From positions 1-64,000 of IMG/VR virus record IMGVR_UViG_3300024247_000004: DNA of 64,000 nt, one strand, 5' to 3'. Every line of letters starts with the position of its first letter. The stretch's first letter is position 1. The DNA comes from a virus. The notes below the pieces were generated by a model. The model searched no databases, was not told the origin of the DNA, and saw nothing but the letters and a program-made list of their open reading frames with translations. Both the position numbers and the translations under genes were made by a program. Below are positions 1 to 64,000 of the stretch, in pieces.

Positions 1-2
1 CT

Positions 3-530
3 GATACAGATGGGGATGGTGTAGGTGATAACGCCGATGACTTTCCAACAGATCCTAACGAAGATACTGATACTGATGGGGACGGTGTAGGTGATAACGC
101 TGATGACTTTCCAACAGATCCTAACGAAGATACTGATACTGACGGGGACGGTGTAGGAGATAACACCGATGCATTTCCAAATGATTCAACTGAAACTTTA
201 GATTCTGATGGAGATGGTGTAGGAGATAACACTGATTCATTTCCAACAGATCCTAACGAAGACACTGATTCAGATGGAGATGGTGTAGGAGATAACGCTG
301 ATGCATTTCCAAATAATTCAACTGAAACTTTAGATTCAGATGGAGACGGTGTAGGAGATAACACTGATGCATTTCCAAATGATTCAACTGAAACTTTAGA
401 TTCTGATGGAGACGGCGTAGGTAATAACGCTGATGCATTTCCAAATGATTCAACTGAAACTTTAGATTCTGATGGAGATGGTGTAGGTGATAATGCAGAT
501 GATTTTCCAACAGATCCTAATCAACAAGTA
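3..530 (+). repeat. Eight tandem 66-bp repeats encoding 22-residue TSP3-like Ca-binding units
   Basis: Units start at 3, 69, 135, 201, 267, 333, 399 and 465, each encoding D[TS]DGDGVG[DN]N[AT]D followed by FP. The second half comes in two versions, PTDPNEDT and PNDSTETL, in mixed order (the last unit ends PTDPNQQ), which suggests duplication and recombination between units. The array may extend left of the window. The DxDxDG pattern is the known calcium-binding signature of thrombospondin type 3 repeats. Confidence 0.9.
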
Positions 531-3500
531 GCACAAATTAATCCTAATTTAATACAACAGGTAGCTGAATCTTTAGAAAACTTAAATGGAACGTCTGATG
601 GAAGCGATCCTTATAGTAGTTTAACTCCTTTTAAAATTAGAACAGATATAGAAAATAATGGAAGATATGACAACATTTCAAAACCATTACTTAGAACAAA
701 TCCTAAAATAAGCACTAATATAAAGTTAATAGTTGAAAATGATCAAATGTATTTAGAAAGTTTTAATGCGACTGATCAACTTGCTGCTTCTAATTATAAA
801 AAATATTTAGTTAAAGAAACTGGATCATATTCATATGATGTTGCTAAATTTTGGAATAAAGATTCTACACCAAATGATTTAGTTTATAAAGTAAAAAGAG
901 ATAATTCAGATTTTTCAGTATTAGATAGTTATGAAAAACAATTAGAAGAAACTTATAATTATGGTACTTCTATAAATTATAATAAACTATATGATAGTGA
1001 ATTTGCAATGTTAGCTCCAATTTGGCTAGATAAAAAAGTACCTTCTAAGTTTTTAATCTATAGGGTTAAAGATCCGATAAACACAAAGAATTATTCTAAT
1101 TCTGAAAATTTAGATAGAATTAATGAAATGCTTAAAAATGCAACATTAATAAAGACAATTGATCTTTCTAATGACTCTGCTATAGGTAAATATATTAGAA
1201 ATTATGTAAATGATGATAGTTTTCCAGACTCTCCATTAACTGTTTCATTTAATAAAGATGAACAAACTTTTTATAATGGTATAGATTTAGAAAAAGGTGG
1301 CTTCACTAGTAAAGGAGAATTTCACTATAAAGATACTATTAAAACAGATAAACCTATTATAGAATATAATGATTTTATAACTGAAGGTTTTTCTAGAAAT
1401 AATTTAGCATGTGCAAACTTAGTTAATTTAGAATTTTTATTTGATGATGAAGAAGCTGAAGAGTTTTCTATAAATAGGTATTTTGGAATTTATGTAGATG
1501 AACATAAATTAGGAGGAGGATCCGTTGATAATATTAAAAACGATTTATTTACATTTAAAAAAGACACACTAATCAGTGAAATGGATTTAAGCGATGTTGG
1601 TTCCGGAACTTATATGTTACCTCATAATGTGTTTTATCAAAATATGCCAATGTTAGGTTGGATTAAAAGTTTTTCAAATTATCATAATATTAAAAATGGA
1701 GTATATTGGAATCGTAAAAATTATGAATTAAGAGCAGATACTAATAATACTGATTATAGTTTATTTACAGGAATTAAAAAGACTAATAAAAACATAGAGA
1801 TTATTGTTAATACAAGTGCAGCTTCTGATTTTATTAAAATTAAAATAATAGATAACCCATTAAATGGAGATGAGTTTAGACTTTTAAAATTAAAAAAACA
1901 AAGATTCACAATAAAGATTGTAGTTAATGAAAATACAGGGTCAGTAACATTAAATGATAATACTGGATTTGGTTATACAAGACCTTCAGGCGCAACTGAA
2001 TATGACACTCTTCTAGATTTAGTAAACAATTGGCCTATCAGTGTAGGTAATACTTTTGAAAAGTATGAACCTTCTTTAATTCAACGTGGCAATAAATACT
2101 TTATAGAACTTGTAGAAAAGCAATATAATTTTGAAGAAAACCATAGTATTTTTTGTTTAAATAACAACTTAACAATATTAGATGTTAAAAAAACATACAC
2201 TCATATTAATGTTGTAGAAAATACATTTATAGCCGATAACAACGTTGATAAAGGTAGATTTGAAAATAATAGATTCTCAAATCAAGGTACTTTAAAGAAT
2301 GTTGCAGATTCAATAAGTTCACTAATTAATAATTATACTTTATTTAGTTCTATTGTTTTAGAAAATGAAATTATAATTTATTCAGACGTTGACGGTTATA
2401 ATAGAGAATTAGGAATTTTTGTTAAAAATTTATCTTCTTCTAATTTCATAGAAATAAATGAGGAATCCTCTAATAAAAACATAACTTCTAACTTTTTATT
2501 AAATAATGAAGTTTGGTATTTAAAAGGAGGAAGTAATGTAAATTCTTCAATTTATATTAATGAAGATGATGAAGATGAAATCAGTATAGGTGAATATTTA
2601 TTAGATATTGAAAATAGATTTAATGAGGTATTAGACATAGTAGATGATCCAAGAGAGATAAATTCTAATTTTAAAAGAGTAATTCTTAAAGATAAAAACA
2701 ATGGTATAGAAAATATTGTTAATGTTTATAAAGACTTTAAAATTGAATGGGGAATGTTTAGTGCATATGATATTCATGATATGGATTTTGATTTTTATGA
2801 TGAATCTAATTCTGATTTAAAAGAATTAGATTTAGAAGATGACATACTTTACCCATTTTCAAATGCAATTGATGAACCTACTGGGCCTAATGGAGAAATG
2901 CCTTTAGATGCATATGCTGATGTTGAAAGGTTAAAGGAAGATTCTAATACTTATTTTTCTAATTTAATAAACATATTAGAAGATGAAAACAGTTTACCTG
3001 AAGGAAACACAATGACTAGAATATCTAGTGAATTTGAAAGACTACAAGAAAATAATACAACGGAATTTGCTACAATCTCCAGAGTAGTTCCATATATTAA
3101 TAAATGGTCTCTAAAGGATAGCTTAAACGTTAGAGAAAACCCATACTTTCTAAATTTAAATGAAGCATTTGGTGAAACTAATTTTGCTGCTTCTCTAGAA
3201 AGTTTAGATAGAGACGAAACTAAAATGACACACGAATGGTTCTATATAGACGAATACCCTACATACTTAGAGTATTTTGATGTCGATAATACTTTTAGTT
3301 ATTTAAAACCTTCACCCAATATTGAATTTAGTTTAGATCATTTTAAAGATATAAATTTTGATTATTTTAAAACATATTTTGTAGGGACTGGGGCAATGGT
3401 TGGTTCTGATGAAACATTTGCTCAAACTTCATTTGGAAAATCTAGAACTTTTAAAAAGTATACAATAATAGAAGATGGAGGAGGTGAATCGTTTGCCTCA

Positions 3501-5435
3501 ACAATATTTAAAGGTATTAGATTTATACCTAAAACTAGAAAAAAAATTGAAAATAACATAACTAAAGAATTTATTAAAAATAGTGAATTTAATGGTTATA
3601 GATTTTCAACCGTTTTAAAAACATCCTTTGATGTAAATTCTCCAAATGAATTAAAACTTAGAATAATTCAAAATAAAAAATTTAAATTTGTTGTTTTAAT
3701 TTTAGATTTAAATTTATCAGATGATAACTTTAGATGTTTAAATAGAAAATTATTATATGAACTAGATCATAAGTTACAAGATCTTTATAACTATTCAAAT
3801 AGCATAGTTTCGGGTGCATTAGATTTAAGTTCAGTTAATTTAAGTCAAGGTCAAAGCACTGTAATAGATGGAATTACTCACAACAGTAGTAGTGTTCCTT
3901 CATTTACTTCACAAATACTTAAAGATCCTATAACTGGTTCTTATGGTATTTTAGAAGTTGAAGTTGCTGGAATAACATATGAACTAAACATAGACAATGT
4001 AATAAATGATAATAAAATTTCAGTTACTGGGGAAATGACAATAAATGGTGTTCCTCAACCTACTCAATTTTATACATTAAATCAATATAAGTCTGCAAGC
4101 TATTCATATAGAGGTGGAGGTATTTTTGCACATTCATCTTTATTAAATTTATTATCTGCTGGAAATGTTGCAAATGTTTTAAATACTACTAACAATGCTG
4201 AATATTTAACAGTTAATGTTGATGGAAGTATTATTGAAAATACATTTTCTTTAGAAATGCAAGACGGTGTTGAAATAGTTAAAACTTCTAACTTATATCC
4301 TGAAATAGACATTAATAAACCTAAAGCATTTGGATTAACAAATGAATCTATTGGATATAGTATAAAATCTAGAAACGAATATTTTGCTCTTTTAACTAGA
4401 CAAAATGGAAAATATACCATAAATACTAAACCTATTATTACATTTAGTGAACCTTTTTCTATGCATAAAATTGAACCAGGTGACGGATATGATTGGAGCG
4501 ATGTATATAGAACTCCAATTGGATATGTCTATAATTATAACATTGGTAATGCTGATGAAAATAAACTTGCAATAGAATTATATAAAAAACTAAATGGGTG
4601 TGGTGTATTATTTAACATAGGTGAAGTTAAATCACCTTTACATGACAGCCAATGGGGAAGTATTAAAAATCATTTTTTCCATAAAGTAAACGACATAGAT
4701 ACTAGTGGAGTTATAAAACTTTCAGAATCAGATGATTTATTACCTAAATATAATTTAATAAATGAAATTGCTATTGAAAAGAAAAACAAAAATGTTTTCA
4801 TGTCAAGATGGGAAGATACTTACTACATTAGATCAACCAGTGGAGGAGGTATTCAATATATTCCAGGAACTAAAAATATAGTTGAAGAAAAAAGTTATAT
4901 GAGTTCAAGCGCTATAAAGTTAAATAAAGAATATGAAGTATTTAACTTTACACATGGAAGATATGAGGCTATTGAGGAGTTAAACAATATTAAATTATTA
5001 GGTGAATCTCAAAATGATATTAATTATATAGAAACTGAAAGAGAAGTAATAATGGATTTTTATATGAGGGAGGCCGTTGTTAAAAAACTAAGCAGTTTAG
5101 GTTTAAGTTATACAATGAACAGATTGGTAGAGGTTGAAAATAGTTTTGGTAGAATTGACACGTTAAGTGATGATATTAATGGATATGTTGCTGAAAATAT
5201 AATACCTGCATTTTCAATAGATTCTATTAGATTAGCGGTATATGAAGGGAAAAAACAAATAACTACAATTGATATTATTTCTGATCCCTCTAATTTAAAT
5301 GTAAATGGATATATCTCAGATGGTAATTTTACTTATAAATTAGACCCTGTAAACCCTCTCAATTTTAGATTAATATATAATAAAAGAATAGGCTACTCTT
5401 ATAAGATTAGACCTTTAATAAAAATAAAGTCATAA
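3..5435 (+). CDS. Giant virion/tail-associated protein with TSP3-like repeats (5' end outside window)
   Basis: The reading frame is open from base 3 to the stop at 5435, giving at least 1,810 residues. An ATG at 747 is only an internal methionine, because the frame upstream is uninterrupted and protein-like. The first ~176 residues are eight Asp/Gly-rich 22-residue repeats like the calcium-binding thrombospondin type 3 repeats of Bacteroidetes surface proteins. The rest is a long Asn/Asp/Ile-rich, mostly beta-type chain with segments such as MLAPIWLDKKVPSKF and no enzyme motif I recognise. It ends one base before a collagen-like fibre gene, so a tail, baseplate or host-recognition role is inferred from context. 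Homology to a named T4 protein was not established. Confidence 0.75.
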   Translation, partial: DTDGDGVGDNADDFPTDPNEDTDTDGDGVGDNADDFPTDPNEDTDTDGDGVGDNTDAFPNDSTETLDSDGDGVGDNTDSFPTDPNEDTDSDGDGVGDNADAFPNNSTETLDSDGDGVGDNTDAFPNDSTETLDSDGDGVGNNADAFPNDSTETLDSDGDGVGDNADDFPTDPNQQVAQINPNLIQQVAESLENLNGTSDGSDPYSSLTPFKIRTDIENNGRYDNISKPLLRTNPKISTNIKLIVENDQMYLESFNATDQLAASNYKKYLVKETGSYSYDVAKFWNKDSTPNDLVYKVKRDNSDFSVLDSYEKQLEETYNYGTSINYNKLYDSEFAMLAPIWLDKKVPSKFLIYRVKDPINTKNYSNSENLDRINEMLKNATLIKTIDLSNDSAIGKYIRNYVNDDSFPDSPLTVSFNKDEQTFYNGIDLEKGGFTSKGEFHYKDTIKTDKPIIEYNDFITEGFSRNNLACANLVNLEFLFDDEEAEEFSINRYFGIYVDEHKLGGGSVDNIKNDLFTFKKDTLISEMDLSDVGSGTYMLPHNVFYQNMPMLGWIKSFSNYHNIKNGVYWNRKNYELRADTNNTDYSLFTGIKKTNKNIEIIVNTSAASDFIKIKIIDNPLNGDEFRLLKLKKQRFTIKIVVNENTGSVTLNDNTGFGYTRPSGATEYDTLLDLVNNWPISVGNTFEKYEPSLIQRGNKYFIELVEKQYNFEENHSIFCLNNNLTILDVKKTYTHINVVENTFIADNNVDKGRFENNRFSNQGTLKNVADSISSLINNYTLFSSIVLENEIIIYSDVDGYNRELGIFVKNLSSSNFIEINEESSNKNITSNFLLNNEVWYLKGGSNVNSSIYINEDDEDEISIGEYLLDIENRFNEVLDIVDDPREINSNFKRVILKDKNNGIENIVNVYKDFKIEWGMFSAYDIHDMDFDFYDESNSDLKELDLEDDILYPFSNAIDEPTGPNGEMPLDAYADVERLKEDSNTYFSNLINILEDENSLPEGNTMTRISSEFERLQENNTTEFATISRVVPYINKWSLKDSLNVRENPYFLNLNEAFGETNFAASLESLDRDETKMTHEWFYIDEYPTYLEYFDVDNTFSYLKPSPNIEFSLDHFKDINFDYFKTYFVGTGAMVGSDETFAQTSFGKSRTFKKYTIIEDGGGESFASTIFKGIRFIPKTRKKIENNITKEFIKNSEFNGYRFSTVLKTSFDVNSPNELKLRIIQNKKFKFVVLILDLNLSDDNFRCLNRKLLYELDHKLQDLYNYSNSIVSGALDLSSVNLSQGQSTVIDGITHNSSSVPSFTSQILKDPITGSYGILEVEVAGITYELNIDNVINDNKISVTGEMTINGVPQPTQFYTLNQYKSASYSYRGGGIFAHSSLLNLLSAGNVANVLNTTNNAEYLTVNVDGSIIENTFSLEMQDGVEIVKTSNLYPEIDINKPKAFGLTNESIGYSIKSRNEYFALLTRQNGKYTINTKPIITFSEPFSMHKIEPGDGYDWSDVYRTPIGYVYNYNIGNADENKLAIELYKKLNGCGVLFNIGEVKSPLHDSQWGSIKNHFFHKVNDIDTSGVIKLSESDDLLPKYNLINEIAIEKKNKNVFMSRWEDTYYIRSTSGGGIQYIPGTKNIVEEKSYMSSSAIKLNKEYEVFNFTHGRYEAIEELNNIKLLGESQNDINYIETEREVIMDFYMREAVVKKLSSLGLSYTMNRLVEVENSFGRIDTLSDDINGYVAENIIPAFSIDSIRLAVYEGKKQITTIDIISDPSNLNVNGYISDGNFTYKLDPVNPLNFRLIYNKRIGYSYKIRPLIKIKS

Positions 5436-5436
5436 A

Positions 5437-7428
5437 ATGGCAATAAATATAAAAGAATTATTCGATGCTGACTCAGATAATATCAAGGTTGAAAAGACAA
5501 ATTACAACTTTGATCAAGTTTTAGCAAATGGTGGAGGGCCAATTGGTCCTAAAGGAGTTCAAGGAACTACCGGAAACGTAGGACAAAAAGGAGACGGAGG
5601 TGATAAAGGTGATAAAGGTGACGGTGGACAAAAAGGAGAACAAGGTGTTTCTTTAAATATATGGGACAGTGATGTTAATTCATCCGTAGCTCCATTGTTT
5701 AATATACTAAGACCTTTTAATCAGTCTGGAACTATACCTAATCAAGCATTAACTTCTAGAATTATATTAGGAGACGACACAAGTGTCTCTACTGCTCCTT
5801 CATATTCTCCAACCGCATTATTAAGTATGTTGTTAAAGGCAGATGATGCTCCAAACCATATTGAGCTAAAGGTAGATAATAGCAATGCTGCAATTTACAA
5901 TATTAGAAGTGAATATTCTAACGGTAATGGTACTACTTTAAAAATAGTAGGAAGCGCTGCTGCTGTTCAAGGGGAAACTGTTAATATGACAATAAACCCT
6001 GGAAATAATATTACATTATTAGGTTCTACTTTAAATTTTGAAGGAAGTGGACTTATTGAAATATTGTCTAATGGATCTGCAATACAGATAGAAGGAAATC
6101 AAGGAGTGACGATCGATGGTCAGGATGGAGACATATTAATTGACAACACGTCAGGAGACAGCAACATTGATATAAATTCTAATGAGGATTTAAACTTAGA
6201 TGCTTCTGCGGTTAATATAATAGCAAATGGAGGTGGAGACAATTTAGATATTGCTATTACAGCAAATGATGGAGAAGTTAATATTAAGGCTTTAAATGAT
6301 AATGATGTTTTAATTGGAAATGCTGCCGGTACGGATTCTATTTATTTGGCGGCGAAAAGCTTAATAAGATTAAATACTCCTATTTTTCGAATAAATGCGA
6401 CAACTAATGTTGATATTAATTCACCTGTATTAGATATTGATGTTTCAAATGCGACTAATATTACAACTGCGAATACTAACGTAATTAACGTATCTAGTGC
6501 TTCTGGTTTTAATGATCTACAAGTAGAATCTGCATCTAAACTTAAAATAGAAAAGGAATTAATTACAGCTGACAAATCATTATTTTTTAGTGATAGTGAT
6601 GGAGACCATGATGGCGATACTGATGGGGCTATTGATCCTACTGAAGTAAGTTCAGGTGATGGTATTAGATTTAAAGGAGGTGCAGCAGCAACCGGTGGGC
6701 CTGCTATAGGCTCTACAACTGCAGGCTTTTATCCTGCTCCGAATAATGGATCAACTGACGATAAAAGAACTCTTAGCGATTATTTCTTTGAAGATAATTT
6801 AGTAGATCCTATTACTGCAAATAAAAGATCAGATGCAGCAAGTGGAACTCTAAGCAGTGAACCCACTGGTAGCACATTTGACTCATTGCCTACAGGTTCT
6901 GGTGGAAGTAGTAGCGTTGTATCGTATGTAAAAATTGGAAATTCAATTAGTGTAAATGGAAGGTTTACGTGTAGATCTCATACCTTATGGTCACTATATG
7001 ATATTGATGGTAGCTTTAATAATAATTATTTTGTATTAAGATTTGATGAGACTTTTCCATATTTAAATAGTGGAACTTCTCCTGTATATGCAAATATTGC
7101 TATCTCTACACAATTCGGTAGTGATCTAAACCTAGCGATAGGCCCAGGTACATCTGTTGATGTTTATTTTGGATTTGTAGGAGTAATTTATCCTAATTCT
7201 AATACTATTCATTTTTATAAAAATGGTGTAAGAACAGTAAATGGTCAAAATCCTATAACTCCTATACCATTGTCTCCTAAAGATTTAAGTAGAAATGCTT
7301 CAACGACATCGGATCAAAGTATTGACATTTCATTTTCATTTACCATGCCTACTATTTGGAATTCATACAATAGAGAATATACAAGCGGTACTAGTATCAA
7401 TGATGGTGATGGTAAATTAGGTGGTTAA
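5437..7428 (+). CDS. Collagen-like, beta-rich tail fibre/structural protein
   Basis: A 663-residue protein starting directly after the preceding stop. Residues ~31-70 form a Gly-X-Y collagen-like stretch (GPIGPKGVQG, then GDKGDKGDGGQKGEQG), typical of trimeric phage fibres. Residues ~150-370 are rich in short D/N-I/L-D-I strands (for example DINSNEDLNLDA), compatible with a beta-helix or fibre shaft. At ~385-405 there is an Asp-rich DSDGDHDGDTDG segment resembling a calcium loop, and the C-terminal ~200 residues look like a globular tip. The domain layout supports a tail fibre; the receptor cannot be told. Confidence 0.7.
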   Translation: MAINIKELFDADSDNIKVEKTNYNFDQVLANGGGPIGPKGVQGTTGNVGQKGDGGDKGDKGDGGQKGEQGVSLNIWDSDVNSSVAPLFNILRPFNQSGTIPNQALTSRIILGDDTSVSTAPSYSPTALLSMLLKADDAPNHIELKVDNSNAAIYNIRSEYSNGNGTTLKIVGSAAAVQGETVNMTINPGNNITLLGSTLNFEGSGLIEILSNGSAIQIEGNQGVTIDGQDGDILIDNTSGDSNIDINSNEDLNLDASAVNIIANGGGDNLDIAITANDGEVNIKALNDNDVLIGNAAGTDSIYLAAKSLIRLNTPIFRINATTNVDINSPVLDIDVSNATNITTANTNVINVSSASGFNDLQVESASKLKIEKELITADKSLFFSDSDGDHDGDTDGAIDPTEVSSGDGIRFKGGAAATGGPAIGSTTAGFYPAPNNGSTDDKRTLSDYFFEDNLVDPITANKRSDAASGTLSSEPTGSTFDSLPTGSGGSSSVVSYVKIGNSISVNGRFTCRSHTLWSLYDIDGSFNNNYFVLRFDETFPYLNSGTSPVYANIAISTQFGSDLNLAIGPGTSVDVYFGFVGVIYPNSNTIHFYKNGVRTVNGQNPITPIPLSPKDLSRNASTTSDQSIDISFSFTMPTIWNSYNREYTSGTSINDGDGKLGG

Positions 7429-7444
7429 TAAAATAAAAAAATAA

Positions 7445-8242
7445 ATGTTTAAAAGTTTAGAAATAAAGCCAATTCATTTTATAGCAACTATTTTATTGCT
7501 TATTATTTTACTAATGCATCAATGTAATAGGACTTCTAAAATAAAGGCTATTAATAAAGGCTTAGAGGTTAAAGTAGAAAGAGCGGGTCAAAATATTATC
7601 GCTAGTCAAGATAGTATAAAATATTATAAAAATGAAAATGACTTCTTAGTTAGCGAAATTACAGCATATGAGTTTACTGCAGAAGAATTAACAAATGACG
7701 CGAATGACTTATATGCAAAATACGAAAATGCACTAGGAGATATTAAAAAACTTAAAAAGGTAAATCAATTGTTAAGTGCAGAAATTAATATTAAAGAAGT
7801 TGATACAGTTTACGCTTTTATAGAAAGTGATTCAGTTTTATATTTTAATGATTCTACAGTTTATGGAGATGGCAATTGGAGAAAATGGAATAGTAAGATT
7901 AGTCTGTTCGAAAAAGATAATAAATTAACAGGTGCATTGAATAGTTTTAGTTATGAACAAGGAATTAAACTATACTCAAGTGTTGAGGAAATTGATGGCA
8001 TTAAAAAAATTAATATTGCTACAAAATATCCGGGCTTAACATTTAATAGTATTGAAGGAATTAGTCTCATTGAAGATGAGATAAATAAAGCAAAGGAAGA
8101 ATATAAAAGTAGAGTTAAATTAGGTCTAGGAGTTGGCTATGGCTTAACTTTTACAAAAGACAATAGAGTTTATCATGGACCTCAACTTGGTTTATTTTTA
8201 ACATATACTCCAAAGTTGTTCAATTTTAAAAGAGATAAATAA
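7445..8242 (+). CDS. Membrane-anchored coiled-coil protein, spanin-like candidate
   Basis: A 265-residue protein with an N-terminal membrane segment at residues ~12-26 (FIATILLLIILLMH) followed at once by QCN. A charged coiled-coil-like region covers ~35-125. The C-terminus has two amphipathic Gly-rich strands (KLGLGVGYGLTF and GPQLGLFLTYTP) resembling outer-membrane beta strands. An inner-membrane anchor, periplasmic coil and outer-membrane-like tail is what a unimolecular spanin of a Gram-negative host would look like, but this is inference. A tail or host-interaction role is also possible given the structural neighbours. Confidence 0.4.
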   Translation: MFKSLEIKPIHFIATILLLIILLMHQCNRTSKIKAINKGLEVKVERAGQNIIASQDSIKYYKNENDFLVSEITAYEFTAEELTNDANDLYAKYENALGDIKKLKKVNQLLSAEINIKEVDTVYAFIESDSVLYFNDSTVYGDGNWRKWNSKISLFEKDNKLTGALNSFSYEQGIKLYSSVEEIDGIKKINIATKYPGLTFNSIEGISLIEDEINKAKEEYKSRVKLGLGVGYGLTFTKDNRVYHGPQLGLFLTYTPKLFNFKRDK

Positions 8243-8245
8243 ATT

Positions 8246-10246
8246 ATGGCAGAAAGTTCAAGATATTACAAAATAGATAATGATATACTTTTAGAGTTTA
8301 TCTATCACGATCAAGCAGATACCACTCCTTATGAGATAGACGTTGATGATAATGGTAGTGAGATGAAAATACTAAGTACCGATGAATCAAATCCTGCATT
8401 AACTAGACATCTTATAAATGAACTAGGCAGCGATGTTGTGAATTTCGATGTTACTGAAGATGGAGCTTATATATCAATTGAAGGATTTGCTGCAAGAACT
8501 CTGTTATTAGAAGTTGGAAAAACATATAAGTTTAATTTAAGTGCTCTTACTATTGCTGCTAACTTTGCAATTACTGGAACGAATAATGCTAGTGGATTAA
8601 GTGGAAACATATTCACATACATTCCAGCAAATACAGGAAATTTTGAATATTCTTTAACTAATTTCATAGGTGGCAAAGTTACAGTTGGAAATGTTGCAAA
8701 CCCATTATTTGCTACACCGGATGAAGAAACTGGTAATAGTATCATAACTGGCTCGGGAAGTATCGAAAGATACCATGCTGTAAATGTTAATGAAAATAAA
8801 TATGCTCTTTTAGATAGTACTGAAGGATTTATAGATAGTGTAGAATGGACCGGTACTGATTCTACTGAATTATTAGCAAGTCAAACAAACGCTACAAATA
8901 ATATTACTAAAATAAAATATGATAAAGTTAGACTTCATTTAAGAAGTGGTTTTAGTTTTGCAGCAAGAGGTTATGAGGGTTTTTTATTCGAAGTAAAAAC
9001 TAATAGAACATCAGGAGTTCAAAACTTTTTAACTCAAATAGTTTATTTAAATACTTCAAGTTTTGAAATTAAAAATCCAAGACCCTTTATATTAAGTGAA
9101 ACTCTTTATAGTAATTTTATAGAAGTTAAACTACCAACATTAAAAGATCAGTTTGTAGATTTTAACAATTTATTTTATGACAATGGTTCTGGCTCTAGTG
9201 ACTTAGACCCTACTTCAAATTATGAAGTTTCTTTAAAATTAGTTGATGTTTTAGAAGATACTAATGGGACTGACTACATTTACACAGGAGACGAAACTAA
9301 TTTCACAATTGCTAAAGAAGATGAATTCCAAGATTTTACAGTAGTTGTAGAAGAGGCAACTGATGGAGACTACTTTAAAATATATGGAGAGAAAGATAAT
9401 AGTGCAGCAGACTTTGAGTCCTATATAATAAATAGAATATCGACAAGCTCAGATGACATTAGCGTTATTTATGATATTATAGTAAATGAACAAATAGGCA
9501 CAAGTTATATTGAAACATATTCAACTTCAATTACGCAAACTCAAGATTTTGAAGAGCCAATTCAATTTAGACCAATTATACAAAATGCAAATAACGCTGC
9601 AAGTTTTATGATTGATGTGACTATGAGAATTTACAATCAAACAGACAATACTCAAATTGTAAAGAGAGGAAGTTTAATCGGTAACAACGCGCCTAAATAT
9701 GGTAAGAGAATGATGCAAGTAAATATAGCATCAAGTGCTAACTTAACTAGAGTATATAATACTCTTCCGGATTTACAAGCTTCAAGGAATGTTGCACAGG
9801 TGATTAATTCTAGTTTACCTAAAGCTCAAGTAAAGTATGCACCTGCATTTATTGAGAGATTAAATGTTGTAGTTAATGTAGGAAATGTAACAATAGATGA
9901 TGGTCAAATTACTTCTATTAATAATCAAAGTGGTTTAGAAATATCACCATTTGATATGTATGTTAAATTTAGTATTTCTAAAATCGACAATGGTGAAAGA
10001 AAGGCAATATCTTTTACTAATTTAAAAAATATAAAACTTAATTTTTCAGATGGCATTTATTTTAACAATGTTACAAGTTTTAAAGATGTTGATTTAAGCA
10101 ATGGAGAAGTCCTATTTAAGATAGATAAAGCAAATGCTAGTAAATTACAAGGTAAAGGTGGTCTAAAAGATAAAAAATATTATATTTCAATCGATAACGG
10201 AAGTACTGAAACTATGGTGTTTAAAGGTAAATATACAATAGTATGA
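8246..10246 (+). CDS. Large predicted virion structural protein
   Basis: A 666-residue Thr/Ser/Asn/Asp-rich protein with many short beta-strand-like segments, no membrane segment and no catalytic motif seen. It starts 3 bases after the preceding stop and overlaps the tube-fold gene downstream by the ATGA junction, so translation of the two is probably coupled. Position and composition suggest a tail or baseplate component. I do not recognise a family. Confidence 0.5.
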   Translation: MAESSRYYKIDNDILLEFIYHDQADTTPYEIDVDDNGSEMKILSTDESNPALTRHLINELGSDVVNFDVTEDGAYISIEGFAARTLLLEVGKTYKFNLSALTIAANFAITGTNNASGLSGNIFTYIPANTGNFEYSLTNFIGGKVTVGNVANPLFATPDEETGNSIITGSGSIERYHAVNVNENKYALLDSTEGFIDSVEWTGTDSTELLASQTNATNNITKIKYDKVRLHLRSGFSFAARGYEGFLFEVKTNRTSGVQNFLTQIVYLNTSSFEIKNPRPFILSETLYSNFIEVKLPTLKDQFVDFNNLFYDNGSGSSDLDPTSNYEVSLKLVDVLEDTNGTDYIYTGDETNFTIAKEDEFQDFTVVVEEATDGDYFKIYGEKDNSAADFESYIINRISTSSDDISVIYDIIVNEQIGTSYIETYSTSITQTQDFEEPIQFRPIIQNANNAASFMIDVTMRIYNQTDNTQIVKRGSLIGNNAPKYGKRMMQVNIASSANLTRVYNTLPDLQASRNVAQVINSSLPKAQVKYAPAFIERLNVVVNVGNVTIDDGQITSINNQSGLEISPFDMYVKFSISKIDNGERKAISFTNLKNIKLNFSDGIYFNNVTSFKDVDLSNGEVLFKIDKANASKLQGKGGLKDKKYYISIDNGSTETMVFKGKYTIV

Positions 10247-10794
10247 TTTTAAATAGTAGAAATAATTTATTTGATTTTAGATTTAATAAGAATTTTATAC
10301 CTAAAGAAATCGTAAAAAAGTATAAACCTTATTTAAATAAAATACCTGGAAATCTTTTTGAAGAGCCTATTGATTTTATTAATTATGGTATTCAAGGTAT
10401 TAATTTACCAGGAGTTACCTTCGACCCTGTAAGCCAATCAGATAATGATGGAACTACTCGTTATTTTAGAGGTAAAATTCCAACACAAAATACTATTACT
10501 AGACAATTTACAGTTACAATGCAGCTAATGGATGGTTATATTAACTACTGGATGATGAATGACATTTTATTACATTATTATGCACCTACGACTAAACAAA
10601 AACATTTAGATGATTTAAAACTTAGAGTCTTAGATGCAGAAGGATTAGGAATAGCAAGTATTACATTTGAACAACCTATATTAAATCAAATAAGTGAGTT
10701 AACATTAAACATGGCTGAAAACGTTTCAGAATTTAATACATTTGATTTAAACTTTTATTATAATAAGTTTGAAATTAAAATGGACATAGATTAA
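10243..10794 (+). CDS. Tail-tube-fold protein, gp19-like
   Basis: A 183-residue protein whose strand pattern follows T4 tail tube protein gp19. An early strand-turn FINYGIQGINLPGV corresponds to the gp19 'ATALPAGI' region, RQFTVTMQLMDGY to its central strand, and LTLNMAENVSEFNTFDLNF to the C-terminal 'VGELQLDW...IQTFEVTL' segment. T4 gp48 and gp54 share related folds, so this may be the tube itself or a tube-initiation/baseplate protein. It is not next to the portal gene as gp19 is in T4. The start overlaps the upstream stop by 4 bases. Confidence 0.5.
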   Translation: MILNSRNNLFDFRFNKNFIPKEIVKKYKPYLNKIPGNLFEEPIDFINYGIQGINLPGVTFDPVSQSDNDGTTRYFRGKIPTQNTITRQFTVTMQLMDGYINYWMMNDILLHYYAPTTKQKHLDDLKLRVLDAEGLGIASITFEQPILNQISELTLNMAENVSEFNTFDLNFYYNKFEIKMDID

Positions 10795-10796
10795 AA

Positions 10797-10805
10797 GATA
10801 TATAA
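10797..10805 (+). promoter_or_regulatory. Late-promoter-like motif GATATATAA
   Basis: Exact copy of the recurring motif, ending 3 bases before the ATG at 10809. If it is a -10 element, transcription would begin at or within the start codon region. Confidence 0.45.
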
Positions 10806-10808
10806 CTT

Positions 10809-11177
10809 ATGAAAACATTTATAGAATATTTAGAAGAAAACAGAGTTACTGAAAAGGAAATGCAACTTTTAACAGAAGGACTTCAACAAGAATGGACTCC
10901 TGAACTAGAAGAAAAAGTAGATAAAGCAGTTGATGAATTTTTAAACGAATACAGAGATAAAAATGGAGACTTAGATGTTGATAGATTTAATAATGAAATG
11001 ACTAATGAAGGTCTTTTAGGTTCCATTGTAGGTGGTCTTGCTGGATTTGCTTTAGGAAAATCTATTGGAAAAATGGTAGCTAAAGTATTAGGTGTACAAA
11101 AAGGTATTCTATATGATTTATTAACTTCACGACTCGTTGGAACTGCAATCGGAGCTTCAATCGGTAAAAGGTTTTAA
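10809..11177 (+). CDS. Small capsid-targeting-tag protein with glycine-zipper C-terminus
   Basis: A 122-residue protein. The N-terminus MKTFIEYLEEN closely resembles the capsid-targeting sequence of T4 internal proteins (MKTYQEFIAEA in IPIII). [LIV]-x-E sites in the first 25 residues (YLEE, LLTEG) fit gp21-type prohead protease cleavage. The C-terminal half has Gly-spaced hydrophobic helices (LLGSIVGGLAGFALGKSIGK, then LVGTAIGASIGKRF) like membrane-inserting glycine zippers. A packaged, possibly ejected, membrane-active protein is inferred. A late-type motif lies immediately upstream. Confidence 0.55.
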   Translation: MKTFIEYLEENRVTEKEMQLLTEGLQQEWTPELEEKVDKAVDEFLNEYRDKNGDLDVDRFNNEMTNEGLLGSIVGGLAGFALGKSIGKMVAKVLGVQKGILYDLLTSRLVGTAIGASIGKRF

Positions 11178-11178
11178 T

Positions 11179-11835
11179 ATGAATTTTATTACAATTGATT
11201 TTTCTTTAAACTCTCCTGGTATTTGTTTATTTAATGACAATACTAATCAATATCATTTTATTTCTTATTTAAAAAGATCAGGTACAAAAAAGGCTATTAA
11301 GACACAGGAAGACTTAGCTTTAATGGAGGGTGTTACTCTTGTTTTTCAGCCGGATTGGGAAACTCATGTTGATTATTCTAGTATTGAACTTGCTAAGATT
11401 AAACGTTATGATATTATGTCAAATAATATTATCGAACTAATTACAAAACATATAGATAAAGAAGACTCATTTAAGATAGCATTTGAAGGGGTATCTTATG
11501 GTAGTTCTGCTGGGACTAATAATATTATTGATATGGCAGCGGCTGCATCTATTCTTAAGATTAAACTTCTCAAATACTTTAAGCCTGAAGATATTTTAAC
11601 AATAGCTCCTTCAACAATTAAAAAACATGCAGGTAAAGGTAATATGAATAAGCTAGCTTTATGGGAAGTTTTTATAAATAATTCTACTGGTGAAAAATTT
11701 CTCGAGGAGACAAAATTCTGGAAGTTCGCTAAAACCGTTGAATTCGGTAAATCTATCCCAAAGCCCTTTGATGACCTTGTAGACGCTTTCTACTTAAACT
11801 CCTTAATGAGAACCTTAGAACCTAATCTTCCCTGA
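11179..11835 (+). CDS. RuvC-like/RNase H-fold Holliday junction resolvase
   Basis: A 218-residue protein with the RuvC arrangement of acidic residues: D7 in ITIDFSLNSPG on the first strand, E103 in AFEGVSYGSS, and D198/D199/D202 in FDDLVDAFYL at the C-terminus, plus a basic STIKKHAGKGNMNK segment. A longer reading with a TTG start at 11137 exists, but the ATG at 11179 fits better because the motif starts right after it. It precedes gp32 and primase, a setting that fits recombination intermediate resolution. T4 uses the unrelated endonuclease VII (gp49) for this role. Confidence 0.7.
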   Translation: MNFITIDFSLNSPGICLFNDNTNQYHFISYLKRSGTKKAIKTQEDLALMEGVTLVFQPDWETHVDYSSIELAKIKRYDIMSNNIIELITKHIDKEDSFKIAFEGVSYGSSAGTNNIIDMAAAASILKIKLLKYFKPEDILTIAPSTIKKHAGKGNMNKLALWEVFINNSTGEKFLEETKFWKFAKTVEFGKSIPKPFDDLVDAFYLNSLMRTLEPNLP

Positions 11836-11943
11836 GGCTTAAATACTTAAGTTATATAGCCCGTTCTCTCTTTTGTTTCAGAAAATATAAAAAAAAATTA
11901 AAAAAAGTTTTTAGTCTATTTGGTTGAAACTATTCTAAAAAGA

Positions 11944-11952
11944 GATATATAA
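11944..11952 (+). promoter_or_regulatory. Late-promoter-like motif GATATATAA
   Basis: Exact copy in the 336-bp stretch between the resolvase and gp32, 8 bases before the ATG of a 43-residue reading frame. The part of this gap before the motif (11836-11943) is A/T-rich with no gene that I see. Confidence 0.45.
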
Positions 11953-11960
11953 TATTGTAT

Positions 11961-12092
11961 ATGGAAAACGATAAACTAAGTTCATATTTGAACACTAATT
12001 ATCGGACCCTGTCTGAAGCAAACATAGGTGCAATAGCACAAACTAAGTCGGTTAGACGCGCAAACAAGGTTCATATTATGAAACTATTTTAA
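11961..12092 (+). CDS. Possible 43-residue small protein
   Basis: The frame reads MENDKLSSYLNTNYRTLSEA and ends HIMKLF. It has a promoter-like motif just upstream. It uses CGG, CGC, CTG and TCG codons that are unusual in this AGA/TTA-preferring genome, so it may be foreign, decaying or not translated. No family recognised. Confidence 0.35.
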   Translation: MENDKLSSYLNTNYRTLSEANIGAIAQTKSVRRANKVHIMKLF

Positions 12093-12097
12093 AGTTG

Positions 12098-12171
12098 ACT
12101 ATATAATATTATAAGTTTAAAGTATAAACGGTAAATTAAAGTAAATTAAAGATTAAAAGTAAATTAAAGTT
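12098..12171 (+). promoter_or_regulatory. gp32 leader: TATATAAT box, small hairpin and A/T-only direct repeats
   Basis: ACTATATAAT at 12098-12107 could be a promoter. GTTTA (12115-12119) can pair with TAAAC (12125-12129). Then GTAAATTAAA occurs three times (12131, 12141, 12159) up to the ATG at 12172. In T4 the gene 32 mRNA has an upstream pseudoknot followed by unstructured UUAAA/AAAUU repeats that gp32 binds to repress its own translation. The layout here is analogous, so autogenous control is inferred. Confidence 0.5.
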
Positions 12172-13098
12172 ATGGAAGATTTTAACATTTTTAGCATTGG
12201 TGTCGAAGACATCAACACACATGAACAAGAGGTAAATACAACTGGAAACATGATGTATAAGCCTTCTGCCGATGATGGCAAAGACGGAACGTATAAAGCA
12301 TTAATTAGATTCGTTCCTAATATTGAAAACCCAAGAAATTCATTAATTAAAAAATACGTAAACTGGCTAACAGGTCCAAACGGCGATTCTAAGTTGATTG
12401 ATTCTCCAACTACAATTGGTGAACACTGTCCAGTTTCTGATGCATTTTTTAGATTAAGAAAATCAGAAAGCGCAGTTGATAGAAAGGCGTCTGATAAATT
12501 AAAAAGAAGAGAATCTTATGTAGCTCTTGTAAAAATTATCAAAGACCCTCAACAACCTGAATTAGAAGGTACTTATAAAATATTTAAATTCGGTTACAAA
12601 ATCAAAGAAAAAATCGATGCGGAATTAAAGCCTAATTTTGGTGAGCCAACTCAAGTATTTGATTTATTTGAAGGTAAAAACTTTGAATTAGTAATTACAA
12701 GACAAAACGATTATAATAACTACGACACTTCTAAATTCTCATCTTCAACATCTGCGGTCACTGTTAAAGGTAAAGCAGCAGAAAGAACTAAAGAAGATAT
12801 GGATGCTATTAAAACTGAATTAGAAGGAGCCCCTTCAATGAAGCAGTTTGAATACAGACCATGGGATGAAGACACAAGAAATTTCGTAAATAGCGTTCTT
12901 AAAATGTATTTAAACCCTGGTGAAGCAATAGATGCTGTAACTAATCAGTTTGAAACAAGCACTCCGGTACCTAAAGCTGAAAAGGCTACTTCAACTCCTA
13001 AAGCTGAAAAGGCTACTTCAACTCCTAAAGCTGAAAAGGAAGCAACACCAGCAGGTGGCGATGATTTAGAATCTTTTCTGAATGATCTCGAACTCTAA
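12172..13098 (+). CDS. 32: gp32-like single-stranded DNA-binding protein
   Basis: A 308-residue protein that coats ssDNA at the replication fork and in recombination. It matches T4 gp32 through GTYKALIRFVPN (T4 GQAVIRFLP), ESYVALVKIIKDPQQPELEG (T4 SYWANILVVKDPAAPENEG), FKFGYKIKEKID, and an acidic tail DDLESFLNDLEL like T4 DLDDLLNDL, the region that binds partner proteins. The T4 zinc site (one His, three Cys) is largely missing: only GEHCPVSDAFF remains. The linker holds a 9-residue repeat, STPKAEKAT-like, encoded by 27-bp units from ~12970. The end overlaps the primase gene by 17 bases. Confidence 0.92.
   Translation: MEDFNIFSIGVEDINTHEQEVNTTGNMMYKPSADDGKDGTYKALIRFVPNIENPRNSLIKKYVNWLTGPNGDSKLIDSPTTIGEHCPVSDAFFRLRKSESAVDRKASDKLKRRESYVALVKIIKDPQQPELEGTYKIFKFGYKIKEKIDAELKPNFGEPTQVFDLFEGKNFELVITRQNDYNNYDTSKFSSSTSAVTVKGKAAERTKEDMDAIKTELEGAPSMKQFEYRPWDEDTRNFVNSVLKMYLNPGEAIDAVTNQFETSTPVPKAEKATSTPKAEKATSTPKAEKEATPAGGDDLESFLNDLEL
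12970..13042 (+). repeat. 27-bp tandem repeat in the gp32 linker
   Basis: CCTAAAGCTGAAAAGG begins units at 12970, 12997 and 13024. The first two units are complete and identical over 27 bases and the third diverges after about 19. It encodes PKAEKATST units between the DNA-binding core and the acidic tail, so copy number could vary without breaking the frame. Confidence 0.8.
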
Positions 13099-14164
13099 TA
13101 TAGAATTAACATTAGAACTAAGAGAGAAGGTAAAAACACTAGTCAAAGAAGTAGTTGTAAAAACCCACTCTAATCGCAATAAGCAAATGATAAAGGACAT
13201 GTCAGGTAGATTAAACCTGGCATGTCCCTATTGCGGTGATTCTCACAAAGATGAAAATGCTAAAAGAGGCAACGTCTTTTGGAATAACTTAGGTTATTAT
13301 TGTTTTAACTGTGACTACCACACTAACTTTTATTCTTTCTTAAAAGATTTCGGTATTCAACTGCCAGATAAAATGGACGCTATTACTCTAATAGATTATA
13401 TTAAGACAAATACACAGGTTAAAGACACTTCTGAAAAATTTACACCATTTGTATATGAAAAAATATTAGAGCTTTCAATTGAAATAGAAGACTTTTCAAA
13501 AGCAACTGGAGCAAAGCCTATTCAAATCGGGGATTGGATATGGTTTAAATTAAAGGAAAGGCTCTTACACAAAAAACTAGATAGCTTTTTATTTAATCCA
13601 AGAGATCAAAGACTTTGGATTTTAAATAAATCCAATAATAATAAAATTATAGGTGCACAGTGTAGAAGAATGAAAGGGCATGGATCTAGATACTTAACAT
13701 ATGATCTAAGTAAAATACATGAAGCCATACTCAATAAACCTATTGAAATGGACGAGATGACTCGCCAACAATTTAATAACGTGTCTACATTGTTTGGAGC
13801 ATTAAAGGTTAATTTCCAAAATCCAGTTACAATATTCGAAGGCCCATTAGATGCAATGTTTATGAGAAACTCAATTGCATTATGTACAGTTGGAAGAGAT
13901 ACTACTAAATTAGACTATATTGATAGTAGTCGATATATGTTAGATAATGATGAAGCCGGCCTCAAAAAATCCATTGAAAAACTTAAATCAGGTAAAAAGG
14001 TATTTATGTGGACTAAATATCTAAAGGATAAAAAAATGGATAAATATACTATAAAAGATTTAAACGACCTTGTAAAGGTTTGTTATAATGAAAAAATAAA
14101 GTTATCTCTGTCAGAGTTAGATGATTATTTTACTAACGATAAACTTGATATGAGATATGTTTGA
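13082..14164 (+). CDS. 61: gp61-like DNA primase
   Basis: A 360-residue primase that makes RNA primers for lagging-strand synthesis with the gp41 helicase. The N-terminal zinc-binding domain has C48-x2-C51 (CPYCGDSH) and C74-x2-C77 (CFNC). A TOPRIM-like catalytic part shows the acidic residue in TIFEGPLDAMF (~254) and the acidic pair in MLDNDEAG (~287). It starts inside the gp32 gene and its end overlaps the next small gene by 8 bases, so translation is probably coupled. Size is close to T4 gp61 (342 residues). Confidence 0.88.
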   Translation: MISNSNIELTLELREKVKTLVKEVVVKTHSNRNKQMIKDMSGRLNLACPYCGDSHKDENAKRGNVFWNNLGYYCFNCDYHTNFYSFLKDFGIQLPDKMDAITLIDYIKTNTQVKDTSEKFTPFVYEKILELSIEIEDFSKATGAKPIQIGDWIWFKLKERLLHKKLDSFLFNPRDQRLWILNKSNNNKIIGAQCRRMKGHGSRYLTYDLSKIHEAILNKPIEMDEMTRQQFNNVSTLFGALKVNFQNPVTIFEGPLDAMFMRNSIALCTVGRDTTKLDYIDSSRYMLDNDEAGLKKSIEKLKSGKKVFMWTKYLKDKKMDKYTIKDLNDLVKVCYNEKIKLSLSELDDYFTNDKLDMRYV

Positions 14165-14363
14165 TATAGATATGGATGAGGAATTAGACAAGTTTTATAG
14201 AGATAAAAACAGGTTTAAAAATTTAAAGAAAATGTTAGATTTTAAATTTAACAAAGAAGATTTTGAAGGTAAAGGTATTAAGATGAGTCAACCTAAATTT
14301 AAAAAGAAATTGACTACATCGACGTTTATAAAAAGTAAAAGTAATAAGAAAGGACTATTTTAA
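14157..14363 (+). CDS. Small basic protein of unknown function
   Basis: A 68-residue protein with an acidic start (MFDIDMDEELDKF) and a Lys-rich C-terminus (KFKKKL and SKSNKKGLF). It overlaps both neighbours, primase and the UvsY-like gene, by a few bases and so belongs to the same replication/recombination operon. No family recognised. Confidence 0.6.
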   Translation: MFDIDMDEELDKFYRDKNRFKNLKKMLDFKFNKEDFEGKGIKMSQPKFKKKLTTSTFIKSKSNKKGLF

Positions 14364-14806
14364 TGGAACAACAAAAAGACACAAAGGCAAGTAAGATATT
14401 AAAGTTAGATGAAAAGTTAGGAGTACAGAGAGAAAGATGGACTAAAAAGATAACTGCACTTGCACATGGTATTAAGACATTAAGTGGAATGGAAATTGTT
14501 ATCGGTGATATTTTACATACAAGACAATTAATGGTAGAACAGTTAATGTATGTACAGCTTAAAACAAAAGAGCAGAAAAAACAAGTCGACATTAAATGGA
14601 AAGAGGCTTGGATAAGATATTACAACTATGATTATAAATTAACTGATAAAATAAAAGCACAATTTTTAGAAGCTGAATTAGCAGATGATAAAATGATTTT
14701 ATCTCAGTTAGAAAATCAAGTTGAATTTTATAGAGAATCAATAAAGACTCTCGATAATATGGGATTTGCAGTACGTAATAGACTTGCAATTAAAGATCTC
14801 GTTTAA
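14363..14806 (+). CDS. uvsY: UvsY-like recombination mediator
   Basis: A 147-residue helical protein close to the length of T4 UvsY (137), which loads UvsX recombinase onto gp32-coated ssDNA. The C-terminal LDNMGFAVRNRLAIKDL lines up with T4 LDAIKSRGFAIKHIQDM, and the central Lys-rich KLTDKIKAQFLEAELADDK fits. It sits between primase and UvsW in a recombination cluster. The match is by eye, so it is probable rather than certain. Confidence 0.65.
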   Translation: MEQQKDTKASKILKLDEKLGVQRERWTKKITALAHGIKTLSGMEIVIGDILHTRQLMVEQLMYVQLKTKEQKKQVDIKWKEAWIRYYNYDYKLTDKIKAQFLEAELADDKMILSQLENQVEFYRESIKTLDNMGFAVRNRLAIKDLV

Positions 14807-14822
14807 AAATTATGTTGAATGA

Positions 14823-16322
14823 ATGGAGCTTACTCTCACAGAGAATAAACAATATTTAAGAGTTGATGAAGCATCTGAGCTTGAACTTGAACAACTAAAC
14901 ATATCACTAACTAAAAGAATCGACAGCTGGAGATTTAATCCTCTAGTAAAAAAAGGAATATGGGATGGGTACATTTCATATTTTAAAGATAATAAGTGGA
15001 TTCCGGCAGGTTTATGGAGATATGTTTATAATGTTTGTAAAGAATATAGATTTGAACTTAATATTAATGGCGTTAAAGAGCTGTTTGATAAGAATGTTAC
15101 AGCATCTTATTTTGAGAAGTGGGCTTTGGCCTTCTTTGAAGGTTCAGAGATAACTCCTAGGGACTATCAAATAGAAGCTGCGTATAATATCCTTAAGTTT
15201 AGAAAGTGTCTTAGTGAACTTGCTACGTCTGCAGGAAAGACATTAATTAGTTTCCTTACAGTTGCTTATTTATTAGAACAAGAAAAGGCAAAGAAGATTT
15301 TATTCATTGTACCTAATGTTTCATTGGTTGTTCAAGCAACTGAAGATTTTTCAGACTATAATTATGCAAATAGGGTTAATATAAAAATTCAACAAATATT
15401 TAGTGGTAAAAAGATTAGAGATGGTAGAAATGTAGTGATAGGTACATATCAATCTCTCGTTAAAAAGAAGCAAGAATATTTTGATCAGTTTGATGCTGTT
15501 ATAATTGATGAGTGTCACAAAATGAAAAGCCAATCTATTAAAACAATCTTACAGAAATGTGTAAACGCAGAATATAGATATGGTCTTTCAGGTACAATTC
15601 CTAAAGACGGCACATTAGATCGTTTAACATTGATGGCTTATACAGGTCCACTAATCAGTGAGGTGAGTGCTAGTTTCTTACAACAAGAGGGGTATATAGC
15701 AAATTGTAAGGTTAAAGTAATTGAAATGGATTATGCACCTGAAAGTGCTAAGAATGCCTTTACAGAAATGGCTCAAAACAGATATGAAAACAAGGACTTA
15801 TTTCAATTAGAACAAAACTACATAATTAATTCAGAACCAAGATTAAATTTTATATGTAAGGTTATTGGTAAAATACCAAGAAATAGTCTTGTACTTTTTC
15901 ATAGGATTGAACATGGAAAAAAGGTTTATGAAAAACTTAGACAAGAAAGTAATAAAGCGGTCTATTATGTAGATGGCGGCACAGACAAGGATATTAGAGA
16001 AGAGTATAAGAAAAAGATGGAAGCTGGAGATGAGGTTGCAATCGTTGCAAGTTATGGTACATTCTCTACAGGTATATCAATTAAAAAAATTCACAATATC
16101 TTTTTTACAGAAAGTTTTAAGTCTGAGGTTATTATTAGACAATCAATTGGTAGAGGATTAAGACAACATCACTCTAAAAGTAGTGTTCTTATTATAGACT
16201 TTGTAGATGATTTGGCCACTACAGAATGGAGTAATTATTTAATGAAACACTCTAAAGCAAGACAATCAATATACAAAGAACAACAGTTTGAGTACAGTGT
16301 AAAGAAATTTCAATTTGAGTGA
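14823..16322 (+). CDS. uvsW: UvsW-like SF2 helicase
   Basis: A 499-residue ATP-dependent helicase that branch-migrates recombination intermediates and unwinds R-loops in T4. Visible motifs are Walker A in ATSAGKTLISF (~residue 140), DECH in VIIDECHKMKS (~230), motif III in LSGTIP (~258), and motif VI in IIRQSIGRGLRQ (~440). The N-terminal ~100 residues match the UvsW substrate-recognition part, with WDGYISYFKDNKW. Length agrees with T4 UvsW (~500). Confidence 0.92.
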   Translation: MELTLTENKQYLRVDEASELELEQLNISLTKRIDSWRFNPLVKKGIWDGYISYFKDNKWIPAGLWRYVYNVCKEYRFELNINGVKELFDKNVTASYFEKWALAFFEGSEITPRDYQIEAAYNILKFRKCLSELATSAGKTLISFLTVAYLLEQEKAKKILFIVPNVSLVVQATEDFSDYNYANRVNIKIQQIFSGKKIRDGRNVVIGTYQSLVKKKQEYFDQFDAVIIDECHKMKSQSIKTILQKCVNAEYRYGLSGTIPKDGTLDRLTLMAYTGPLISEVSASFLQQEGYIANCKVKVIEMDYAPESAKNAFTEMAQNRYENKDLFQLEQNYIINSEPRLNFICKVIGKIPRNSLVLFHRIEHGKKVYEKLRQESNKAVYYVDGGTDKDIREEYKKKMEAGDEVAIVASYGTFSTGISIKKIHNIFFTESFKSEVIIRQSIGRGLRQHHSKSSVLIIDFVDDLATTEWSNYLMKHSKARQSIYKEQQFEYSVKKFQFE

Positions 16323-16332
16323 TATTTAAGGT

Positions 16333-16341
16333 GATATATAA
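16333..16341 (+). promoter_or_regulatory. Late-promoter-like motif GATATATAA
   Basis: Exact copy 32 bases before the ATG at 16374, followed by an A-rich leader. It marks the start of the accessory block after UvsW. Confidence 0.55.
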
Positions 16342-16373
16342 TTATAATATAGTAATAAAAAAACATAATAAAA

Positions 16374-17108
16374 ATGGAAACACAAATTCAATCATTTGCT
16401 ACATTTTCTGAAACTAGAAAAGCAGCAATAGACACTAAGATAAAAGAAGAAGCGTCTACAAAGAGAACAACTGAAGCTCAAAGATTTGCTGACTTATTAG
16501 CTGAGTATGAAGTAACCACTGTTGCTGAAATAGCTGAAGAACAAAGAACTGAATTTTTTGCTAAATTAGTTGGAGAAACTGATGAGGTAGAAACTGAAGG
16601 TAATGCATTTGGAGCAGCTGTTAAAAAAGCAAAAGAAGAAGATAAAGAAGAATTTAAAGTAGGCGGAGAAACTTACAAAGTAGAAGAATCAACAGTTACC
16701 GAAGCTAGAGCTAAATATGTAAATACACAAAAAACAGTAGATGGTAATCCATTAATATCTTTTAATAGCTCCACTACTAGAGCTAAATGGATTGATGAAA
16801 ATAAATCAAATGTTATATCTGTACCTGATTCAACGGTTATTAATTCCGATCAAGGTAGAGTAGTAGGTTCTAGTAGAGGTCCTTATTACTTAATCGTAAA
16901 GGCAGATGTACTAGAAGAATCTAAAGTTGAAGAAGCTGAAGTTAAGTCTGATGAAGATTTTATGGAGATGGCTATGACAATGTATAAAGAAGCATTCGGT
17001 GATGATTTTGACGAGGCTAAAGCTAAAGAAGCTGCTGAAGGAATGTTAAAGAAAGCTGATGGAGACTATGGAGCTGCTGTAGGAATGTTACAATCATCTT
17101 TAGGATAA
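16374..17108 (+). CDS. Acidic helical protein of unknown function, possibly capsid-associated
   Basis: A 244-residue protein very rich in Glu, Lys and Ala. It contains VTEARAKY (~residue 105), close to VTEARVSAKK in the tagged polyprotein at 23253, and several [LIV]-x-E sites. The C-terminal ~50 residues (MEMAMTMYKEAFGDDF to the end) look like a small helical domain. It heads a run of tagged proteins under a late-type motif, so a head-internal role is possible but unproven. Confidence 0.5.
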   Translation: METQIQSFATFSETRKAAIDTKIKEEASTKRTTEAQRFADLLAEYEVTTVAEIAEEQRTEFFAKLVGETDEVETEGNAFGAAVKKAKEEDKEEFKVGGETYKVEESTVTEARAKYVNTQKTVDGNPLISFNSSTTRAKWIDENKSNVISVPDSTVINSDQGRVVGSSRGPYYLIVKADVLEESKVEEAEVKSDEDFMEMAMTMYKEAFGDDFDEAKAKEAAEGMLKKADGDYGAAVGMLQSSLG

Positions 17109-17123
17109 AAATAAAATATAGAC

Positions 17124-18389
17124 ATGTTATTAACTTACGAACAATTTCTAGTCGAAAAGGCTCAGATAGTAGAGGGTAATTTGATTTTAGAAGGAGGAGC
17201 TGCAGGCCACATGCCTCATCCCTTTGACTATAATGATTTAACTTTCCAAGATTTTAAAACCATTGTTACAAATTCATTACAAGGTGAAATACATTTTGAA
17301 GAAGGACCTACTGAAAAAACAGATGGTCAAAACTTCTTTGTTACAGTAAAGGATGGTCAAGTTCTTTTCTCAAGAAACAAAGGGCAACTAATGGCACCTG
17401 TATCTTTAGATGGAGTTATTAAAATGTTCACGGGCCATGCATCAAAACTAGTAGAAGATACTTTTATCTATGCTGCAACAGATTTAGAAGCTGCATTATT
17501 AAGTTTAAGCGATCACCAAGAATTTAACAATGGACAAAACTTTCTTAATATGGAGTTAATTTATTCTAAGAACCCTAATGTGATTAATTATGACAGAGAT
17601 GTTATTCAATTTCACGGCATGGCAGAAACTGATGGCAAAGGTAATATAGTTAACATGTCACAGCAAACAGGTGCAAAACTTGCAAGACTTCTTAAAGGTA
17701 TAGAGGCAGATGTACAAAAGACATTTACAATTATTCCTCCACAAATACTTAAACTTCAGAAAAACATAGATTTTGAAAAGAGACAAAGTTATTATCACAG
17801 TAAATTAAATGACTTAAGAGATGAGTTTAATTTATCAGACGGTGACGAAGTTAAAATGTATCATGAAGCATGGTGGAGAAGAGAAATTGAAAAAGATTTT
17901 GCAGATATTTCAAGTGATTTAAAAGAAGGTTTATTTTTAAGATGGGCATACAATGACAAGCAAACTATGAATATGGTTGCTATGAAAAAGATTGCTACTC
18001 CCGAACAAATGAAAAAAATCAAAGAGTTTGATAAGATAAAAGGTAAAAAGTATAAGCAGAATATTTTACCATTTGAAAACTTATTTTTAGAGTTAGGAAA
18101 AGATGTATTATTAAATGCAAGTAATTTTGTTGCTGCAAATCCTGATTTAGAAAAGAAAAACTTACATGCTAAAATTAGAAAGGCAGCAGCTGACGTTAAA
18201 CTTAACGGTGACTTAAAGCAAGTTGCTAAAATCGAAGCTGAATTAGAAAGATTAGAAAGTATTGGAGGTATCGAAGGTATTGTACCAACTGAGGGAATAG
18301 TCTTTAAATATAAAGGTAAGATTATGAAACTTACCGGCACATTTGCTGCAATTAATCAGCTTATGGGCATCATAAAATACGGAAGATAA
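17124..18389 (+). CDS. Tagged nucleotidyltransferase of the RNA/DNA ligase superfamily
   Basis: A 421-residue protein. The N-terminus MLLTYEQFLVEKAQ looks like a T4 internal-protein capsid-targeting tag, followed by further [LIV]-x-E sites (IVEG, ILEGG). The ligase superfamily motifs follow: motif I EKTDGQN with candidate nucleophile K65, motif III-like NMELIYS with E144, motif IV EGIVFKYKG with E390, and motif V MKLTG with K402. A ligase of this type would join nucleic acid ends through an enzyme-AMP intermediate; RNA versus DNA substrate cannot be told. The tag suggests packaging in the head and injection with the genome. Confidence 0.65.
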   Translation: MLLTYEQFLVEKAQIVEGNLILEGGAAGHMPHPFDYNDLTFQDFKTIVTNSLQGEIHFEEGPTEKTDGQNFFVTVKDGQVLFSRNKGQLMAPVSLDGVIKMFTGHASKLVEDTFIYAATDLEAALLSLSDHQEFNNGQNFLNMELIYSKNPNVINYDRDVIQFHGMAETDGKGNIVNMSQQTGAKLARLLKGIEADVQKTFTIIPPQILKLQKNIDFEKRQSYYHSKLNDLRDEFNLSDGDEVKMYHEAWWRREIEKDFADISSDLKEGLFLRWAYNDKQTMNMVAMKKIATPEQMKKIKEFDKIKGKKYKQNILPFENLFLELGKDVLLNASNFVAANPDLEKKNLHAKIRKAAADVKLNGDLKQVAKIEAELERLESIGGIEGIVPTEGIVFKYKGKIMKLTGTFAAINQLMGIIKYGR

Positions 18390-18396
18390 ATATACT

Positions 18397-20355
18397 ATGA
18401 TAATTAATTATAATCAATTTATTTTAGAAAACGAAGATAAGGAATATGAGAAGTTAGATGCGAAAGCAGGTGACATGTCAAAAAAGTTAACCGATAAGGA
18501 GAGAGCACGTTATAAAGAATTAAGTAAAAAACATTTCCCAATAGTTATTAAAAAATTACCTGGAGATGTTTATGAAATTAAGACAGTAGGTTTAGGATAT
18601 ACAGGCCCACAAGGAGATGTGTTAGCAGAATATTATAGAGAAGAAATTTTAGCAAAGGTAAAAAATCCAAAAGGTATTCACATGGATATTAGAAGAAATG
18701 ATGGAGGACAACAGGCTCCAGCTAAGGCAATATTGGATTTTTTTGTAGATACACCTAAAGACGAAGATGGAAATAGAAAAATTCCATTAGAACAACAAAG
18801 TAATTATTGGCCAACTGATGAATGGACAGATGAAGATAGAGAAAGAGGTTATCAATCGAAGACTAATTATTTAGAAAGTAAAATAGAAGATAAGAATAAA
18901 TTTACAAATATACCTACAGTGGTTTCCACAAGTGATTGGACATTTTCAGGAGGTGAATTCTTAACTGACACTATAAAAAACTTTGGCAAAGACAACATTA
19001 CACACGTTGGCTCTAATTCAGGAGGAGGAGCAAATAGAACGTCACATACTGCCGACGACATGGCATCAACTTGGCCAGATGAAGATCCAAATGCTGAAGG
19101 ATTATCAGTTGATGAAAAGTTAGAAAGATCAATGAAAGTATTTGAAAAGTTTTATGTAGATAAAGAAAAAGCCAAAGAATGTAGAGAAGCAGTTATGAAA
19201 GATCCTAGTAAATATATTAAGGATGGAAAAATAAACGATAAAACAGTTCAAGACAAAATGCGTGAAATTACAAAAGATTTTCATGTAGCATATTTTACAA
19301 GAGAAGATGGAAAAATTGAAGTAGCGACGCCTTATGGAAAATCTGATAGGATAGTAACTGATAAAGATGGTAAGCCATTTGGACCTCCTTATGAATTTAA
19401 AGGAAATTGGGAAGGAACAGGAACAGGAAATGCAGTACCAGGAATAGGAATTACAGAAACAGATCCAGATACTGCTAAAAACAGCGCATTAGAATTACTA
19501 TATACAAAGACTGGTCAGAAAGATCAGCTTGAAAAAATGAAATCAAATCCAAAAGAATTTGGTCTTACTAAAGACGGCAAAGATGATTGGTATAAAAGAG
19601 GTACACTTGCAGATAGAGAAGCAGGTAGAGAACATAATTACCCAGGATATGCAGCTGAAGGAAAACACCCTGAAATGTGGAAAGCTAGCCAAAAGGCAGC
19701 AAGTAAAAATATGAAAAACTGGAAAAGCATTCTTAAAAAAGCAGAGTCTAATAAAAATATAGATGATAAATCTAAACCAGAGCCTGAAAATTGGTGGGAA
19801 GAATACAGTGATGAAGCAAAGGCCAAATATATTAAAAAACACGGAGAGGCTCCAGACGTCGGTAATAAAGTAAAACCAACTAATGAAAATAAAAGAAATA
19901 TTATGAAAAAGGTTAAACTATTTGAAGAATTCTTAAATGAATCAACAATGAATAATTTTAAACCCGAGGTATTGTCTAATAGAGATAAAGTAGATATGAA
20001 GCTTTTTAAAAGTTTAATGCCTAGAACTGCTAAAACGGTTAAAGACGCTGATCGTAGAATTCAAACATGGAAGGGTAATAAAATGTTTGTACATTATCAA
20101 GCATTTACAGTTCAACCAAATGGTAATAAACCAGATTTACCAACATATAAGTTCCATAATTCACAATATTGGTTAAACGATACTCAATTAGGTTGGGCAG
20201 GTAGAGCAGGTGAAAAGGTAAACATCACTTTATTAACAATAACTGATGTAACTGATCCTGATAATGAAAAAATGTTAGGAGAACTTTATGTTAATACCGA
20301 TACATATTTACAAGAACACAATATAGTATTTAACGAGTTAAAGAAAATATCATAA
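18397..20355 (+). CDS. Tagged S41-type (tail-specific/CTPase-like) peptidase fused to a second tagged module
   Basis: A 652-residue protein. The N-terminal tag is MIINYNQFILENED. Residues ~85-230 resemble the S41 protease core: HMDIRRNDGGQ matches the family's 'DlRgNgGG' strand, and IPTVVSTSDWTFSGGEFL matches the nucleophile region, with Ser in TFSGGE, followed by HVGSNSGGG. The Lys general base was not located with certainty. At residue 503 (ATG at 19903) a second tag, MKKVKLFEEFLNES, starts a ~150-residue C-terminal domain of unknown function. Two tags in one chain suggest a fusion of two packaged proteins. Confidence 0.55.
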   Translation: MIINYNQFILENEDKEYEKLDAKAGDMSKKLTDKERARYKELSKKHFPIVIKKLPGDVYEIKTVGLGYTGPQGDVLAEYYREEILAKVKNPKGIHMDIRRNDGGQQAPAKAILDFFVDTPKDEDGNRKIPLEQQSNYWPTDEWTDEDRERGYQSKTNYLESKIEDKNKFTNIPTVVSTSDWTFSGGEFLTDTIKNFGKDNITHVGSNSGGGANRTSHTADDMASTWPDEDPNAEGLSVDEKLERSMKVFEKFYVDKEKAKECREAVMKDPSKYIKDGKINDKTVQDKMREITKDFHVAYFTREDGKIEVATPYGKSDRIVTDKDGKPFGPPYEFKGNWEGTGTGNAVPGIGITETDPDTAKNSALELLYTKTGQKDQLEKMKSNPKEFGLTKDGKDDWYKRGTLADREAGREHNYPGYAAEGKHPEMWKASQKAASKNMKNWKSILKKAESNKNIDDKSKPEPENWWEEYSDEAKAKYIKKHGEAPDVGNKVKPTNENKRNIMKKVKLFEEFLNESTMNNFKPEVLSNRDKVDMKLFKSLMPRTAKTVKDADRRIQTWKGNKMFVHYQAFTVQPNGNKPDLPTYKFHNSQYWLNDTQLGWAGRAGEKVNITLLTITDVTDPDNEKMLGELYVNTDTYLQEHNIVFNELKKIS

Positions 20356-20366
20356 AATTATAAGAA

Positions 20367-22205
20367 ATGGCATTACAGGATTTAAGAACATATTATGAGT
20401 CAGTTGAAAAAGAGGATTTTAATAATCTCTTAGCACAGAAATGTTTAGTTACTGAAAAGATTCAAGCAAGTAGTCTTCATGTAAGAAGAGAAGATAGACT
20501 CTTAGAATTTTATAAATCAGGTAATAAGCAGGCTCTTAATAAAATAGATAGAACAATTGTTTCTTACTATGAAAAAGGTATAGGCCATTTTAAAGCATTA
20601 TTAGACGAGACTATTCAACAGATGCCAAGTGATTGGAAATTTGGATTTGATTATATGGTTAGTGAAAAGACAGTAGACATTGAATATGATACACTTCCAA
20701 AAAATAGTCTTATATTAACACATATTCAAGTATTAAATGAAGACAGAACCCAGATTAAAAAAGTAATTAGAGATCCTAAGATTTTAGAAAAATGGGCTAA
20801 TCTTTTAGAAGTTCAATCGCCTGAGGTTGTTTATGAAGGCATCCTTTCAGATCACCAAAAGGAAAAGTTAGTTAATATACTGAGCTTACAAGGAGAGCAA
20901 GCAAAAATAGAATTACAAGATTTTGGTTTTTCTTATAGAGCATTTACAACATTTAACGAGTCAATTCATAAGTCAATGTTAAACAATGATATTCATAAAG
21001 ACATTGATGGATTAGTTGTAAGTTTTGTAGAGGGCAAATCATTAAAGAACTTTAAACTACAGAGTCCATTAAAAGAAATTAAAGAACAAGAAGAAAGAAA
21101 GAGTTCGGATGCGTATCAAATTACCGTAGTAAAACTTATTGAATATTTTAATGCGTTTGATTTTAGTGAAATACAACTTGAAAGTAAAGAAGTTGATGAG
21201 AGATATTTAGAATTAATGACAGCAGGTTTTAATTCATTTATAAAAGATAATGGAGCAAGCTTTATTGGCATGAATTTTGATAGCGCAGAGTTTGCAAACA
21301 ATGAAGCATTTGATTTAAATCCAAAAATGATAACAAATCAAGAAACTATTAGGCTTGTTAATGAATCAAGAGAAGTCGCAGAATTATTAAAAATAACATT
21401 AGGTACTTTTAGAAAGAAGAGACAGAAAGAAAATGGAGTTTTAGCAGGAGATGCATTTAATAGTTTAAACGGTATTATAGAAAAGATTGAAGCAAGAATT
21501 TACGAAAAAGTAGAGGAAGATAGTGTAATGGATTTTAAAACATTTAAAATTAACGATACACTTAAGGGACAAACAAATCCAATTAACGAAGGTTTAAAAG
21601 TAAACCATCCTGAAAGAGGAGCTAAAGAAGTTAATATGTTTGTTGGTAGGTTTCAGCCATTCACATTAGGACATGTTAAAGTCGTTGAACATTTGCATAA
21701 ACAAAATGGACTTCCAACTGTTATATTTTTAGTTAAAGCTAAAAAGAAAAAGAAAGAAGACAGTTTTAAAAGACCATTTGATGAAACAATGCAGGTAAAT
21801 ATGATAAAACAGGTGATGAAGGAATATCCTATTGAGACAGTGTATGTTATAGATACCGCAGCAATTGACAAAATGTTTAATGCTATGAGACCTAAGTATG
21901 AACCTGTATTATGGGGAACAGGTAGTGATAGAATGAAAACATATGGCTATCAAGTTAATAACCCAAAATATAGAGGAGAATTAGGAGTTGAAGATAGCTT
22001 CAGATTAGAAGAAATTCCAAGGACAGACGATAACATTAGTGCAACAAAGGTAAGAAACGCTTTATTAGATGGAGACGAAAAGACATATAAGTCCATGACT
22101 CCAAAATCTATGCACAAAATGTATAAATTATTAAAACAAACAATGGAAGAAAGTGTTGAACTACAAGAACAAGTTTTAACATTTTCAGAATTTAAAAGCA
22201 AATAA
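20367..22205 (+). CDS. Fusion of ligase-like domain and NMNAT-like nucleotidylyltransferase
   Basis: A 612-residue protein with two nucleotide-handling domains. The N-terminal ~260 residues look like a ligase-superfamily domain: VTEKIQASSL with K31 (KxQA instead of KxDG), FGFDYM, and DGLVVSFVEGK followed by FKLQSP. From residue ~424 a HIGH-type nucleotidylyltransferase domain is clear: MFVGRFQPFTLGH with the TxGH motif at the end, and DNISATKVRNAL matching the 'ISxTxxR' motif of NMN adenylyltransferases. The C-terminus LTFSEFKSK resembles the capsid tag but at the wrong end. Roles in NAD metabolism or end repair are possible; the substrate is not shown by sequence. Confidence 0.6.
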   Translation: MALQDLRTYYESVEKEDFNNLLAQKCLVTEKIQASSLHVRREDRLLEFYKSGNKQALNKIDRTIVSYYEKGIGHFKALLDETIQQMPSDWKFGFDYMVSEKTVDIEYDTLPKNSLILTHIQVLNEDRTQIKKVIRDPKILEKWANLLEVQSPEVVYEGILSDHQKEKLVNILSLQGEQAKIELQDFGFSYRAFTTFNESIHKSMLNNDIHKDIDGLVVSFVEGKSLKNFKLQSPLKEIKEQEERKSSDAYQITVVKLIEYFNAFDFSEIQLESKEVDERYLELMTAGFNSFIKDNGASFIGMNFDSAEFANNEAFDLNPKMITNQETIRLVNESREVAELLKITLGTFRKKRQKENGVLAGDAFNSLNGIIEKIEARIYEKVEEDSVMDFKTFKINDTLKGQTNPINEGLKVNHPERGAKEVNMFVGRFQPFTLGHVKVVEHLHKQNGLPTVIFLVKAKKKKKEDSFKRPFDETMQVNMIKQVMKEYPIETVYVIDTAAIDKMFNAMRPKYEPVLWGTGSDRMKTYGYQVNNPKYRGELGVEDSFRLEEIPRTDDNISATKVRNALLDGDEKTYKSMTPKSMHKMYKLLKQTMEESVELQEQVLTFSEFKSK

Positions 22206-22206
22206 G

Positions 22207-23217
22207 ATGAGTATAAGAACAGATTTTCAAATATTATTAAATAAAGCTATTAAAAGAGAAGATCTTTTAGTAGAAGGAAATATAGGTAAGTATCAATCAC
22301 TAGGAAGTTTAAATAATTTAAAGGCAAAGCAACAAATGTTTGACCTTATTAACAAAGATTATTTTAAAGGAAAATCTCCTTTTTCAAAGAGATTAACTTT
22401 AACAGAAATAGATGATTCTACAATGCAAGAAGTTTTTACATTAATGAGTGAAGATATTGATGCAGCAAATACAATATTTAATTTAAAAAGAACAGGTATT
22501 GGTTCAGGTGAAATATTAATGGCATACCTTGTTGAAAACTTAGTAATAGGAGGAGGTAGTGCAGATGTAGACTTAAACTTATTCGATCCAAAGTCGGGTA
22601 AATTTTTAAGTGCTGGAATAGCAGAATTAAAAGAGGTTACAAGAACAAATGATGGTTTTTTAAAAGGTTGGAGAACAGGCGCAAGGCACGCTGCAATTAG
22701 AGCACAGGCTATTGCGGATATTAGAAATTTATATTTAGCAGTTAGGGATTCTATTACTGAATTAGACCCTACTACAAAGGCTGGTCAAGCTGCAGCAATA
22801 AGTGCAGCAAAAGGAGAATATTCAGCACTACTTAAATATTTTGAAGACCTAGATGCAATACCAGCAGCAGCTGATAGAGATTTTAAACTTAAACAAGGTA
22901 CAAAAGGTGAAATAATCGTAAAGTTTCAAGGGAATGTAATAGGTAATATTGGTGACGCAAAAACAATTTCAGAAATTAATAAGATTTTAAGTCAAGATGT
23001 TAATACGAATGTAAAAACTTATAGGCAAATCGAAGAAGAAGTGGCAAAAGGGTTTGGAGATATAGATGAAAAGTTTGTATTTATTAGAACTACAGGAAAA
23101 TCTGAAAAGAAAAAGATACAAGGTATTTATTATAAGGAAAAATTACCTGATAATGCTAAAGAATTAAAAATATCAGAAGTCACTCAAAATACGATTAAAG
23201 TTAAAGTAAAAATTTGA
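22207..23217 (+). CDS. Unknown protein, possible PD-(D/E)xK nuclease fold
   Basis: A 336-residue protein starting 1 base after the previous stop. GSGEILMAYLVE (~100-110) followed by GGGSADVDLNLF (D120, D122) and IAELKEV (E140-x-K142) is compatible with a PD-(D/E)xK nuclease core: helix with Glu, strand with Asp, strand with ExK. The N-terminus DFQILLNKAIKREDLLVEGN has tag-like and [LIV]-x-E character but is not a clear tag. It sits inside the tagged-protein block. Function is not established. Confidence 0.4.
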   Translation: MSIRTDFQILLNKAIKREDLLVEGNIGKYQSLGSLNNLKAKQQMFDLINKDYFKGKSPFSKRLTLTEIDDSTMQEVFTLMSEDIDAANTIFNLKRTGIGSGEILMAYLVENLVIGGGSADVDLNLFDPKSGKFLSAGIAELKEVTRTNDGFLKGWRTGARHAAIRAQAIADIRNLYLAVRDSITELDPTTKAGQAAAISAAKGEYSALLKYFEDLDAIPAAADRDFKLKQGTKGEIIVKFQGNVIGNIGDAKTISEINKILSQDVNTNVKTYRQIEEEVAKGFGDIDEKFVFIRTTGKSEKKKIQGIYYKEKLPDNAKELKISEVTQNTIKVKVKI

Positions 23218-23224
23218 TATATAA
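23216..23224 (+). promoter_or_regulatory. Late-promoter-like motif GATATATAA
   Basis: Exact copy overlapping the stop codon of the preceding gene, 28 bases before the ATG at 23253, with an A-rich leader between. Confidence 0.55.
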
Positions 23225-23252
23225 TAGATAGGACAAAAAATAAAGAAAAAAA

Positions 23253-25706
23253 ATGGCAACATTCGAAGAATTTTTAAACGAAAGAAATATAACTCTTAAA
23301 AGAAGATATACTGAATCACACCCTTCCCAAACTGTAGGCAATTCAGCTAGAGTTAGAAATGCAATTATCGAAGCATTAAAGGATGGCAAAATAACAGTTG
23401 AAGAATTTAATAATATAGTTAGTCAACACTCTTCTGCTCCATCAAAATGGACAAGAGGTAATAAAAGATTTTTCAAAATAGAAGAAGATGGCGTAAGTCT
23501 TTCTAAATATGGAACAAAAATATTAAATAGCTTAGTTACTGAATCTATAGATGAAGGTTTAAATAAGTCAGATGTTACATATCAATTAGCAATAGATTAT
23601 ACAGGTAGAACTAAGCCGAAAATTACTAAACTTAATAAGAAAAGACTTGAAATTAAGTACGGTTATAAAATTAGCCCAGAAACGGTAATTGATTCTATCA
23701 AGAAGGTTCATCCAGAAGTAGAACTTAAACATGTTGAATGGTCAGATAAAATGTCAGGTGGAGGTTTTCACATATTTGATATTTTAGAATCTGCAGTTAC
23801 TGAAGGAACATATGACTCAAAAGATCATATAGGATCTACATCAGATGGACAAGGTTCTAATGCTGAGATTTATAAAAAAGGTAGAGGATATTATGTAGTT
23901 GTTAGTGGAGAGTATGATTATGACTTCGAGGCTAAGAATGACAAAGAACTAATAAATAAGTTAGAAGAATATGAATTTGATTCTTCTGATATTTTAGAAT
24001 CAGCGATTAATAATATAGAAGAAAATATGATACATAATAATTTTAATGAATTCATTAATAAATCAATTAATGAAAATAACGTACAGGATTTAGATATGGA
24101 AGATATGAATCCTAAAATGGCTAAGCAGCTATTAAACATGGCTAGTAAACAATATAAAAACGAATTTCAAGGATCTTATACTGTAGATAAAGGAAATAAA
24201 AAAATGAGGTTTGATACTTATAGTGCTTTATTAGCTATGGTAAAGCAAAAAGATTCTGGACCTTATGGTCCTTCATATGGTATTAATATTGGAGGAAATA
24301 ATGAATTAGAAGATTTTGAAGGTAATGTTTTAGGTAAGCTAAATGATAAATCATTATCAAGTGCAATTAGTAGTGTTGCAGCTGCTATGAAAATGGCAGC
24401 TAAAAACAGTAATGAATCAGTAGTTACTGAAGCCAGAGTAAGTGCAAAAAAGTTATTAAAATCAGTTGTAAATGGAGAAAGTAACTCAGTTGAAGGTATT
24501 AAACTTTCTAAAGAAATGGCCCAATCATTTTTAGAGTGGCTAGATCAATCAAGTTATGGTAGAAAATTTAGCGATCTTCCATTTGATAAATTATTTAGTG
24601 CAGCATTTAATTGGGGTATTGAAAGATATGCTAAAGACAATAAACTGAAAAATGAATTAAAAGATTTAAAAACAAAGGCAAAAACAATGAAAGAATCAAA
24701 AATATACGAAAGTTTCAGTGAATTTGTTAATGAATCTTTAGAACTTAATGAAGCATTAAAGAGTTCTAAACTTAGAGGACTTCTTACTATGAAAAGAGGT
24801 AGTAAGGCAATTTTAAAAGCAATTTATGGCTTTAGTAAAATAGAATTAGACAAAATAACAGATGATCAAATAATAGATATTGATCCTAAATTAGGTAAAA
24901 AAGCAGAAGGTTTAGTTGTTTATTATACAACTCAAGAAAAAGACAACCCTTATGCTGATACTTCAAAATCTACATATAATTCTGCTGGTAAAATTCCAGC
25001 AAATACAATACTTGCATTAGGTATGGGAAAAGACGTTGCATATGTTAAAAGAGATTATATTAAGAGAAAAATGACAATGTCTTTAACTACAGATCCTAGA
25101 AAATCATCTTATGATATTGGAATTAATAAAGAGTATAGAGGCTGGGACGCATCCGGTATTTATAATGTAAAAAGAGTAATTGATGTTGCAGACGCTGCAT
25201 TTGTAATTAATACTAACGCTCTTCCAAATACTAAAGGAAAAATTGAAGACAGAGTAAAAGCTAAAGAAGGTGCATTAGCATTTAAATCTGATAAGGAATT
25301 TAAAGATGCAAACATAGCAAGATATAGAGAAATTCTACAAAAGAGAGCAAGTGAATTACCAATAGATAAATTAGTAGAAGATGCAATTGATGATGCAACT
25401 AAGGTTATGAAAGATGGTTTAAAAAATCAAGAAAAAAATAAGTACGGAGAACTTATTGCAGGTGTAGGAAAGGACGGTAGAGCTTATAAATTAAATGACA
25501 TTAGTAATTTTATAAATGGTTTAATTTCAGACTATGAAAGATGGTCAGGTTATATGGCAACAATTGAAGAGGCTGAAGCTAAATATGGTAAAGATTCTAG
25601 AGAATTTGAATGGGAAGCTAGATATTCTCAAAAAGAATCTGAGGAATACGCAAAGAGAATTAAAGATAAATTAGCTAAACTTAAGAAAAGAAACTTAGCT
25701 TGGTAA
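23253..25706 (+). CDS. Multi-tag packaged polyprotein candidate
   Basis: An 817-residue protein with three copies of the capsid-targeting-like tag: MATFEEFLNERN at residue 1, MIHNNFNEFINKS at 259, and MKESKIYESFSEFVNES at 479. Each begins at or beside a methionine. [LIV]-x-E sites (LVTES, AVTEG, VVTEA) are scattered between, as expected for prohead-protease processing. The segments between tags are lysine-rich and do not match a family I know; residues ~530-690 (TILALGMGKDVAYVKRDY region) look like an alpha/beta enzyme domain. The start is supported by the GATATATAA motif and A-rich leader. Fusion of formerly separate internal proteins is inferred. Confidence 0.6.
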   Translation: MATFEEFLNERNITLKRRYTESHPSQTVGNSARVRNAIIEALKDGKITVEEFNNIVSQHSSAPSKWTRGNKRFFKIEEDGVSLSKYGTKILNSLVTESIDEGLNKSDVTYQLAIDYTGRTKPKITKLNKKRLEIKYGYKISPETVIDSIKKVHPEVELKHVEWSDKMSGGGFHIFDILESAVTEGTYDSKDHIGSTSDGQGSNAEIYKKGRGYYVVVSGEYDYDFEAKNDKELINKLEEYEFDSSDILESAINNIEENMIHNNFNEFINKSINENNVQDLDMEDMNPKMAKQLLNMASKQYKNEFQGSYTVDKGNKKMRFDTYSALLAMVKQKDSGPYGPSYGINIGGNNELEDFEGNVLGKLNDKSLSSAISSVAAAMKMAAKNSNESVVTEARVSAKKLLKSVVNGESNSVEGIKLSKEMAQSFLEWLDQSSYGRKFSDLPFDKLFSAAFNWGIERYAKDNKLKNELKDLKTKAKTMKESKIYESFSEFVNESLELNEALKSSKLRGLLTMKRGSKAILKAIYGFSKIELDKITDDQIIDIDPKLGKKAEGLVVYYTTQEKDNPYADTSKSTYNSAGKIPANTILALGMGKDVAYVKRDYIKRKMTMSLTTDPRKSSYDIGINKEYRGWDASGIYNVKRVIDVADAAFVINTNALPNTKGKIEDRVKAKEGALAFKSDKEFKDANIARYREILQKRASELPIDKLVEDAIDDATKVMKDGLKNQEKNKYGELIAGVGKDGRAYKLNDISNFINGLISDYERWSGYMATIEEAEAKYGKDSREFEWEARYSQKESEEYAKRIKDKLAKLKKRNLAW

Positions 25707-26212
25707 TGAACGAAAACGTTACACCAGCAAATATTGGAGGTATGGGAAATCCTGCCTTTCCACAAGGTGGAGAAGTAGGAAGTGGAGATGTGCCAGCTGG
25801 TAAAGGAGATGCTAAGAAAGAGCAAAAGAAAAAGAAGAAAGAAAGAGAAGAATATCTTAAAAATAGAAAAGAAGAAATGGTACATACTACATTTAGTGGA
25901 TTTATAAATGAAGCTAAAATTAAAGATGCTAGAAAAGATTTAGGCTATATTGCATTTCTTGAAGAAATGGCAGAAATTAATAATAGAGACATTCAAAACG
26001 CATATGATGTTGCACTAAAAGTTTTACAAGATAAAGGTATGAGTGAAAAGGAAGCAATTGGATTTTTAAACTCACCACATGGAAAGTATATGGCAGAATA
26101 TTTAATTCCAGGTCAAGATTATAGTCATGAAGCATTCTTAGACAAATTAGATGAATACTATAACGAAAGAATGTTGAAACAATATGCAAAGGATTTTAAA
26201 AACCTAGCATAA
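25706..26212 (+). CDS. Protein sharing the capsid protein's NIGGMG motif and carrying an internal tag
   Basis: A 168-residue protein. The ATG at 25706 overlaps the upstream TAA by one base; an upstream TTG at 25700 is less likely. Residues ~7-17 read ANIGGMGNPAFP, nearly the same as MNIGGMGAVAFP near the N-terminus of the major capsid protein. A very lysine-rich linker (KKEQKKKKKERE) follows, then at residue 58 (ATG 25877) a tag-like MVHTTFSGFINEAK and a helical C-terminal domain. A capsid-interior role is inferred. A strong terminator follows. Confidence 0.55.
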   Translation: MNENVTPANIGGMGNPAFPQGGEVGSGDVPAGKGDAKKEQKKKKKEREEYLKNRKEEMVHTTFSGFINEAKIKDARKDLGYIAFLEEMAEINNRDIQNAYDVALKVLQDKGMSEKEAIGFLNSPHGKYMAEYLIPGQDYSHEAFLDKLDEYYNERMLKQYAKDFKNLA

Positions 26213-26234
26213 GAATAAGTTAGTATTTATAATT

Positions 26235-26268
26235 AAAACCCAAGTTCTCGCAGATCTTGGGTTTTTTT
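26235..26268 (+). terminator. Rho-independent terminator
   Basis: AAAACCCAAG (26235-26244) pairs perfectly with CTTGGGTTTT (26256-26265) around an 11-base loop, ending in a T-run. It closes the tagged-protein operon. Confidence 0.85.
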
Positions 26269-26301
26269 GTTAATAACTTTAGTAAAAAAGTTGCCTCAAA
26301 A

Positions 26302-26352
26302 TTTTCACGGGTCAAAGATTATAGTTATATTAGTATTATAATTAAAACTTAA
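26302..26352 (+). promoter_or_regulatory. Duplicated 51-bp promoter-like element, copy 1
   Basis: This stretch matches 56647-56697 at 49 of 51 positions; the only differences are two bases after TTTTCAC. Both copies end 5 bases before the ATG of a small gene and lack the GATATATAA motif. Placed just after a terminator, it is most simply a promoter of a different class, early or middle. Confidence 0.65.
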
Positions 26353-26357
26353 ACTAG

Positions 26358-26633
26358 ATGAGCTATACAAATTTTAACAGACATGAATCAATGAATTCAG
26401 AAACTAGAAAAGAAATCATGAACTTAATTAATGATTTAATAAATTACGATGAACAAATAGATAAAAAATTAAGAAGATCTATTGAAAACAAATTATATGG
26501 TTTATTTGATGGTTATTTATATGATAAACTTCAATTGAATGCATTAGAATGTCCAAGTGATTTAGCAAGTAGAATTATGAAAATATATCATAAATGTGCA
26601 ATGTACCCAAAGTCAAAAACAATTATATTTTAA
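26358..26633 (+). CDS. Small protein of unknown function under the duplicated promoter
   Basis: A 91-residue helical, charged protein (RKEIMNLINDLINYDEQID, then KKLRRSIENKL) with two cysteines and no recognised motif. It stands alone between a terminator and the next late-type motif, so it appears to be its own transcription unit. Early host-takeover function is a guess from the promoter type only. Confidence 0.6.
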   Translation: MSYTNFNRHESMNSETRKEIMNLINDLINYDEQIDKKLRRSIENKLYGLFDGYLYDKLQLNALECPSDLASRIMKIYHKCAMYPKSKTIIF

Positions 26634-26636
26634 TCT

Positions 26637-26645
26637 GATATATAA
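26637..26645 (+). promoter_or_regulatory. Late-promoter-like motif GATATATAA
   Basis: Exact copy 26 bases before the ATG at 26672 with an A-rich leader. Confidence 0.55.
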
Positions 26646-26671
26646 TATAATATTAAAAATAAAATAACAAG

Positions 26672-27094
26672 ATGAACAATATTAAGAATTTTAACGACTT
26701 TATTAATGAGTCTCAAGAAATAAACGAAGGTACTCGTTCTCAATTTGGAAAAATTGATAAAAAAGGAAATATAACTTCAGTTTATATGCATTATGATGGT
26801 TATCCAGAAAACGTATTACCTATTTTAAGAAAAGGTTATAAAGGTGGAAAAAATGTAGATTATGTACTTTCACAAGGAAGTGGTTCAGGTCTTGAAGTAA
26901 ATCCTAAGAAAATTAACTTTTATAAAGATGATAGAGATTCTCAATCAACTGGTAATGTTGCAACAATTGCAAATTATTTATCAGATGTAGAAGATGATGG
27001 TGGAGCAGAATACGTTTATTTATGGGATGAAAGATCAAAGCAATGGATGATGGCATCTTATGGTGAAAGAGACTTAAAGGTTGCAGAAGTTTAA
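26672..27094 (+). CDS. Tagged small protein, packaged internal protein candidate
   Basis: A 140-residue protein beginning MNNIKNFNDFINESQEINEG, a clear member of the tag family with [LIV]-x-E sites directly after. The remainder (YMHYDGYPENVLPILRKGY, and near the end VYLWDERSKQWMMASYGERD) is a compact alpha/beta-looking domain I do not recognise. It is first of three consecutive short tagged genes. Confidence 0.6.
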   Translation: MNNIKNFNDFINESQEINEGTRSQFGKIDKKGNITSVYMHYDGYPENVLPILRKGYKGGKNVDYVLSQGSGSGLEVNPKKINFYKDDRDSQSTGNVATIANYLSDVEDDGGAEYVYLWDERSKQWMMASYGERDLKVAEV

Positions 27095-27110
27095 AAAAAT
27101 TAAAGTAACA

Positions 27111-27422
27111 ATGAAAAACGTAAAATTATTCGAAGAATTTATAAACGAAGATATTGACTCAAATAAAATATTTGAATTAACTGAACTAGAAAAAAAAATT
27201 AATGGCTTTACAGGCCAAGCACAGGTAAAAGCTAAAGTTGGAGTAACGACATTTTCTGTTTCAAAATACATGATAGTGTTTGATTATGACGAAGCTAATA
27301 AAGATTTACCATTTGTATTTAGACCAGATATGAAATCTGCAAAAGTAGCAAAGGATAAATTAGAAAAAACTGACATGTTTACTCCTGAAATGAACTTAAG
27401 AATTGAAGAAATTAAATATTAA
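27111..27422 (+). CDS. Tagged small protein
   Basis: A 103-residue protein. The ATG at 27111 is preferred over an in-frame TTG at 27081, because the tag MKNVKLFEEFINED then sits exactly at the N-terminus, as in its neighbours. The tag is almost identical in sequence to those at 27441 and at 19903 inside the peptidase gene. The mature part is a small mixed domain of unknown function. Confidence 0.6.
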   Translation: MKNVKLFEEFINEDIDSNKIFELTELEKKINGFTGQAQVKAKVGVTTFSVSKYMIVFDYDEANKDLPFVFRPDMKSAKVAKDKLEKTDMFTPEMNLRIEEIKY

Positions 27423-27440
27423 AATTAAAAAAACAAAGTT

Positions 27441-27896
27441 ATGAAAAATATAAAATTATTCGAAGAGTTTATCAATGAAAACGATATGATGGCTACAACG
27501 CCAGCAGAACTTAAAAAAATGGCTAAAAAATTTAAACAAATCCATTATGACATGGCCTCCGGTGATTTTGAAGAGGAAGATATAGATGCAAACTTTAAAT
27601 TTATAACAGACTTTCTTGGAACAGACCAAATAGTTGAAATAGTTGGAGGAGACCATTGGGCTAATCATTCTTCTGGAAAAGAATTAACAGACATTTATAA
27701 TGATTTAATCACTAAGATTAAAAACAAGAAAGACCATGAATTAGATTCAGGAGCAGACTATGTTACAGGTACATTAAATGGAGCAAAGGTAGTTTGTCAA
27801 TACGATGGTTACAGTACCCCTACTCATTTATCAATTATGATAAGCGTTAATGACATTAAAAAGTTTGACATTAAAACAACACCTTTTGTAGTTTAA
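27441..27896 (+). CDS. Tagged small protein
   Basis: A 151-residue protein starting MKNIKLFEEFINENDMM. The body has an acidic helical half (ELKKMAKKFKQIHYDMASGD) and a beta-looking half (GAKVVCQYDGYSTPTHLSIM). The DGY and YDGY segments recall YMHYDGYPENV in the tagged gene at 26672, perhaps a shared small fold. It ends just before a terminator. Confidence 0.6.
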   Translation: MKNIKLFEEFINENDMMATTPAELKKMAKKFKQIHYDMASGDFEEEDIDANFKFITDFLGTDQIVEIVGGDHWANHSSGKELTDIYNDLITKIKNKKDHELDSGADYVTGTLNGAKVVCQYDGYSTPTHLSIMISVNDIKKFDIKTTPFVV

Positions 27897-27941
27897 TATT
27901 AGGAAGGTATCATTAAAAAGTTAATAACTAATTAGTAATTT

Positions 27942-27973
27942 AAAGGAGATTGTATGAAACAATCTCCTTTTTT
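27942..27973 (+). terminator. Rho-independent terminator
   Basis: AAAGGAGATTG (27942-27952) pairs perfectly with CAATCTCCTTT (27960-27970), followed by a T-run. It closes the trio of tagged genes. Confidence 0.85.
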
Positions 27974-27998
27974 AGTATATAAGTTTTAAAATAACTAT

Positions 27999-28268
27999 AT
28001 GAAAAGTATACTAGAAGAAGCAGATCAAATTATCAATCACAGAAGCGAAGAAAAAGAAAGACAATATGGCCCTTTCAGCGAGGGTATGGATAGAGCAGCA
28101 TCTATTTTCAATGGCATGACTGGCTTAGAAGTTACAGGCAGAGAAATGTACATGGCCCTAATAGCTCTTAAATTTTCAAGAGAAAGTTACAATCATAAAA
28201 GAGATAACCTCCTAGATGCAGTTGCGTATATTCAAGGATTAGACAATTACTTAAACGAAAAAGAATGA
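27999..28268 (+). CDS. DUF6378-like phage protein
   Basis: An 89-residue helical protein. ILEEADQIINHRSEEKERQYG, then ALKFSRESYNHKRDNLLDA and AYIQGLDNY, follow the pattern of the DUF6378 family common in phages (E-x-R-x-x-x-YG, then NH-x-DN-x-x-DA). The family has no settled function; its acidic helices recall all-alpha nucleotide pyrophosphohydrolases, a suggestion only. The end overlaps the next gene by 4 bases, near a dUTPase. Confidence 0.6.
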   Translation: MKSILEEADQIINHRSEEKERQYGPFSEGMDRAASIFNGMTGLEVTGREMYMALIALKFSRESYNHKRDNLLDAVAYIQGLDNYLNEKE

Positions 28269-29353
28269 AAATATTATTTACAGGCTGTACGGCCAAACAA
28301 ACAGACGATGACGCTTGGAAAAGAGCAAGAGTTAAAAGAATAGATGATAGTAGTATTATCTGTAATTCATTAAGAAAACAAGGTTACACAGTAGACAGAA
28401 AGAAAGTTAAATGGGGAGATGATCTTTCAGAATATGGACTTGCTATTGTAGGCCTTGGTCAATTTGGTTCTAACAATTATTCAGGTGAAATCTTTAACGC
28501 ATTATATGCAATTAATGAATGTGATAATGTTTTAGTTTTTCATGAAGATTGGAAAATTGACGGTACTATGAAATCATTTAAATCAATGTTAGATGATGAA
28601 ACTTACGAAAAGACTATAGCAAAGAAATGGAGTGACGGGAGACACTTTTATGGTGGAGTTGATAATCAACACTTTAATAAAGATGTTGCAAGACAGGTTA
28701 TACAAGACATGGTAGATGCAAAATATGACGCCATTATACCGGCATTCGATTGGGGTAATAAACAACTTGTTAGAGATATTATTGGTAGTAAAAATATTTA
28801 TAATATAGACCTTACTCCTTATGTCCTAGAGAATTGGAATATTTCAACAACATATACTTCTCAAATTAAAGAAAGAAAACATATGTTGGCTTCTCTTGTA
28901 AATCATAAGCCATGGGTAAATAGAAATAAATTATCATGGCCTGTAGATTATTTCGGTGCAAAGAGTATTAAAGAGGCAAAGCAGTTAAAAACTGAAACTG
29001 ATGTTTTTGAAGCTTGTGGAAAGTATTGGAGTATTTTATGTCCTGAATATCCTCATGCAGGAAGTGGCTGGTTTAGAATTAGATGGGTTTATGCTGCAAT
29101 ACAAAGGTCAGTATTACTTTCAAGTGAAAAAGATACAGAAGCATTAGGTCTTCCTAAAGTTAAAGTAGAATCATTAAGTAATACAGAATTAGAAGATTAT
29201 GCAAATCAACTTTCAGAAACTGTACTTAGTTATATGTGGACAAAAGATGTATTTGATGTAAAAATAAAAGAGATAGTAGAAACAGTTGGAGAAAATCTTT
29301 CAATTAGTTCACAACCTACCACTGGAATTAGTAAACAAACTGCGTTGTTTTAA
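28265..29353 (+). CDS. Unknown alpha/beta protein, possible GT-B-like glycosyltransferase
   Basis: A 362-residue protein with a Rossmann-like start MKILFTGCTAKQTDDDAWKR and SLRKQGYTVDR, then LAIVGLGQFGSNNYSG and VLVFHEDWKI, a pattern compatible with a GT-B glycosyltransferase N-domain. The C-terminal half has HAGSGWFRIRWVYAAIQRSV. T4-like phages often carry DNA-glucosylating enzymes, but no conserved signature proves that here. It is coupled to the DUF6378-like gene and followed by dUTPase, so a nucleotide or DNA-modification role fits the location. Confidence 0.4.
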   Translation: MKILFTGCTAKQTDDDAWKRARVKRIDDSSIICNSLRKQGYTVDRKKVKWGDDLSEYGLAIVGLGQFGSNNYSGEIFNALYAINECDNVLVFHEDWKIDGTMKSFKSMLDDETYEKTIAKKWSDGRHFYGGVDNQHFNKDVARQVIQDMVDAKYDAIIPAFDWGNKQLVRDIIGSKNIYNIDLTPYVLENWNISTTYTSQIKERKHMLASLVNHKPWVNRNKLSWPVDYFGAKSIKEAKQLKTETDVFEACGKYWSILCPEYPHAGSGWFRIRWVYAAIQRSVLLSSEKDTEALGLPKVKVESLSNTELEDYANQLSETVLSYMWTKDVFDVKIKEIVETVGENLSISSQPTTGISKQTALF

Positions 29354-29376
29354 TAAAAATATAAAGAACAAAAGAA

Positions 29377-29841
29377 ATGGCAAACGAAGATAATCAATGT
29401 GCAGATTTAGAGGTTAAAGACCACTACTCAGAAGGTAAAGATACTTTCGGCATGATTTACAATAAACAAAGAGAATTGCAAAGTAGATTAGGTTTAAATT
29501 ATGAAAACTTAACTCTTAAAGAAATTGCAGAAATGTGGATGGTAAATAAACATGCAATGTCAGATGAGCTTAATGAAATGTTTGATGCCTTAGGCGGTAT
29601 TAATGATGGAATTGGTTCAGCTGCTTGGAAATATTGGAAACAGGATAATAAGAAAGCAGAAACAATGACAGTTGCAGATTTATCAGAAGCTGATAGGTTA
29701 GAATTATTTTATGAATGGATCGATGGCCTTCATTTCTATATGAACTTTGCACTTGCAATTGGAATGACTAGTGAGGATATTGTCAACCTTTATATGGCAA
29801 AACAAAAAGAGAATATTAACAGACAAGAAAGAGGATATTAA
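29377..29841 (+). CDS. Dimeric (all-alpha) dUTPase
   Basis: A 154-residue protein that would hydrolyse dUTP to dUMP, keeping uracil out of DNA. The all-alpha NTP-pyrophosphohydrolase pattern is visible: an acidic ELNEMFDALGG helix, a WKYWKQ segment, and EWIDGLHFYMNFALAIG, which matches the metal-binding E-x2-D helix of dimeric dUTPases. It immediately precedes and abuts the DNA polymerase gene (overlap of 1 base). Confidence 0.72.
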   Translation: MANEDNQCADLEVKDHYSEGKDTFGMIYNKQRELQSRLGLNYENLTLKEIAEMWMVNKHAMSDELNEMFDALGGINDGIGSAAWKYWKQDNKKAETMTVADLSEADRLELFYEWIDGLHFYMNFALAIGMTSEDIVNLYMAKQKENINRQERGY

Positions 29842-31241
29842 TGCTATTAGATATTGAACAACGAGATAAAGAAGTAATTGTAAGCTATTATAACACAGAA
29901 GGTGAAGTAGCCTTTAAAAGATACCCAGTTGGTCAATTTCAAAATTGGTATGTAACACATGACAAAGATCGTTACAGACATGAAAGCGCACAAAATTGGG
30001 ATGGTCGACCTGTTAAATTATCAAATGCAAGACAATATAATAAATTTTCTTTGATCTATTTTATAGATCAACTTCCAGAAGCTGATAAAAAAGAAATACT
30101 TGCATATAATAAACCAAGAACATATTTCGTAGACATTGAAACAGAGATTGTAGATGGCTTCCCTAAACCAGAAGAGGCTAAGACACGTATCCTGTCATTC
30201 TCTATCATTACACCAGAAAGAAAGGCTATAGTTTTAGGCTTAAAAGATTTGGATGATATGACAGGTATGCAAGATGATACTAACAAATATTTTAAATCAT
30301 TGGATAGTGATTGGAGTCTATCATATTATAAGTTTAAGAATGAATATGATATGGTTTATAACTTTATTCATAAGTTTATGCCTAAGTTTCCAATGATGAC
30401 AGGTTGGAACTTTATTAATTATGATTGGCAATATATTGTTAACCGATGTAAGAGACTACAAATTGATATTAGTGAATCTGCAAAAACAGGTGCAGTTGAT
30501 AGAATGGATGGCAGACCACTTCATATGGGAATACTTGATTATATGCAATTGTATGATAAGTATGATCGTTCTGTAAAGGTTAAAGAATCAAATACCCTTG
30601 ATTATGTTTCAGGTCAAATTGTAGGTCTTAAAAAGATTAAATACAATGGCGGCTTACAGGAATTGTATGAAAAAGATTTTAGAAAATATATTTATTATAA
30701 CATTGTCGATTCATGTTTGGTATATTATATAGATCAGAAGATTAAAGCAATGGATGTTCTTTTAACTCTTGCAAATATTACGCAAATGCCACTTTATAAA
30801 GCAGCAAGCCCAGTTGCTATGACAGAAGCATTAATGGCAAGAAAGCTTAAAGAACAAAATAAAATTATTGCAACTGAAAGAAGAGATGACAATAGAAAAG
30901 ACGGTAGTTATGCCGGCGCTTTTGTTAAAGAACCAATCGTTGGTTTTTATAGTGGAGTAAGTGCATTTGACTTTGCTTCTCTATACCCTTCAATTATGCG
31001 ACAATTTAATATTTCTCCTGATTCTTTTGTTGAAACTGTACAAAAACATGAGATAGAAGAAAAAAGAAAAAATAAAGATTATATTGTTTGTGAAAATGGC
31101 GCAGTCTATACAACAGAAGATTCTGTCTTGAAAAGAATCCTCACCGACCTGTATAGTCAACGTAAGGAATATAAGGCAAAATCATTTGAATATTTTGAGA
31201 AGGCAAGATTAATTCGAAAAAAAATTAGTCAGCTAAAGTAG
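29841..31241 (+). CDS. 43: DNA polymerase gp43, N-terminal half (exonuclease and palm motif A)
   Basis: A 466-residue protein containing the proofreading exonuclease of a family B polymerase: Exo I FVDIETE, Exo II WNFINYDWQYI, Exo III YYNIVDSCLVYY. These are followed by palm motif A, AFDFASLYPSIM. The chain stops after LYSQRKEYKAKSFEYF and IRKKISQLK, in the fingers region, before motifs B and C. Those lie in the separate gene at 36351. Alone it could not polymerise, so a two-subunit polymerase is expected. No frameshift or intein motif is seen at the break. Confidence 0.93.
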   Translation: MLLDIEQRDKEVIVSYYNTEGEVAFKRYPVGQFQNWYVTHDKDRYRHESAQNWDGRPVKLSNARQYNKFSLIYFIDQLPEADKKEILAYNKPRTYFVDIETEIVDGFPKPEEAKTRILSFSIITPERKAIVLGLKDLDDMTGMQDDTNKYFKSLDSDWSLSYYKFKNEYDMVYNFIHKFMPKFPMMTGWNFINYDWQYIVNRCKRLQIDISESAKTGAVDRMDGRPLHMGILDYMQLYDKYDRSVKVKESNTLDYVSGQIVGLKKIKYNGGLQELYEKDFRKYIYYNIVDSCLVYYIDQKIKAMDVLLTLANITQMPLYKAASPVAMTEALMARKLKEQNKIIATERRDDNRKDGSYAGAFVKEPIVGFYSGVSAFDFASLYPSIMRQFNISPDSFVETVQKHEIEEKRKNKDYIVCENGAVYTTEDSVLKRILTDLYSQRKEYKAKSFEYFEKARLIRKKISQLK

Positions 31242-31261
31242 TCAACTTTTGGGAGGTTGAA

Positions 31262-31270
31262 GATATATAA
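31262..31270 (+). promoter_or_regulatory. GATATATAA motif upstream of a terminator
   Basis: Exact copy after the gp43 N-half stop. The next feature downstream is a terminator at 31294, so it may drive only a tiny transcript or be a relic of a former gene junction. Confidence 0.35.
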
Positions 31271-31293
31271 TCCATCAACAACTACACCCAATC

Positions 31294-31327
31294 AGATGAT
31301 CAAAATTAGATCATCTTTTGTTTTTTA
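31294..31327 (+). terminator. Rho-independent terminator after gp43 N-half
   Basis: AGATGATC (31294-31301) pairs with GATCATCT (31309-31316), loop of 7, then T-runs. It separates the polymerase N-half from the nrd genes transcriptionally. Confidence 0.75.
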
Positions 31328-31330
31328 ACA

Positions 31331-31349
31331 GGTTATTAATGTAATAACC
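31331..31349 (+). promoter_or_regulatory. Inverted repeat upstream of nrdB
   Basis: GGTTATT and AATAACC flank a 5-base spacer, 33 bases before the nrdB start. It could be an operator or an RNA hairpin; no T-run follows, so it is not a second terminator. Confidence 0.35.
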
Positions 31350-31382
31350 AGGAATGTAAAATTTAAAATATATTAAATAAAT

Positions 31383-32381
31383 ATGAATATTTTCAAAGAA
31401 AGAATAGAATACAAGCCATTTGAATATCCAGAATATTATACAGAAGGTTGGCTTCCACAGGCTCAAGCGTTTTGGTTACATACTGAAATTCCAATGCAGA
31501 GTGATATAAAAGATTGGAAAGAAAACTTAATGCCACATGAAAGAAATCTTGTTGGTAATATTCTTTTAGGCTTTGCTCAAACTGAATGTGCTGTTAGTGA
31601 TTATTGGACTACAATGGTTACTCATTGGTTTCCAAAACATGAGATCAAACAAATGGCCATGATTTTTGGTAGCCAAGAAACTATTCACGCCACAGCCTAT
31701 TCTTATTTAAATGAAACTTTAGGTCTTGAAGATTTTGCTGCATTCCTACATGAGCCATCAATGGCAGATAAGTTTGAACATCTTTCAGGAGTAGAAAATG
31801 ATTATACACATGAGGATTTACAAAAGAATCCAGCAGCAAGAAGAGAAGTTGCAAGAAGTTTAGCAACATTTTCAGCATTTGCAGAAGGCGTAAGCCTTTA
31901 TAGTTCATTTGCAGTCTTATATTCTTTTCAAATGAGAAACTTATTAAAGGGAATTGGTCAACAAATGAAATGGTCAGTTAGAGACGAATCATTACATTCA
32001 AAAATGGGTTGTAAATTATTTAGACACATGTGTGATGAATATCCTGAACTTAGAGAAGAAGTTAAAAACGATGTAATAAGAGCTGCTGAGATTATGGTAG
32101 AAATGGAACATGCATTTATTGATAAGATATTTGAAATGGGAAATCTTGAAAATCTTAAAGCAAACGATCTTAAAAACTTTATTTTAAGAAGAACAAATGA
32201 AAAACTTATTGAATTAGGTTATAACCAACATTTTGAATTTGATACAGAATCAGCAAAAGAACTTGATTGGTTTTATCATTTAACAGGAGGAGTAGAACAT
32301 AGCGACTTTTTTGCAATTAGACCAACTGCATATTCTAAAGCAGGTGAAGATGAGGTCTGGGACGAGGAGTCAATTTTTTAA
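31383..32381 (+). CDS. nrdB: Class I ribonucleotide reductase small subunit
   Basis: A 332-residue protein holding the diiron-tyrosyl radical cofactor used with NrdA to make deoxyribonucleotides. Metal ligands are seen at E68, E99, H102 (QETIHATAY), E168 (FAEGVS), E202 and H205 (RDESLH), and the radical tyrosine at Y106 in the E-x2-H-x3-Y spacing. The first ligand is Glu rather than the Asp of E. coli NrdB. The gene lies 11 bases before nrdA. Confidence 0.93.
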   Translation: MNIFKERIEYKPFEYPEYYTEGWLPQAQAFWLHTEIPMQSDIKDWKENLMPHERNLVGNILLGFAQTECAVSDYWTTMVTHWFPKHEIKQMAMIFGSQETIHATAYSYLNETLGLEDFAAFLHEPSMADKFEHLSGVENDYTHEDLQKNPAARREVARSLATFSAFAEGVSLYSSFAVLYSFQMRNLLKGIGQQMKWSVRDESLHSKMGCKLFRHMCDEYPELREEVKNDVIRAAEIMVEMEHAFIDKIFEMGNLENLKANDLKNFILRRTNEKLIELGYNQHFEFDTESAKELDWFYHLTGGVEHSDFFAIRPTAYSKAGEDEVWDEESIF

Positions 32382-32392
32382 ATATATAAATT

Positions 32393-34228
32393 ATGGAATT
32401 ATTTGTAGAACAAGAAGATTCACCTAAGGCTGATAAAATAGCCCAAAAACTAGGATGGATAAAAGGTACTGACTATCCAGTTTGGGGCCACACTGAAATT
32501 TATTTAAAGACAATTTCTAAAGGATATTGTTTAGAAGGAGAAACACCAAAGGATGCTTATTGGAGAGTAGCAACCACTATTGCAAGAAGACTTAGAAGAT
32601 CTGATATGGCTAGTAAGTTCTTTGATTATATTTGGAAGGGTTGGTTAAATTTAGCGTCTCCAGTACTTTCAAACACTGGTACAGAAAGAGGATTGCCAAT
32701 TTCTTGTTTTGGAATTGATGTTGCAGATAGTATTCATGATATTGGTAAAAAGAATCTTGAAATGATGTTACTTGCAAAGAATGGTGGAGGAGTTGGAATT
32801 GGCGTAAATCAAATTAGACCTGCAGGAACTGAAATTACAGACAATGGAACTTCAGATGGTGTTGTACCATTTTGTAAAATATATGACTCTACAATTCTCG
32901 CTACAAATCAAGGAGCAGTAAGAAGAGGAGCAGCCTCTGTTAATATAGATATTGAACATGATGATTTTTGGGATTGGTTAGAAATTAGAGAACCAAAGGG
33001 AGATATAAATAGACAATGTTTAAATATGCACCAATGCGTAATTGTTAGTGATGGCTTTATGCAAAAGGTACAAGAAGGAGATAAAGAAGCAAGAAAGAGA
33101 TGGACTGCACTTATTAAAAAACGTAAAGCAACTGGAGAGCCATATATTATGTATAAAGGAAATGTTAATAGAGCAAATCCTGAAGCATATACAAAGAATG
33201 GTTTAAAAGTTTACATGACAAATATTTGTAGTGAAATTACATTACATACTGATGAGAATCACAGTTTTGTTTGTTGTTTAAGTTCATTAAACCTTACAAA
33301 ATATGACGAGTGGAAAAACACTGATTTAATTAGAACCGCAACGTGGTTTCTTGATGGTGTTATGGAAGAATTTATTCAAAAGGCAAAATACAGACAAGGC
33401 TTTGAAAATGCAGTTCGTTCTGCTGAAAAAGGTAGAGCACTTGGTCTTGGCGTCTTAGGTTGGCATACATATCTACAAGAAAGAGGTATTCCATTCGAAG
33501 GTCTTACAGCACAGTTTGAAACAAGAAAGATATTTTCTCAAATTAAATTAGAGAGCGAAGCAGCAAGTAGAGAACTTGCAGTAGAATATGGAGAACCACT
33601 ATGGTGTGTTGGTACAGGCATGAGAAATACACATTTAAGAGCAGTTGCACCTACGGTAACTAATTCTAAATTAAGTGGCAATGTTAGCCCAGGTATTGAG
33701 CCATGGGCCGCTAATGTATTTACTGAACAAACTTCTAAAGGTACATTTATTCGTAAAAATGTTTCACTTGTAAGTTTCCTAGAAAAAATTGGTAAAAATA
33801 CAAATGCAGTTTGGAACAAGATTCTTGAAGATAATGGTTCGGTTTACGGTCTAGATTTTATTGACAACTACATGGTAGAGCATAACATGTGGGGAGGTAA
33901 AGTTATTGAAAAACTAGAATGGGAAAGTTTAGATAAAATGGAACAAACTAAATGGGTTGAAGCAAAAGAAGTATTTAAAACATTTAAAGAAATTAATCAA
34001 CTTGAACTAGTTAAGCAGGCTGGAGTTAGACAACAATATATCGATCAATCTTGTAGTCTTAATCTTGCGTTTCCAAATACAGCAAGTCCAAAGTTTATTA
34101 ATTTAGTTCATTTAGAAGCCTACAAACAAGGTATTAAGACTCTCTATTATATGAGAACTGAAAGCGTATTAAGAGGTGATATTGCCTCAAGTGCAACTAG
34201 CGAAGATTGCGTATCATGCGATGGCTAA
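32393..34228 (+). CDS. nrdA: Class I ribonucleotide reductase large subunit
   Basis: A 611-residue catalytic subunit. Active-site cysteine C105 is in PISCFG. The N-x-C-x-E motif is N277-C279-E281 (NICSEI), and the paired-disulfide cysteine region is FVCCLSSLNL. YY in KTLYYMRTES is on the radical path, and the C-terminal redox pair is C606/C609 in EDCVSC. It is shorter than E. coli NrdA and begins near the barrel, so an ATP-cone allosteric domain appears to be absent. It is followed by structured RNA hairpins. Confidence 0.93.
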   Translation: MELFVEQEDSPKADKIAQKLGWIKGTDYPVWGHTEIYLKTISKGYCLEGETPKDAYWRVATTIARRLRRSDMASKFFDYIWKGWLNLASPVLSNTGTERGLPISCFGIDVADSIHDIGKKNLEMMLLAKNGGGVGIGVNQIRPAGTEITDNGTSDGVVPFCKIYDSTILATNQGAVRRGAASVNIDIEHDDFWDWLEIREPKGDINRQCLNMHQCVIVSDGFMQKVQEGDKEARKRWTALIKKRKATGEPYIMYKGNVNRANPEAYTKNGLKVYMTNICSEITLHTDENHSFVCCLSSLNLTKYDEWKNTDLIRTATWFLDGVMEEFIQKAKYRQGFENAVRSAEKGRALGLGVLGWHTYLQERGIPFEGLTAQFETRKIFSQIKLESEAASRELAVEYGEPLWCVGTGMRNTHLRAVAPTVTNSKLSGNVSPGIEPWAANVFTEQTSKGTFIRKNVSLVSFLEKIGKNTNAVWNKILEDNGSVYGLDFIDNYMVEHNMWGGKVIEKLEWESLDKMEQTKWVEAKEVFKTFKEINQLELVKQAGVRQQYIDQSCSLNLAFPNTASPKFINLVHLEAYKQGIKTLYYMRTESVLRGDIASSATSEDCVSCDG

Positions 34229-34230
34229 AA

Positions 34231-34313
34231 TGTGTGGCGCTTCGGTGGCCACGCTTTAGGACCGTTTAATTACGGGTTTAAGAGGGAGATCGTTCGCTAC
34301 GCTCCCTCTTTTT
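34231..34313 (+). ncRNA. Three-hairpin GC-rich element ending in a terminator
   Basis: Hairpin 1: GTGGC (34234-34238) with GCCAC (34248-34252), extendable by two pairs. Hairpin 2: CCGT (34262-34265) with ACGG (34272-34275). Hairpin 3: AGAGGGAG (34281-34288) with CTCCCTCT (34302-34309), then a T-run, a typical terminator. The element is much richer in G+C than its surroundings. It may be only the nrd 3' end, or a stable small RNA released from it. Confidence 0.6.
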
Positions 34314-34325
34314 ATAAAAAACAAT

Positions 34326-34334
34326 GATATATAG
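34326..34334 (+). promoter_or_regulatory. Late-promoter-like motif GATATATAG
   Basis: Variant with final G, 7 bases before the chosen ATG at 34342. It overlaps an alternative upstream ATG at 34324, arguing for the later start. Confidence 0.45.
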
Positions 34335-34341
34335 AAATATT

Positions 34342-35544
34342 ATGATTTTACAATATAACGAATTTTTAACAGAAAAAGAAGTTTCCATATCAAGAAGAAA
34401 CTTTTATACAAAGGCTTTTCCACAATTTCTTAATGAAGATGAATTAGTCGAAGCCGCTAATTTAATAAATGAGGGTCTTTTTGATAATCTTTCTTTAGAA
34501 AAAATAGAAATGTTAAATGAGTCAGAACTTTATGAAAGTTTACTTTTAGAATTAAATTTAATACAAAGGCTAAAAGATAAAGCAACAGATGCATATCAAG
34601 TTGTAAAAGATAAAGGTAAAAAAGCTTTAAGTGCTATTCAACAAGGGGTGTTAGCAATTGGAGGTAAAATAGCCAATATTATTAAAAAGATTGTAGAAAA
34701 TATTAAAGCAGTTGCTAAAAAAGCATTTGAAGCTGGTAAAAAATTAGCAAATAGCGCAAAGTCAAAAATGATAGCAGCTTTTAAAAATGAATTAGATTCT
34801 GGAAAGACTAATGACAAAGATGCAATGAAAAACAAACTTAAATCTTTAAAAGACGATGTTCAAAATGGTAAAAAGGTAGGAAAACACGTTATAAAATGGT
34901 GTACTAAAGACGTTGCTAAGGAAACTGCTGACGCAATTATAAAAGGTGCAAAAGAAGATACTGATAAATCAAAGAAAGATAAAGATACAAGTGAATCTAT
35001 GGGATACAGAAGCATGGATTTATTTATGGAACATTCGTTATATAATACATTTTCAGCAGCAATTGATGCAGGTGAAATGGATCTTAATGAAATAGAACAA
35101 CAATTAAACGAAGCTGGAGATAAAAAAGCAGCTAAAATTCCATTTATTTCTACTATTGCAAAATTTGTCAATAAGTTTCCACCTTTTAGTATTCTAAAAA
35201 CGCTTAAAGAAAAAGGAGCTGAGGTAACAGGAGGATTATTAGGAAATTTATCTAAAATGGCAACTAAAGTAATGGGAGCTCCAGGACCTTATAAGTTTTT
35301 AGCAGTTGCTACATTCATAGGTCTCGCTCTTGAAATAATAATGAAAGATACTATAAAAACCCTGACTACAAGCGTAATTACTACACTGTTCTTTCCACCA
35401 GCTGCTCCATTTATTACTGCAGTGTTTAATGCAGCTTATGTACTTGCTGCAATCGCAGCTCTTGAAGTAGTTTTAGGTACTATTGAAGATAATGATGCAG
35501 ATGATGCAAAGGCAGCAGCAAAGACATCCTCTAATAAAGCTTAA
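34342..35544 (+). CDS. Tagged internal protein with basic helices and hydrophobic C-terminus
   Basis: A 400-residue protein. From the ATG at 34342 the N-terminus is MILQYNEFLTEKE, a clear capsid tag; the ATG 18 bases upstream lies inside the promoter motif. Acidic [LIV]-x-E-rich residues follow, then long Lys/Ala amphipathic helices (KKALSAIQQGVLAIGGKI and similar). A strongly hydrophobic C-terminal part (LAVATFIGLALEIIM, and PFITAVFNAAYVLAAIAALE) could span membranes. Packaged and then inserting into the host envelope during DNA entry is an inference from tag plus hydrophobicity. It lies just upstream of the clamp gene. Confidence 0.55.
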   Translation: MILQYNEFLTEKEVSISRRNFYTKAFPQFLNEDELVEAANLINEGLFDNLSLEKIEMLNESELYESLLLELNLIQRLKDKATDAYQVVKDKGKKALSAIQQGVLAIGGKIANIIKKIVENIKAVAKKAFEAGKKLANSAKSKMIAAFKNELDSGKTNDKDAMKNKLKSLKDDVQNGKKVGKHVIKWCTKDVAKETADAIIKGAKEDTDKSKKDKDTSESMGYRSMDLFMEHSLYNTFSAAIDAGEMDLNEIEQQLNEAGDKKAAKIPFISTIAKFVNKFPPFSILKTLKEKGAEVTGGLLGNLSKMATKVMGAPGPYKFLAVATFIGLALEIIMKDTIKTLTTSVITTLFFPPAAPFITAVFNAAYVLAAIAALEVVLGTIEDNDADDAKAAAKTSSNKA

Positions 35545-35606
35545 TTTTTATTGAAACAATATTAGTTTATTACATATAAATCTGTAAATAAACTAAATTA
35601 TTCAAG

Positions 35607-36350
35607 ATGAAATTACAAATCGATCGCATAGACCAGCATGCATTTACAAGTTTTGTTAATAGACTAAAGTTAATAGACTCTTTTATCTATTTCAAAATTA
35701 AAGATGGTCAAGTTATCTCAACAGCTTACTTACCACAAAGAGACGCTGTAAAACACCATTCAGTCCCATTTGAAAGTATTTTTCAAACGGCCGAAGTACC
35801 TCAATTAGGTAAAGAATTAAAGGTTGCATTCTTCGATGCAGGTAGAATTATAGAAGCATTTAAACAATTTGAGCACGATGCAATTCGCTGCGAGATTGAA
35901 TTCATAGAGAATGAACAAGACTTAGTAGCTTCTACTTTTAGAATTTACAATGATGAGTTGGAAATTACTCTAGCATGTTCAGAGCCATCTCTAGGCTTTA
36001 AAGATCTTACACCAGATCAAATCGATGCAATATTTGCAAAAGCGCCAGATTCTTTTCAATTTGGAATTGATAACCACACTATCAATAAACTTAAATCTCT
36101 TTTTAATCTTGAAAAAGATGAGACATTCGATATTAAATCAAATGGAAAAGGTGTTGAAGTTAAAGGTAAGACATTTAATGTATTGGTTAGTCAATCACCA
36201 GAAGGAAATGGCGGCGCAACACTTTACAAAAAATACTTAACATTATTAGACAAGGAAGAGTACAACGTACACGTTTCTGCAAGCAAAGTTGTTTTTGATT
36301 CTAATGAGTCAGATACTTTATTAACAATATCAACTTGCCAAACAGCGTAG
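35607..36350 (+). CDS. 45: Sliding clamp, gp45-like
   Basis: A 247-residue protein of the size and beta/alpha make-up of T4 gp45 (228), the trimeric ring that tethers polymerase and, in T4, activates late transcription with gp55 and gp33. It starts MKLQIDRIDQHAFTSF and has the repeated strand-helix-strand pattern of clamps. Direct sequence identity is weak by eye. The call rests on size, pattern and its position directly against the polymerase C-half: the stop TAG and the next ATG are adjacent. Confidence 0.65.
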   Translation: MKLQIDRIDQHAFTSFVNRLKLIDSFIYFKIKDGQVISTAYLPQRDAVKHHSVPFESIFQTAEVPQLGKELKVAFFDAGRIIEAFKQFEHDAIRCEIEFIENEQDLVASTFRIYNDELEITLACSEPSLGFKDLTPDQIDAIFAKAPDSFQFGIDNHTINKLKSLFNLEKDETFDIKSNGKGVEVKGKTFNVLVSQSPEGNGGATLYKKYLTLLDKEEYNVHVSASKVVFDSNESDTLLTISTCQTA

Positions 36351-37559
36351 ATGGAAGTAACTGAAGCTGTAGAAGAAAACATAGATAATTTATCTATAGA
36401 AGAATTAGAAGCACTTGCTGCTGATTATGACATCATGAGTAATAAGTTCACGGCCTACGAACAGGCCGTGAAACTTTCGTTAAATAGTATCTATGGTGCA
36501 TTCGGTAATAAGTGGTTTCATTTTTTTGATATTAACATTGCAGAATCAATTACTCTTCAAGGTCAAAATGCTATTATTTATTCAGAAACAGTATTAAATA
36601 AATACTTTAATGATTTTTGGCATAAAGACACTAAGTTACATGAAGAACTTGGAATTAAGGTAAAAGGCAAGTTACATAGGCCATCTGTTATTTACATAGA
36701 TACAGATTCTAACTACGTGCAATTTGGTGAAATGTATGATTCTGTAGAATGGTTAGATGAGTCTAAAAAAATGGATGTTACAACATTTACATTAGAAGTT
36801 TACAACCGTAGAATTAAGGAATTTATTTCTTTAGCGATGAAAAAATATGCAGTTGTTCATAATACTGATAATTTCTTAGTATTTGAACTAGAATCTATTG
36901 CATACTCAGGTATTTGGATGAAAAAGAAAAAGTATATTCAAGATATTGCATGGGAAGATAAGCTTTCTGTAAAAGATAGACACCCTTCTCTTAAAAAGAT
37001 TAAGACAATTGGCTACGATACTATTCAAAGTTCTACTCCATTATTTGCAAGACAAAAATTAGTAGAAGCACTTAAGTTATTGTTCACAAAGGGAACAAAG
37101 CCAGGTCCAGTTGAATTACAAGAAATGGTACAATTCTTAAAGCAATGTAAAACTGAATTTAAGCTTGTAAATATAGACGATATTTCTTTTAATAGAAGAA
37201 CTAATAATATCCAACAGTATATTATTGACGATAATAAAGAATTTCAAATTGGACTTAAGTGTCCACCAAATGTAAAGGCTGCAGGTTTTTATAACTATCT
37301 CTTAAATAATAATTCTAAATACAAGAATAAGTATAAGATGATAGCAAATGGTGAAAAACTTAGGATCTATAATACAAAGCACCCTATTTGTGATACATTC
37401 GCATATTTACCAGGAGGGCATCCATATGAGATAGCACCTGAAATTGACTACGATACTCAATTTGGAAAATGCATGATTGATCCAATTAACAGAGTTCTTA
37501 AAGCAATAGGCTTACAAGAATTAGATACAAACCTAATATATGCTTCGGCATTATTTTAA
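36351..37559 (+). CDS. 43: DNA polymerase gp43, C-terminal half (fingers, palm motif C, thumb)
   Basis: A 402-residue protein with family B motif B, KLSLNSIYGAFGN, then motif C YIDTDSNYVQF and the thumb region through KKKKYIQDIAW and TIGYDTIQSSTP. It begins MEVTEAVEENIDNL in the fingers, just where the product of 29841-31241 ends, so the two chains together make one gp43 without evident overlap. The C-terminal LIYASALF resembles the clamp-binding tail of T4 gp43, KKASLFDMFDF. Starting directly at the clamp stop codon suggests coupled synthesis with the clamp. Confidence 0.93.
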   Translation: MEVTEAVEENIDNLSIEELEALAADYDIMSNKFTAYEQAVKLSLNSIYGAFGNKWFHFFDINIAESITLQGQNAIIYSETVLNKYFNDFWHKDTKLHEELGIKVKGKLHRPSVIYIDTDSNYVQFGEMYDSVEWLDESKKMDVTTFTLEVYNRRIKEFISLAMKKYAVVHNTDNFLVFELESIAYSGIWMKKKKYIQDIAWEDKLSVKDRHPSLKKIKTIGYDTIQSSTPLFARQKLVEALKLLFTKGTKPGPVELQEMVQFLKQCKTEFKLVNIDDISFNRRTNNIQQYIIDDNKEFQIGLKCPPNVKAAGFYNYLLNNNSKYKNKYKMIANGEKLRIYNTKHPICDTFAYLPGGHPYEIAPEIDYDTQFGKCMIDPINRVLKAIGLQELDTNLIYASALF

Positions 37560-37568
37560 AATAAACAC

Positions 37569-37724
37569 ATGAATATAGAAGACTACGTTTGCGAATTAGT
37601 GGCTGAAAACCCAAACTATACTGAATTAGGAAAAAAGGTTGCAATTCATTTTAGAGAACATTTCTCAGAAAAAATAAATGAAGCAGCTAAACAAAAAAGA
37701 ATTAAAGACTATGAACCTTTCTAA
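37569..37724 (+). CDS. Small protein of unknown function
   Basis: A 51-residue acidic/basic helical protein (MNIEDYVCELVAENPNYTEL and so on to KDYEPF) starting 9 bases after the polymerase stop with an A-rich leader. It overlaps the next small gene by 14 bases. No family recognised. Confidence 0.55.
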   Translation: MNIEDYVCELVAENPNYTELGKKVAIHFREHFSEKINEAAKQKRIKDYEPF

Positions 37725-37887
37725 AGAAGAACAAACCATATTACAAGAGTATGTTGCAATTCAAAAAGAATTTAATACTTTAAAAAATGAGATGAGTAAT
37801 ATTAAACAAAAGGCTGAAGTCTTAATAAAAGAATTAAACAATATTAGAGAAAAAGAATCTAAGTTATTCGAAAAAATAAACAAATAA
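37711..37887 (+). CDS. Small coiled-coil protein
   Basis: A 58-residue protein from the ATG at 37711, with nearly all residues in a heptad-like helix (EYVAIQKEFNTLKNEMSNIK). An earlier in-frame ATG at 37678 would add 11 residues and lengthen the overlap with the previous gene, so it is less likely. It ends 1 base before uvsX. Confidence 0.55.
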   Translation: MNLSKEEQTILQEYVAIQKEFNTLKNEMSNIKQKAEVLIKELNNIREKESKLFEKINK

Positions 37888-37888
37888 A

Positions 37889-39004
37889 ATGGCAAAAAAG
37901 AAAGTTGAATTTAATTTCAGTGATATTAACGCTGAATTAGCAAATATAAATCCATTAGGTAGTGTAATGGAAAATAGTGATTTTAGTGAAGTTACAGAAT
38001 ATATTGACACAGGTAATTATCATTTAAATGCATGTGTAAGTGGTAGTTTATTTGGTGGATGGCCAAACAGTAGAACTTGTGCATTAGCTGGCCCTTCTGG
38101 AACAGGTAAAACTTTCCTCATATTAAATAGTGTAAAACGTGCAATTGACATGGGTTACAATGTTATTTTTTATGATAGTGAAGCTGCTGTTGATAAACAA
38201 TTAATGACAAAGTTTGGAATTGATTTAGCTAAGGTTAATTATCAACCGGTCAATACTGTACAAGATTTTAGACATTCAATCACAACGATCACAACTAAAA
38301 TGCAAGAAGTAAAAAGAACAGGTGGTACAGTACCTAAGGTTATGATTATTCTTGATAGTGCTGGAAACTTGGCAACTCAAAAAGAAATCAATGATGCAGT
38401 CAGTGGTAGTGAAAAGGCTGATATGACAAGAGCCAAAATTCTTAAATCTATTTTTAGAATTATTATGACTCCATTGGCAGATCTTAAAATACCTTTCTTA
38501 TTTACTAACCACACTTATATGACGCAAGGCTTTATTGCACAACAAATAGCAGGTGGAGGTACAGGTCCTGAATATGCAGCATCAATTGTTTTATTCTTAA
38601 ATAAAGCACAACTTAAAGAAGGTACTGAGAAAACAGGAATTATAGTTACGGCGAAACCAAACAAAAACAGATTTGCAAAGCCAACTCCAATTAAATTTCA
38701 TTTACACTTTACTCAAGGAATGAATCCTTACGTAGGTCTTGAACAATATGTTTCATGGGATGTTTGTGGAGTTGATAGAGGAAGCTTTGATAAAAATGGA
38801 AAACCTGAACTTAAGGCAACTTCAAGAACTTGGATATGTAAGCACTTAGATAATCCAGTCTCAAATAAAGACTTCTTTACTGAAAAGGTATTTACAAAAG
38901 AAGTACTTGAAAAAATCAATGAGCACATTCAGCCACTGTTTAATTATAGTGCAATGTCAGAAGACGTTGACGTTGATGCAATATTAGAAGAGACTGCAGA
39001 ATGA
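37889..39004 (+). CDS. uvsX: UvsX recombinase (RecA family)
   Basis: A 371-residue strand-exchange ATPase. Walker A GPSGTGKT lies near residue 70, and Walker B with its flank reads MIILDSAGNLATQKE. MTRAKILKSIFRII and TNHTYMTQGF are nearly as in T4 UvsX (SDMTRAKTMKSLFRI, NHTYETQ). GGGTGPEYAAS also matches. It works with the UvsY-like protein and gp32 encoded upstream. The end overlaps the next gene by 4 bases. Confidence 0.95.
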   Translation: MAKKKVEFNFSDINAELANINPLGSVMENSDFSEVTEYIDTGNYHLNACVSGSLFGGWPNSRTCALAGPSGTGKTFLILNSVKRAIDMGYNVIFYDSEAAVDKQLMTKFGIDLAKVNYQPVNTVQDFRHSITTITTKMQEVKRTGGTVPKVMIILDSAGNLATQKEINDAVSGSEKADMTRAKILKSIFRIIMTPLADLKIPFLFTNHTYMTQGFIAQQIAGGGTGPEYAASIVLFLNKAQLKEGTEKTGIIVTAKPNKNRFAKPTPIKFHLHFTQGMNPYVGLEQYVSWDVCGVDRGSFDKNGKPELKATSRTWICKHLDNPVSNKDFFTEKVFTKEVLEKINEHIQPLFNYSAMSEDVDVDAILEETAE

Positions 39005-39297
39005 GTTTACAAATAAATGAAGATAAACTTCCTATTAAATATATTTTAGGAATACACGACACATTGCCTTCTTACCCAGATGGATTTGACATTTTATATG
39101 AAAAAATAAAAAGACACATTGGAGATACTAACCACAATTTCACAAAACATGCAAGTATGAAATATCATTTAAAAAACGCAGATCCAGAAAGAGTGGATAA
39201 AGCTTTAGCAGAATTAGTTAAAGAAGGTTATATTGAACCGGTAAATGAAACAAAAGGTAAAGAGTCCTATAAAATAATAAACAACCCGTTTAATTAA
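39001..39297 (+). CDS. Small protein, winged-helix-like
   Basis: A 98-residue protein coupled to uvsX by a 4-base overlap. RVDKALAELVKEGYIEPV followed by SYKIINNPF looks like the recognition helix and wing of a winged-helix DNA-binding domain. Position between recombinase and helicase suggests a replication accessory role, perhaps replacing a T4 helicase loader, but no homology supports this. Confidence 0.45.
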   Translation: MSLQINEDKLPIKYILGIHDTLPSYPDGFDILYEKIKRHIGDTNHNFTKHASMKYHLKNADPERVDKALAELVKEGYIEPVNETKGKESYKIINNPFN

Positions 39298-39303
39298 ACT
39301 AGT

Positions 39304-40620
39304 ATGGAATTTAGCCAAGATTATGAAAAAATGTTTTTTAGGTTTTCATTAGAAAAACCTAAATATTTACAGGCAATTAAGACAAGTTTTTATTCATCTG
39401 AAGAGATTGATATACTTTCAACTCTTGCTCTTAAGTTTTTTATGAAGTTTAATGAAACTCCTTCAAAGGAACAGTTAAGACTTCTTGTTAAAAATGCAAA
39501 AACGGCTAAAGATAAAATTAGTGATAGTATAATTAATTTAATATTTGAAGTAGACTTAGATCAATATGATGAAGAGTGGCTAACATCTACTGCAGAATCA
39601 TGGATTAAATGGAGAAACTTCGATACAACTCTTATTGACACTATTGAGTTTATTAAAACAACAACTGTAACTCCTGAAAATACTGATCATATAATTACAA
39701 AGGTTAAGACATTAATAAATGAAAGAAATAATCTTACATTTAACAGTGATCTTGGTCTTGATTTTTTCGATGCAGAATCACATGATCAAAAAGAGACTGA
39801 TAAAATTAGTACAGGATATAACTTTTTAGATAGAGTATTAGGCGGAGGATATGACAAAGGCGGTAATTTAGTAGTTTATGCGGGTGAACAGAATATTGGT
39901 AAATCCATTTTCTTAGCAAATGACGCAGCTCAATTCGTTAAGATGGGAACCAACACCGCCGTCATTACCGCTGAAATGGCAGCACATAAATTTGTTAAAA
40001 GAATCGGAGCAAACCTTTTAGGTATTAACATTAGTGACTATAATGAAAAAGGTAAGAATAAAGATTTTATTAAAAGAAAATTAGAAACAGTAGGAAATGG
40101 ATTTACTCCTCCAGGTAGTCTACATGTTAGACAATTCCCAACATCTCAAGCTACTGTGCTTGACATTGAAGCCTATCTTGCACAAATTGAAGAAGAAAAA
40201 GGAATTAAGTTAGGTGCAGTTGTTATAGATTATATTAACATCTTAGCAAATTATAGAAATCAAAACACTGAAAATACTTATATGAAGATTAAGCAAATTG
40301 CAGAAGATCTTAGAGCAATGGGTATTAGAAATAATTGGCTAATCGTTACAGCAACTCAAATTACAAGAAGTGGTTACAACTCTTCAGATATTACAATGAC
40401 CGATATTGCAGAATCTGCAGGTCTTTCTCATACTGCTGATGTTATGCTTGGAATTATTCAAGATGATATTATGAGAGCAGCAAATGAATACAGATTAAAA
40501 GTCCTTAAAATCAGAGATGGTGAAGGCAAGGGAACAAAATGCAAGTTAGATATTAACTACTCATATATGAGATTAATGGAAACTGAAGAAATAACAATGA
40601 GTAATTTACACGCAATATAG
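39304..40620 (+). CDS. 41: Replicative helicase gp41-like (DnaB family)
   Basis: A 438-residue hexameric 5'-3' helicase. An N-terminal helical domain is followed by a RecA-fold motor: Walker A GEQNIGKS (~residue 197), H1a/Walker B features AVITAEMAAHKF and LGAVVIDYINILANY, and a TATQITRSGYNSS sensor-like loop. The C-terminal KLDINYSYMRLMETEE ends the motor. Partner of the gp61 primase at 13082. Confidence 0.9.
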   Translation: MEFSQDYEKMFFRFSLEKPKYLQAIKTSFYSSEEIDILSTLALKFFMKFNETPSKEQLRLLVKNAKTAKDKISDSIINLIFEVDLDQYDEEWLTSTAESWIKWRNFDTTLIDTIEFIKTTTVTPENTDHIITKVKTLINERNNLTFNSDLGLDFFDAESHDQKETDKISTGYNFLDRVLGGGYDKGGNLVVYAGEQNIGKSIFLANDAAQFVKMGTNTAVITAEMAAHKFVKRIGANLLGINISDYNEKGKNKDFIKRKLETVGNGFTPPGSLHVRQFPTSQATVLDIEAYLAQIEEEKGIKLGAVVIDYINILANYRNQNTENTYMKIKQIAEDLRAMGIRNNWLIVTATQITRSGYNSSDITMTDIAESAGLSHTADVMLGIIQDDIMRAANEYRLKVLKIRDGEGKGTKCKLDINYSYMRLMETEEITMSNLHAI

Positions 40621-40622
40621 AT

Positions 40623-41066
40623 ATGAGAAATAAGCAAGATAAAATATTTGACAATAATTTTGAAGCTCCAGACACGGAGGGAAAGGGATCTATTAACTTT
40701 GATTTAGATCCAGCAGTAAGAGGTAATCTTTCAGAAGAAGAAAATATACACTACGAAATATTAGCCAGGGATATACATGATTTAATTGAAAATTCAAGAT
40801 TTAAAAAATTCAACGTAATAAATGAATTTACAAGTGTAACTCGTCTTAAGAAAATAGACATCAATGAAGTTTATGGATTTATGGTAGATGAGTTAATTAA
40901 AAAATACTCAAGAATAGATTTATTTTCTGAGTTATGTAATTATTTTAATATACCTCCAAATAAATTTTATAACTCATTATCAAATGTTTATAAAGAAGAT
41001 CTAATTATGGAATTAGATAAAAAAACAGGAGTTCTTTCAAGAAAAAATATTAACAAACTTTTTTAA
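40623..41066 (+). CDS. Unknown helical protein in the replication operon
   Basis: A 147-residue protein, mostly helices (HYEILARDIHDLIENSRF, then YGFMVDELIKKYSRI), with 0-2 base gaps to the helicase and gp47 genes. No motif recognised. Confidence 0.55.
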   Translation: MRNKQDKIFDNNFEAPDTEGKGSINFDLDPAVRGNLSEEENIHYEILARDIHDLIENSRFKKFNVINEFTSVTRLKKIDINEVYGFMVDELIKKYSRIDLFSELCNYFNIPPNKFYNSLSNVYKEDLIMELDKKTGVLSRKNINKLF

Positions 41067-42188
41067 ATGATTAAGACAAGTGTTTTAAGTAAACCCGTAA
41101 AAAGGGTGTGGGTATTAGGCGATCTTCACTTTGGAGTTAGGTCTAATTCTATGGAATGGCTACAAATTCAAAAAGATTTTTTTGAACAGCAGTTTATTCC
41201 CACATTAAAGAAATATGTAAAACCAGGTGATGTTTTGGTACAGGTAGGAGATACGTTTGACAACCGCCAGAGTATAAACATCAAAGTTTTAAACTATGCC
41301 ATGGATCTATTCGAGAGGCTAGGTGAGATATTGCCGGTCCATGTAATTTGTGGCAATCATGATATTTGGGCTAAGAAGACAAATGAAATTACTTCAATAG
41401 ATACTCTTAAATGGATCCCAAATGTACAAGTTTATACAGACCCTGTTGAGTATGTTTGGAATGATAGAAAAATACTACTAATGCCATGGAGAAGAGATTC
41501 AGCACATGAGGCAGAGACATTAGCAGACTATCCAATGAGTAAGATTGTATTTTGCCATTCTGAAGTTAGAGGTATTTACTTAAACGCAAAGGTAAAGAAT
41601 CAGCATGGAAATGAAAGTAATATCTATTCAAAATACACGAGAGTATATAGCGGCCACATTCATTATAGACAAGAAAAGGATAAACTCTTAATGGTTGGTG
41701 TACCATATCAACTAACAAGATCTGATATGAATAACACTAAAGGATTTGATCTTGTAGATTTAAAGGATATGCAAGAAACTTTCTTTGAAAATACAATATC
41801 TCCTCACTTTCTTAGGTATAATATTAAGATGTTATATGATATGCCACTTGAGAATTTTAAGGCACAAATTAAAAATAATTTTGTAGATCTTTATGTTCCT
41901 TCTGAAATAGCAACATCATCTGCATTGTCTAATTTAATTAACAGAGTGCAAAAGATTGGAAGAAGAATTGAGCCAAATATTTATCAAGAAGATAATTTTA
42001 TAGACAAAGATTTATATGACTTAGATGAGATAGAAGAAATGCAAAAGAACTATAGTGTTATGGGACTTTGTGAAAAATACATAGATTCTTCTACATTTGA
42101 TAACAAGTTAAAAAAACAGATTAAAGACAAATTAAACCAACTTTATAACGGTTGTGTAAATAATTACGACTTAGACAATGAGAATTAA
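41067..42188 (+). CDS. 47: gp47-like recombination nuclease (SbcD/Mre11 family)
   Basis: A 373-residue metallophosphoesterase. Catalytic motifs run in order: GDLHFG (D-x-H), VGDTFDNR (GD), CGNHD, FCHSEVRG and YSGHIH. With gp46 it resects DNA ends for recombination-dependent replication. The gene end overlaps gp46 by 11 bases, as expected for a stoichiometric pair. Confidence 0.93.
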   Translation: MIKTSVLSKPVKRVWVLGDLHFGVRSNSMEWLQIQKDFFEQQFIPTLKKYVKPGDVLVQVGDTFDNRQSINIKVLNYAMDLFERLGEILPVHVICGNHDIWAKKTNEITSIDTLKWIPNVQVYTDPVEYVWNDRKILLMPWRRDSAHEAETLADYPMSKIVFCHSEVRGIYLNAKVKNQHGNESNIYSKYTRVYSGHIHYRQEKDKLLMVGVPYQLTRSDMNNTKGFDLVDLKDMQETFFENTISPHFLRYNIKMLYDMPLENFKAQIKNNFVDLYVPSEIATSSALSNLINRVQKIGRRIEPNIYQEDNFIDKDLYDLDEIEEMQKNYSVMGLCEKYIDSSTFDNKLKKQIKDKLNQLYNGCVNNYDLDNEN

Positions 42189-43848
42189 TAGTATAGAATT
42201 TAAGAATTTTGCAAGTTATGGTAATCAAGTTCAAACAATTGAGTTTGAAGACCAAGCACAGTTATATTTAACATTAGGTAAAAACGGACATGGCAAAACC
42301 ACAATAGCTAATAGTATTATATATGCACTATATGGAAAGGTTGAAGGTGTAAAACTCGCTGATTTGCCAAATAGAATCAACAAAGAATTATGGGTTAAAA
42401 TAAACTTACAATGTAAAGACATGTCAGTTGAGATAGAAAGAGGTCTTATGCCAAATAAGTTTAAAGTATTAATCAATGGAGTAGAGTTTGATAAAGCAGG
42501 TAAAAAATCTGTACAAGAATATTTAGAAGATGAAATTTTTGGAATACCATATCATGTGTTTAAGAATATTATTATTTTAAGTATTAATGATTTTAAGTCT
42601 TTTCTGACTATGAATTCAAGTGATAAAAAACAAATCATTGATAAGATGTTTGGTTTTTCAGTTTTAAACGATATGTTCAGGAATGTTAAAGAAGAACGCA
42701 AGCAAATTAAAATGGAAATAGATTCTTATGATTCTGAACTTAATCAGATTATGGAATCAATTTCTTCAGTAAGACTTAAACTAAATAACTTAGTTGAAGA
42801 GTCTCATAAGAAAGATAAAGCAAAGGTTGAAGCCTTAAAAGATGAACTATTAGAACATGGAGATAATGTTAAGAAATTAAACGAGGCGAGAAGCCATATC
42901 GATGGTAAAATTGAAGGAGTAAGAGATGAAGCAAGTAGTATGGGTATTCAGCAGCGAGACCTTGAACGAGAGAATCAATACCTACAGAAAAAAATTGAAT
43001 TATACGAATCCGGTTTTTGTGGTTCATGTGAAACAAAGTTAGATACTGATTGGCACCAGAAAAAAGGAGATGAATTTAAAACACAGATTAAAAATAACTC
43101 TAAAAATTCAGGTAAATTAAAAGAAGAAATTACAATAGCTGAAGGAAAAGTAAGTGAATTAAGAAGTAAGAAAAAACAAGTTGAAACTAGAATTAATAAC
43201 TTAAGGTACTCTATTAAAGATATTAAAGAAGCTTTAATTAAAATAAAGGAATCAACTCAAGACTCAACTCAATTTCAACATTTAAAACAAATTATTGAAG
43301 AGTTTGAAAAGTCAGAAGAAAGCAAATCAGGTAAGAGAGAAGAGATAGCACAGCAAGATGCATTTATGACAATCTTAGAAGAAGTCTTAGGAGATGATGG
43401 TGTAAAAAACCTTGCAGTACAAACTATATTACCAGGCTTAAATGCTAATATCGCAATGATGGCTCAAACAATGCACCTTCCATTTCATATTAGATTTAAT
43501 GAAAAGTTCGATTGTATTATTAATCATTTAGGGGAAGATATAAATCCTCTAACACTTTCAACAGGTGAAAGAAAGAAGGCTGACTTTATAGTTATTATTG
43601 CTATTATTAAAATACTAAAACTAAGGTTTCCACAACTTAATCTTATGTTCTTAGATGAGTTATTAAGTTCTGTAGATCAAGATGGAGTCTATAACGTACT
43701 TAAAATTCTTAATGAAGTAATTAAAGAAAACGGACTAAATACATTTGTGATTAATCATACGGAATTACCTCATGAGATCTTTGATCAGAAAATACAGATT
43801 CATAGAGAGAATGGATTTTCAAAGTTTACTATTGAAAAAATAGAATGA
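42178..43848 (+). CDS. 46: gp46-like SbcC/Rad50 family ATPase
   Basis: A 556-residue SMC-type ATPase partner of gp47. Walker A is GKNGHGKTTIANS (~residue 35), the zinc hook FCGSCETKL (~280) sits between two coiled coils, the ABC signature is LSTGERKKADF, and Walker B is LMFLDELLSSVDQ. Length matches T4 gp46 (560). Its stop overlaps the GATATATAA motif of the next gene. Confidence 0.94.
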   Translation: MRINSIEFKNFASYGNQVQTIEFEDQAQLYLTLGKNGHGKTTIANSIIYALYGKVEGVKLADLPNRINKELWVKINLQCKDMSVEIERGLMPNKFKVLINGVEFDKAGKKSVQEYLEDEIFGIPYHVFKNIIILSINDFKSFLTMNSSDKKQIIDKMFGFSVLNDMFRNVKEERKQIKMEIDSYDSELNQIMESISSVRLKLNNLVEESHKKDKAKVEALKDELLEHGDNVKKLNEARSHIDGKIEGVRDEASSMGIQQRDLERENQYLQKKIELYESGFCGSCETKLDTDWHQKKGDEFKTQIKNNSKNSGKLKEEITIAEGKVSELRSKKKQVETRINNLRYSIKDIKEALIKIKESTQDSTQFQHLKQIIEEFEKSEESKSGKREEIAQQDAFMTILEEVLGDDGVKNLAVQTILPGLNANIAMMAQTMHLPFHIRFNEKFDCIINHLGEDINPLTLSTGERKKADFIVIIAIIKILKLRFPQLNLMFLDELLSSVDQDGVYNVLKILNEVIKENGLNTFVINHTELPHEIFDQKIQIHRENGFSKFTIEKIE

Positions 43849-43855
43849 TATATAA
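43847..43855 (+). promoter_or_regulatory. Late-promoter-like motif GATATATAA
   Basis: Exact copy at the gp46 stop, ending 3 bases before the gp15 start. It marks the switch from recombination genes to late morphogenesis genes. Confidence 0.55.
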
Positions 43856-43858
43856 TAA

Positions 43859-44632
43859 ATGGCAACATATAATTTAAAATTCAATAGAGACGATAGTGTT
43901 ATCAGACACCTTATAGTGGGTCTTTTAGCTGACTTAAATAAAAAGGTTAGTTTTTATAGACAACTTGATAATGATACTCGATCAGAAATAGATGTCCCCT
44001 TTTATTATTCAATTACTGGAGATGCTGATTTTTTAAAAGATAATTTTCTTTTTTCAACAGCTAATGGCTTTGAATGTAGTCCAAATCCAGTTGGAGCAGA
44101 TGGAAATTATGATGCAATTCCAAGAGGAGTTGTTAATCTTACATCAATGACAGTTGATCCATCAAAGCTTGTAAATAAGAGAAATGTTGGAGAGTACAGT
44201 AAGATGAATGATCAAGGTGTTTTAGAGGGGTATAGGGCAGAGTTTGAACTAATTCCTATGACATTTTCAATTGATATTGAAATACTCTTAAGTAGTCTCT
44301 TAGACATCTTTAAATGTACTGAACAATTAGTAAAGAAATTATATAAATCTAATCAATATAATGTAGAAGTCGGGCATTTAGAAGAAGGACTATATAGAAT
44401 GGCAGCCTATTATGCAATGCCAGACGATTATGGTAAAGAAAGCCCAATTGAATATAGTTTTGACGATAAAGGCAATTATAAAATAACATTCAGTATTGAG
44501 GTAAATTCATTTATGCCAGCAATAGATTTTGACACAGAGAGACATGCTGGAAATAGAATGTTTAAGATAACTCACGCTTATTCAGATGAAAAACAACTTA
44601 ACGAATCTTTAGATGAGGGTTTAGATATATAA
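43859..44632 (+). CDS. 15: gp15-like tail terminator / sheath stabiliser
   Basis: A 257-residue protein near T4 gp15 size (272), which caps the tail for joining to the head. The T4 pattern is matched in order: VIRHLIVGLLADLNKKVSFY plus RQLDND (T4 'LMGDLFSNIQIKRQLESGD'), DVPFYYS (T4 RVPITYAS), and MTFSIDIEILLSSLLDIFKC (T4 MIYELSIFTRYEDDMFQIV). The C-terminal ITFSIEVNSFMPAIDF corresponds to T4 SLTFEVNGWMYPPVD. Good family match by eye. Confidence 0.8.
   Translation: MATYNLKFNRDDSVIRHLIVGLLADLNKKVSFYRQLDNDTRSEIDVPFYYSITGDADFLKDNFLFSTANGFECSPNPVGADGNYDAIPRGVVNLTSMTVDPSKLVNKRNVGEYSKMNDQGVLEGYRAEFELIPMTFSIDIEILLSSLLDIFKCTEQLVKKLYKSNQYNVEVGHLEEGLYRMAAYYAMPDDYGKESPIEYSFDDKGNYKITFSIEVNSFMPAIDFDTERHAGNRMFKITHAYSDEKQLNESLDEGLDI
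44624..44632 (+). promoter_or_regulatory. Late-promoter-like motif GATATATAA
   Basis: Exact copy whose last three bases are the gp15 stop codon; 31 bases before the ATG at 44664 with an A-rich leader. Confidence 0.55.
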
Positions 44633-44663
44633 TTAATATATAAAATAAATAAAAATATTAAAA

Positions 44664-46139
44664 ATGGCACAAGTTACAAAACAAATTATATCACCTGTAT
44701 TCGTTACTGAAGCAGGAGATAGTTATATTGCATTAGATGGTAAAGCATTTTTAGTTGGTGAAAATACAATTACTGAAGCAGAAATTACTACAGCTCCTGG
44801 TGAGTTTAGAAGTCTTGTTTTAGCATTAAACAATTTTACATTAACTAATGAAGGTTTAACATGGTTTAATGGAATTAATAGAATTAGATTCGTAAGAGAA
44901 TCAAACAATTTTTTCGTTAACAATAGCGAAGTTTTAGCTGAAAGTTTAACAAATCATTTATTAGCAGCAGGTATTGTAAATTATACAAACAAAGCAAAAA
45001 TTCAACTTTTTGAATATGCTGCAAAAAACATCAATAACTTCGTATCTCTTGATTTTGCTCAAAAAATCGAAGAAGGACAGGTTAAATGTTATGTTATGAA
45101 ATTAAACGAAGACTTCTACGTTTATAGAATGAATGAAGCAAATAAGATTTATAAGTTTGGTAAATTAGATGCAAATGCTGCATTTGATTATGTTAAAGAG
45201 CAAACAGGTTATGAAATAACTGATATGACTCAAGAACTTTTAGAAGGTGCAAGAAAACAGGCTGCTGAAAAATTAAATAAAATCAGTGTTCTAGAGCAAA
45301 TGATAGCGTTCTTAAAAGATCAAAGAGGAGTTATTGCTGAGGCTGATAAATCAATTCAAGAAGTTAAAGAAGCTGATACATTAATTAACAGTGAAATTAA
45401 AAGATTAGAAGAAGAGGTTGAAGCTATTAAAAACGGTACTGAAAAAGTAGAAGAAAGTTGTGGAAAATGTGGAACAGACGGATGTGTTTGTGAAACTGAA
45501 GCTACAACTAAAGAAACTGAAACTGAAGCTACAACTGAAGAAACTGAAGCTACAACTGAAGAAACTGAAACTGAAGCTACAACTGAAGAAACTGAAACTA
45601 AAGCTACAACTGAAGAAACTACTAACGAAGAAGCCGGAGATGAGGCTGGAGTTGAAGCTGAAGATATTAAAAAAGACACAAAGGATATTACAACGCCCGA
45701 TACAAAGGAAGAAGCAGATGATTCTGCACCAAGCGATGAAGGCGAAGAAGGTGCTAAAGAAGTAGTTAAAGAAGATAGAAAATCATTTGAAGAATTATTA
45801 CAAATAGCAGAAGATGCTGCAGCTGATATTGAAGCTAATTTAAATGATTTATCAGAACCTAAAAAATCCGAAGAAGATCAAGAAGAATTAGAAGCATCTA
45901 TGGATGAAGCTACTAATGAAGCTGAGATTGAAGAAGAATTAGTAACTAGACAAGATGGCTATGTACCAGGAACTCTTAAATACAAAACTGAAGAATATGC
46001 AGAAGGTACGGAGGTTCAAATTGACGCTGAAGCTTATACAACATCTGGTCAAGATGAATCAATTACAGTATTTGCTGATGAAAAACCAATTAAAGTAAAT
46101 AAAAGAGATGTTGAATTAGCTGACGGCGAAACAGTATAA
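44664..46139 (+). CDS. Acidic repeat-containing virion protein candidate
   Basis: A 491-residue protein. Residues 1-190 form a mixed domain (FEYAAKNINNFVSLDFAQKI, DFYVYRMNEANKIYKFGKL), followed by a coiled coil (~195-260). A four-cysteine cluster CGKCGTDGCVCE (~270) leads into a Thr/Glu repeat (ETEATTEE units) and a long acidic region. The last ~60 residues (GYVPGTLKYKTEEYAEGTEV) look like a beta domain. It has its own late-type motif and terminator, suggesting high late expression. A head or tail structural role is inferred; family unknown. Confidence 0.5.
   Translation: MAQVTKQIISPVFVTEAGDSYIALDGKAFLVGENTITEAEITTAPGEFRSLVLALNNFTLTNEGLTWFNGINRIRFVRESNNFFVNNSEVLAESLTNHLLAAGIVNYTNKAKIQLFEYAAKNINNFVSLDFAQKIEEGQVKCYVMKLNEDFYVYRMNEANKIYKFGKLDANAAFDYVKEQTGYEITDMTQELLEGARKQAAEKLNKISVLEQMIAFLKDQRGVIAEADKSIQEVKEADTLINSEIKRLEEEVEAIKNGTEKVEESCGKCGTDGCVCETEATTKETETEATTEETEATTEETETEATTEETETKATTEETTNEEAGDEAGVEAEDIKKDTKDITTPDTKEEADDSAPSDEGEEGAKEVVKEDRKSFEELLQIAEDAAADIEANLNDLSEPKKSEEDQEELEASMDEATNEAEIEEELVTRQDGYVPGTLKYKTEEYAEGTEVQIDAEAYTTSGQDESITVFADEKPIKVNKRDVELADGETV
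45493..45624 (+). repeat. Imperfect GAA-ACT-GAA-GCT-ACA-ACT codon repeats
   Basis: Tandem 15-21 base units encoding ETEATTEE/ETEATTKE. The repeat is in-frame and prone to slip in copy number. Confidence 0.75.
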
Positions 46140-46198
46140 AAAATTAAATAAAATTTGACGTTAAACTACAAATCTCTCATTTAACTCAAATACAGTAG

Positions 46199-46233
46199 AA
46201 AAGATCAATTGGAAACAATTGATCTTTTTTTTA
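46199..46233 (+). terminator. Strong Rho-independent terminator with GAAA loop
   Basis: AAAAGATCAATTG (46199-46211) pairs perfectly with CAATTGATCTTTT (46216-46228) around a GAAA tetraloop, followed by a T-run. Confidence 0.9.
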
Positions 46234-46256
46234 TATAATATCTATAAATTTAAAAG

Positions 46257-46640
46257 ATGCCAAGAAAAAAGAATTATTTAAACAATAAAGACTTATATGC
46301 ACAAATTGTACAATCGTTAGATGATGATAGATTAACAAGAGATGCAGAGAAAATGTTACAGTTACTTGCTGAAAAAGCAATTAATAGATTAACTTATGTA
46401 AATGAAGATGATAGAAAAGATTGTTTGCAATTCGCTCTATTAGATTTATTAAAATATTGGAGAAACTTTAACCCTAAATATACAAACGCATTTGCATACT
46501 TTACTGAAATTGCAAAAAGAGGTTATGCTAAAGGTTGGAATAAGCTTCATCCAAATAAAACAAAGGGAACTATCTCAATGGATAGAATAAATTCTGCAAA
46601 CTCAAGAGAAGATGGCGGAGGCGGAATGTTTAATATCTAA
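46257..46640 (+). CDS. 55: gp55-like late sigma factor
   Basis: A 127-residue protein matching T4 gp55, the sigma-like factor that directs host RNA polymerase to late promoters. KNYLNNKDLYAQIVQSL follows T4 YNYVNNKELLQAIIDW, and KYWRNFNPKYTNAFAYFTEI follows T4 [20 protein letters not shown], the region-2-like core that contacts core polymerase and the -10 element. It is shorter than T4 gp55 (185) and seems to lack part of the C-terminal clamp-interacting tail. A TATATAAT box lies ~20 bases upstream, after a terminator. Its probable target is the GATATATAA motif found through the window. Confidence 0.8.
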   Translation: MPRKKNYLNNKDLYAQIVQSLDDDRLTRDAEKMLQLLAEKAINRLTYVNEDDRKDCLQFALLDLLKYWRNFNPKYTNAFAYFTEIAKRGYAKGWNKLHPNKTKGTISMDRINSANSREDGGGGMFNI

Positions 46641-46642
46641 TA

Positions 46643-47116
46643 ATGTCAATAAAAAACGTAAGACCAACAAAGAACTCAGGCTTTAATCAAGGCTACTACA
46701 ATCCACTATATCCTAAAAAATATGCTGGCAATCCACCTATAATATACAGAAGTTCATGGGAACTTAAGTTTATGAAGATGTGCGATAATAGAGAGGACAT
46801 TGTATTATGGTCAAGCGAGCCAGTTGAAATAAAATACTGGAGTTCAATGGATAAAAAGGAACATTCATATTTTCCAGATTTTTATATAAAGGTAAAGAAA
46901 GAAACAGGCTTTGAAGAAAGTCTCATTGAGATTAAGCCTGAAAGTCATATAGTAAAGCCTGAACCACCTACTAAAAATTCAAAACAGGCATTAAAAAATT
47001 ATAAATTCCTCGCAGAACAGTATGTTAAAAATAGAGATAAATATAAATATGCGCAGGAATGGTCTAAGTCAAGAGGATTTAGATTTGTTGTAATGACAGA
47101 AAAAAGTCTTAAATAA
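46643..47116 (+). CDS. 4: gp4-like head completion protein
   Basis: A 157-residue protein matching T4 gp4 (gp50/65): IIYRSSWELKFMKMCDNRED (T4 ITYRSSWEAYFMKFLDTNSD), VLWSSEPVEIKYWS, SYFPDFYIKV, SLIEIKPESH (T4 FFEVKPKKE) and GFRFVVMTEKSL. The D-x(n)-E-x-K pattern in DFYIKV/IEIKPE is nuclease-like, as known for this family. It completes DNA-filled heads before tail joining. Confidence 0.88.
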   Translation: MSIKNVRPTKNSGFNQGYYNPLYPKKYAGNPPIIYRSSWELKFMKMCDNREDIVLWSSEPVEIKYWSSMDKKEHSYFPDFYIKVKKETGFEESLIEIKPESHIVKPEPPTKNSKQALKNYKFLAEQYVKNRDKYKYAQEWSKSRGFRFVVMTEKSLK

Positions 47117-47700
47117 TGGGAAAGGTTAGAGAAGACATAAAGGAATTAATTAAAGAAGCAAAGAGTAAGACTAGAGCTAAAAGAGCTGCAGAAAATTGGT
47201 ATCAAACTGGTAAAAAAACATCAGCTGAAAAAAGTGTACAGCCAATAGGTGGTAGGTTTCAGCCAGGAAAGGTATATATTTTTAGATATACACCAAAATA
47301 CGCTAAAGAATTACCATGGTATGATGCAAACCCAGTCGTATTAGCACTTGATCCTGATGGAAATAATGATGTTGGCATAAACGTTAACCTCTTACCAAGT
47401 GATGTTAAAGAAACTTTATTAGATAGAGTATATAGTACTTTTGAAAATGAAATTAAAAGAGAATCAATAGGAGGAAGAAAGAACGATGCGCGCCGTCAAA
47501 GTCAGCTTTCAATAACATGGGAAGAAGCAAAGGGTTTTTTAGCAACTTATAAATTTGCAATTAGACAATACATACCAGGTAGAAAGGTTGGACAGGCAGT
47601 GGTCAGTTATGAAAATTGGGCAAAGGTAGCACTTTGTGACTTTGCGGATTTAAATGGAACAACATATATTCAACTAGTAAATGAATTTAGAAACAAATAA
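47116..47700 (+). CDS. Conserved-looking late protein of unknown function
   Basis: A 194-residue protein coupled to gp4 (overlap of one base). Basic N-terminus KTRAKRAAENWYQTGKK, then GKVYIFRYTPKYAKELPWYD, NPVVLALDPDG and GINVNLLPSDVKETLLDRVY. This 'YxFxYxPKxxxxLPxYD...GxNxxxLP' pattern looks like a family I have seen in T4-like genomes but cannot name. Location between head completion and portal genes suggests a morphogenesis role. Confidence 0.55.
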   Translation: MGKVREDIKELIKEAKSKTRAKRAAENWYQTGKKTSAEKSVQPIGGRFQPGKVYIFRYTPKYAKELPWYDANPVVLALDPDGNNDVGINVNLLPSDVKETLLDRVYSTFENEIKRESIGGRKNDARRQSQLSITWEEAKGFLATYKFAIRQYIPGRKVGQAVVSYENWAKVALCDFADLNGTTYIQLVNEFRNK

Positions 47701-47709
47701 AAAAAATTG

Positions 47710-47718
47710 AATATATAA
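47710..47718 (+). promoter_or_regulatory. Late-promoter-like variant AATATATAA
   Basis: One-base variant 23 bases before the portal gene ATG at 47742. Confidence 0.4.
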
Positions 47719-47741
47719 ATTTATAAACGATATAAGAAATT

Positions 47742-49346
47742 ATGGCAGGTTTTGCAGATAAGGATCCAAGAAATGGTCCATTAAGTAATAAGAGACCTTT
47801 TAGGTTAAACAATACATTAAAGTTACTTTCATCATTCGGTATGAGATATGATGATATGATACTTAGACAGTCTCAGGCGGTTGGTCCATTAGAAGATAAG
47901 TTTGGTTATGGCCAAATGAATCCAATGGGATTAGATAATGATGATATGTATGCAGCATTTGCTGCCTTGTCAATGGCCGATACTACAATGCGAAAAAACA
48001 TTCCTTTTTTCGATCAACAATATGAAGTAAAAAGAGATGAACTTAGAAGTTTTTCAGTAAACGATGAGATTGAAGATATTTTAGATATACTATGTGACGA
48101 AACTATCGTATATGATAATAAAAACTTTTTTGCTTCTCCTGAAATCTTAGGAGTTGAAGTTGCAGATGGAATTCAAAAAGATTTAAACAGATATTTTAGA
48201 CAAATATACCATGCATTTGGATTTAACTCAGATCAATCTGCTTGGTACTATTTTAGAAAATGGTTAATTGATGGTTATTTAGCATTTGAAATTATTTATT
48301 CACCTGATCAAAAGGAAATTATTGGTTTTAAAGAACTTGATCCAATTACATTAGTTCCGGGTTATAATAAAGAAGATGGTAAAAAAGTATGGGTACAATT
48401 TAAAGATGATCCAGTAAAAGAAAGAACCTTATATGATTCTCAAATCATTTACCTTTCTTATTCTTCTATAACAACAGCAGGTAGAGTCAGCTATGTTGAA
48501 AGACTTATTAGATCTTTTAACTTATTAAGAATTATGGAACATACTAGAATTATTTGGGCAGTGACTAATAGTTCTTATAGAATGAAATTTGTTATACCAG
48601 TCGGTGGTAAATCTAAAACAAGAGCAAAACAATCACTTGCACAATTAATGAATTCATATAAAGAAGTAGTTGATTTTGATTGGGAGTCTGGTTCTATGAC
48701 AACCGATGGTAAACCTATGCTACAATTTAATAAAGAATATTGGTTACCAAGTAAAGACGGTGACAGCCCTGAGATTGAAACATTAGATGCATCGGGTCCA
48801 GACCTTTCAGATACAGAAGCACTTAAATATTTTTCAGATAAACTTAAACATGTTTCTAAAATACCTTATTCTAGATTCTTATATGAAGACGGTGGTGGAG
48901 ATTTTAATCTTGCTGCTGATGGAATGATTAGAGATGAAATTAAATTTAGCAAGTTTGTAAAGAGACTAAGATCAGCTTTCCAAGAAATATTGGTTAAGCC
49001 ACTATATTTACAAATGTGTATTGCATATAAAGATTTAGCAGAAGATCCAGGTTTTAAAACACAGGTTGCATTAAGATATAATAGAGATAATGACTTTGCA
49101 GCTTTAAAAGAAATGGAAATCATGGAAAGAAGACTTGATTTTGTTTCTACAATGAGAGACAGTTTAATGACAACTAATCAAGAAACAATGGAAGAGGAAT
49201 ACTACTTTGATATGGAGTTCTTAGTTGATAGATACTTACAACTGAGCCCAGATGATATTGCTGCAAATGCAGCAGCTAAGAAAAAGGCTGAAAAACAAGA
49301 TGCAGAAGCTCCGGAACCAGAGGATCCAATGGGAATGGGAATATAA
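47742..49346 (+). CDS. 20: Portal protein gp20
   Basis: A 534-residue protein matching T4 gp20 (524), the dodecameric ring through which DNA is packaged. Diagnostic stretches are EIEDILDILCDETIVYD, DPITLVPGYNKEDGKKVWVQ, VSYVERLIRSFNLLRIMEHT, VYRMKF-like SSYRMKFVIPVGG, and a PYSRFLYEDGGGDFNLAADG loop close to T4. The end is acidic and Ala/Lys-rich. It starts the standard T4 order portal - core - protease/scaffold - capsid. Confidence 0.93.
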   Translation: MAGFADKDPRNGPLSNKRPFRLNNTLKLLSSFGMRYDDMILRQSQAVGPLEDKFGYGQMNPMGLDNDDMYAAFAALSMADTTMRKNIPFFDQQYEVKRDELRSFSVNDEIEDILDILCDETIVYDNKNFFASPEILGVEVADGIQKDLNRYFRQIYHAFGFNSDQSAWYYFRKWLIDGYLAFEIIYSPDQKEIIGFKELDPITLVPGYNKEDGKKVWVQFKDDPVKERTLYDSQIIYLSYSSITTAGRVSYVERLIRSFNLLRIMEHTRIIWAVTNSSYRMKFVIPVGGKSKTRAKQSLAQLMNSYKEVVDFDWESGSMTTDGKPMLQFNKEYWLPSKDGDSPEIETLDASGPDLSDTEALKYFSDKLKHVSKIPYSRFLYEDGGGDFNLAADGMIRDEIKFSKFVKRLRSAFQEILVKPLYLQMCIAYKDLAEDPGFKTQVALRYNRDNDFAALKEMEIMERRLDFVSTMRDSLMTTNQETMEEEYYFDMEFLVDRYLQLSPDDIAANAAAKKKAEKQDAEAPEPEDPMGMGI

Positions 49347-49354
49347 AAATAGAT

Positions 49355-49363
49355 GATATATAA
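49355..49363 (+). promoter_or_regulatory. Late-promoter-like motif GATATATAA
   Basis: Exact copy 3 bases before the ATG at 49367. Confidence 0.5.
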
Positions 49364-49366
49364 ACT

Positions 49367-49711
49367 ATGAAAATTAAAACATTTAATCAATTTATAACTG
49401 AGGCTCAATTAACATCTATTAAAGCAGGTGATGATAGTAAAGTAGAGGTCAGCGATCAAAAAACAGCAGATGGTAAAGTTATTTCTGCTCAAGAAATTTT
49501 AGGACAAATTATATCAGCAGATACTGAAGATGCGTTCAAGGCTTATTTCTATGAAAAATATGGTTCTACTAAATTTGATACAGCAACAATGGGACAAATG
49601 ATGTCAGCCTATCAAGATTATTATAAAGAACAAGCTGAAGAAGAGAAGGAAAAAGAAAAAGAAGAGGAAGGCGGAGATGAAGAAGACCCACTAACTGGAA
49701 TGGATGTTTAA
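49367..49711 (+). CDS. Tagged prohead core protein (gp67/gp68 position)
   Basis: A 114-residue protein starting MKIKTFNQFITEAQ, very like the T4 internal-protein tag. A helical middle is followed by a Lys/Glu-rich acidic tail (EEEKEKEKEEEGGDEEDPL), comparable to the acidic tail of T4 gp67. It lies between portal and protease, exactly where T4 has prohead core proteins gp67 and gp68. Role in the prohead core is inferred from order, tag and composition. Confidence 0.65.
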   Translation: MKIKTFNQFITEAQLTSIKAGDDSKVEVSDQKTADGKVISAQEILGQIISADTEDAFKAYFYEKYGSTKFDTATMGQMMSAYQDYYKEQAEEEKEKEKEEEGGDEEDPLTGMDV

Positions 49712-49731
49712 GAAAAAGACTTTAAGTTAAA

Positions 49732-49740
49732 GATATATAC
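49732..49740 (+). promoter_or_regulatory. Late-promoter-like variant GATATATAC
   Basis: One-base variant 18 bases before the protease/scaffold ATG at 49759. Confidence 0.4.
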
Positions 49741-49758
49741 AAAAAAGAAAAAAACAAA

Positions 49759-51657
49759 ATGGATAGACTTATAAATAAGCCTAGCGATTATAATTTATTA
49801 ATAGTTGAAAAATCTTCTAGTGTTTTAGAGCAAACAGGAGAAACAAAGGACTATGTTTTAGAAGGTGTTTTTGGTGAGATTGATGTTAAAAATAAGAATA
49901 ACAGAATCTATACTGAAGATGAATATCTTCCACAAATTAAATCGTTACAAGACAAAATCGGAGGTTCTAAATTACTTGGTGAATTAGACCATCCTCAACA
50001 ATTTGACATTTCTCTTAAAAACGTATCACACGTTGTCGAAGAGTTAAGGTATGATCAAGAAAACAAGAAAGTAATGGGTAAAATCAGATTATTAGATACT
50101 GATGCTGGTAAACAAGCTAAAGCATTAGTTGATGCTGGTGTACCATTACATATTAGTTCTAGAGCTGCTGGAGAAGTTTCAGAAGGCGGTAAAGTTAAAA
50201 TCAAACAATTATTTACTTATGATTTAGTTGCAGATCCAGGATTTGAGAATGCACAATTAAACAGAGTTAATGAATCTTATGGTTTTGCTAACGATGAAAG
50301 CTTATTTATATATGAAGTATTTAAAAAAGAGATAAATAATAAAACAACAAACGAAAATAAAAAAGAGCAAACAATGGAAGAATTTGTAAAAACAGATGAC
50401 TTCAACAATTACACTAAGTATTTGGCTGAGCAAATAAAAGGATTAAAGTCTACTCTTACAGAATTATCAGAAACTTCAACTGAAGGATCTGCTACTACAA
50501 ATGAAGACATTAAAACCGTAACTGCTCACAATGATCATATTGTTGAATCAATAAACAATTTAACAGAGTATGTTAAATACGTTGCAGAAAAAACTGATCA
50601 AAATATTCAATATTCAGAATATTTAGCAGAAAAAACTGATCAAAATATTCAATATGCTGAGCATATTGCTGAAAAGGCTGATCAAGGAATTTCTTATACT
50701 GAACATATTGCTGAATCAGTAACTAAATTAAAAGACTATAGCAATTATATTGCTGAATCTTATAATGATGGTACAGAAACTAATGAAAAATTAGTAGAGT
50801 ATGTTAACTATTTAAAAGATAACGTACAAAATGTTAGCGAATATGCTAATTATATTGCAGAGTCAATCAATGAAAACCTAGTAGTTGAAGCTGATGATGT
50901 TACTGCTAAAGAATTTGATGCAGCTGATAAAGATAACGAACTTGAAAAAGTTGGTGATAATTCAGGAGAAGGCACGGTTGCAGATAAAACCGGCGATGCA
51001 GGAGTTGATGGTGAAGATGTAAAATCTGATCTAGAAGAAGTTGACAATGATGAAAAAAGACAAGCTAAAGGTAAAGACGCGAACAGTAAAGCTCCTACTA
51101 ATTCAGGTGCTGATGGTGCTGATGATCCATTAGAATCTTATAAATCAGAAATATCTAGTAAATTAACATCTTTATTAGAATCTGCAAAGACAAAAGAAAA
51201 TAATGATCCACATTTCTTTAAATTAGTTGGTTCATCTACTGCTGAAAAATATAATGCATTAAACGAAGATGCAAGAACAGTGGTAAGAACAGAAGTAGAA
51301 GGTGCAGGATTTTTAACTGAATCTCAGATAGTTAGAATTATTGAAAACACTATAACTGTTACTGAAGAAAATAACAATCAACCGTTAGTTCTTTCAGCAA
51401 TGCCAACAGAATATAAAACAAAATGGGAAAATCTTTCTGAAGCTAAGAAAAATCAATTACTTGCACAGTCAAGAACTCACAAAGTTGAGACTGAATATCA
51501 AGTAAGAAACTTCTGGCAAACAAGAGACCTTAGAGAAACTGCACCAGTAATGGAAAAAGTTGCTATGGTAACTGAAAAGAAAGAGGTTGCTACTAAAACA
51601 CTTCCTTATAACTTAGATGGTGTTGCAGAAGCAATGGCAAAAAGATTTAAAAAATAA
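49759..51657 (+). CDS. 21: Prohead protease gp21 fused to scaffold gp22
   Basis: A 632-residue fusion. Residues ~30-185 match T4 gp21: YVLEGVFGEIDVKNKNNRIY, LLGELDHP with catalytic His78, HISSRAAGEV with the serine in SSR (133/134), and DLVADPGF. From ~206 a long coiled-coil, acidic scaffold follows (NNLTEYVKYVAEKT and 14-residue repeats of EKTDQNIQYSEYLA type), ending in VATKTLPYNLDGVAEAMAKR like gp22. T4 encodes these as two genes. The ATG at 50374 (MEEFVKTDDF), in an A-rich context, could give a separate scaffold product. Expected substrates are the scaffold, capsid and tagged proteins, cut at [LIV]-x-E. Confidence 0.88.
   Translation: MDRLINKPSDYNLLIVEKSSSVLEQTGETKDYVLEGVFGEIDVKNKNNRIYTEDEYLPQIKSLQDKIGGSKLLGELDHPQQFDISLKNVSHVVEELRYDQENKKVMGKIRLLDTDAGKQAKALVDAGVPLHISSRAAGEVSEGGKVKIKQLFTYDLVADPGFENAQLNRVNESYGFANDESLFIYEVFKKEINNKTTNENKKEQTMEEFVKTDDFNNYTKYLAEQIKGLKSTLTELSETSTEGSATTNEDIKTVTAHNDHIVESINNLTEYVKYVAEKTDQNIQYSEYLAEKTDQNIQYAEHIAEKADQGISYTEHIAESVTKLKDYSNYIAESYNDGTETNEKLVEYVNYLKDNVQNVSEYANYIAESINENLVVEADDVTAKEFDAADKDNELEKVGDNSGEGTVADKTGDAGVDGEDVKSDLEEVDNDEKRQAKGKDANSKAPTNSGADGADDPLESYKSEISSKLTSLLESAKTKENNDPHFFKLVGSSTAEKYNALNEDARTVVRTEVEGAGFLTESQIVRIIENTITVTEENNNQPLVLSAMPTEYKTKWENLSEAKKNQLLAQSRTHKVETEYQVRNFWQTRDLRETAPVMEKVAMVTEKKEVATKTLPYNLDGVAEAMAKRFKK
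50586..50712 (+). repeat. 42-bp (14-residue) repeats in the scaffold part
   Basis: Three successive units encode AEKTDQNIQYSEYL, AEKTDQNIQYAEHI and AEKADQGISYTEHI. They form a regular coiled-coil rod in the scaffold. Confidence 0.75.
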
Positions 51658-51741
51658 TAAACAATCGACGATTTGGTGACAGAAGCAGAAAGCCGAAATA
51701 ATAAGTCGAAATTAAACAAACAAAAAATAGAAATTTATAAA

Positions 51742-53148
51742 ATGGCAAATTTAATAAATGAAGCTGAAATCAGAGCAACATGGTCTCCAATTATCGAGAG
51801 CGCTACTGGTATCAACGAAGCTTCAAAATTAGCATGGATGTCTGAGTACTGTCATAATCACAAACTTTATGAAGACGCAAACATCATGTCACTTTCAAAC
51901 AATCCAGGTCCTATGAATATCGGTGGTATGGGTGCAGTAGCATTCCCATCTGATTTTGGTGGTATCGGAGCTGCAGGTACTGCAGATGGTTCAGGTGACA
52001 AGTCTCCAACTTTACTTCCTTTAGCGATGCAAGTTGCAGCACAAACAATCGGTTTAGATTTAGTTCCAGTTGTACCAATGGCTGGTCCTATGGGTCTTTT
52101 ATCTTACTTAGACTTCGTATACGAAGGTGGTAGATTAGACAACGCTGAAGCTCCATTATACATCAAAACAGCTAACACAGCTGCAGGTAACGATGTATTA
52201 GCAGGTGTTTCAAGAATCGATGGTCAAAACATCATACAAATCGTAGATGCATTAACAGTAGATTCGTCTACTAAAATTACAGATAGATATGCTGACGCAG
52301 AATTAGTTGCGGCATTAAACGATCATATCCCAGGATTTGTAGGTCAAGCAGATGGTAAACCATTTGATAGAGCTACTGGTGAATCTACGGCTGATAATTT
52401 AATGGGTCTTTCTTTATTCTCTAAAGCAATTGAAGCAAAAACTTACCAAGTTGCTGCTGCAGTTACTAGAGAACAAGTTCAAGATTTAAAACAATTCGGT
52501 GTTGATGCTGTTGCTCAAGTTGAGGCAGTTTTAACTAACGAATTAACACAAACTATTAATGATTTAATCATTGACGAAATCAAAACATTAGCGGAAGCTA
52601 ACATGACTGCATCTGGAGTTTCTTTAGATGTTGCGTTAACTGTACCAGCTGCAGGTGGTCAAACTGAAGGTTCTGAACACAGAAAAGTATTAACTGGTAT
52701 TTTAGCTGCTGCTAACTTAGTTGCAAACAGAGGTAGAAGAGGTGCAGGTAACTTCGCGGTTGTAGGACCACAAGTTGCTACATTAATTCAATCTGTTGCT
52801 GGTTTCGTACCTAATCCATTCGCTAACACAGCTACTCAAGCTGCTGGTGCTATTTACCCAGTAGGTTCTGTTGCAGGTGTTCAAGTTTATACTAACCCAA
52901 AATGGTCTTGGTCTTATAACCAAGTATTAGTTGGTAGAAAAGGTGATGGTAATGGTCCAGGTCTTGTATTCATGCCTTACTTAATGGCAGAATCTGTACA
53001 AGCAATAGCTGAAGGAACTATGGCTCCTAAAGTTGCTGTTAAATCAAGATTCGCATTAGTTGCTGCAGGTTTCCACCCTGAAACACAATATGCTGAGTTT
53101 ACAATTACTACGCCAAGTGCGGCATTAGATATGATTAACATAGCTTAA
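51742..53148 (+). CDS. 23: Major capsid protein gp23
   Basis: A 468-residue protein. The ATG at 51742 after an A-rich leader is preferred to an in-frame TTG at 51673. The N-terminal propeptide begins MANLINEAEIRATWSPIIES, with several [LIV]-x-E sites for the prohead protease. Then MNIGGMGAVAFP and LPLAMQVAAQTIGLDLVPVV (T4 'AVMGMVRRAIPNLIAFDICGVQPM') lead into the HK97 fold. AYKVAAAVTREQVQDL-like KTYQVAAAVTREQVQDLK, LTNELTQTINDLIIDEI, RRGAGNFAVVGPQVATLIQS and VLVGRKGDGNG follow. Mostly GC-enriched third positions relative to neighbours fit high expression. Confidence 0.93.
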   Translation: MANLINEAEIRATWSPIIESATGINEASKLAWMSEYCHNHKLYEDANIMSLSNNPGPMNIGGMGAVAFPSDFGGIGAAGTADGSGDKSPTLLPLAMQVAAQTIGLDLVPVVPMAGPMGLLSYLDFVYEGGRLDNAEAPLYIKTANTAAGNDVLAGVSRIDGQNIIQIVDALTVDSSTKITDRYADAELVAALNDHIPGFVGQADGKPFDRATGESTADNLMGLSLFSKAIEAKTYQVAAAVTREQVQDLKQFGVDAVAQVEAVLTNELTQTINDLIIDEIKTLAEANMTASGVSLDVALTVPAAGGQTEGSEHRKVLTGILAAANLVANRGRRGAGNFAVVGPQVATLIQSVAGFVPNPFANTATQAAGAIYPVGSVAGVQVYTNPKWSWSYNQVLVGRKGDGNGPGLVFMPYLMAESVQAIAEGTMAPKVAVKSRFALVAAGFHPETQYAEFTITTPSAALDMINIA

Positions 53149-53176
53149 TAATTACTAATTAGTAAATAATAAATTA

Positions 53177-53208
53177 AGGGTTCTAAGAAATTAGAACCCT
53201 TTTTTTTT
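53177..53208 (+). terminator. Strong Rho-independent terminator after gp23, GAAA loop
   Basis: AGGGTTCTAA (53177-53186) pairs perfectly with TTAGAACCCT (53191-53200), GAAA tetraloop, long T-run. Confidence 0.92.
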
Positions 53209-53221
53209 ACATTTTTTTAAT

Positions 53222-53230
53222 GATATATAG
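53222..53230 (+). promoter_or_regulatory. Late-promoter-like motif GATATATAG
   Basis: Variant with final G, directly after the gp23 terminator and 30 bases before the ATG at 53261. Confidence 0.5.
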
Positions 53231-53260
53231 ATTATAAGATTATAAATAAAATAAATTAAA

Positions 53261-54124
53261 ATGAAAAAGACATTAATCCTAAATGAGAAGGTTTTAACTA
53301 TAAGCGAATGGTTAACTGAAAACCAACCAGGTGAAATCCAAACAACTCAAACAACCGATATAAAATCAGATATTGATACAATATTAACAAAATTAAAAGA
53401 TTTAGAAGATAATATTGAAGAAGCATTAAATTCATATGAAGAATATGTAACTACTTTAAATGAAAATGAATTAAACGAAGACGAAGCTGGAAAAATAAAA
53501 GATTTTGTGTTTATTGCTCCTAGAGTAAGAAAGATGCAACAAAAGGCAAATAAAATAAGACTTAATAAAGTAGATCTTGATTTTGCTATAGCAAATGCAC
53601 CGTCTGATAAAAAGAAAAGACTTCAAGCTAAAGCTAAAGATTTAGGAAAAGATGTTACAGAATTAGAAGATTCTATAGATGATTATCAAAAAGATTCAGG
53701 AGCAACTTATTCTTTAAAAATCAAAAACATGGAAAGAATTAAAGGTAAACTATCTGCTATTAAAAGAAAGACAGGTCTTGAAGATGATCCAAATAAAAAA
53801 GCTGATTTAAAAAGACAAATGCAAACTTTAGCCGATGGCTTTAAAGATGAAGCAGAAGCTGCTAAAGAACTTCAAGATAAAGAAGGTCCAAGTAAGGAAG
53901 AAATGGCTAAAGAAAAATTTAAAAATCAAAAGGAAGCATTGATTAAACAAGGTTTTAAACAAGGTGAAGGTCCTGAAGGATCAGATAAGAAAACTATTAA
54001 AGACCCTGAAGGAAATGCTATTGTTTTCCACAAACCAGAAGTTGAAACAGGTGGAATAGATACAGGATCAGGATATAATGAATCACAATTTGATGGTTCA
54101 GGAAGACAAGCTCCTATTATTTAA
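53261..54124 (+). CDS. Coiled-coil late protein, possible head core protein
   Basis: A 287-residue Lys/Glu/Asp-rich helical protein. The N-terminus MKKTLILNEKVLTISEWLTE contains ISEWLTEN, a looser relative of the capsid tag, and further [LIV]-x-E sites follow. Long coiled-coil segments (DIDTILTKLKDLEDNIEEAL) and a Gly/Pro-rich C-terminus (GGIDTGSGYNESQFDGSGRQ). Own late motif, next to the capsid gene. A prohead core or internal role is inferred. Confidence 0.5.
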   Translation: MKKTLILNEKVLTISEWLTENQPGEIQTTQTTDIKSDIDTILTKLKDLEDNIEEALNSYEEYVTTLNENELNEDEAGKIKDFVFIAPRVRKMQQKANKIRLNKVDLDFAIANAPSDKKKRLQAKAKDLGKDVTELEDSIDDYQKDSGATYSLKIKNMERIKGKLSAIKRKTGLEDDPNKKADLKRQMQTLADGFKDEAEAAKELQDKEGPSKEEMAKEKFKNQKEALIKQGFKQGEGPEGSDKKTIKDPEGNAIVFHKPEVETGGIDTGSGYNESQFDGSGRQAPII

Positions 54125-54131
54125 GACTAAA

Positions 54132-54749
54132 ATGATACCTAAGAAAATTCATCAAATTTGGATTGGCAATTCTCCAATTCCTGAAAAGTGCAAATTATTT
54201 ATGGAACGTATGTATAATTTGCACCCTGATTGGGAATATAAATTATGGACAAATGATGATATATTTAAAATTCATTATAAAGAAGATAAATTTTTACAAA
54301 GTTATTGGAAAGACGTCGATACTCATTTTAAACCAGCACATATCGCAGATAGAGCAAGATTATTAATCTTAAGAGATTTTGGTGGAGTTTACGTAGATGT
54401 AGATGCAAATCCTATAAGATCATTTAATAATATTATTGAAAATATTAATGAAAATACTTCATTTTTTGGTGGAGTAAGACCTAAGAGCATAGAAGAGAAA
54501 AGAGGAGCACTTATTGACTGTACTGTTATGGGAGCCTCTAAAGATTCTAGAATTATCAAAGAAGTTTTATCTATTTACAAAAATGTAGATTGGGCATGGG
54601 GAGGAAGAGCAATTTCAGATAAAATGTTTGAATGTTTAGGGCCAGATGTTTCTTTATTTAATTATAAAAGCTTTTACGATACTAAAATAACGGAAGATAC
54701 TATTGTAATTCATGATACTCCAGAAAATAGATTATGGTCTTGGAAATAA
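54132..54749 (+). CDS. GT32-like (OCH1/sugar-binding DXD) glycosyltransferase
   Basis: A 205-residue protein from the ATG at 54132. The family hallmarks are IPKKIHQIWIGNSPIPEK, the W-x-LW region (WEYKLWTNDD), HIADRARLLILRDFGGVYVD with the DxD metal site D-V-D, and a terminal HDTPENRLWSWK. It would transfer a sugar from a nucleotide sugar, here perhaps to a cell-surface or virion component. It starts a small island of non-core genes after the capsid region. Confidence 0.82.
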   Translation: MIPKKIHQIWIGNSPIPEKCKLFMERMYNLHPDWEYKLWTNDDIFKIHYKEDKFLQSYWKDVDTHFKPAHIADRARLLILRDFGGVYVDVDANPIRSFNNIIENINENTSFFGGVRPKSIEEKRGALIDCTVMGASKDSRIIKEVLSIYKNVDWAWGGRAISDKMFECLGPDVSLFNYKSFYDTKITEDTIVIHDTPENRLWSWK

Positions 54750-54837
54750 AAAACAAGAGTATATATTGAAAAGGTAAAAATATTTGAAACAATTTATTTA
54801 ATTATCATATAATAATAGTTAAATTAAACACACAAAT

Positions 54838-55353
54838 ATGAAAAAATCAATAATCACAGGTATGCTGTTTTTAGCAATTGTTTCAATTTCTGCACAAGAA
54901 AAAGGAACTAAAAACACTAAACCTATTAAATATACAAAAGGAACTAATAGTTCTGTTATAGTTGAAAAGGAAGTTAAGACTGAAAAAACTACACCAGTAT
55001 CTATTAGACCTACAAACAGTAACTCAACGAATAGAGCTGCTGTGAATTCTACTAACTCTAGAGAAGTTAACACAATGAGACCAGAAAAGGTTAAAGTTAA
55101 TACTAACAGAGCTGCACAGAATTCTAACGAAACAATGAGACCAGAAAAGGTTAAAGTTAATACTAACAGAGCTGCTCAAACAACTGTTGAAACAAACAGA
55201 CCAGAGAAGCCAGTTATTATTAAAGAAAAAGAAGAAAAAACTAATCTTAATAGAGCTGCTCAGTCTGAGGTTATAACTGATAAACCAGAAAAGGTTAAAG
55301 AAGAAAAGCCAAGAAAAGAAAAGCCTTCTAAAAAAGAAAGAAAAGAAAAGTAG
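54838..55353 (+). CDS. Secreted repeat-rich basic protein
   Basis: A 171-residue protein with a typical Bacteroidetes signal peptide, MKKSIITGMLFLAIVSISAQ. The mature part is low-complexity and basic, with repeats RPEKVKVNTNRAA (twice exactly, ~60 bases apart) and further NRAA units, ending KEKPSKKERKEK. No enzyme motif. Export to the periplasm or cell surface of the infected host is predicted; function unknown. A phage encoding such a protein between two glycosyltransferases suggests surface modification or superinfection exclusion. Confidence 0.65.
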   Translation: MKKSIITGMLFLAIVSISAQEKGTKNTKPIKYTKGTNSSVIVEKEVKTEKTTPVSIRPTNSNSTNRAAVNSTNSREVNTMRPEKVKVNTNRAAQNSNETMRPEKVKVNTNRAAQTTVETNRPEKPVIIKEKEEKTNLNRAAQSEVITDKPEKVKEEKPRKEKPSKKERKEK

Positions 55354-55359
55354 AATCTT

Positions 55360-55854
55360 TTGAAAATTCAAAAATCAAACAATCCTAAACAAGCCCATCG
55401 ATATGGTATAAAACTCGATGGGCTTCCTAGGAGTATCAGACAATTTCTAATAGAAAATAGAAGCCTAAATGAATGGGCAAATGATGTTCAATTCCTCGAA
55501 CAAATAATTAGAATAGAGTCAAATAATCTCAAACTTAAGAATAGTACAAAAAGAAATAAACTTTATTTTGACTGTACGACAGAGACGCCAGTCCCAATGG
55601 ACGACTTAGTGGAATCTTATGATACTGTAGAATGGACTTGTGCAATCAGTATGAAACCCATTCAATCTAAGTTTAATAATTTCAGTCTAGAAAATTTTAT
55701 ACACCCTGAGTACCTCGATGTGCTTGAGGCACCGATGGTAGATAGTCGAATACTTAAAAGCAGTGTTGAATTTCGTAAATATTGCAAAAAACTCTTATTA
55801 GAAGAACAAAAAGAGTTCATGAGAGTTATTAAAAAGGGATCAACGATTAATTGA
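55360..55854 (+). CDS. Unknown protein, TTG start likely
   Basis: A 164-residue frame with no ATG until residue ~80, so TTG at 55360 (KIQKSNNPKQAHRYG follows) is the most plausible start. Pro-x-Ser/Arg-rich helix LDGLPRSIRQFLIENRSLNE, then CTTETPVPMDDLVESYDTVE. It shows a few GC-ended codons unlike neighbours. The 3' end overlaps the convergent minus-strand gene by 15 bases. No family recognised. Confidence 0.5.
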   Translation: MKIQKSNNPKQAHRYGIKLDGLPRSIRQFLIENRSLNEWANDVQFLEQIIRIESNNLKLKNSTKRNKLYFDCTTETPVPMDDLVESYDTVEWTCAISMKPIQSKFNNFSLENFIHPEYLDVLEAPMVDSRILKSSVEFRKYCKKLLLEEQKEFMRVIKKGSTIN

Positions 55855-56559
55855 TCTTCCTTTCATATTATTGTGCCAATAATGTTTAATATATTTACCA
55901 CTAGATAGTGCATCAAATGGCATAACCTTTACATTAATATTACTTCCATTTTTTATACATTTCCATAAAGAGTAATTAACACTTAATTGATCTCTTCTAG
56001 AACCATTTACATATTCATTAGACCATGTTTTAAACATGTTTATGCAATTGCTATTATTTCTCATTACTATTAACCCAGTTGCAAAAAGTCCATTATTTTT
56101 TGGATAATCCTCTTTATTATATTTTTTAACAACTTTATCAATTATTTCAGCATGATCTAATTTTAGAGCTCTTACAACACTAGCTTCTTTATATACACAG
56201 TCTCTTTGAGGGTGTTTCATGAATGCAACATCGTAATTATTATTATCTAATTCATATTCTTTCATGAAATTATTAAGATCATCTTTTATTAAAACATCCC
56301 CATGTACACATACGATATTTTCATATAAAGATCCTTTAAATAATTTGTAAAATTCAAGCCTATGCATCATTGCAATTCTTTTTGGATCATCAATAGATTC
56401 ATATTCTTTAGACAATGGTCTAATATCCCAAATATCTGACTTTAATTCTTTATTATCAGTATAAAGTATATAGTCCCATCCTTCTGTTTTAACTAAAGGT
56501 TCTTTTAAGCTTCCATACTCTCCAACTGTAAATGCGTATATTGCGTTTTTATTACTCAT
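55840..56559 (-). CDS. DUF616/TOD1-like glycosyltransferase-like protein
   Basis: A 239-residue protein and the only gene on the minus strand. IYAFTVGEYGSLKEPL, WDYILYTDN, IWDIRPLSKEYESIDDPKR, MMHRLEFYKLF, NIVCVHGDVLIKDDL and FMKHPQRDCVYKEA follow the DUF616 glycosyltransferase-like pattern (an acidic donor site, then H-P-x-R-x-C-x-Y-x-E-A). A GATATATAA motif sits 17 bases upstream on the same strand. Its orientation and a second glycosyltransferase nearby suggest an acquired moron cassette. Confidence 0.7.
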   Translation of the reverse strand: MSNKNAIYAFTVGEYGSLKEPLVKTEGWDYILYTDNKELKSDIWDIRPLSKEYESIDDPKRIAMMHRLEFYKLFKGSLYENIVCVHGDVLIKDDLNNFMKEYELDNNNYDVAFMKHPQRDCVYKEASVVRALKLDHAEIIDKVVKKYNKEDYPKNNGLFATGLIVMRNNSNCINMFKTWSNEYVNGSRRDQLSVNYSLWKCIKNGSNINVKVMPFDALSSGKYIKHYWHNNMKGRSINR

Positions 56560-56576
56560 GAATATTTATTGTTTGT

Positions 56577-56585
56577 TTATATATC
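56577..56585 (-). promoter_or_regulatory. Late-promoter-like motif on the minus strand
   Basis: The plus strand reads TTATATATC, so the minus strand reads GATATATAA, 17 bases before the start of the only minus-strand gene. Confidence 0.55.
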
Positions 56586-56646
56586 AACTTAATTAAAATT
56601 ATATTTTGCTAATTGTTTATAACTTTTGAAAAAAAGTGTTAAAAAG

Positions 56647-56697
56647 TTTTCACAAGTCAAAGATTATAGTTATATTAGTATTATAATTAAAACTTAA
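56647..56697 (+). promoter_or_regulatory. Duplicated 51-bp promoter-like element, copy 2
   Basis: Matches 26302-26352 at 49 of 51 positions, beginning TTTTCAC. It ends 5 bases before the ATG at 56703. Together with 56577-56585 it makes this a divergent promoter region with two different promoter types. Confidence 0.65.
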
Positions 56698-56702
56698 TAA
56701 TA

Positions 56703-56978
56703 ATGCATAATAAAAACACAACCATCGATAAAGTAGCTTTAGAATTATTTAATAAACACTACAGTGAATTAAATAAGACTAAACAATTCGAATGTAATCA
56801 AGAAATGGTAAACAATCCAAAATGGCTAGCTCCTTTCTGGAAGCAGCCAATTTATAAATCAGAAACTCAAAAAATTTGGGATGAAATAATTAACCATGCA
56901 AATAAAGCGGGTAAGGTAGTAGATTGTGGAGCTTGTAAAAACAACGGATGCATCGTTTGTGAAGAAACAAATCATTAA
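56703..56978 (+). CDS. Small zinc-ribbon-like protein
   Basis: A 91-residue protein. The C-terminus CGACKNNGCIVC has two Cys pairs typical of a small zinc-binding knuckle. The N-terminal two-thirds are helical (ALELFNKHYSELNKTKQF) with Trp-rich WLAPFWKQP. Driven by the duplicated promoter; not similar to the other gene under that promoter. Function unknown. Confidence 0.6.
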   Translation: MHNKNTTIDKVALELFNKHYSELNKTKQFECNQEMVNNPKWLAPFWKQPIYKSETQKIWDEIINHANKAGKVVDCGACKNNGCIVCEETNH

Positions 56979-57008
56979 TAAATCATATAATAACTAAACA
57001 AAAAATAA

Positions 57009-57968
57009 ATGCAAGCAGTTCAACAACTATTCACAGAAAAATACAGACCTAGTAATCTATCAGAACTTATTTTACCAGAAAGAGTTATGGCCAAATTCAA
57101 AGATGGCTTAGTTCAAAACGTTTTATTAGCTGGTTCTCCAGGTACTGGTAAAACTTCTACTGCAAAGGCTATTGTTAATCAATTCAATATGCCATATCTT
57201 TATATTAACGCATCAACCGATACATCAGTAGATGTTATTAGAACAAGAATTACAGATTTTTGTTCAACTGTTTCAATCATGGATGGACCAAGTTCTATGA
57301 AGGTTGTAATACTTGATGAGGTAGATGGTGTTAGTGATCAGTTTTTTAAAGCATTGCGCGCGACTATGGAAACATTCGCATCAAATAGTAGATTTATAGC
57401 CACTTGTAATTACATTAATAAATTACCAGATCCTATACTTTCAAGATTTGAAGTTATTAACTTTGATTTTGACAAAGAGGAAGAGGCTGAATTGACTAAA
57501 AAATACATGAGAAGAGTTTATGAGATTTGCACAAAAGAAGAAATGTCAATCGATAAAGCTGCTCTACTTGAATTTGTAAGAAGAAATTTTCCAGATTTAA
57601 GAAGTACATTAAATAAGTTACAAGGATTTAAGGCACAAGGAACTACAGAAATTAAGGTAGACGATGTTAAGAGATTTAATTCAGTCTATAAAGACGTATT
57701 TGAATTAATATTTAATGAAACAAATCCTGTTAGTAACTATAAAATACTAGTAAGCAATTATTCTAATAGAGTAGATGATGTGTTACAAAGCTTAGGTGAA
57801 GACTTCATCGAATACATTCAACAGGAAAAGGCACAAAGTGCAAATCACATTCCTGAAATTGTAGTAGAAGTAGCAAAGCATCAAGCACAAAGGTTACATG
57901 TTATTGATCCTGTTATTACAATGCTTTCACTTGTATATAAGATACAAGAAATAATTAGAAAAAATTAA
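57009..57968 (+). CDS. 44: Clamp loader large subunit gp44-like
   Basis: A 319-residue AAA+ ATPase, the same length as T4 gp44. Walker A AGSPGTGKTSTAKAI, Walker B VVILDEVDGVSD, sensor 1 ATCNYINKLPDPILSRF including the SRF/SRC-type arginine finger, and sensor 2 FPDLRSTLNKLQGF. It loads the gp45 clamp; a gp62 partner was not recognised in the window. Confidence 0.92.
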   Translation: MQAVQQLFTEKYRPSNLSELILPERVMAKFKDGLVQNVLLAGSPGTGKTSTAKAIVNQFNMPYLYINASTDTSVDVIRTRITDFCSTVSIMDGPSSMKVVILDEVDGVSDQFFKALRATMETFASNSRFIATCNYINKLPDPILSRFEVINFDFDKEEEAELTKKYMRRVYEICTKEEMSIDKAALLEFVRRNFPDLRSTLNKLQGFKAQGTTEIKVDDVKRFNSVYKDVFELIFNETNPVSNYKILVSNYSNRVDDVLQSLGEDFIEYIQQEKAQSANHIPEIVVEVAKHQAQRLHVIDPVITMLSLVYKIQEIIRKN

Positions 57969-57971
57969 ATT

Positions 57972-59204
57972 ATGATGAGAAAAGGCGGACATACATTACT
58001 TATTGACGGTAACTATTTTTTACATAGTCGCCTCTTTGTTTTACCAAGACCAAAGAATGGTGTAATGTTAGAAGATGAAGCATCGCGTGCTTCACTAATG
58101 AGAAAACTTGCAATTGATCTTGCATCAGAAGTAAGAAAAATGCGCGGCTTCATAGACAAGGTCGTTGTTGCAGTAGATGCAAGAAGCTGGCGTAAAGATT
58201 TATTTCCAACTGCAGAATATAAAGGCACAAGAAAAGCAGATAGTTCTATAGATTGGAATGCGGTCTATGGTGTATATGAAGAATTTCAAAACATCTTACA
58301 AAAACATGGCGTAGTTGTACATAAAATAGAAGGTGCAGAAGCAGACGATGTATTATTTGGCTGGTCAACTTTACTTATTAACAGAGGTCGCAATTCTATT
58401 ATATGGACAGGCGATAAAGATCTTATTCAGCTTGTTAACTATTCAAAGGCTAATGATTCTTATTCCCTGTGGTATTCCCCGGTACAGAAAAGTCTATATT
58501 GTTTCAAGGATTTTATTAATGTCTTAGACACATCTGAAACAACTGACACAGACGACCTATTATTTAATCTATCTACATACTCAGGTGTTAGAGAAGAATA
58601 TAAAATTGCAATTAAAGATTGGATTCAATCTAATAAAGTTAAATTAACAGAAGTTAATTGCGACGAATTTATGTTCAATAAGCTATTGATTGGCGATAAG
58701 TCAGATAATATCCCATCAGTTGTGTTATGGCAGAAAGAAATGAAAGGCGGCAAACTTAGAACATATTCAATTACAGAAAAACTCGCAGATAAAATATTTC
58801 AACAATACAATAAAGAAAATAGTCAATTTGTTATCGATCAATTGTTTAATAAAGATGAAATAGAAAAACTCGCAGATGTAGTTTATAGAGTTATAGGTAA
58901 ATCATCAATTGCACAAATTAAAAATAACATCTCACAGAATATGAGTCTAATGATGTTGCATACTAAAGTTATTCCAGATGCAATTCAAAATGAAATATAT
59001 TCAAGTGTAGAATCAGAATTAAAAGTATTAGAAGGTACAGATCTTTCTCAATTGACTAATAAAGAAAAAATCTTAGAAGGTACAGGTTGGCTAAAGGTTA
59101 GTCAAACACCAAAGCAATATGATGCCTTTGCAAATATTCCTGAAACAAAAGAGAAAAAGAAGTTAAAACTAGTAGGTAAGAAAACAAACACTAAACTTTT
59201 TTAA
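57972..59204 (+). CDS. rnh: RNase H / 5'-3' exonuclease (FEN family)
   Basis: A 410-residue flap/5' nuclease, longer than T4 Rnh (305). LLIDGNYFLHSRLF holds the first metal Asp, VVAVDARSWRKDLFP and EYKGTRK the arch region, EGAEADDVLF and WTGDKDLIQLV the central acidic cluster, and LLIGDKSDNIPSV the last site with the H3TH-type helix. It removes RNA primers from the lagging strand. The last 100 residues are an extra Lys-rich tail. Confidence 0.85.
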   Translation: MMRKGGHTLLIDGNYFLHSRLFVLPRPKNGVMLEDEASRASLMRKLAIDLASEVRKMRGFIDKVVVAVDARSWRKDLFPTAEYKGTRKADSSIDWNAVYGVYEEFQNILQKHGVVVHKIEGAEADDVLFGWSTLLINRGRNSIIWTGDKDLIQLVNYSKANDSYSLWYSPVQKSLYCFKDFINVLDTSETTDTDDLLFNLSTYSGVREEYKIAIKDWIQSNKVKLTEVNCDEFMFNKLLIGDKSDNIPSVVLWQKEMKGGKLRTYSITEKLADKIFQQYNKENSQFVIDQLFNKDEIEKLADVVYRVIGKSSIAQIKNNISQNMSLMMLHTKVIPDAIQNEIYSSVESELKVLEGTDLSQLTNKEKILEGTGWLKVSQTPKQYDAFANIPETKEKKKLKLVGKKTNTKLF

Positions 59205-59205
59205 T

Positions 59206-59631
59206 ATGTTAGATGAAACTAAACTTTTTGACTTTGTAAAAATCATGTTTACAAAGAGAGATAGTTATGCAAATGTAAAAGAATCTTCTAAAAAGAGACA
59301 TCATTTTATGATTAATCGTTTTATGTCAATTAAGTTTCCAGCAAATGCACAATTATTTAATTTTAATGGCATTAATGGAAGTAAAGTAATTGATTCTTGG
59401 CAAATGGTTGCAAGTCGTTTTAATAAAGTGCCAGGTTGGATATATACTAGAACAAAGAGTTCTAATAAAAATGTTAAAGAAAAATATCAGCCATCTGATG
59501 AAGCTTTAAGATTTTATATGGAAAAAAACGAAATTGGTAAGAGAGAAGTAGAAGAATTAAAGGAGTTTAATAAAGAACAATTTTACTCTGATCTTAAGAA
59601 ATTAGAAAATCAAATAAAAGTTTATGCCTAG
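59206..59631 (+). CDS. Unknown basic protein next to RNase H
   Basis: A 141-residue protein starting 1 base after the RNase H stop. HHFMINRFMSIKFPANAQLF, then VIDSWQMVASRFNKVPGWIYT, suggest a compact fold with conserved aromatic residues. It might be a replication accessory protein such as the missing gp62 or gp59, but I see no convincing match. Confidence 0.5.
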   Translation: MLDETKLFDFVKIMFTKRDSYANVKESSKKRHHFMINRFMSIKFPANAQLFNFNGINGSKVIDSWQMVASRFNKVPGWIYTRTKSSNKNVKEKYQPSDEALRFYMEKNEIGKREVEELKEFNKEQFYSDLKKLENQIKVYA

Positions 59632-60259
59632 ATATTTATTTCCAGAAGTAATCGCAGTTACTTTATATAAATATAATTCAATAGATGGAAAACTTTATAC
59701 ATTAATATGTAACGAGTGTAAAATTAAACAACATCAAAATACTATATTAGTAAGAAGAGAAGACATCGCTAGACTTTTATATAAATACTTTAGAAATGAA
59801 GTAGATGATTTGCCTTTAATCCCTCATGAGGTTTTACATAAAAAGGCAAACACTGTCTATTTTCTTAAAAAGATATTAGAAGAAATGCCTAACTTAAGAT
59901 GGTTTCAAATATCTTATTCTAAAAATAGTAGATTTACTAGATTGAGTGAAAATACAAAAGGTGAAAAAACTTTAAACTTTGAGTTTAAGGCTATTAGAGG
60001 TAGTTTTAGAACTTTTGATTTTTTTAAAGAAAAAGACATGGAGTTTGTTAATTATGTTTTAAAAGAAGTAGGTTGCATAAAAAATATTAATTATTCTTTA
60101 GTAAAATTAAAAGCTCTTTCAGATAGACTTGAAAAACTAGGAGTAACTGATGACCAAAATGTAAAAAATGTCTGCGATAGAATTTTACAAGAATTTGATT
60201 ATTGGTATGAAGACAATCCAGAAGCGTTAATAATTACTGACTATTTGGAAGATATATAG
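59624..60259 (+). CDS. Unknown protein
   Basis: A 211-residue protein overlapping the previous gene by 8 bases. It begins MPRYLFPEVIAVTLYKYN and has a pair of cysteines at CNEC (~30), then alpha/beta-looking segments. The stop codon is embedded in a promoter-like motif and a hairpin (60251-60281). No family recognised. Confidence 0.5.
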   Translation: MPRYLFPEVIAVTLYKYNSIDGKLYTLICNECKIKQHQNTILVRREDIARLLYKYFRNEVDDLPLIPHEVLHKKANTVYFLKKILEEMPNLRWFQISYSKNSRFTRLSENTKGEKTLNFEFKAIRGSFRTFDFFKEKDMEFVNYVLKEVGCIKNINYSLVKLKALSDRLEKLGVTDDQNVKNVCDRILQEFDYWYEDNPEALIITDYLEDI

Positions 60260-60281
60260 CAAAAAGAAGCCTTGCTATATG
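60251..60281 (+). promoter_or_regulatory. GATATATAG motif overlapping a hairpin that covers the next start codon
   Basis: GATATATAG at 60251-60259. ATATAGCAA (60254-60262) pairs perfectly with TTGCTATAT (60272-60280), and the ATG of the holin candidate is at 60279-60281. Transcripts from upstream would hide the start codon; transcripts starting just downstream of the motif would lack the 5' arm. Confidence 0.6.
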
Positions 60282-60527
60282 GAAAATAAAAAATCTTATT
60301 TAGAAAAGATATTAATGGACGTCGATGGTCAGCCATCGTCTAAAAGACTTATTACATTAATTTCTTTTGTTTTAATTTCAACTGCATTTATTGTAAACAT
60401 TTTTGTTGAAATTCCATTAAAGGAATATATGTTTGAAGGCATGTTATGGTTAGCAGGCGCAGGCCTTGGTTTTACTACTGTTGAAAAATTTAGTAGAAAA
60501 ACAGGTGTTTCAGGAGACGAGGATTAA
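60279..60527 (+). CDS. Two-membrane-segment protein, holin candidate
   Basis: An 82-residue protein with a charged N-terminus (ENKKSYLEKILMDVDGQPSS), membrane segment 1 at ~22-43 (LITLISFVLISTAFIVNIFV), a short loop, segment 2 at ~54-68 (GMLWLAGAGLGFTTV) and a charged tail. Size and topology fit a class II holin that times lysis. The start codon lies in a hairpin, so translation is probably delayed until late transcription. No endolysin was found in the window. Confidence 0.55.
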   Translation: MENKKSYLEKILMDVDGQPSSKRLITLISFVLISTAFIVNIFVEIPLKEYMFEGMLWLAGAGLGFTTVEKFSRKTGVSGDED

Positions 60528-60550
60528 TTATAAAATCAGATAAATAAAAT

Positions 60551-62512
60551 ATGGTTACAGGTTATATAGCAACTGAAGTCGGAGATAAGATAATTGCAAA
60601 ATTAGTAGACCCTTATTTAAAGGTTAAAAAAATTTTAGATTGGAATATTAAGACTGCATTTTCAAATGAATTTACAGTTGGTAAATTAACATTTGAGACA
60701 GGAAATTCCACAGTCACTGGTCTCGGTACAAATTTAGACTTAAACAATGGAGACATCGTAATGGCAGGTGGTTATGAGTTTGTAGTAGATAATACTCCTA
60801 ATATTGAAACTTTAGTTTTACAAACACCTTCACAAGTAGATCTCACTGATGTTACCTTTTATGTTAAGACAGATCAATATAATTATTTTAGCTATGAATT
60901 TAGATGGAGCCAAAATGATATTATAGAAAAAGGTGGAGAACATGCTGAATGGCATCCACTCACAAAGGGAACTTTAGTAGGGGAATTATTAGATATAGAT
61001 TTTGATCCAAGTAAACCTCTTTGGTTAGAGATTAGATCAACTGTCGAAGACATACAACCACTACATGATCTTATATTTTTAAGCATTACATATACAATAG
61101 AATATGAAGATGGAACAGTCGTTGAATGTCCACAAACATGTGTAGACTGCGAACCATTTGAATTAGACGGATGCACTAATATTATAGTAGAATGCGATAC
61201 TGCTAATTTATATAATCCTTATGGTTTACAAAAACCAGCACATCTTTATAAGAGTCTTTCAAATCTTGCAAACAACGTCTATGGCCATAATGTAACTTAT
61301 TATAGAGTAGAGCCAAACGTAAGAAGTAGAGACGTTATTTTAAAAGAATATTCGTTATATGACGTAATTGAAAAGGCAAGTATTAAGGTAATGGTACCTA
61401 ATAATGAGTTTCCAACAGAGCAGGCTAATTTTGATATATTTGGAATGGGATTTGAAGACTTTGAAATCCACATTACAGGTGAAGAATTCAGAAAACATTT
61501 TAGTGAGAATAAAATTCCACGCAGTAGAGACTATTTATATTTTCCTTTTAACAATAAAATGTACGAGGTTAGTATGACAAGTCTCGCAGATGAATTTAAT
61601 AGAGAACTTACATATTTTAAAGTAATGTTGAAAAAATATGAAAATAGGACTTCAACAAATAAAGAAGGTTTTGAAGAAGATCTTACAGATTTAGTAAAAG
61701 GAGTTGAAGAAATATTTGGAGAAGAAATTAAAGAAGAGCAAGAAAAGGTTACAAAACCTCTGCAATATCAAAGTACTCACCATAGGGCACAGGATGGAGT
61801 TAGAAAATTTGTACATAAAGATCTTGCATTAAACGATATTAATCTTAAAAATAGATGGACTGTTGTTACAAGAAATTATTATGACATGTCAACTGTATTA
61901 GCAGATGAATTTCAAGCACCTGCTGTTGTTTATGAAGCTATGTCTAATTTAAAAATGAATGAAAATAGGGCATTTACGTTTTGGGTAAACCCAACAAATA
62001 CTTTTAATTTTACAGATAGTGAAAATCATGAAATAATAGATGGTACTAATATTCTAGACAAGGGCTTAATTATAAGTATATCAAATATGTACATTAAAAT
62101 TATTATAAATGCACAAGAGTATTCATTTTTACACAATATAATTTTAAGTAAAGATAAATGGTACGGGGTTGTAGTTAATTTAAGTAATACATATGGAGAG
62201 GTAAGTGCATATATTTATGTATTAGACAAACAAAATAATTATACAGATCCAACTGGCCAAACTGACTTAGAACAAGGGTTCGCTGGTAATTTAGAAACAT
62301 TATCCCCTCATATTTGGGAAACTGATGTTAATTGGAGTCTTAGAGGAAATAAATTTAATGTAACTAATATTAGAATGTTTGATAAGACAATTGAAGAGGA
62401 GCAACACACGAACGTATTGCAGCAATATGTTGTAAGAGACTCTCAACGTGCTTTAATAATTGATAATGCAATACCTTCATTACAGCTACAAAAATATGGT
62501 AGTTCAAGATAA
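60551..62512 (+). CDS. 14: Neck protein gp14-like core with added N- and C-terminal domains
   Basis: A 653-residue protein, far larger than T4 gp14 (256). The gp14-like core is ~215-365: LYNPYGLQKPAHLYKSLSNL and VTYYRVEP (T4 IFNPYV and VECYYVP), ANFDIFGMGFEDFEIHITGE (T4 SNFGMQVQDEVTLSINPG), and DYLYFPFNNKMYEVS (T4 DLIYFPMDNSLFEIN). The N-terminal ~215 residues hold a beta domain with a Cys cluster (CPQTCVDCEPFELDGC). Residues ~470-640 (RAFTFWVNP, DKWYGVVVNLSNTYGEV) look like a LamG/concanavalin lectin fold. It precedes gp16 and gp17. Confidence 0.72.
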   Translation: MVTGYIATEVGDKIIAKLVDPYLKVKKILDWNIKTAFSNEFTVGKLTFETGNSTVTGLGTNLDLNNGDIVMAGGYEFVVDNTPNIETLVLQTPSQVDLTDVTFYVKTDQYNYFSYEFRWSQNDIIEKGGEHAEWHPLTKGTLVGELLDIDFDPSKPLWLEIRSTVEDIQPLHDLIFLSITYTIEYEDGTVVECPQTCVDCEPFELDGCTNIIVECDTANLYNPYGLQKPAHLYKSLSNLANNVYGHNVTYYRVEPNVRSRDVILKEYSLYDVIEKASIKVMVPNNEFPTEQANFDIFGMGFEDFEIHITGEEFRKHFSENKIPRSRDYLYFPFNNKMYEVSMTSLADEFNRELTYFKVMLKKYENRTSTNKEGFEEDLTDLVKGVEEIFGEEIKEEQEKVTKPLQYQSTHHRAQDGVRKFVHKDLALNDINLKNRWTVVTRNYYDMSTVLADEFQAPAVVYEAMSNLKMNENRAFTFWVNPTNTFNFTDSENHEIIDGTNILDKGLIISISNMYIKIIINAQEYSFLHNIILSKDKWYGVVVNLSNTYGEVSAYIYVLDKQNNYTDPTGQTDLEQGFAGNLETLSPHIWETDVNWSLRGNKFNVTNIRMFDKTIEEEQHTNVLQQYVVRDSQRALIIDNAIPSLQLQKYGSSR

Positions 62513-62515
62513 TCG

Positions 62516-62524
62516 AATATATAG
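62516..62524 (+). promoter_or_regulatory. Late-promoter-like variant AATATATAG
   Basis: Two-base variant 18 bases before the gp16 start; TATAG (62520-62524) can also pair with CTATA (62534-62538). Confidence 0.35.
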
Positions 62525-62542
62525 ATTATAAAACTATAGATA

Positions 62543-63196
62543 ATGTCAGAGAAAAAGAAAACTATTTCAGAACAAGCCGACGAGATTAAAAAAGAGTTAG
62601 AAGATCTTTTAGGCCCAGATGAAAAAATAGACGTAGAGCAAGATCCAAGCGATTTGCCAGTTCCTAAATTTCATAATGCAACTCCAGCAATTAATTATGG
62701 TGATATGAAAGCTGGCGCTGAAAAGCAGGCTAAGAAAACTATCACAAGTCTTATGCAATTTTATCTCGAAGCTGACATTATAGAGAAGGATGAATATTTA
62801 ATGGCTAAAAAGAAAATGGACGAAATGACAATGAGTTCATTAGTCTATCAATTAAATGCAGGTGAGAGAGCCCTAACTACATTGTTAGAAACTATAGAAG
62901 GTGGAGAACTTGCACCTAGAATGTTCGAGGTACTTGCCACACTACAGAAATCAATGTTAGATATTATTAAGAGCCAGACAATGTATTTAATGGCAACTGA
63001 AGAAAGTACAAAGAGAATTGCAAGAGACATTGAACTTTATAAAAAGAGAGACGATGACCAAGAGTTAGACAGTAGAGTCGGTGGTAATAACTCAAGTGCA
63101 AATATACAAAGAGGTACTAAAGACCTTATGAATCAAATCCAGGCTGGAATTCAACAAGCTGATATAGAAGACGCAGAGACAGAAGACAATGAGTGA
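62543..63196 (+). CDS. 16: Small terminase subunit gp16
   Basis: A 217-residue helical protein. The central LAPRMFEVLATLQKSMLDII matches T4 gp16 (SPRHMEVFATLMGQMTTTN), followed by a coiled region and NIQRGTKDLMNQI (T4 VFMGSPTELMDEI). It recognises DNA and regulates the large terminase during packaging. The gene overlaps gp17 by 8 bases. Confidence 0.82.
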   Translation: MSEKKKTISEQADEIKKELEDLLGPDEKIDVEQDPSDLPVPKFHNATPAINYGDMKAGAEKQAKKTITSLMQFYLEADIIEKDEYLMAKKKMDEMTMSSLVYQLNAGERALTTLLETIEGGELAPRMFEVLATLQKSMLDIIKSQTMYLMATEESTKRIARDIELYKKRDDDQELDSRVGGNNSSANIQRGTKDLMNQIQAGIQQADIEDAETEDNE

Positions 63197-64000
63197 TAAT
63201 TTTTGGATACCAAAAGAAACTGATCAAGCTACAAGTGACCGATTAGTGTGGTCTACTAAAAAAGTAGAAGACCTTGAAGTTGCGATGGACCAAGGTTATA
63301 AGCCTCAGGTTAAAATGCCATTTTATGAAGGTAGACAATTTTTAAGAAGAGGTAATATTGTTTTTGAATATACAGATGAAGAAATTCAAGAACTTGCAAG
63401 GTGTGCTGCAGATATTGTTTATTTTGCAGAGAAATACGCAGTGGTTCTTACAGATGAGGGTATTCAACAAGTAAAATTGAGAGACTATCAAAAGGATATG
63501 TTGAGAGCCTTTCAAGAAAATAGATTTAATATATGTCTTGCAAGTAGGCAAATGGGTAAGACTGTTATGGCATCTATATTTAATGCCTGGTTTTTAACAT
63601 TCTCTACAGACAAGAATACATTACTGCTTGCAAATAAATCAGATACTACAAAAGAAATTATAGATAAAGCAAAGGTTGTTATAGAAAACTTACCTTTCTT
63701 TATGAAGCCAGGAATTACAAAGTATGATGTAATGAATGTAAAGTGTGATAATGGAAGTAGACTTGTAGGGCAAAGTACAACTGCAAAGGCAGGTATTGGT
63801 TTTACAATTCACCTCTTGTTCTTGGATGAGTTTGCCCACATTCACCCTTCAATTGTTGATACTTTTTACGAAAACGTTTATCCAACACTTTCAGCGTCTA
63901 AGGTTTCAAGGATTATTATTACAAGTACGCCAAATGGCTTTAACAAATTTTATAAGATTTATAGTGCCGCTGAGCGAGGAGATAATGAATATGCTCCAAT
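63189..64000 (+). CDS. 17: Large terminase gp17 (3' end outside window)
   Basis: An open frame of 270 residues from ATG 63189 to the window edge. It is the packaging motor ATPase: KLRDYQKDMLRAF (Q-motif region), Walker A LASRQMGKT, Walker B LLFLDEFAHIHPS, and the coupling motif ITSTPNGFNKFY, all as in T4 gp17. The C-terminal nuclease domain is outside the window. It starts within the gp16 gene (MSDNFWIPKETDQ). Confidence 0.93.
   Translation, partial: MSDNFWIPKETDQATSDRLVWSTKKVEDLEVAMDQGYKPQVKMPFYEGRQFLRRGNIVFEYTDEEIQELARCAADIVYFAEKYAVVLTDEGIQQVKLRDYQKDMLRAFQENRFNICLASRQMGKTVMASIFNAWFLTFSTDKNTLLLANKSDTTKEIIDKAKVVIENLPFFMKPGITKYDVMNVKCDNGSRLVGQSTTAKAGIGFTIHLLFLDEFAHIHPSIVDTFYENVYPTLSASKVSRIIITSTPNGFNKFYKIYSAAERGDNEYAP

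Follow-up and report, generated by a model that had tools for sequence, protein, structure and literature searches.

A single short tag appears to carry about a dozen unrelated proteins into the head of this T4-related phage. The genes concerned lie in the window, the whole 64,000-nucleotide stretch analysed (Table 1), and are named here after their start positions. They probably form the cargo set of a T4-superfamily head, with a tag resembling the capsid targeting sequence (CTS) of T4, protease-cut polyproteins and delivered bodies. The tags, the [ILV]xE sites, the swapping of bodies and the shuffling of modules are evident from the sequences compared, which also give strong support to a modular, CTS-like tag carried by unrelated bodies.

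The N-terminal tag and its counterpart in T4

The strict tag, [FY]xx[FY][ILV]xE within the first 14 residues, occurs in 9 of the 62 window proteins, whereas 2000 shuffles gave 0.17 on average and never more than 3. The nine N-termini from which a tag had originally been predicted are all encoded where proposed and make up exactly this set, two of their starts falling within longer ORFs called mechanically (27111 in 27081, 34342 in 34324). In the looser form then used, the motif is found in 11 of 62 proteins (1.28 expected, maximum 7), the two extra matches, 37569 and 55396, being taken for chance. The list of nine is real but incomplete, as the motif also occurs internally in 18397 (aa 509), 23253 (aa 488, and aa 264, where K replaces E), 25706 (aa 63) and the gp21 homologue. 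A 205-kb record containing the window sequence has the strict tag in 13 of 270 ORFs (0.55 by chance), compared with 0/50 in T7, 0/221 in SPO1, 0/78 in N4, 0/72 in lambda and 1/376 in phiKZ, all five without a gp21-type match. Together, the shuffles and the counts in other phages rule out a chance origin of the motif. HTVC008M possesses gp21, yet none of its 204 ORFs is tagged. The T4-type late promoter TATAAATA was enriched neither in the window (14 vs. 17.5 expected) nor at tagged genes (1/13, vs. 9/230 for the remaining genes), so co-expression of tagged genes with head genes draws no promoter support here.

According to the available text of one report, the T4 CTS is a propeptide of 10–19 N-terminal residues, in which positions 4 and 7 matter for targeting and positions 8 and 10 for processing (PMC9026906). 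The T4 protease cuts after L/I-x-E. Sequence comparison finds an N-terminal propeptide with this pattern of targeting and processing residues in the tagged proteins, which share with IPI–IPIII and Alt of T4 an identical spacing of aromatic, aliphatic and E positions as well as the cut rule; a gp21-type protease and a portal are likewise encoded, and the tag is retained while the bodies diverge. The start MKTYQEFIAEA, earlier attributed to T4 internal proteins, was confirmed for IPII and IPIII. A profile built solely from the clade’s 57 tags placed gp61.1, IPIII and IPII at the top of 277 T4 ORFs (17.5–18.5 bits; next T4 ORF, 8.7). Since these three account for the high scores, IPI and Alt cannot exceed 8.7, and the profile thus misses some known T4 internal proteins; two ORFs of phiKZ, which has no gp21 match, reached 12.4 and 9.2. 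By the strict test T4 has 3 tagged ORFs, vs. 13 in the 205-kb record. The T4 internal proteins have small, basic bodies, whereas those of the 13 tagged G001 proteins (100–817 aa) are not generally basic, with charges from -17 to +7.6 per 100 aa, 7 of the 13 being near-neutral (no more than 2 charges per 100 aa either way). We accordingly link the tagged proteins to the T4 system through the delivery tag and not through the internal protein families.

Conservation of the tag was followed in the family of 17124, for which 80 loci were kept from at least 553 relatives collected with the patterns GGAAGHM and TEKTDGQ, so conservation of those letters is no evidence, whereas that of the preceding letters is. 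The strict tag, in varying sequence, lies in the first 40 residues of 64 of the 80 homologues, and [ILV]xE stands immediately before the body in 80 of 80 (predicted cut in 17124, LILE/GGAAGHM; here and below a slash marks the cut). Could the tag be a mere shared leader, spread by gene duplication or recombination and without a targeting role? Recombination at the tag is evident, and the tags of 27111, 27441 and the interior of 18397 are near-identical. However, where 17124-family tags differ in sequence, all that they retain is the aromatic, aliphatic and acidic positions, and these coincide with the targeting (4, 7) and processing (8, 10) positions of the T4 CTS. Nor, as the original prediction required, is the tag common in core proteins: its strict N-terminal form occurs in 0 of the 8 window proteins of replication, recombination or nucleotide metabolism identified by PHROGs. 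A leader with no targeting role is highly improbable.

Tagged bodies and the head genes

The 17124 body appears in a structure model to have an RNA ligase-like fold and is a putative nucleotidyltransferase. The model was based on an alignment of the window protein with 49 of the 80 loci, 50 sequences in all, some with short N-termini because they were trimmed at match ends; an earlier structure from 6 sequences was poor (pLDDT 57). The first 36 rows of a VIA-align search were ligases (best Z 9.2, rmsd 3.8, 199 aligned), and Foldseek gave a best E of 0.017, with no match at 0.001. Residues 1–28, covering the tag, have pLDDT <50. K65-T66-D67-G68, E144, K267 and G269 are invariant in the alignment, the invariance of KTDG being biased by the collection pattern TEKTDGQ. 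We read the EKTDG, NMEL and KEGL stretches as nucleotidyltransferase motifs, KxDG and further motifs being characteristic of the ATP-dependent RNA ligase superfamily.

Bodies also occur without the tag or are exchanged behind it. All 8 untagged homologues of 26672, from the 8 records read among the 30 in the phage collection that contain the body, begin where a cut at INE/GTRS would leave the tagged protein, and this body is a free protein in Streptococcus phages. I[NE]E/GTR is present in each of the 10 distinct contexts of this GTR body, whether tagged or within a polyprotein, drawn from loci collected for other comparisons. At 27441, G002 and G005 have an unrelated body behind the same tag and between the same neighbours, identity being 0.95 across the 39-nt tag and 0.45–0.51 beyond. 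In the place of 18397, a 39-aa leader is common to G005 and G010 at 54%, after which the sequences differ; in G010, a leader like that of the internal tag of 18397 precedes an unrelated 199-aa body. Proteins like 10809 carry an initial tag in G005, G010, G014, G015 and G016 (G010 and G014–G016 judged by eye). A PADLOC scan of 8 proteins against defence families gave no match at E 0.01.

One cargo domain of the window has a tagged homologue reported from virions. Cyanomyovirus virion proteomes are reported to include NMNAT/cytidylyltransferase-like proteins, which resemble 20367 in having an adenylyltransferase domain homologous to the one in the window. Those of P-RSM4 and S-CREM2 carry the tag at their start (MKNFSSFLTEA in S-CREM2), whereas the window domain is fused behind another via INE/G, and 20367, like 16374, has no strict N-terminal tag. 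In the accessible part of the S-CREM2 report, the cytidylyltransferase was found in CsCl-purified virions, with the authors’ warning of possible co-purification. For 25 S-CREM2 genes (ORFs 152–176), with detection taken from part of the virion table, the tag occurs in 1 of 7 detected proteins and 0 of 18 others, which is not significant (p 0.28); with 6 of the 7 untagged, most virion proteins there, within that part of the table, seem not to need it.

The record to which the window belongs encodes a gp21-type protease, portal and capsid protein (phrog_207, phrog_213 and phrog_138). The gp21 match is absent from 11 of 18 records in one set and 3 of 11 in another, all possibly fragments. Unlike in T4, the protease is continuous with a scaffold-like part, with a possible internal start, MEEFVK, at 50374. 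Between portal and protease stands 49367, tagged and very acidic (-17 per 100 aa), in what we take to be the place of gp67/gp68 in T4; a role in the head core is more likely for it than one as an effector. This gene, the tag-like repeats in the scaffold-like part, and the fact that T4 core proteins are cut to fragments that mostly exit the head would all suit an alternative in which tagged proteins and polyproteins alike fill the prohead core as scaffold parts: brought in by the tag, they would be broken up by the protease, mostly expelled and never delivered. Such filler would hardly call for an adenylyltransferase domain or a body folded like an enzyme, for bodies so diverse and, at 27441, exchanged, for a body (26672) that is free in Streptococcus phages, or for the 7 of 13 near-neutral bodies in G001, and we regard this alternative as unlikely. 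In the preferred reading, that of delivered cargo, the originally predicted modular packaging of many effectors is upheld as to a modular CTS-like tag on unrelated bodies, by profile, family conservation and body swaps; that prediction missed the polyprotein joints and counted 49367 among the effectors. 

Table 1. Features of the window (positions 1–64,000); a slash marks a predicted cut.
Feature	Position	Strand	Basis
Tagged protein MKTFIEYLEE.., 122 aa; weak glycine-zipper match	10809..11177	+	
Cargo polyprotein 16374, without N-terminal tag	16374..17108	+	homology comparison
Predicted propeptide of 17124: tag MLLTYEQFLVE (aa 1-11) and spacer to E23	17124..17192	+	sequence comparison, model
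17124 body: RNA-ligase-like, putative nucleotidyltransferase; EKTDG, NMEL, KEGL stretches	17193..18386	+	alignment, structure model
Polyprotein 18397: tag MIINYNQFILE, weak S41-peptidase-match module, second tagged module	18397..20355	+	
Internal tag MKKVKLFEEFLNE of 18397, aa 503-515	19903..19941	+	motif scan
20367: N-terminal domain, INE/G junction (E at aa 408), NadM-like adenylyltransferase domain	20367..22205	+	
Protein 22207: N-terminal LLVE/GN site, no strict tag; conserved in G002, G005	22207..23217	+	
Polyprotein 23253, about six modules	23253..25706	+	homology comparison
Internal tag MIHNNFNEFINKSINE of 23253; absent in G002, G005	24027..24074	+	
Internal tag KIYESFSEFVNE of 23253, preceding C-terminal module	24699..24734	+	
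Polyprotein 25706: basic leader, internal tag, body	25706..26212	+	
Internal tag MVHTTFSGFINE of 25706, aa 58-69	25877..25912	+	
Predicted propeptide of 26672: MNNIKNFNDFINESQEINE/GTRS	26672..26728	+	homologue comparison
26672 body (phrog_1987)	26729..27091	+	PHROGs
Tagged protein MKNVKLFEEFINED, 103 aa	27111..27422	+	
Tagged protein MKNIKLFEEFINEN, 151 aa	27441..27896	+	
Tagged protein MILQYNEFLTEK, 400 aa; further sites FPQFLNE, NLINE/G	34342..35544	+	
Portal protein, gp20-like	47742..49346	+	phrog_213
Acidic protein with tag, encoded between the portal and protease genes	49367..49711	+	gene order, motif, charge
Head maturation protease, gp21-like, continuous with scaffold-like part	49759..51657	+	aa 8-373 match phrog_207
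Five YxxY[LIV]AE tag-like repeats, partly 14 aa apart, in scaffold-like part	50410..50883	+	
Major capsid protein, gp23-like; N-terminus with GINE/AS	51742..53148	+	phrog_138

Polyproteins and their joints

Sequence comparison shows 23253, 18397, 25706 and 16374 to be polyproteins: relatives lack some of their modules, have others inserted or in a different order, or share them, and tags and sites inside such long chains of shuffled modules set them apart from the T4 internal proteins. The N- and C-terminal modules of 23253 are fixed, while the middle ones are lost, inserted or reordered, and aa 479–650 have a relative in G004 that is a tagged gene standing free. Automatic module clustering over-merges its two largest families, so its use here is limited to the order of the 23253 modules, which are well separated. 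The ARAKYVNTQ.. module of 16374 (16704-16934) is also found inside the 23253 orthologue of L063, the second module of 18397 is a free 156-aa gene in G005, and G002 and G005 have an 82-aa module inserted at the internal tag of 25706. A tblastn search of 50,697 phage records with 23253, 22207 and the L063 polyprotein gave no match at E 0.01.

Homology breakpoints were compared with the positions of [ILVMF]xE sites. In the polyprotein group, a 44-member homology component, 98 of 198 breakpoints fall within 3 aa of a site (29.1 expected, sd 4.9), redundant breakpoints having been collapsed, though those in orthologues are not fully independent even then. Among other proteins, which include the 25706 family because it lies outside the component, the count is 20/160 vs. 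17.5 expected. The codons at the joints vary (27 distinct 15-mers among 37), which speaks for selection on the residues.

The available text of Iyer et al. (2017) describes polyvalent proteins as multidomain proteins, acting early and predicted to be packaged in heads and delivered, and likens them to viral polyproteins (PMC5512222). Like them, the polyproteins here join several distinct domains in one phage chain, and an alternative is that they are such proteins, remaining single chains or being cut by embedded metallopeptidases, with the [ILV]xE joints serving as flexible linkers or recombination seams. The other 100 of the 198 breakpoints lie away from any site, as this would allow, and the polyvalent repertoire (MPTase, ART, ParB, RadC and others) is matched weakly, below the curated cut-off, in single-body proteins of relatives (MPTase-PolyVal, 8e-4, in one tagged G001 protein; PARP, 0.024). 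The enrichment of breakpoints on the T4 protease cut rule and the diversity of joint codons tell against it, however, and Pfam at E 0.05 found no peptidase in the polyproteins of L072, L063, L069 and L065, the S41 match in 18397 being weak and below cut-off. Release from polyvalent proteins is proposed, in that same text, to occur via embedded peptidases and not the prohead protease (PMC5512222), whereas the joints here fit the head protease rule and carry the capsid tag, and the modules are mostly small. We consider this alternative quite unlikely and retain cutting by the head protease.

Proposed delivery route and its implications

Docking, cleavage, packaging, injection and effector roles are what we infer for the phage of the window. 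During prohead assembly, the amphipathic tag would attach every precursor to the scaffold core; a cut after [ILV]xE by the gp21-type protease (49759) would then release the body inside the head. In polyproteins, the leading tag would import a chain of small modules, which the same protease would separate at tags or at joints like ES[VIL]xE/[AGK]. Tags and joints would also be exchange points, at which bodies are swapped, inserted, lost and reordered without loss of the delivery signal. Once released, the bodies, among them the RNA-ligase-like enzyme, the adenylyltransferase and small domains, would enter the host along with the DNA. Because the scaffold-like part of the protease repeats the tag motif, the tag may bind by copying the scaffold’s own packing. 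We lean somewhat towards this full scheme, in which one tag loads a chain of effectors, the head protease cuts it in the prohead and the joints reshuffle the injected arsenal.

Ejection proteins of the phiKZ/SPN3US type are also internal head proteins cut by the prohead protease but, in the part of the source available, their propeptides often exceed 100 residues, compared with the short tag here (PMC5694885), and the strict motif occurs in only the one phiKZ ORF counted above. T4 has three internal proteins, all anti-restriction factors, and at least 10 are reported among near relatives in the accessible text (PMC12373910). A literature search covering sources other than subscription papers and bioRxiv preprints, some of them in part, found no description of cargo polyproteins cut by a prohead protease. 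The scheme predicts that T4 gp61.1 is an internal protein and that tagged cyanophage adenylyltransferases are cut after [ILV]xE. If the polyprotein reading is true, tag and joints would offer a sequence rule for recognizing cargo, mature ends and boundaries in uncharacterised genomes, and the protein sets that T4-type phages of open environments bring into their hosts would be larger and subject to rapid reshuffling.

Genomic setting and frequency of the tag

The window belongs to a virus record of 67,329 bases, and the source virus is a T4-superfamily phage. Besides the head genes listed in the table, the window encodes part of a DNA polymerase, UvsX, a DnaB-type helicase, SbcC, SbcD, the ribonucleotide reductase small subunit, a clamp loader and an additional DNA helicase. 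A longer record (G001, 204,977 bases) extends this sequence; the protease and the 23253 protein (genes are named by start position) are 100% identical in both, and two 100-base window probes were found in it at the correct spacing. Four relatives (G002-G005) encode proteases 72-96% identical to that of the window, and G016 (212 kb) is a remoter relative with a gp21 match.

Positions of head genes and of other features discussed in the text
Feature	Record	Position	Strand
Portal	window	47742	
gp21-type protease with scaffold-like part	window	49759-51657	
Conserved Met (MEEF..)	window	50374	
Major capsid protein	window	51742-53148	
Basic leader of 25706	window	25706-25876	
Chain L072	relative	3631-7620	
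gp61.1 (L205)	T4, NC_000866	18966-19130	
NadM-like relative and HEHTH protein	G001	149404-149856 / 176438-176848	
Untagged relative of HEHTH protein	G001	157740	
Tagged 218-aa protein	G002	30747-31403	minus

The nine genes that the original prediction had called tagged are exactly the 9 of 62 window proteins with the strict tag, [FY]xx[FY][ILV]xE, within their first 14 residues (shuffle mean 0.17, maximum 3 in 2000 shuffles). When whole records were scanned over the first 16 residues (shuffle means 0.04-0.57), tagged ORFs numbered 13/270 in G001, 7/164 in G002, 2/105 in G003, 4/119 in G004, 9/104 in G005, 6/52 in G007, 7/35 in G008, 6/68 in G010, 4/87 in G014, 5/93 in G015, 8/307 in G016 and 7/131 in G018. 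Among known phages with a match to phrog_207, the PHROGs family matched by the gp21-type protease, the counts were 3/277 in T4, 3/403 in KVP40, 5/338 in P-SSM2 and 1/249 in Mel-JY01, and HTVC008M had none in 204 ORFs despite its phrog_207 match. Neither a strict-tag ORF nor a phrog_207 match was found in T7, SPO1, N4 or lambda; phiKZ, also lacking the match, has one such ORF. The tag is enriched in the window's clade, and the presence of gp21 alone does not imply tags.

Conserved tags, predicted cut sites and exchanged bodies

Relatives of the 17124 protein number at least 553 in viral contigs. In the 80 that were kept, the strict tag lies within the first 40 residues of 64, or 50 of 58 distinct N-termini; the eight distinct exceptions comprise five whose tag lies slightly deeper, preceded by an additional ..MTREEYVAH.. 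segment, two with FEEWLTDK or FEQWLADK, and one (L212) without any tag. In a 50-row alignment, both aromatic positions are F, Y or W in 48/48 lettered rows, the position after the aromatics is L, I or V in 48/48, and the acidic position holds E in 45 rows and D in 3; the letters between are variable. The cut motif [ILV]xE immediately precedes the body (the protein behind the tag) in 80/80 relatives, at a spacing of 7 to 19 from the tag. Tag and predicted cut site are under selection in this family. The best assignment for the 17124 body is putatively RNA-ligase-like, from a structure model (pLDDT 85.2, pTM 0.83, low confidence through residue 28) whose nearest neighbours among experimentally determined structures are RNA ligases (VIA-align Z 9.2, rmsd 3.8, 199 aligned); the best Foldseek hit had an E of 0.017, with none at 0.001.

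Homologues of the 26672 body occur in 30 records from cyanophages and Streptococcus phages. The eight that were read are all untagged as annotated, with the N-terminus M-(G/A)T(R/N/K).., and begin at the residue following INE in the window's FINESQEINE-GTRSQFG. In one of these phages, S-T4, the annotated start is preceded by further open frame, in which there is no strict tag. INE or IEE precedes this body in 10/10 distinct tagged or polyprotein contexts examined, and the predicted cut of 26672 would restore the native body end. At the place of 27441, the flanking genes on either side are conserved in G002 and G005, and an unrelated 160-aa body lies behind the tag; nucleotide identity to the window is 0.95 in the 39-base tag and 0.45-0.51 after it, compared with 0.72 over the last 60 bases ahead of the start and 0.79-0.84 further upstream. 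The place of 18397 is held in G005 by a 156-aa gene, 150 residues of which match the second 18397 module at 94%, and in G010 by a 199-aa gene sharing only the first 39 residues (54%). As judged from these alignments, bodies are exchanged behind the tag.

In G001, the NadM-like domain of 20367 has a free, untagged relative; this record also encodes a tagged metallopeptidase-like protein (HEHTH). The tagged 218-aa protein of G002 matches PARP weakly (E 0.024, short of the cut-off) and may be an ADP-ribosyltransferase cargo comparable to T4 Alt.

Polyproteins and their joints

Internal tags are present in 18397, 23253 and 25706, which are chains of modules. Residues 253-387 of 23253 are missing in G005 and 393-483 in G002, and a free tagged gene in G004 is related to residues 479-650 (29% identity). 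The outermost modules at both ends are retained among 23253 orthologues, which differ in the modules between and have lengths of 678 aa in G005, 706 in G002, 866 in G007 (L062, where two modules are in swapped order), 1170 in G008 (L063) and 1104 in G010 (L065). Similarly, 25706 has an 82-aa insert at the tag in G002 and G005, and 26672 a 157-aa insert directly after the tag in G005. Distinct genes can also have modules in common: the ARAKYVNTQ module, for instance, occurs both in window gene 16374 and in L063. Further chains of 558-1330 aa, apparently of the same build, occur in related records.

Breakpoints, defined as local-homology ends internal to both proteins, were scored for a site ([ILVMF]xE[AGSKDNEYR]) within 3 residues. 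In the 44-protein polyprotein component 118/229 lay at sites (expected 34.1, sd 5.3), compared with 30/215 in the other proteins of 12 records (expected 25.1, sd 4.5); with similar contexts collapsed, the figures were 98/198 (29.1, sd 4.9) and 20/160 (17.5, sd 3.7). About half of the polyprotein breakpoints are without a nearby site. Within the component, ES[VILMF]xE has a density of 17.6 per 10,000 residues, versus 1.43 elsewhere, and since 37 such joints comprise 27 different 15-mers, joints seem to be kept as residues and not just as copied DNA.

The basic 25706 leader (NVTPANIGGMGNPAFP..GSGDVPAG) is similar to the major capsid protein in its N-terminal arm (NIGGMGAVAFP..GSGD), with a BLAST alignment of 36 aa at 44% (E 0.002). 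A module at about residues 590-692 of L072 is related to haloarchaeal virus and Roseobacter phage stretches annotated as prohead protease, portal or capsid protein, and is perhaps a small head-associated domain spread across many tailed viruses.

Relation to T4 internal proteins and predicted delivery

In T4, one published report assigns targeting to residues 4 and 7 of the capsid targeting sequence and processing to residues 8 and 10 (PMC9026906); the T4 protease cleaves after L/I-x-E. A weight matrix built solely from the clade's 57 distinct tags gave three high scores over T4 ORFs, gp61.1 (18.5 bits) and IPIII and IPII (17.5 each); the fourth ORF scored 8.7, so that IPI and Alt were not recovered, and two phiKZ ORFs scored 12.4 and 9.2. 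T4 gp61.1 is a 54-aa protein annotated as hypothetical (N-terminus MKTFKEFIKE), and because it outscores IPII and IPIII we propose it as a candidate additional internal protein.

For cyanophages, one study reports that virions of S-CREM2 purified on CsCl contained the cytidylyltransferase ORF154 (11.2% coverage by 3 unique peptides), with the authors' caution that co-purification is possible, and that NMNAT-like proteins were present in the virion proteomes of S-CBWM1, S-SZBM1 and S-SCSM1 (PMC10665884); a second source concurs for S-SCSM1 and S-CBWM1 (PMC9602691). ORF154 (MKNFSSFLTEA) carries the sole strict tag among 25 CDS of its stretch; 6/7 of the CDS listed as virion-detected there are untagged, and tag and detection are not significantly associated across the 25 (p 0.28). 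The P-RSM4 cytidyltransferase begins MKKFNAFLIEA, and its first 50 residues match 340 phage records.

The gp21-type protease runs directly into a long scaffold-like part, for a total of 632 aa (820 aa in G016). Protease-scaffold genes of herpesviruses and lambda have a similar layout. The MEEF.. methionine is conserved in 6/6 records examined and could let the scaffold be translated on its own from an internal start. The scaffold-like part repeats YxxY[LIV]AE five times and the residue spacing in the tag fits an amphipathic helix, from which we would guess that the tag docks by mimicking scaffold packing. By analogy with T4, the protease would cut precursors after [ILV]xE, and the bodies would be released within the head and injected into the host. 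The bodies may be effectors or early-infection helpers, a role that enzyme-like examples among them, body swapping and free homologues favour over core filler; 49367 is probably a core protein.

A T4-type tagged-cargo explanation is, overall, one we hold with good confidence, lowered slightly because the clade profile misses IPI and Alt. The tag family of the original prediction is confirmed. Reading the tags as capsid-targeting signals was a step in the right direction, and too narrow, as shuffled polyproteins seem to be a further form in which cargo is delivered. Set against known systems, this would be a new form of the T4 internal-protein system.
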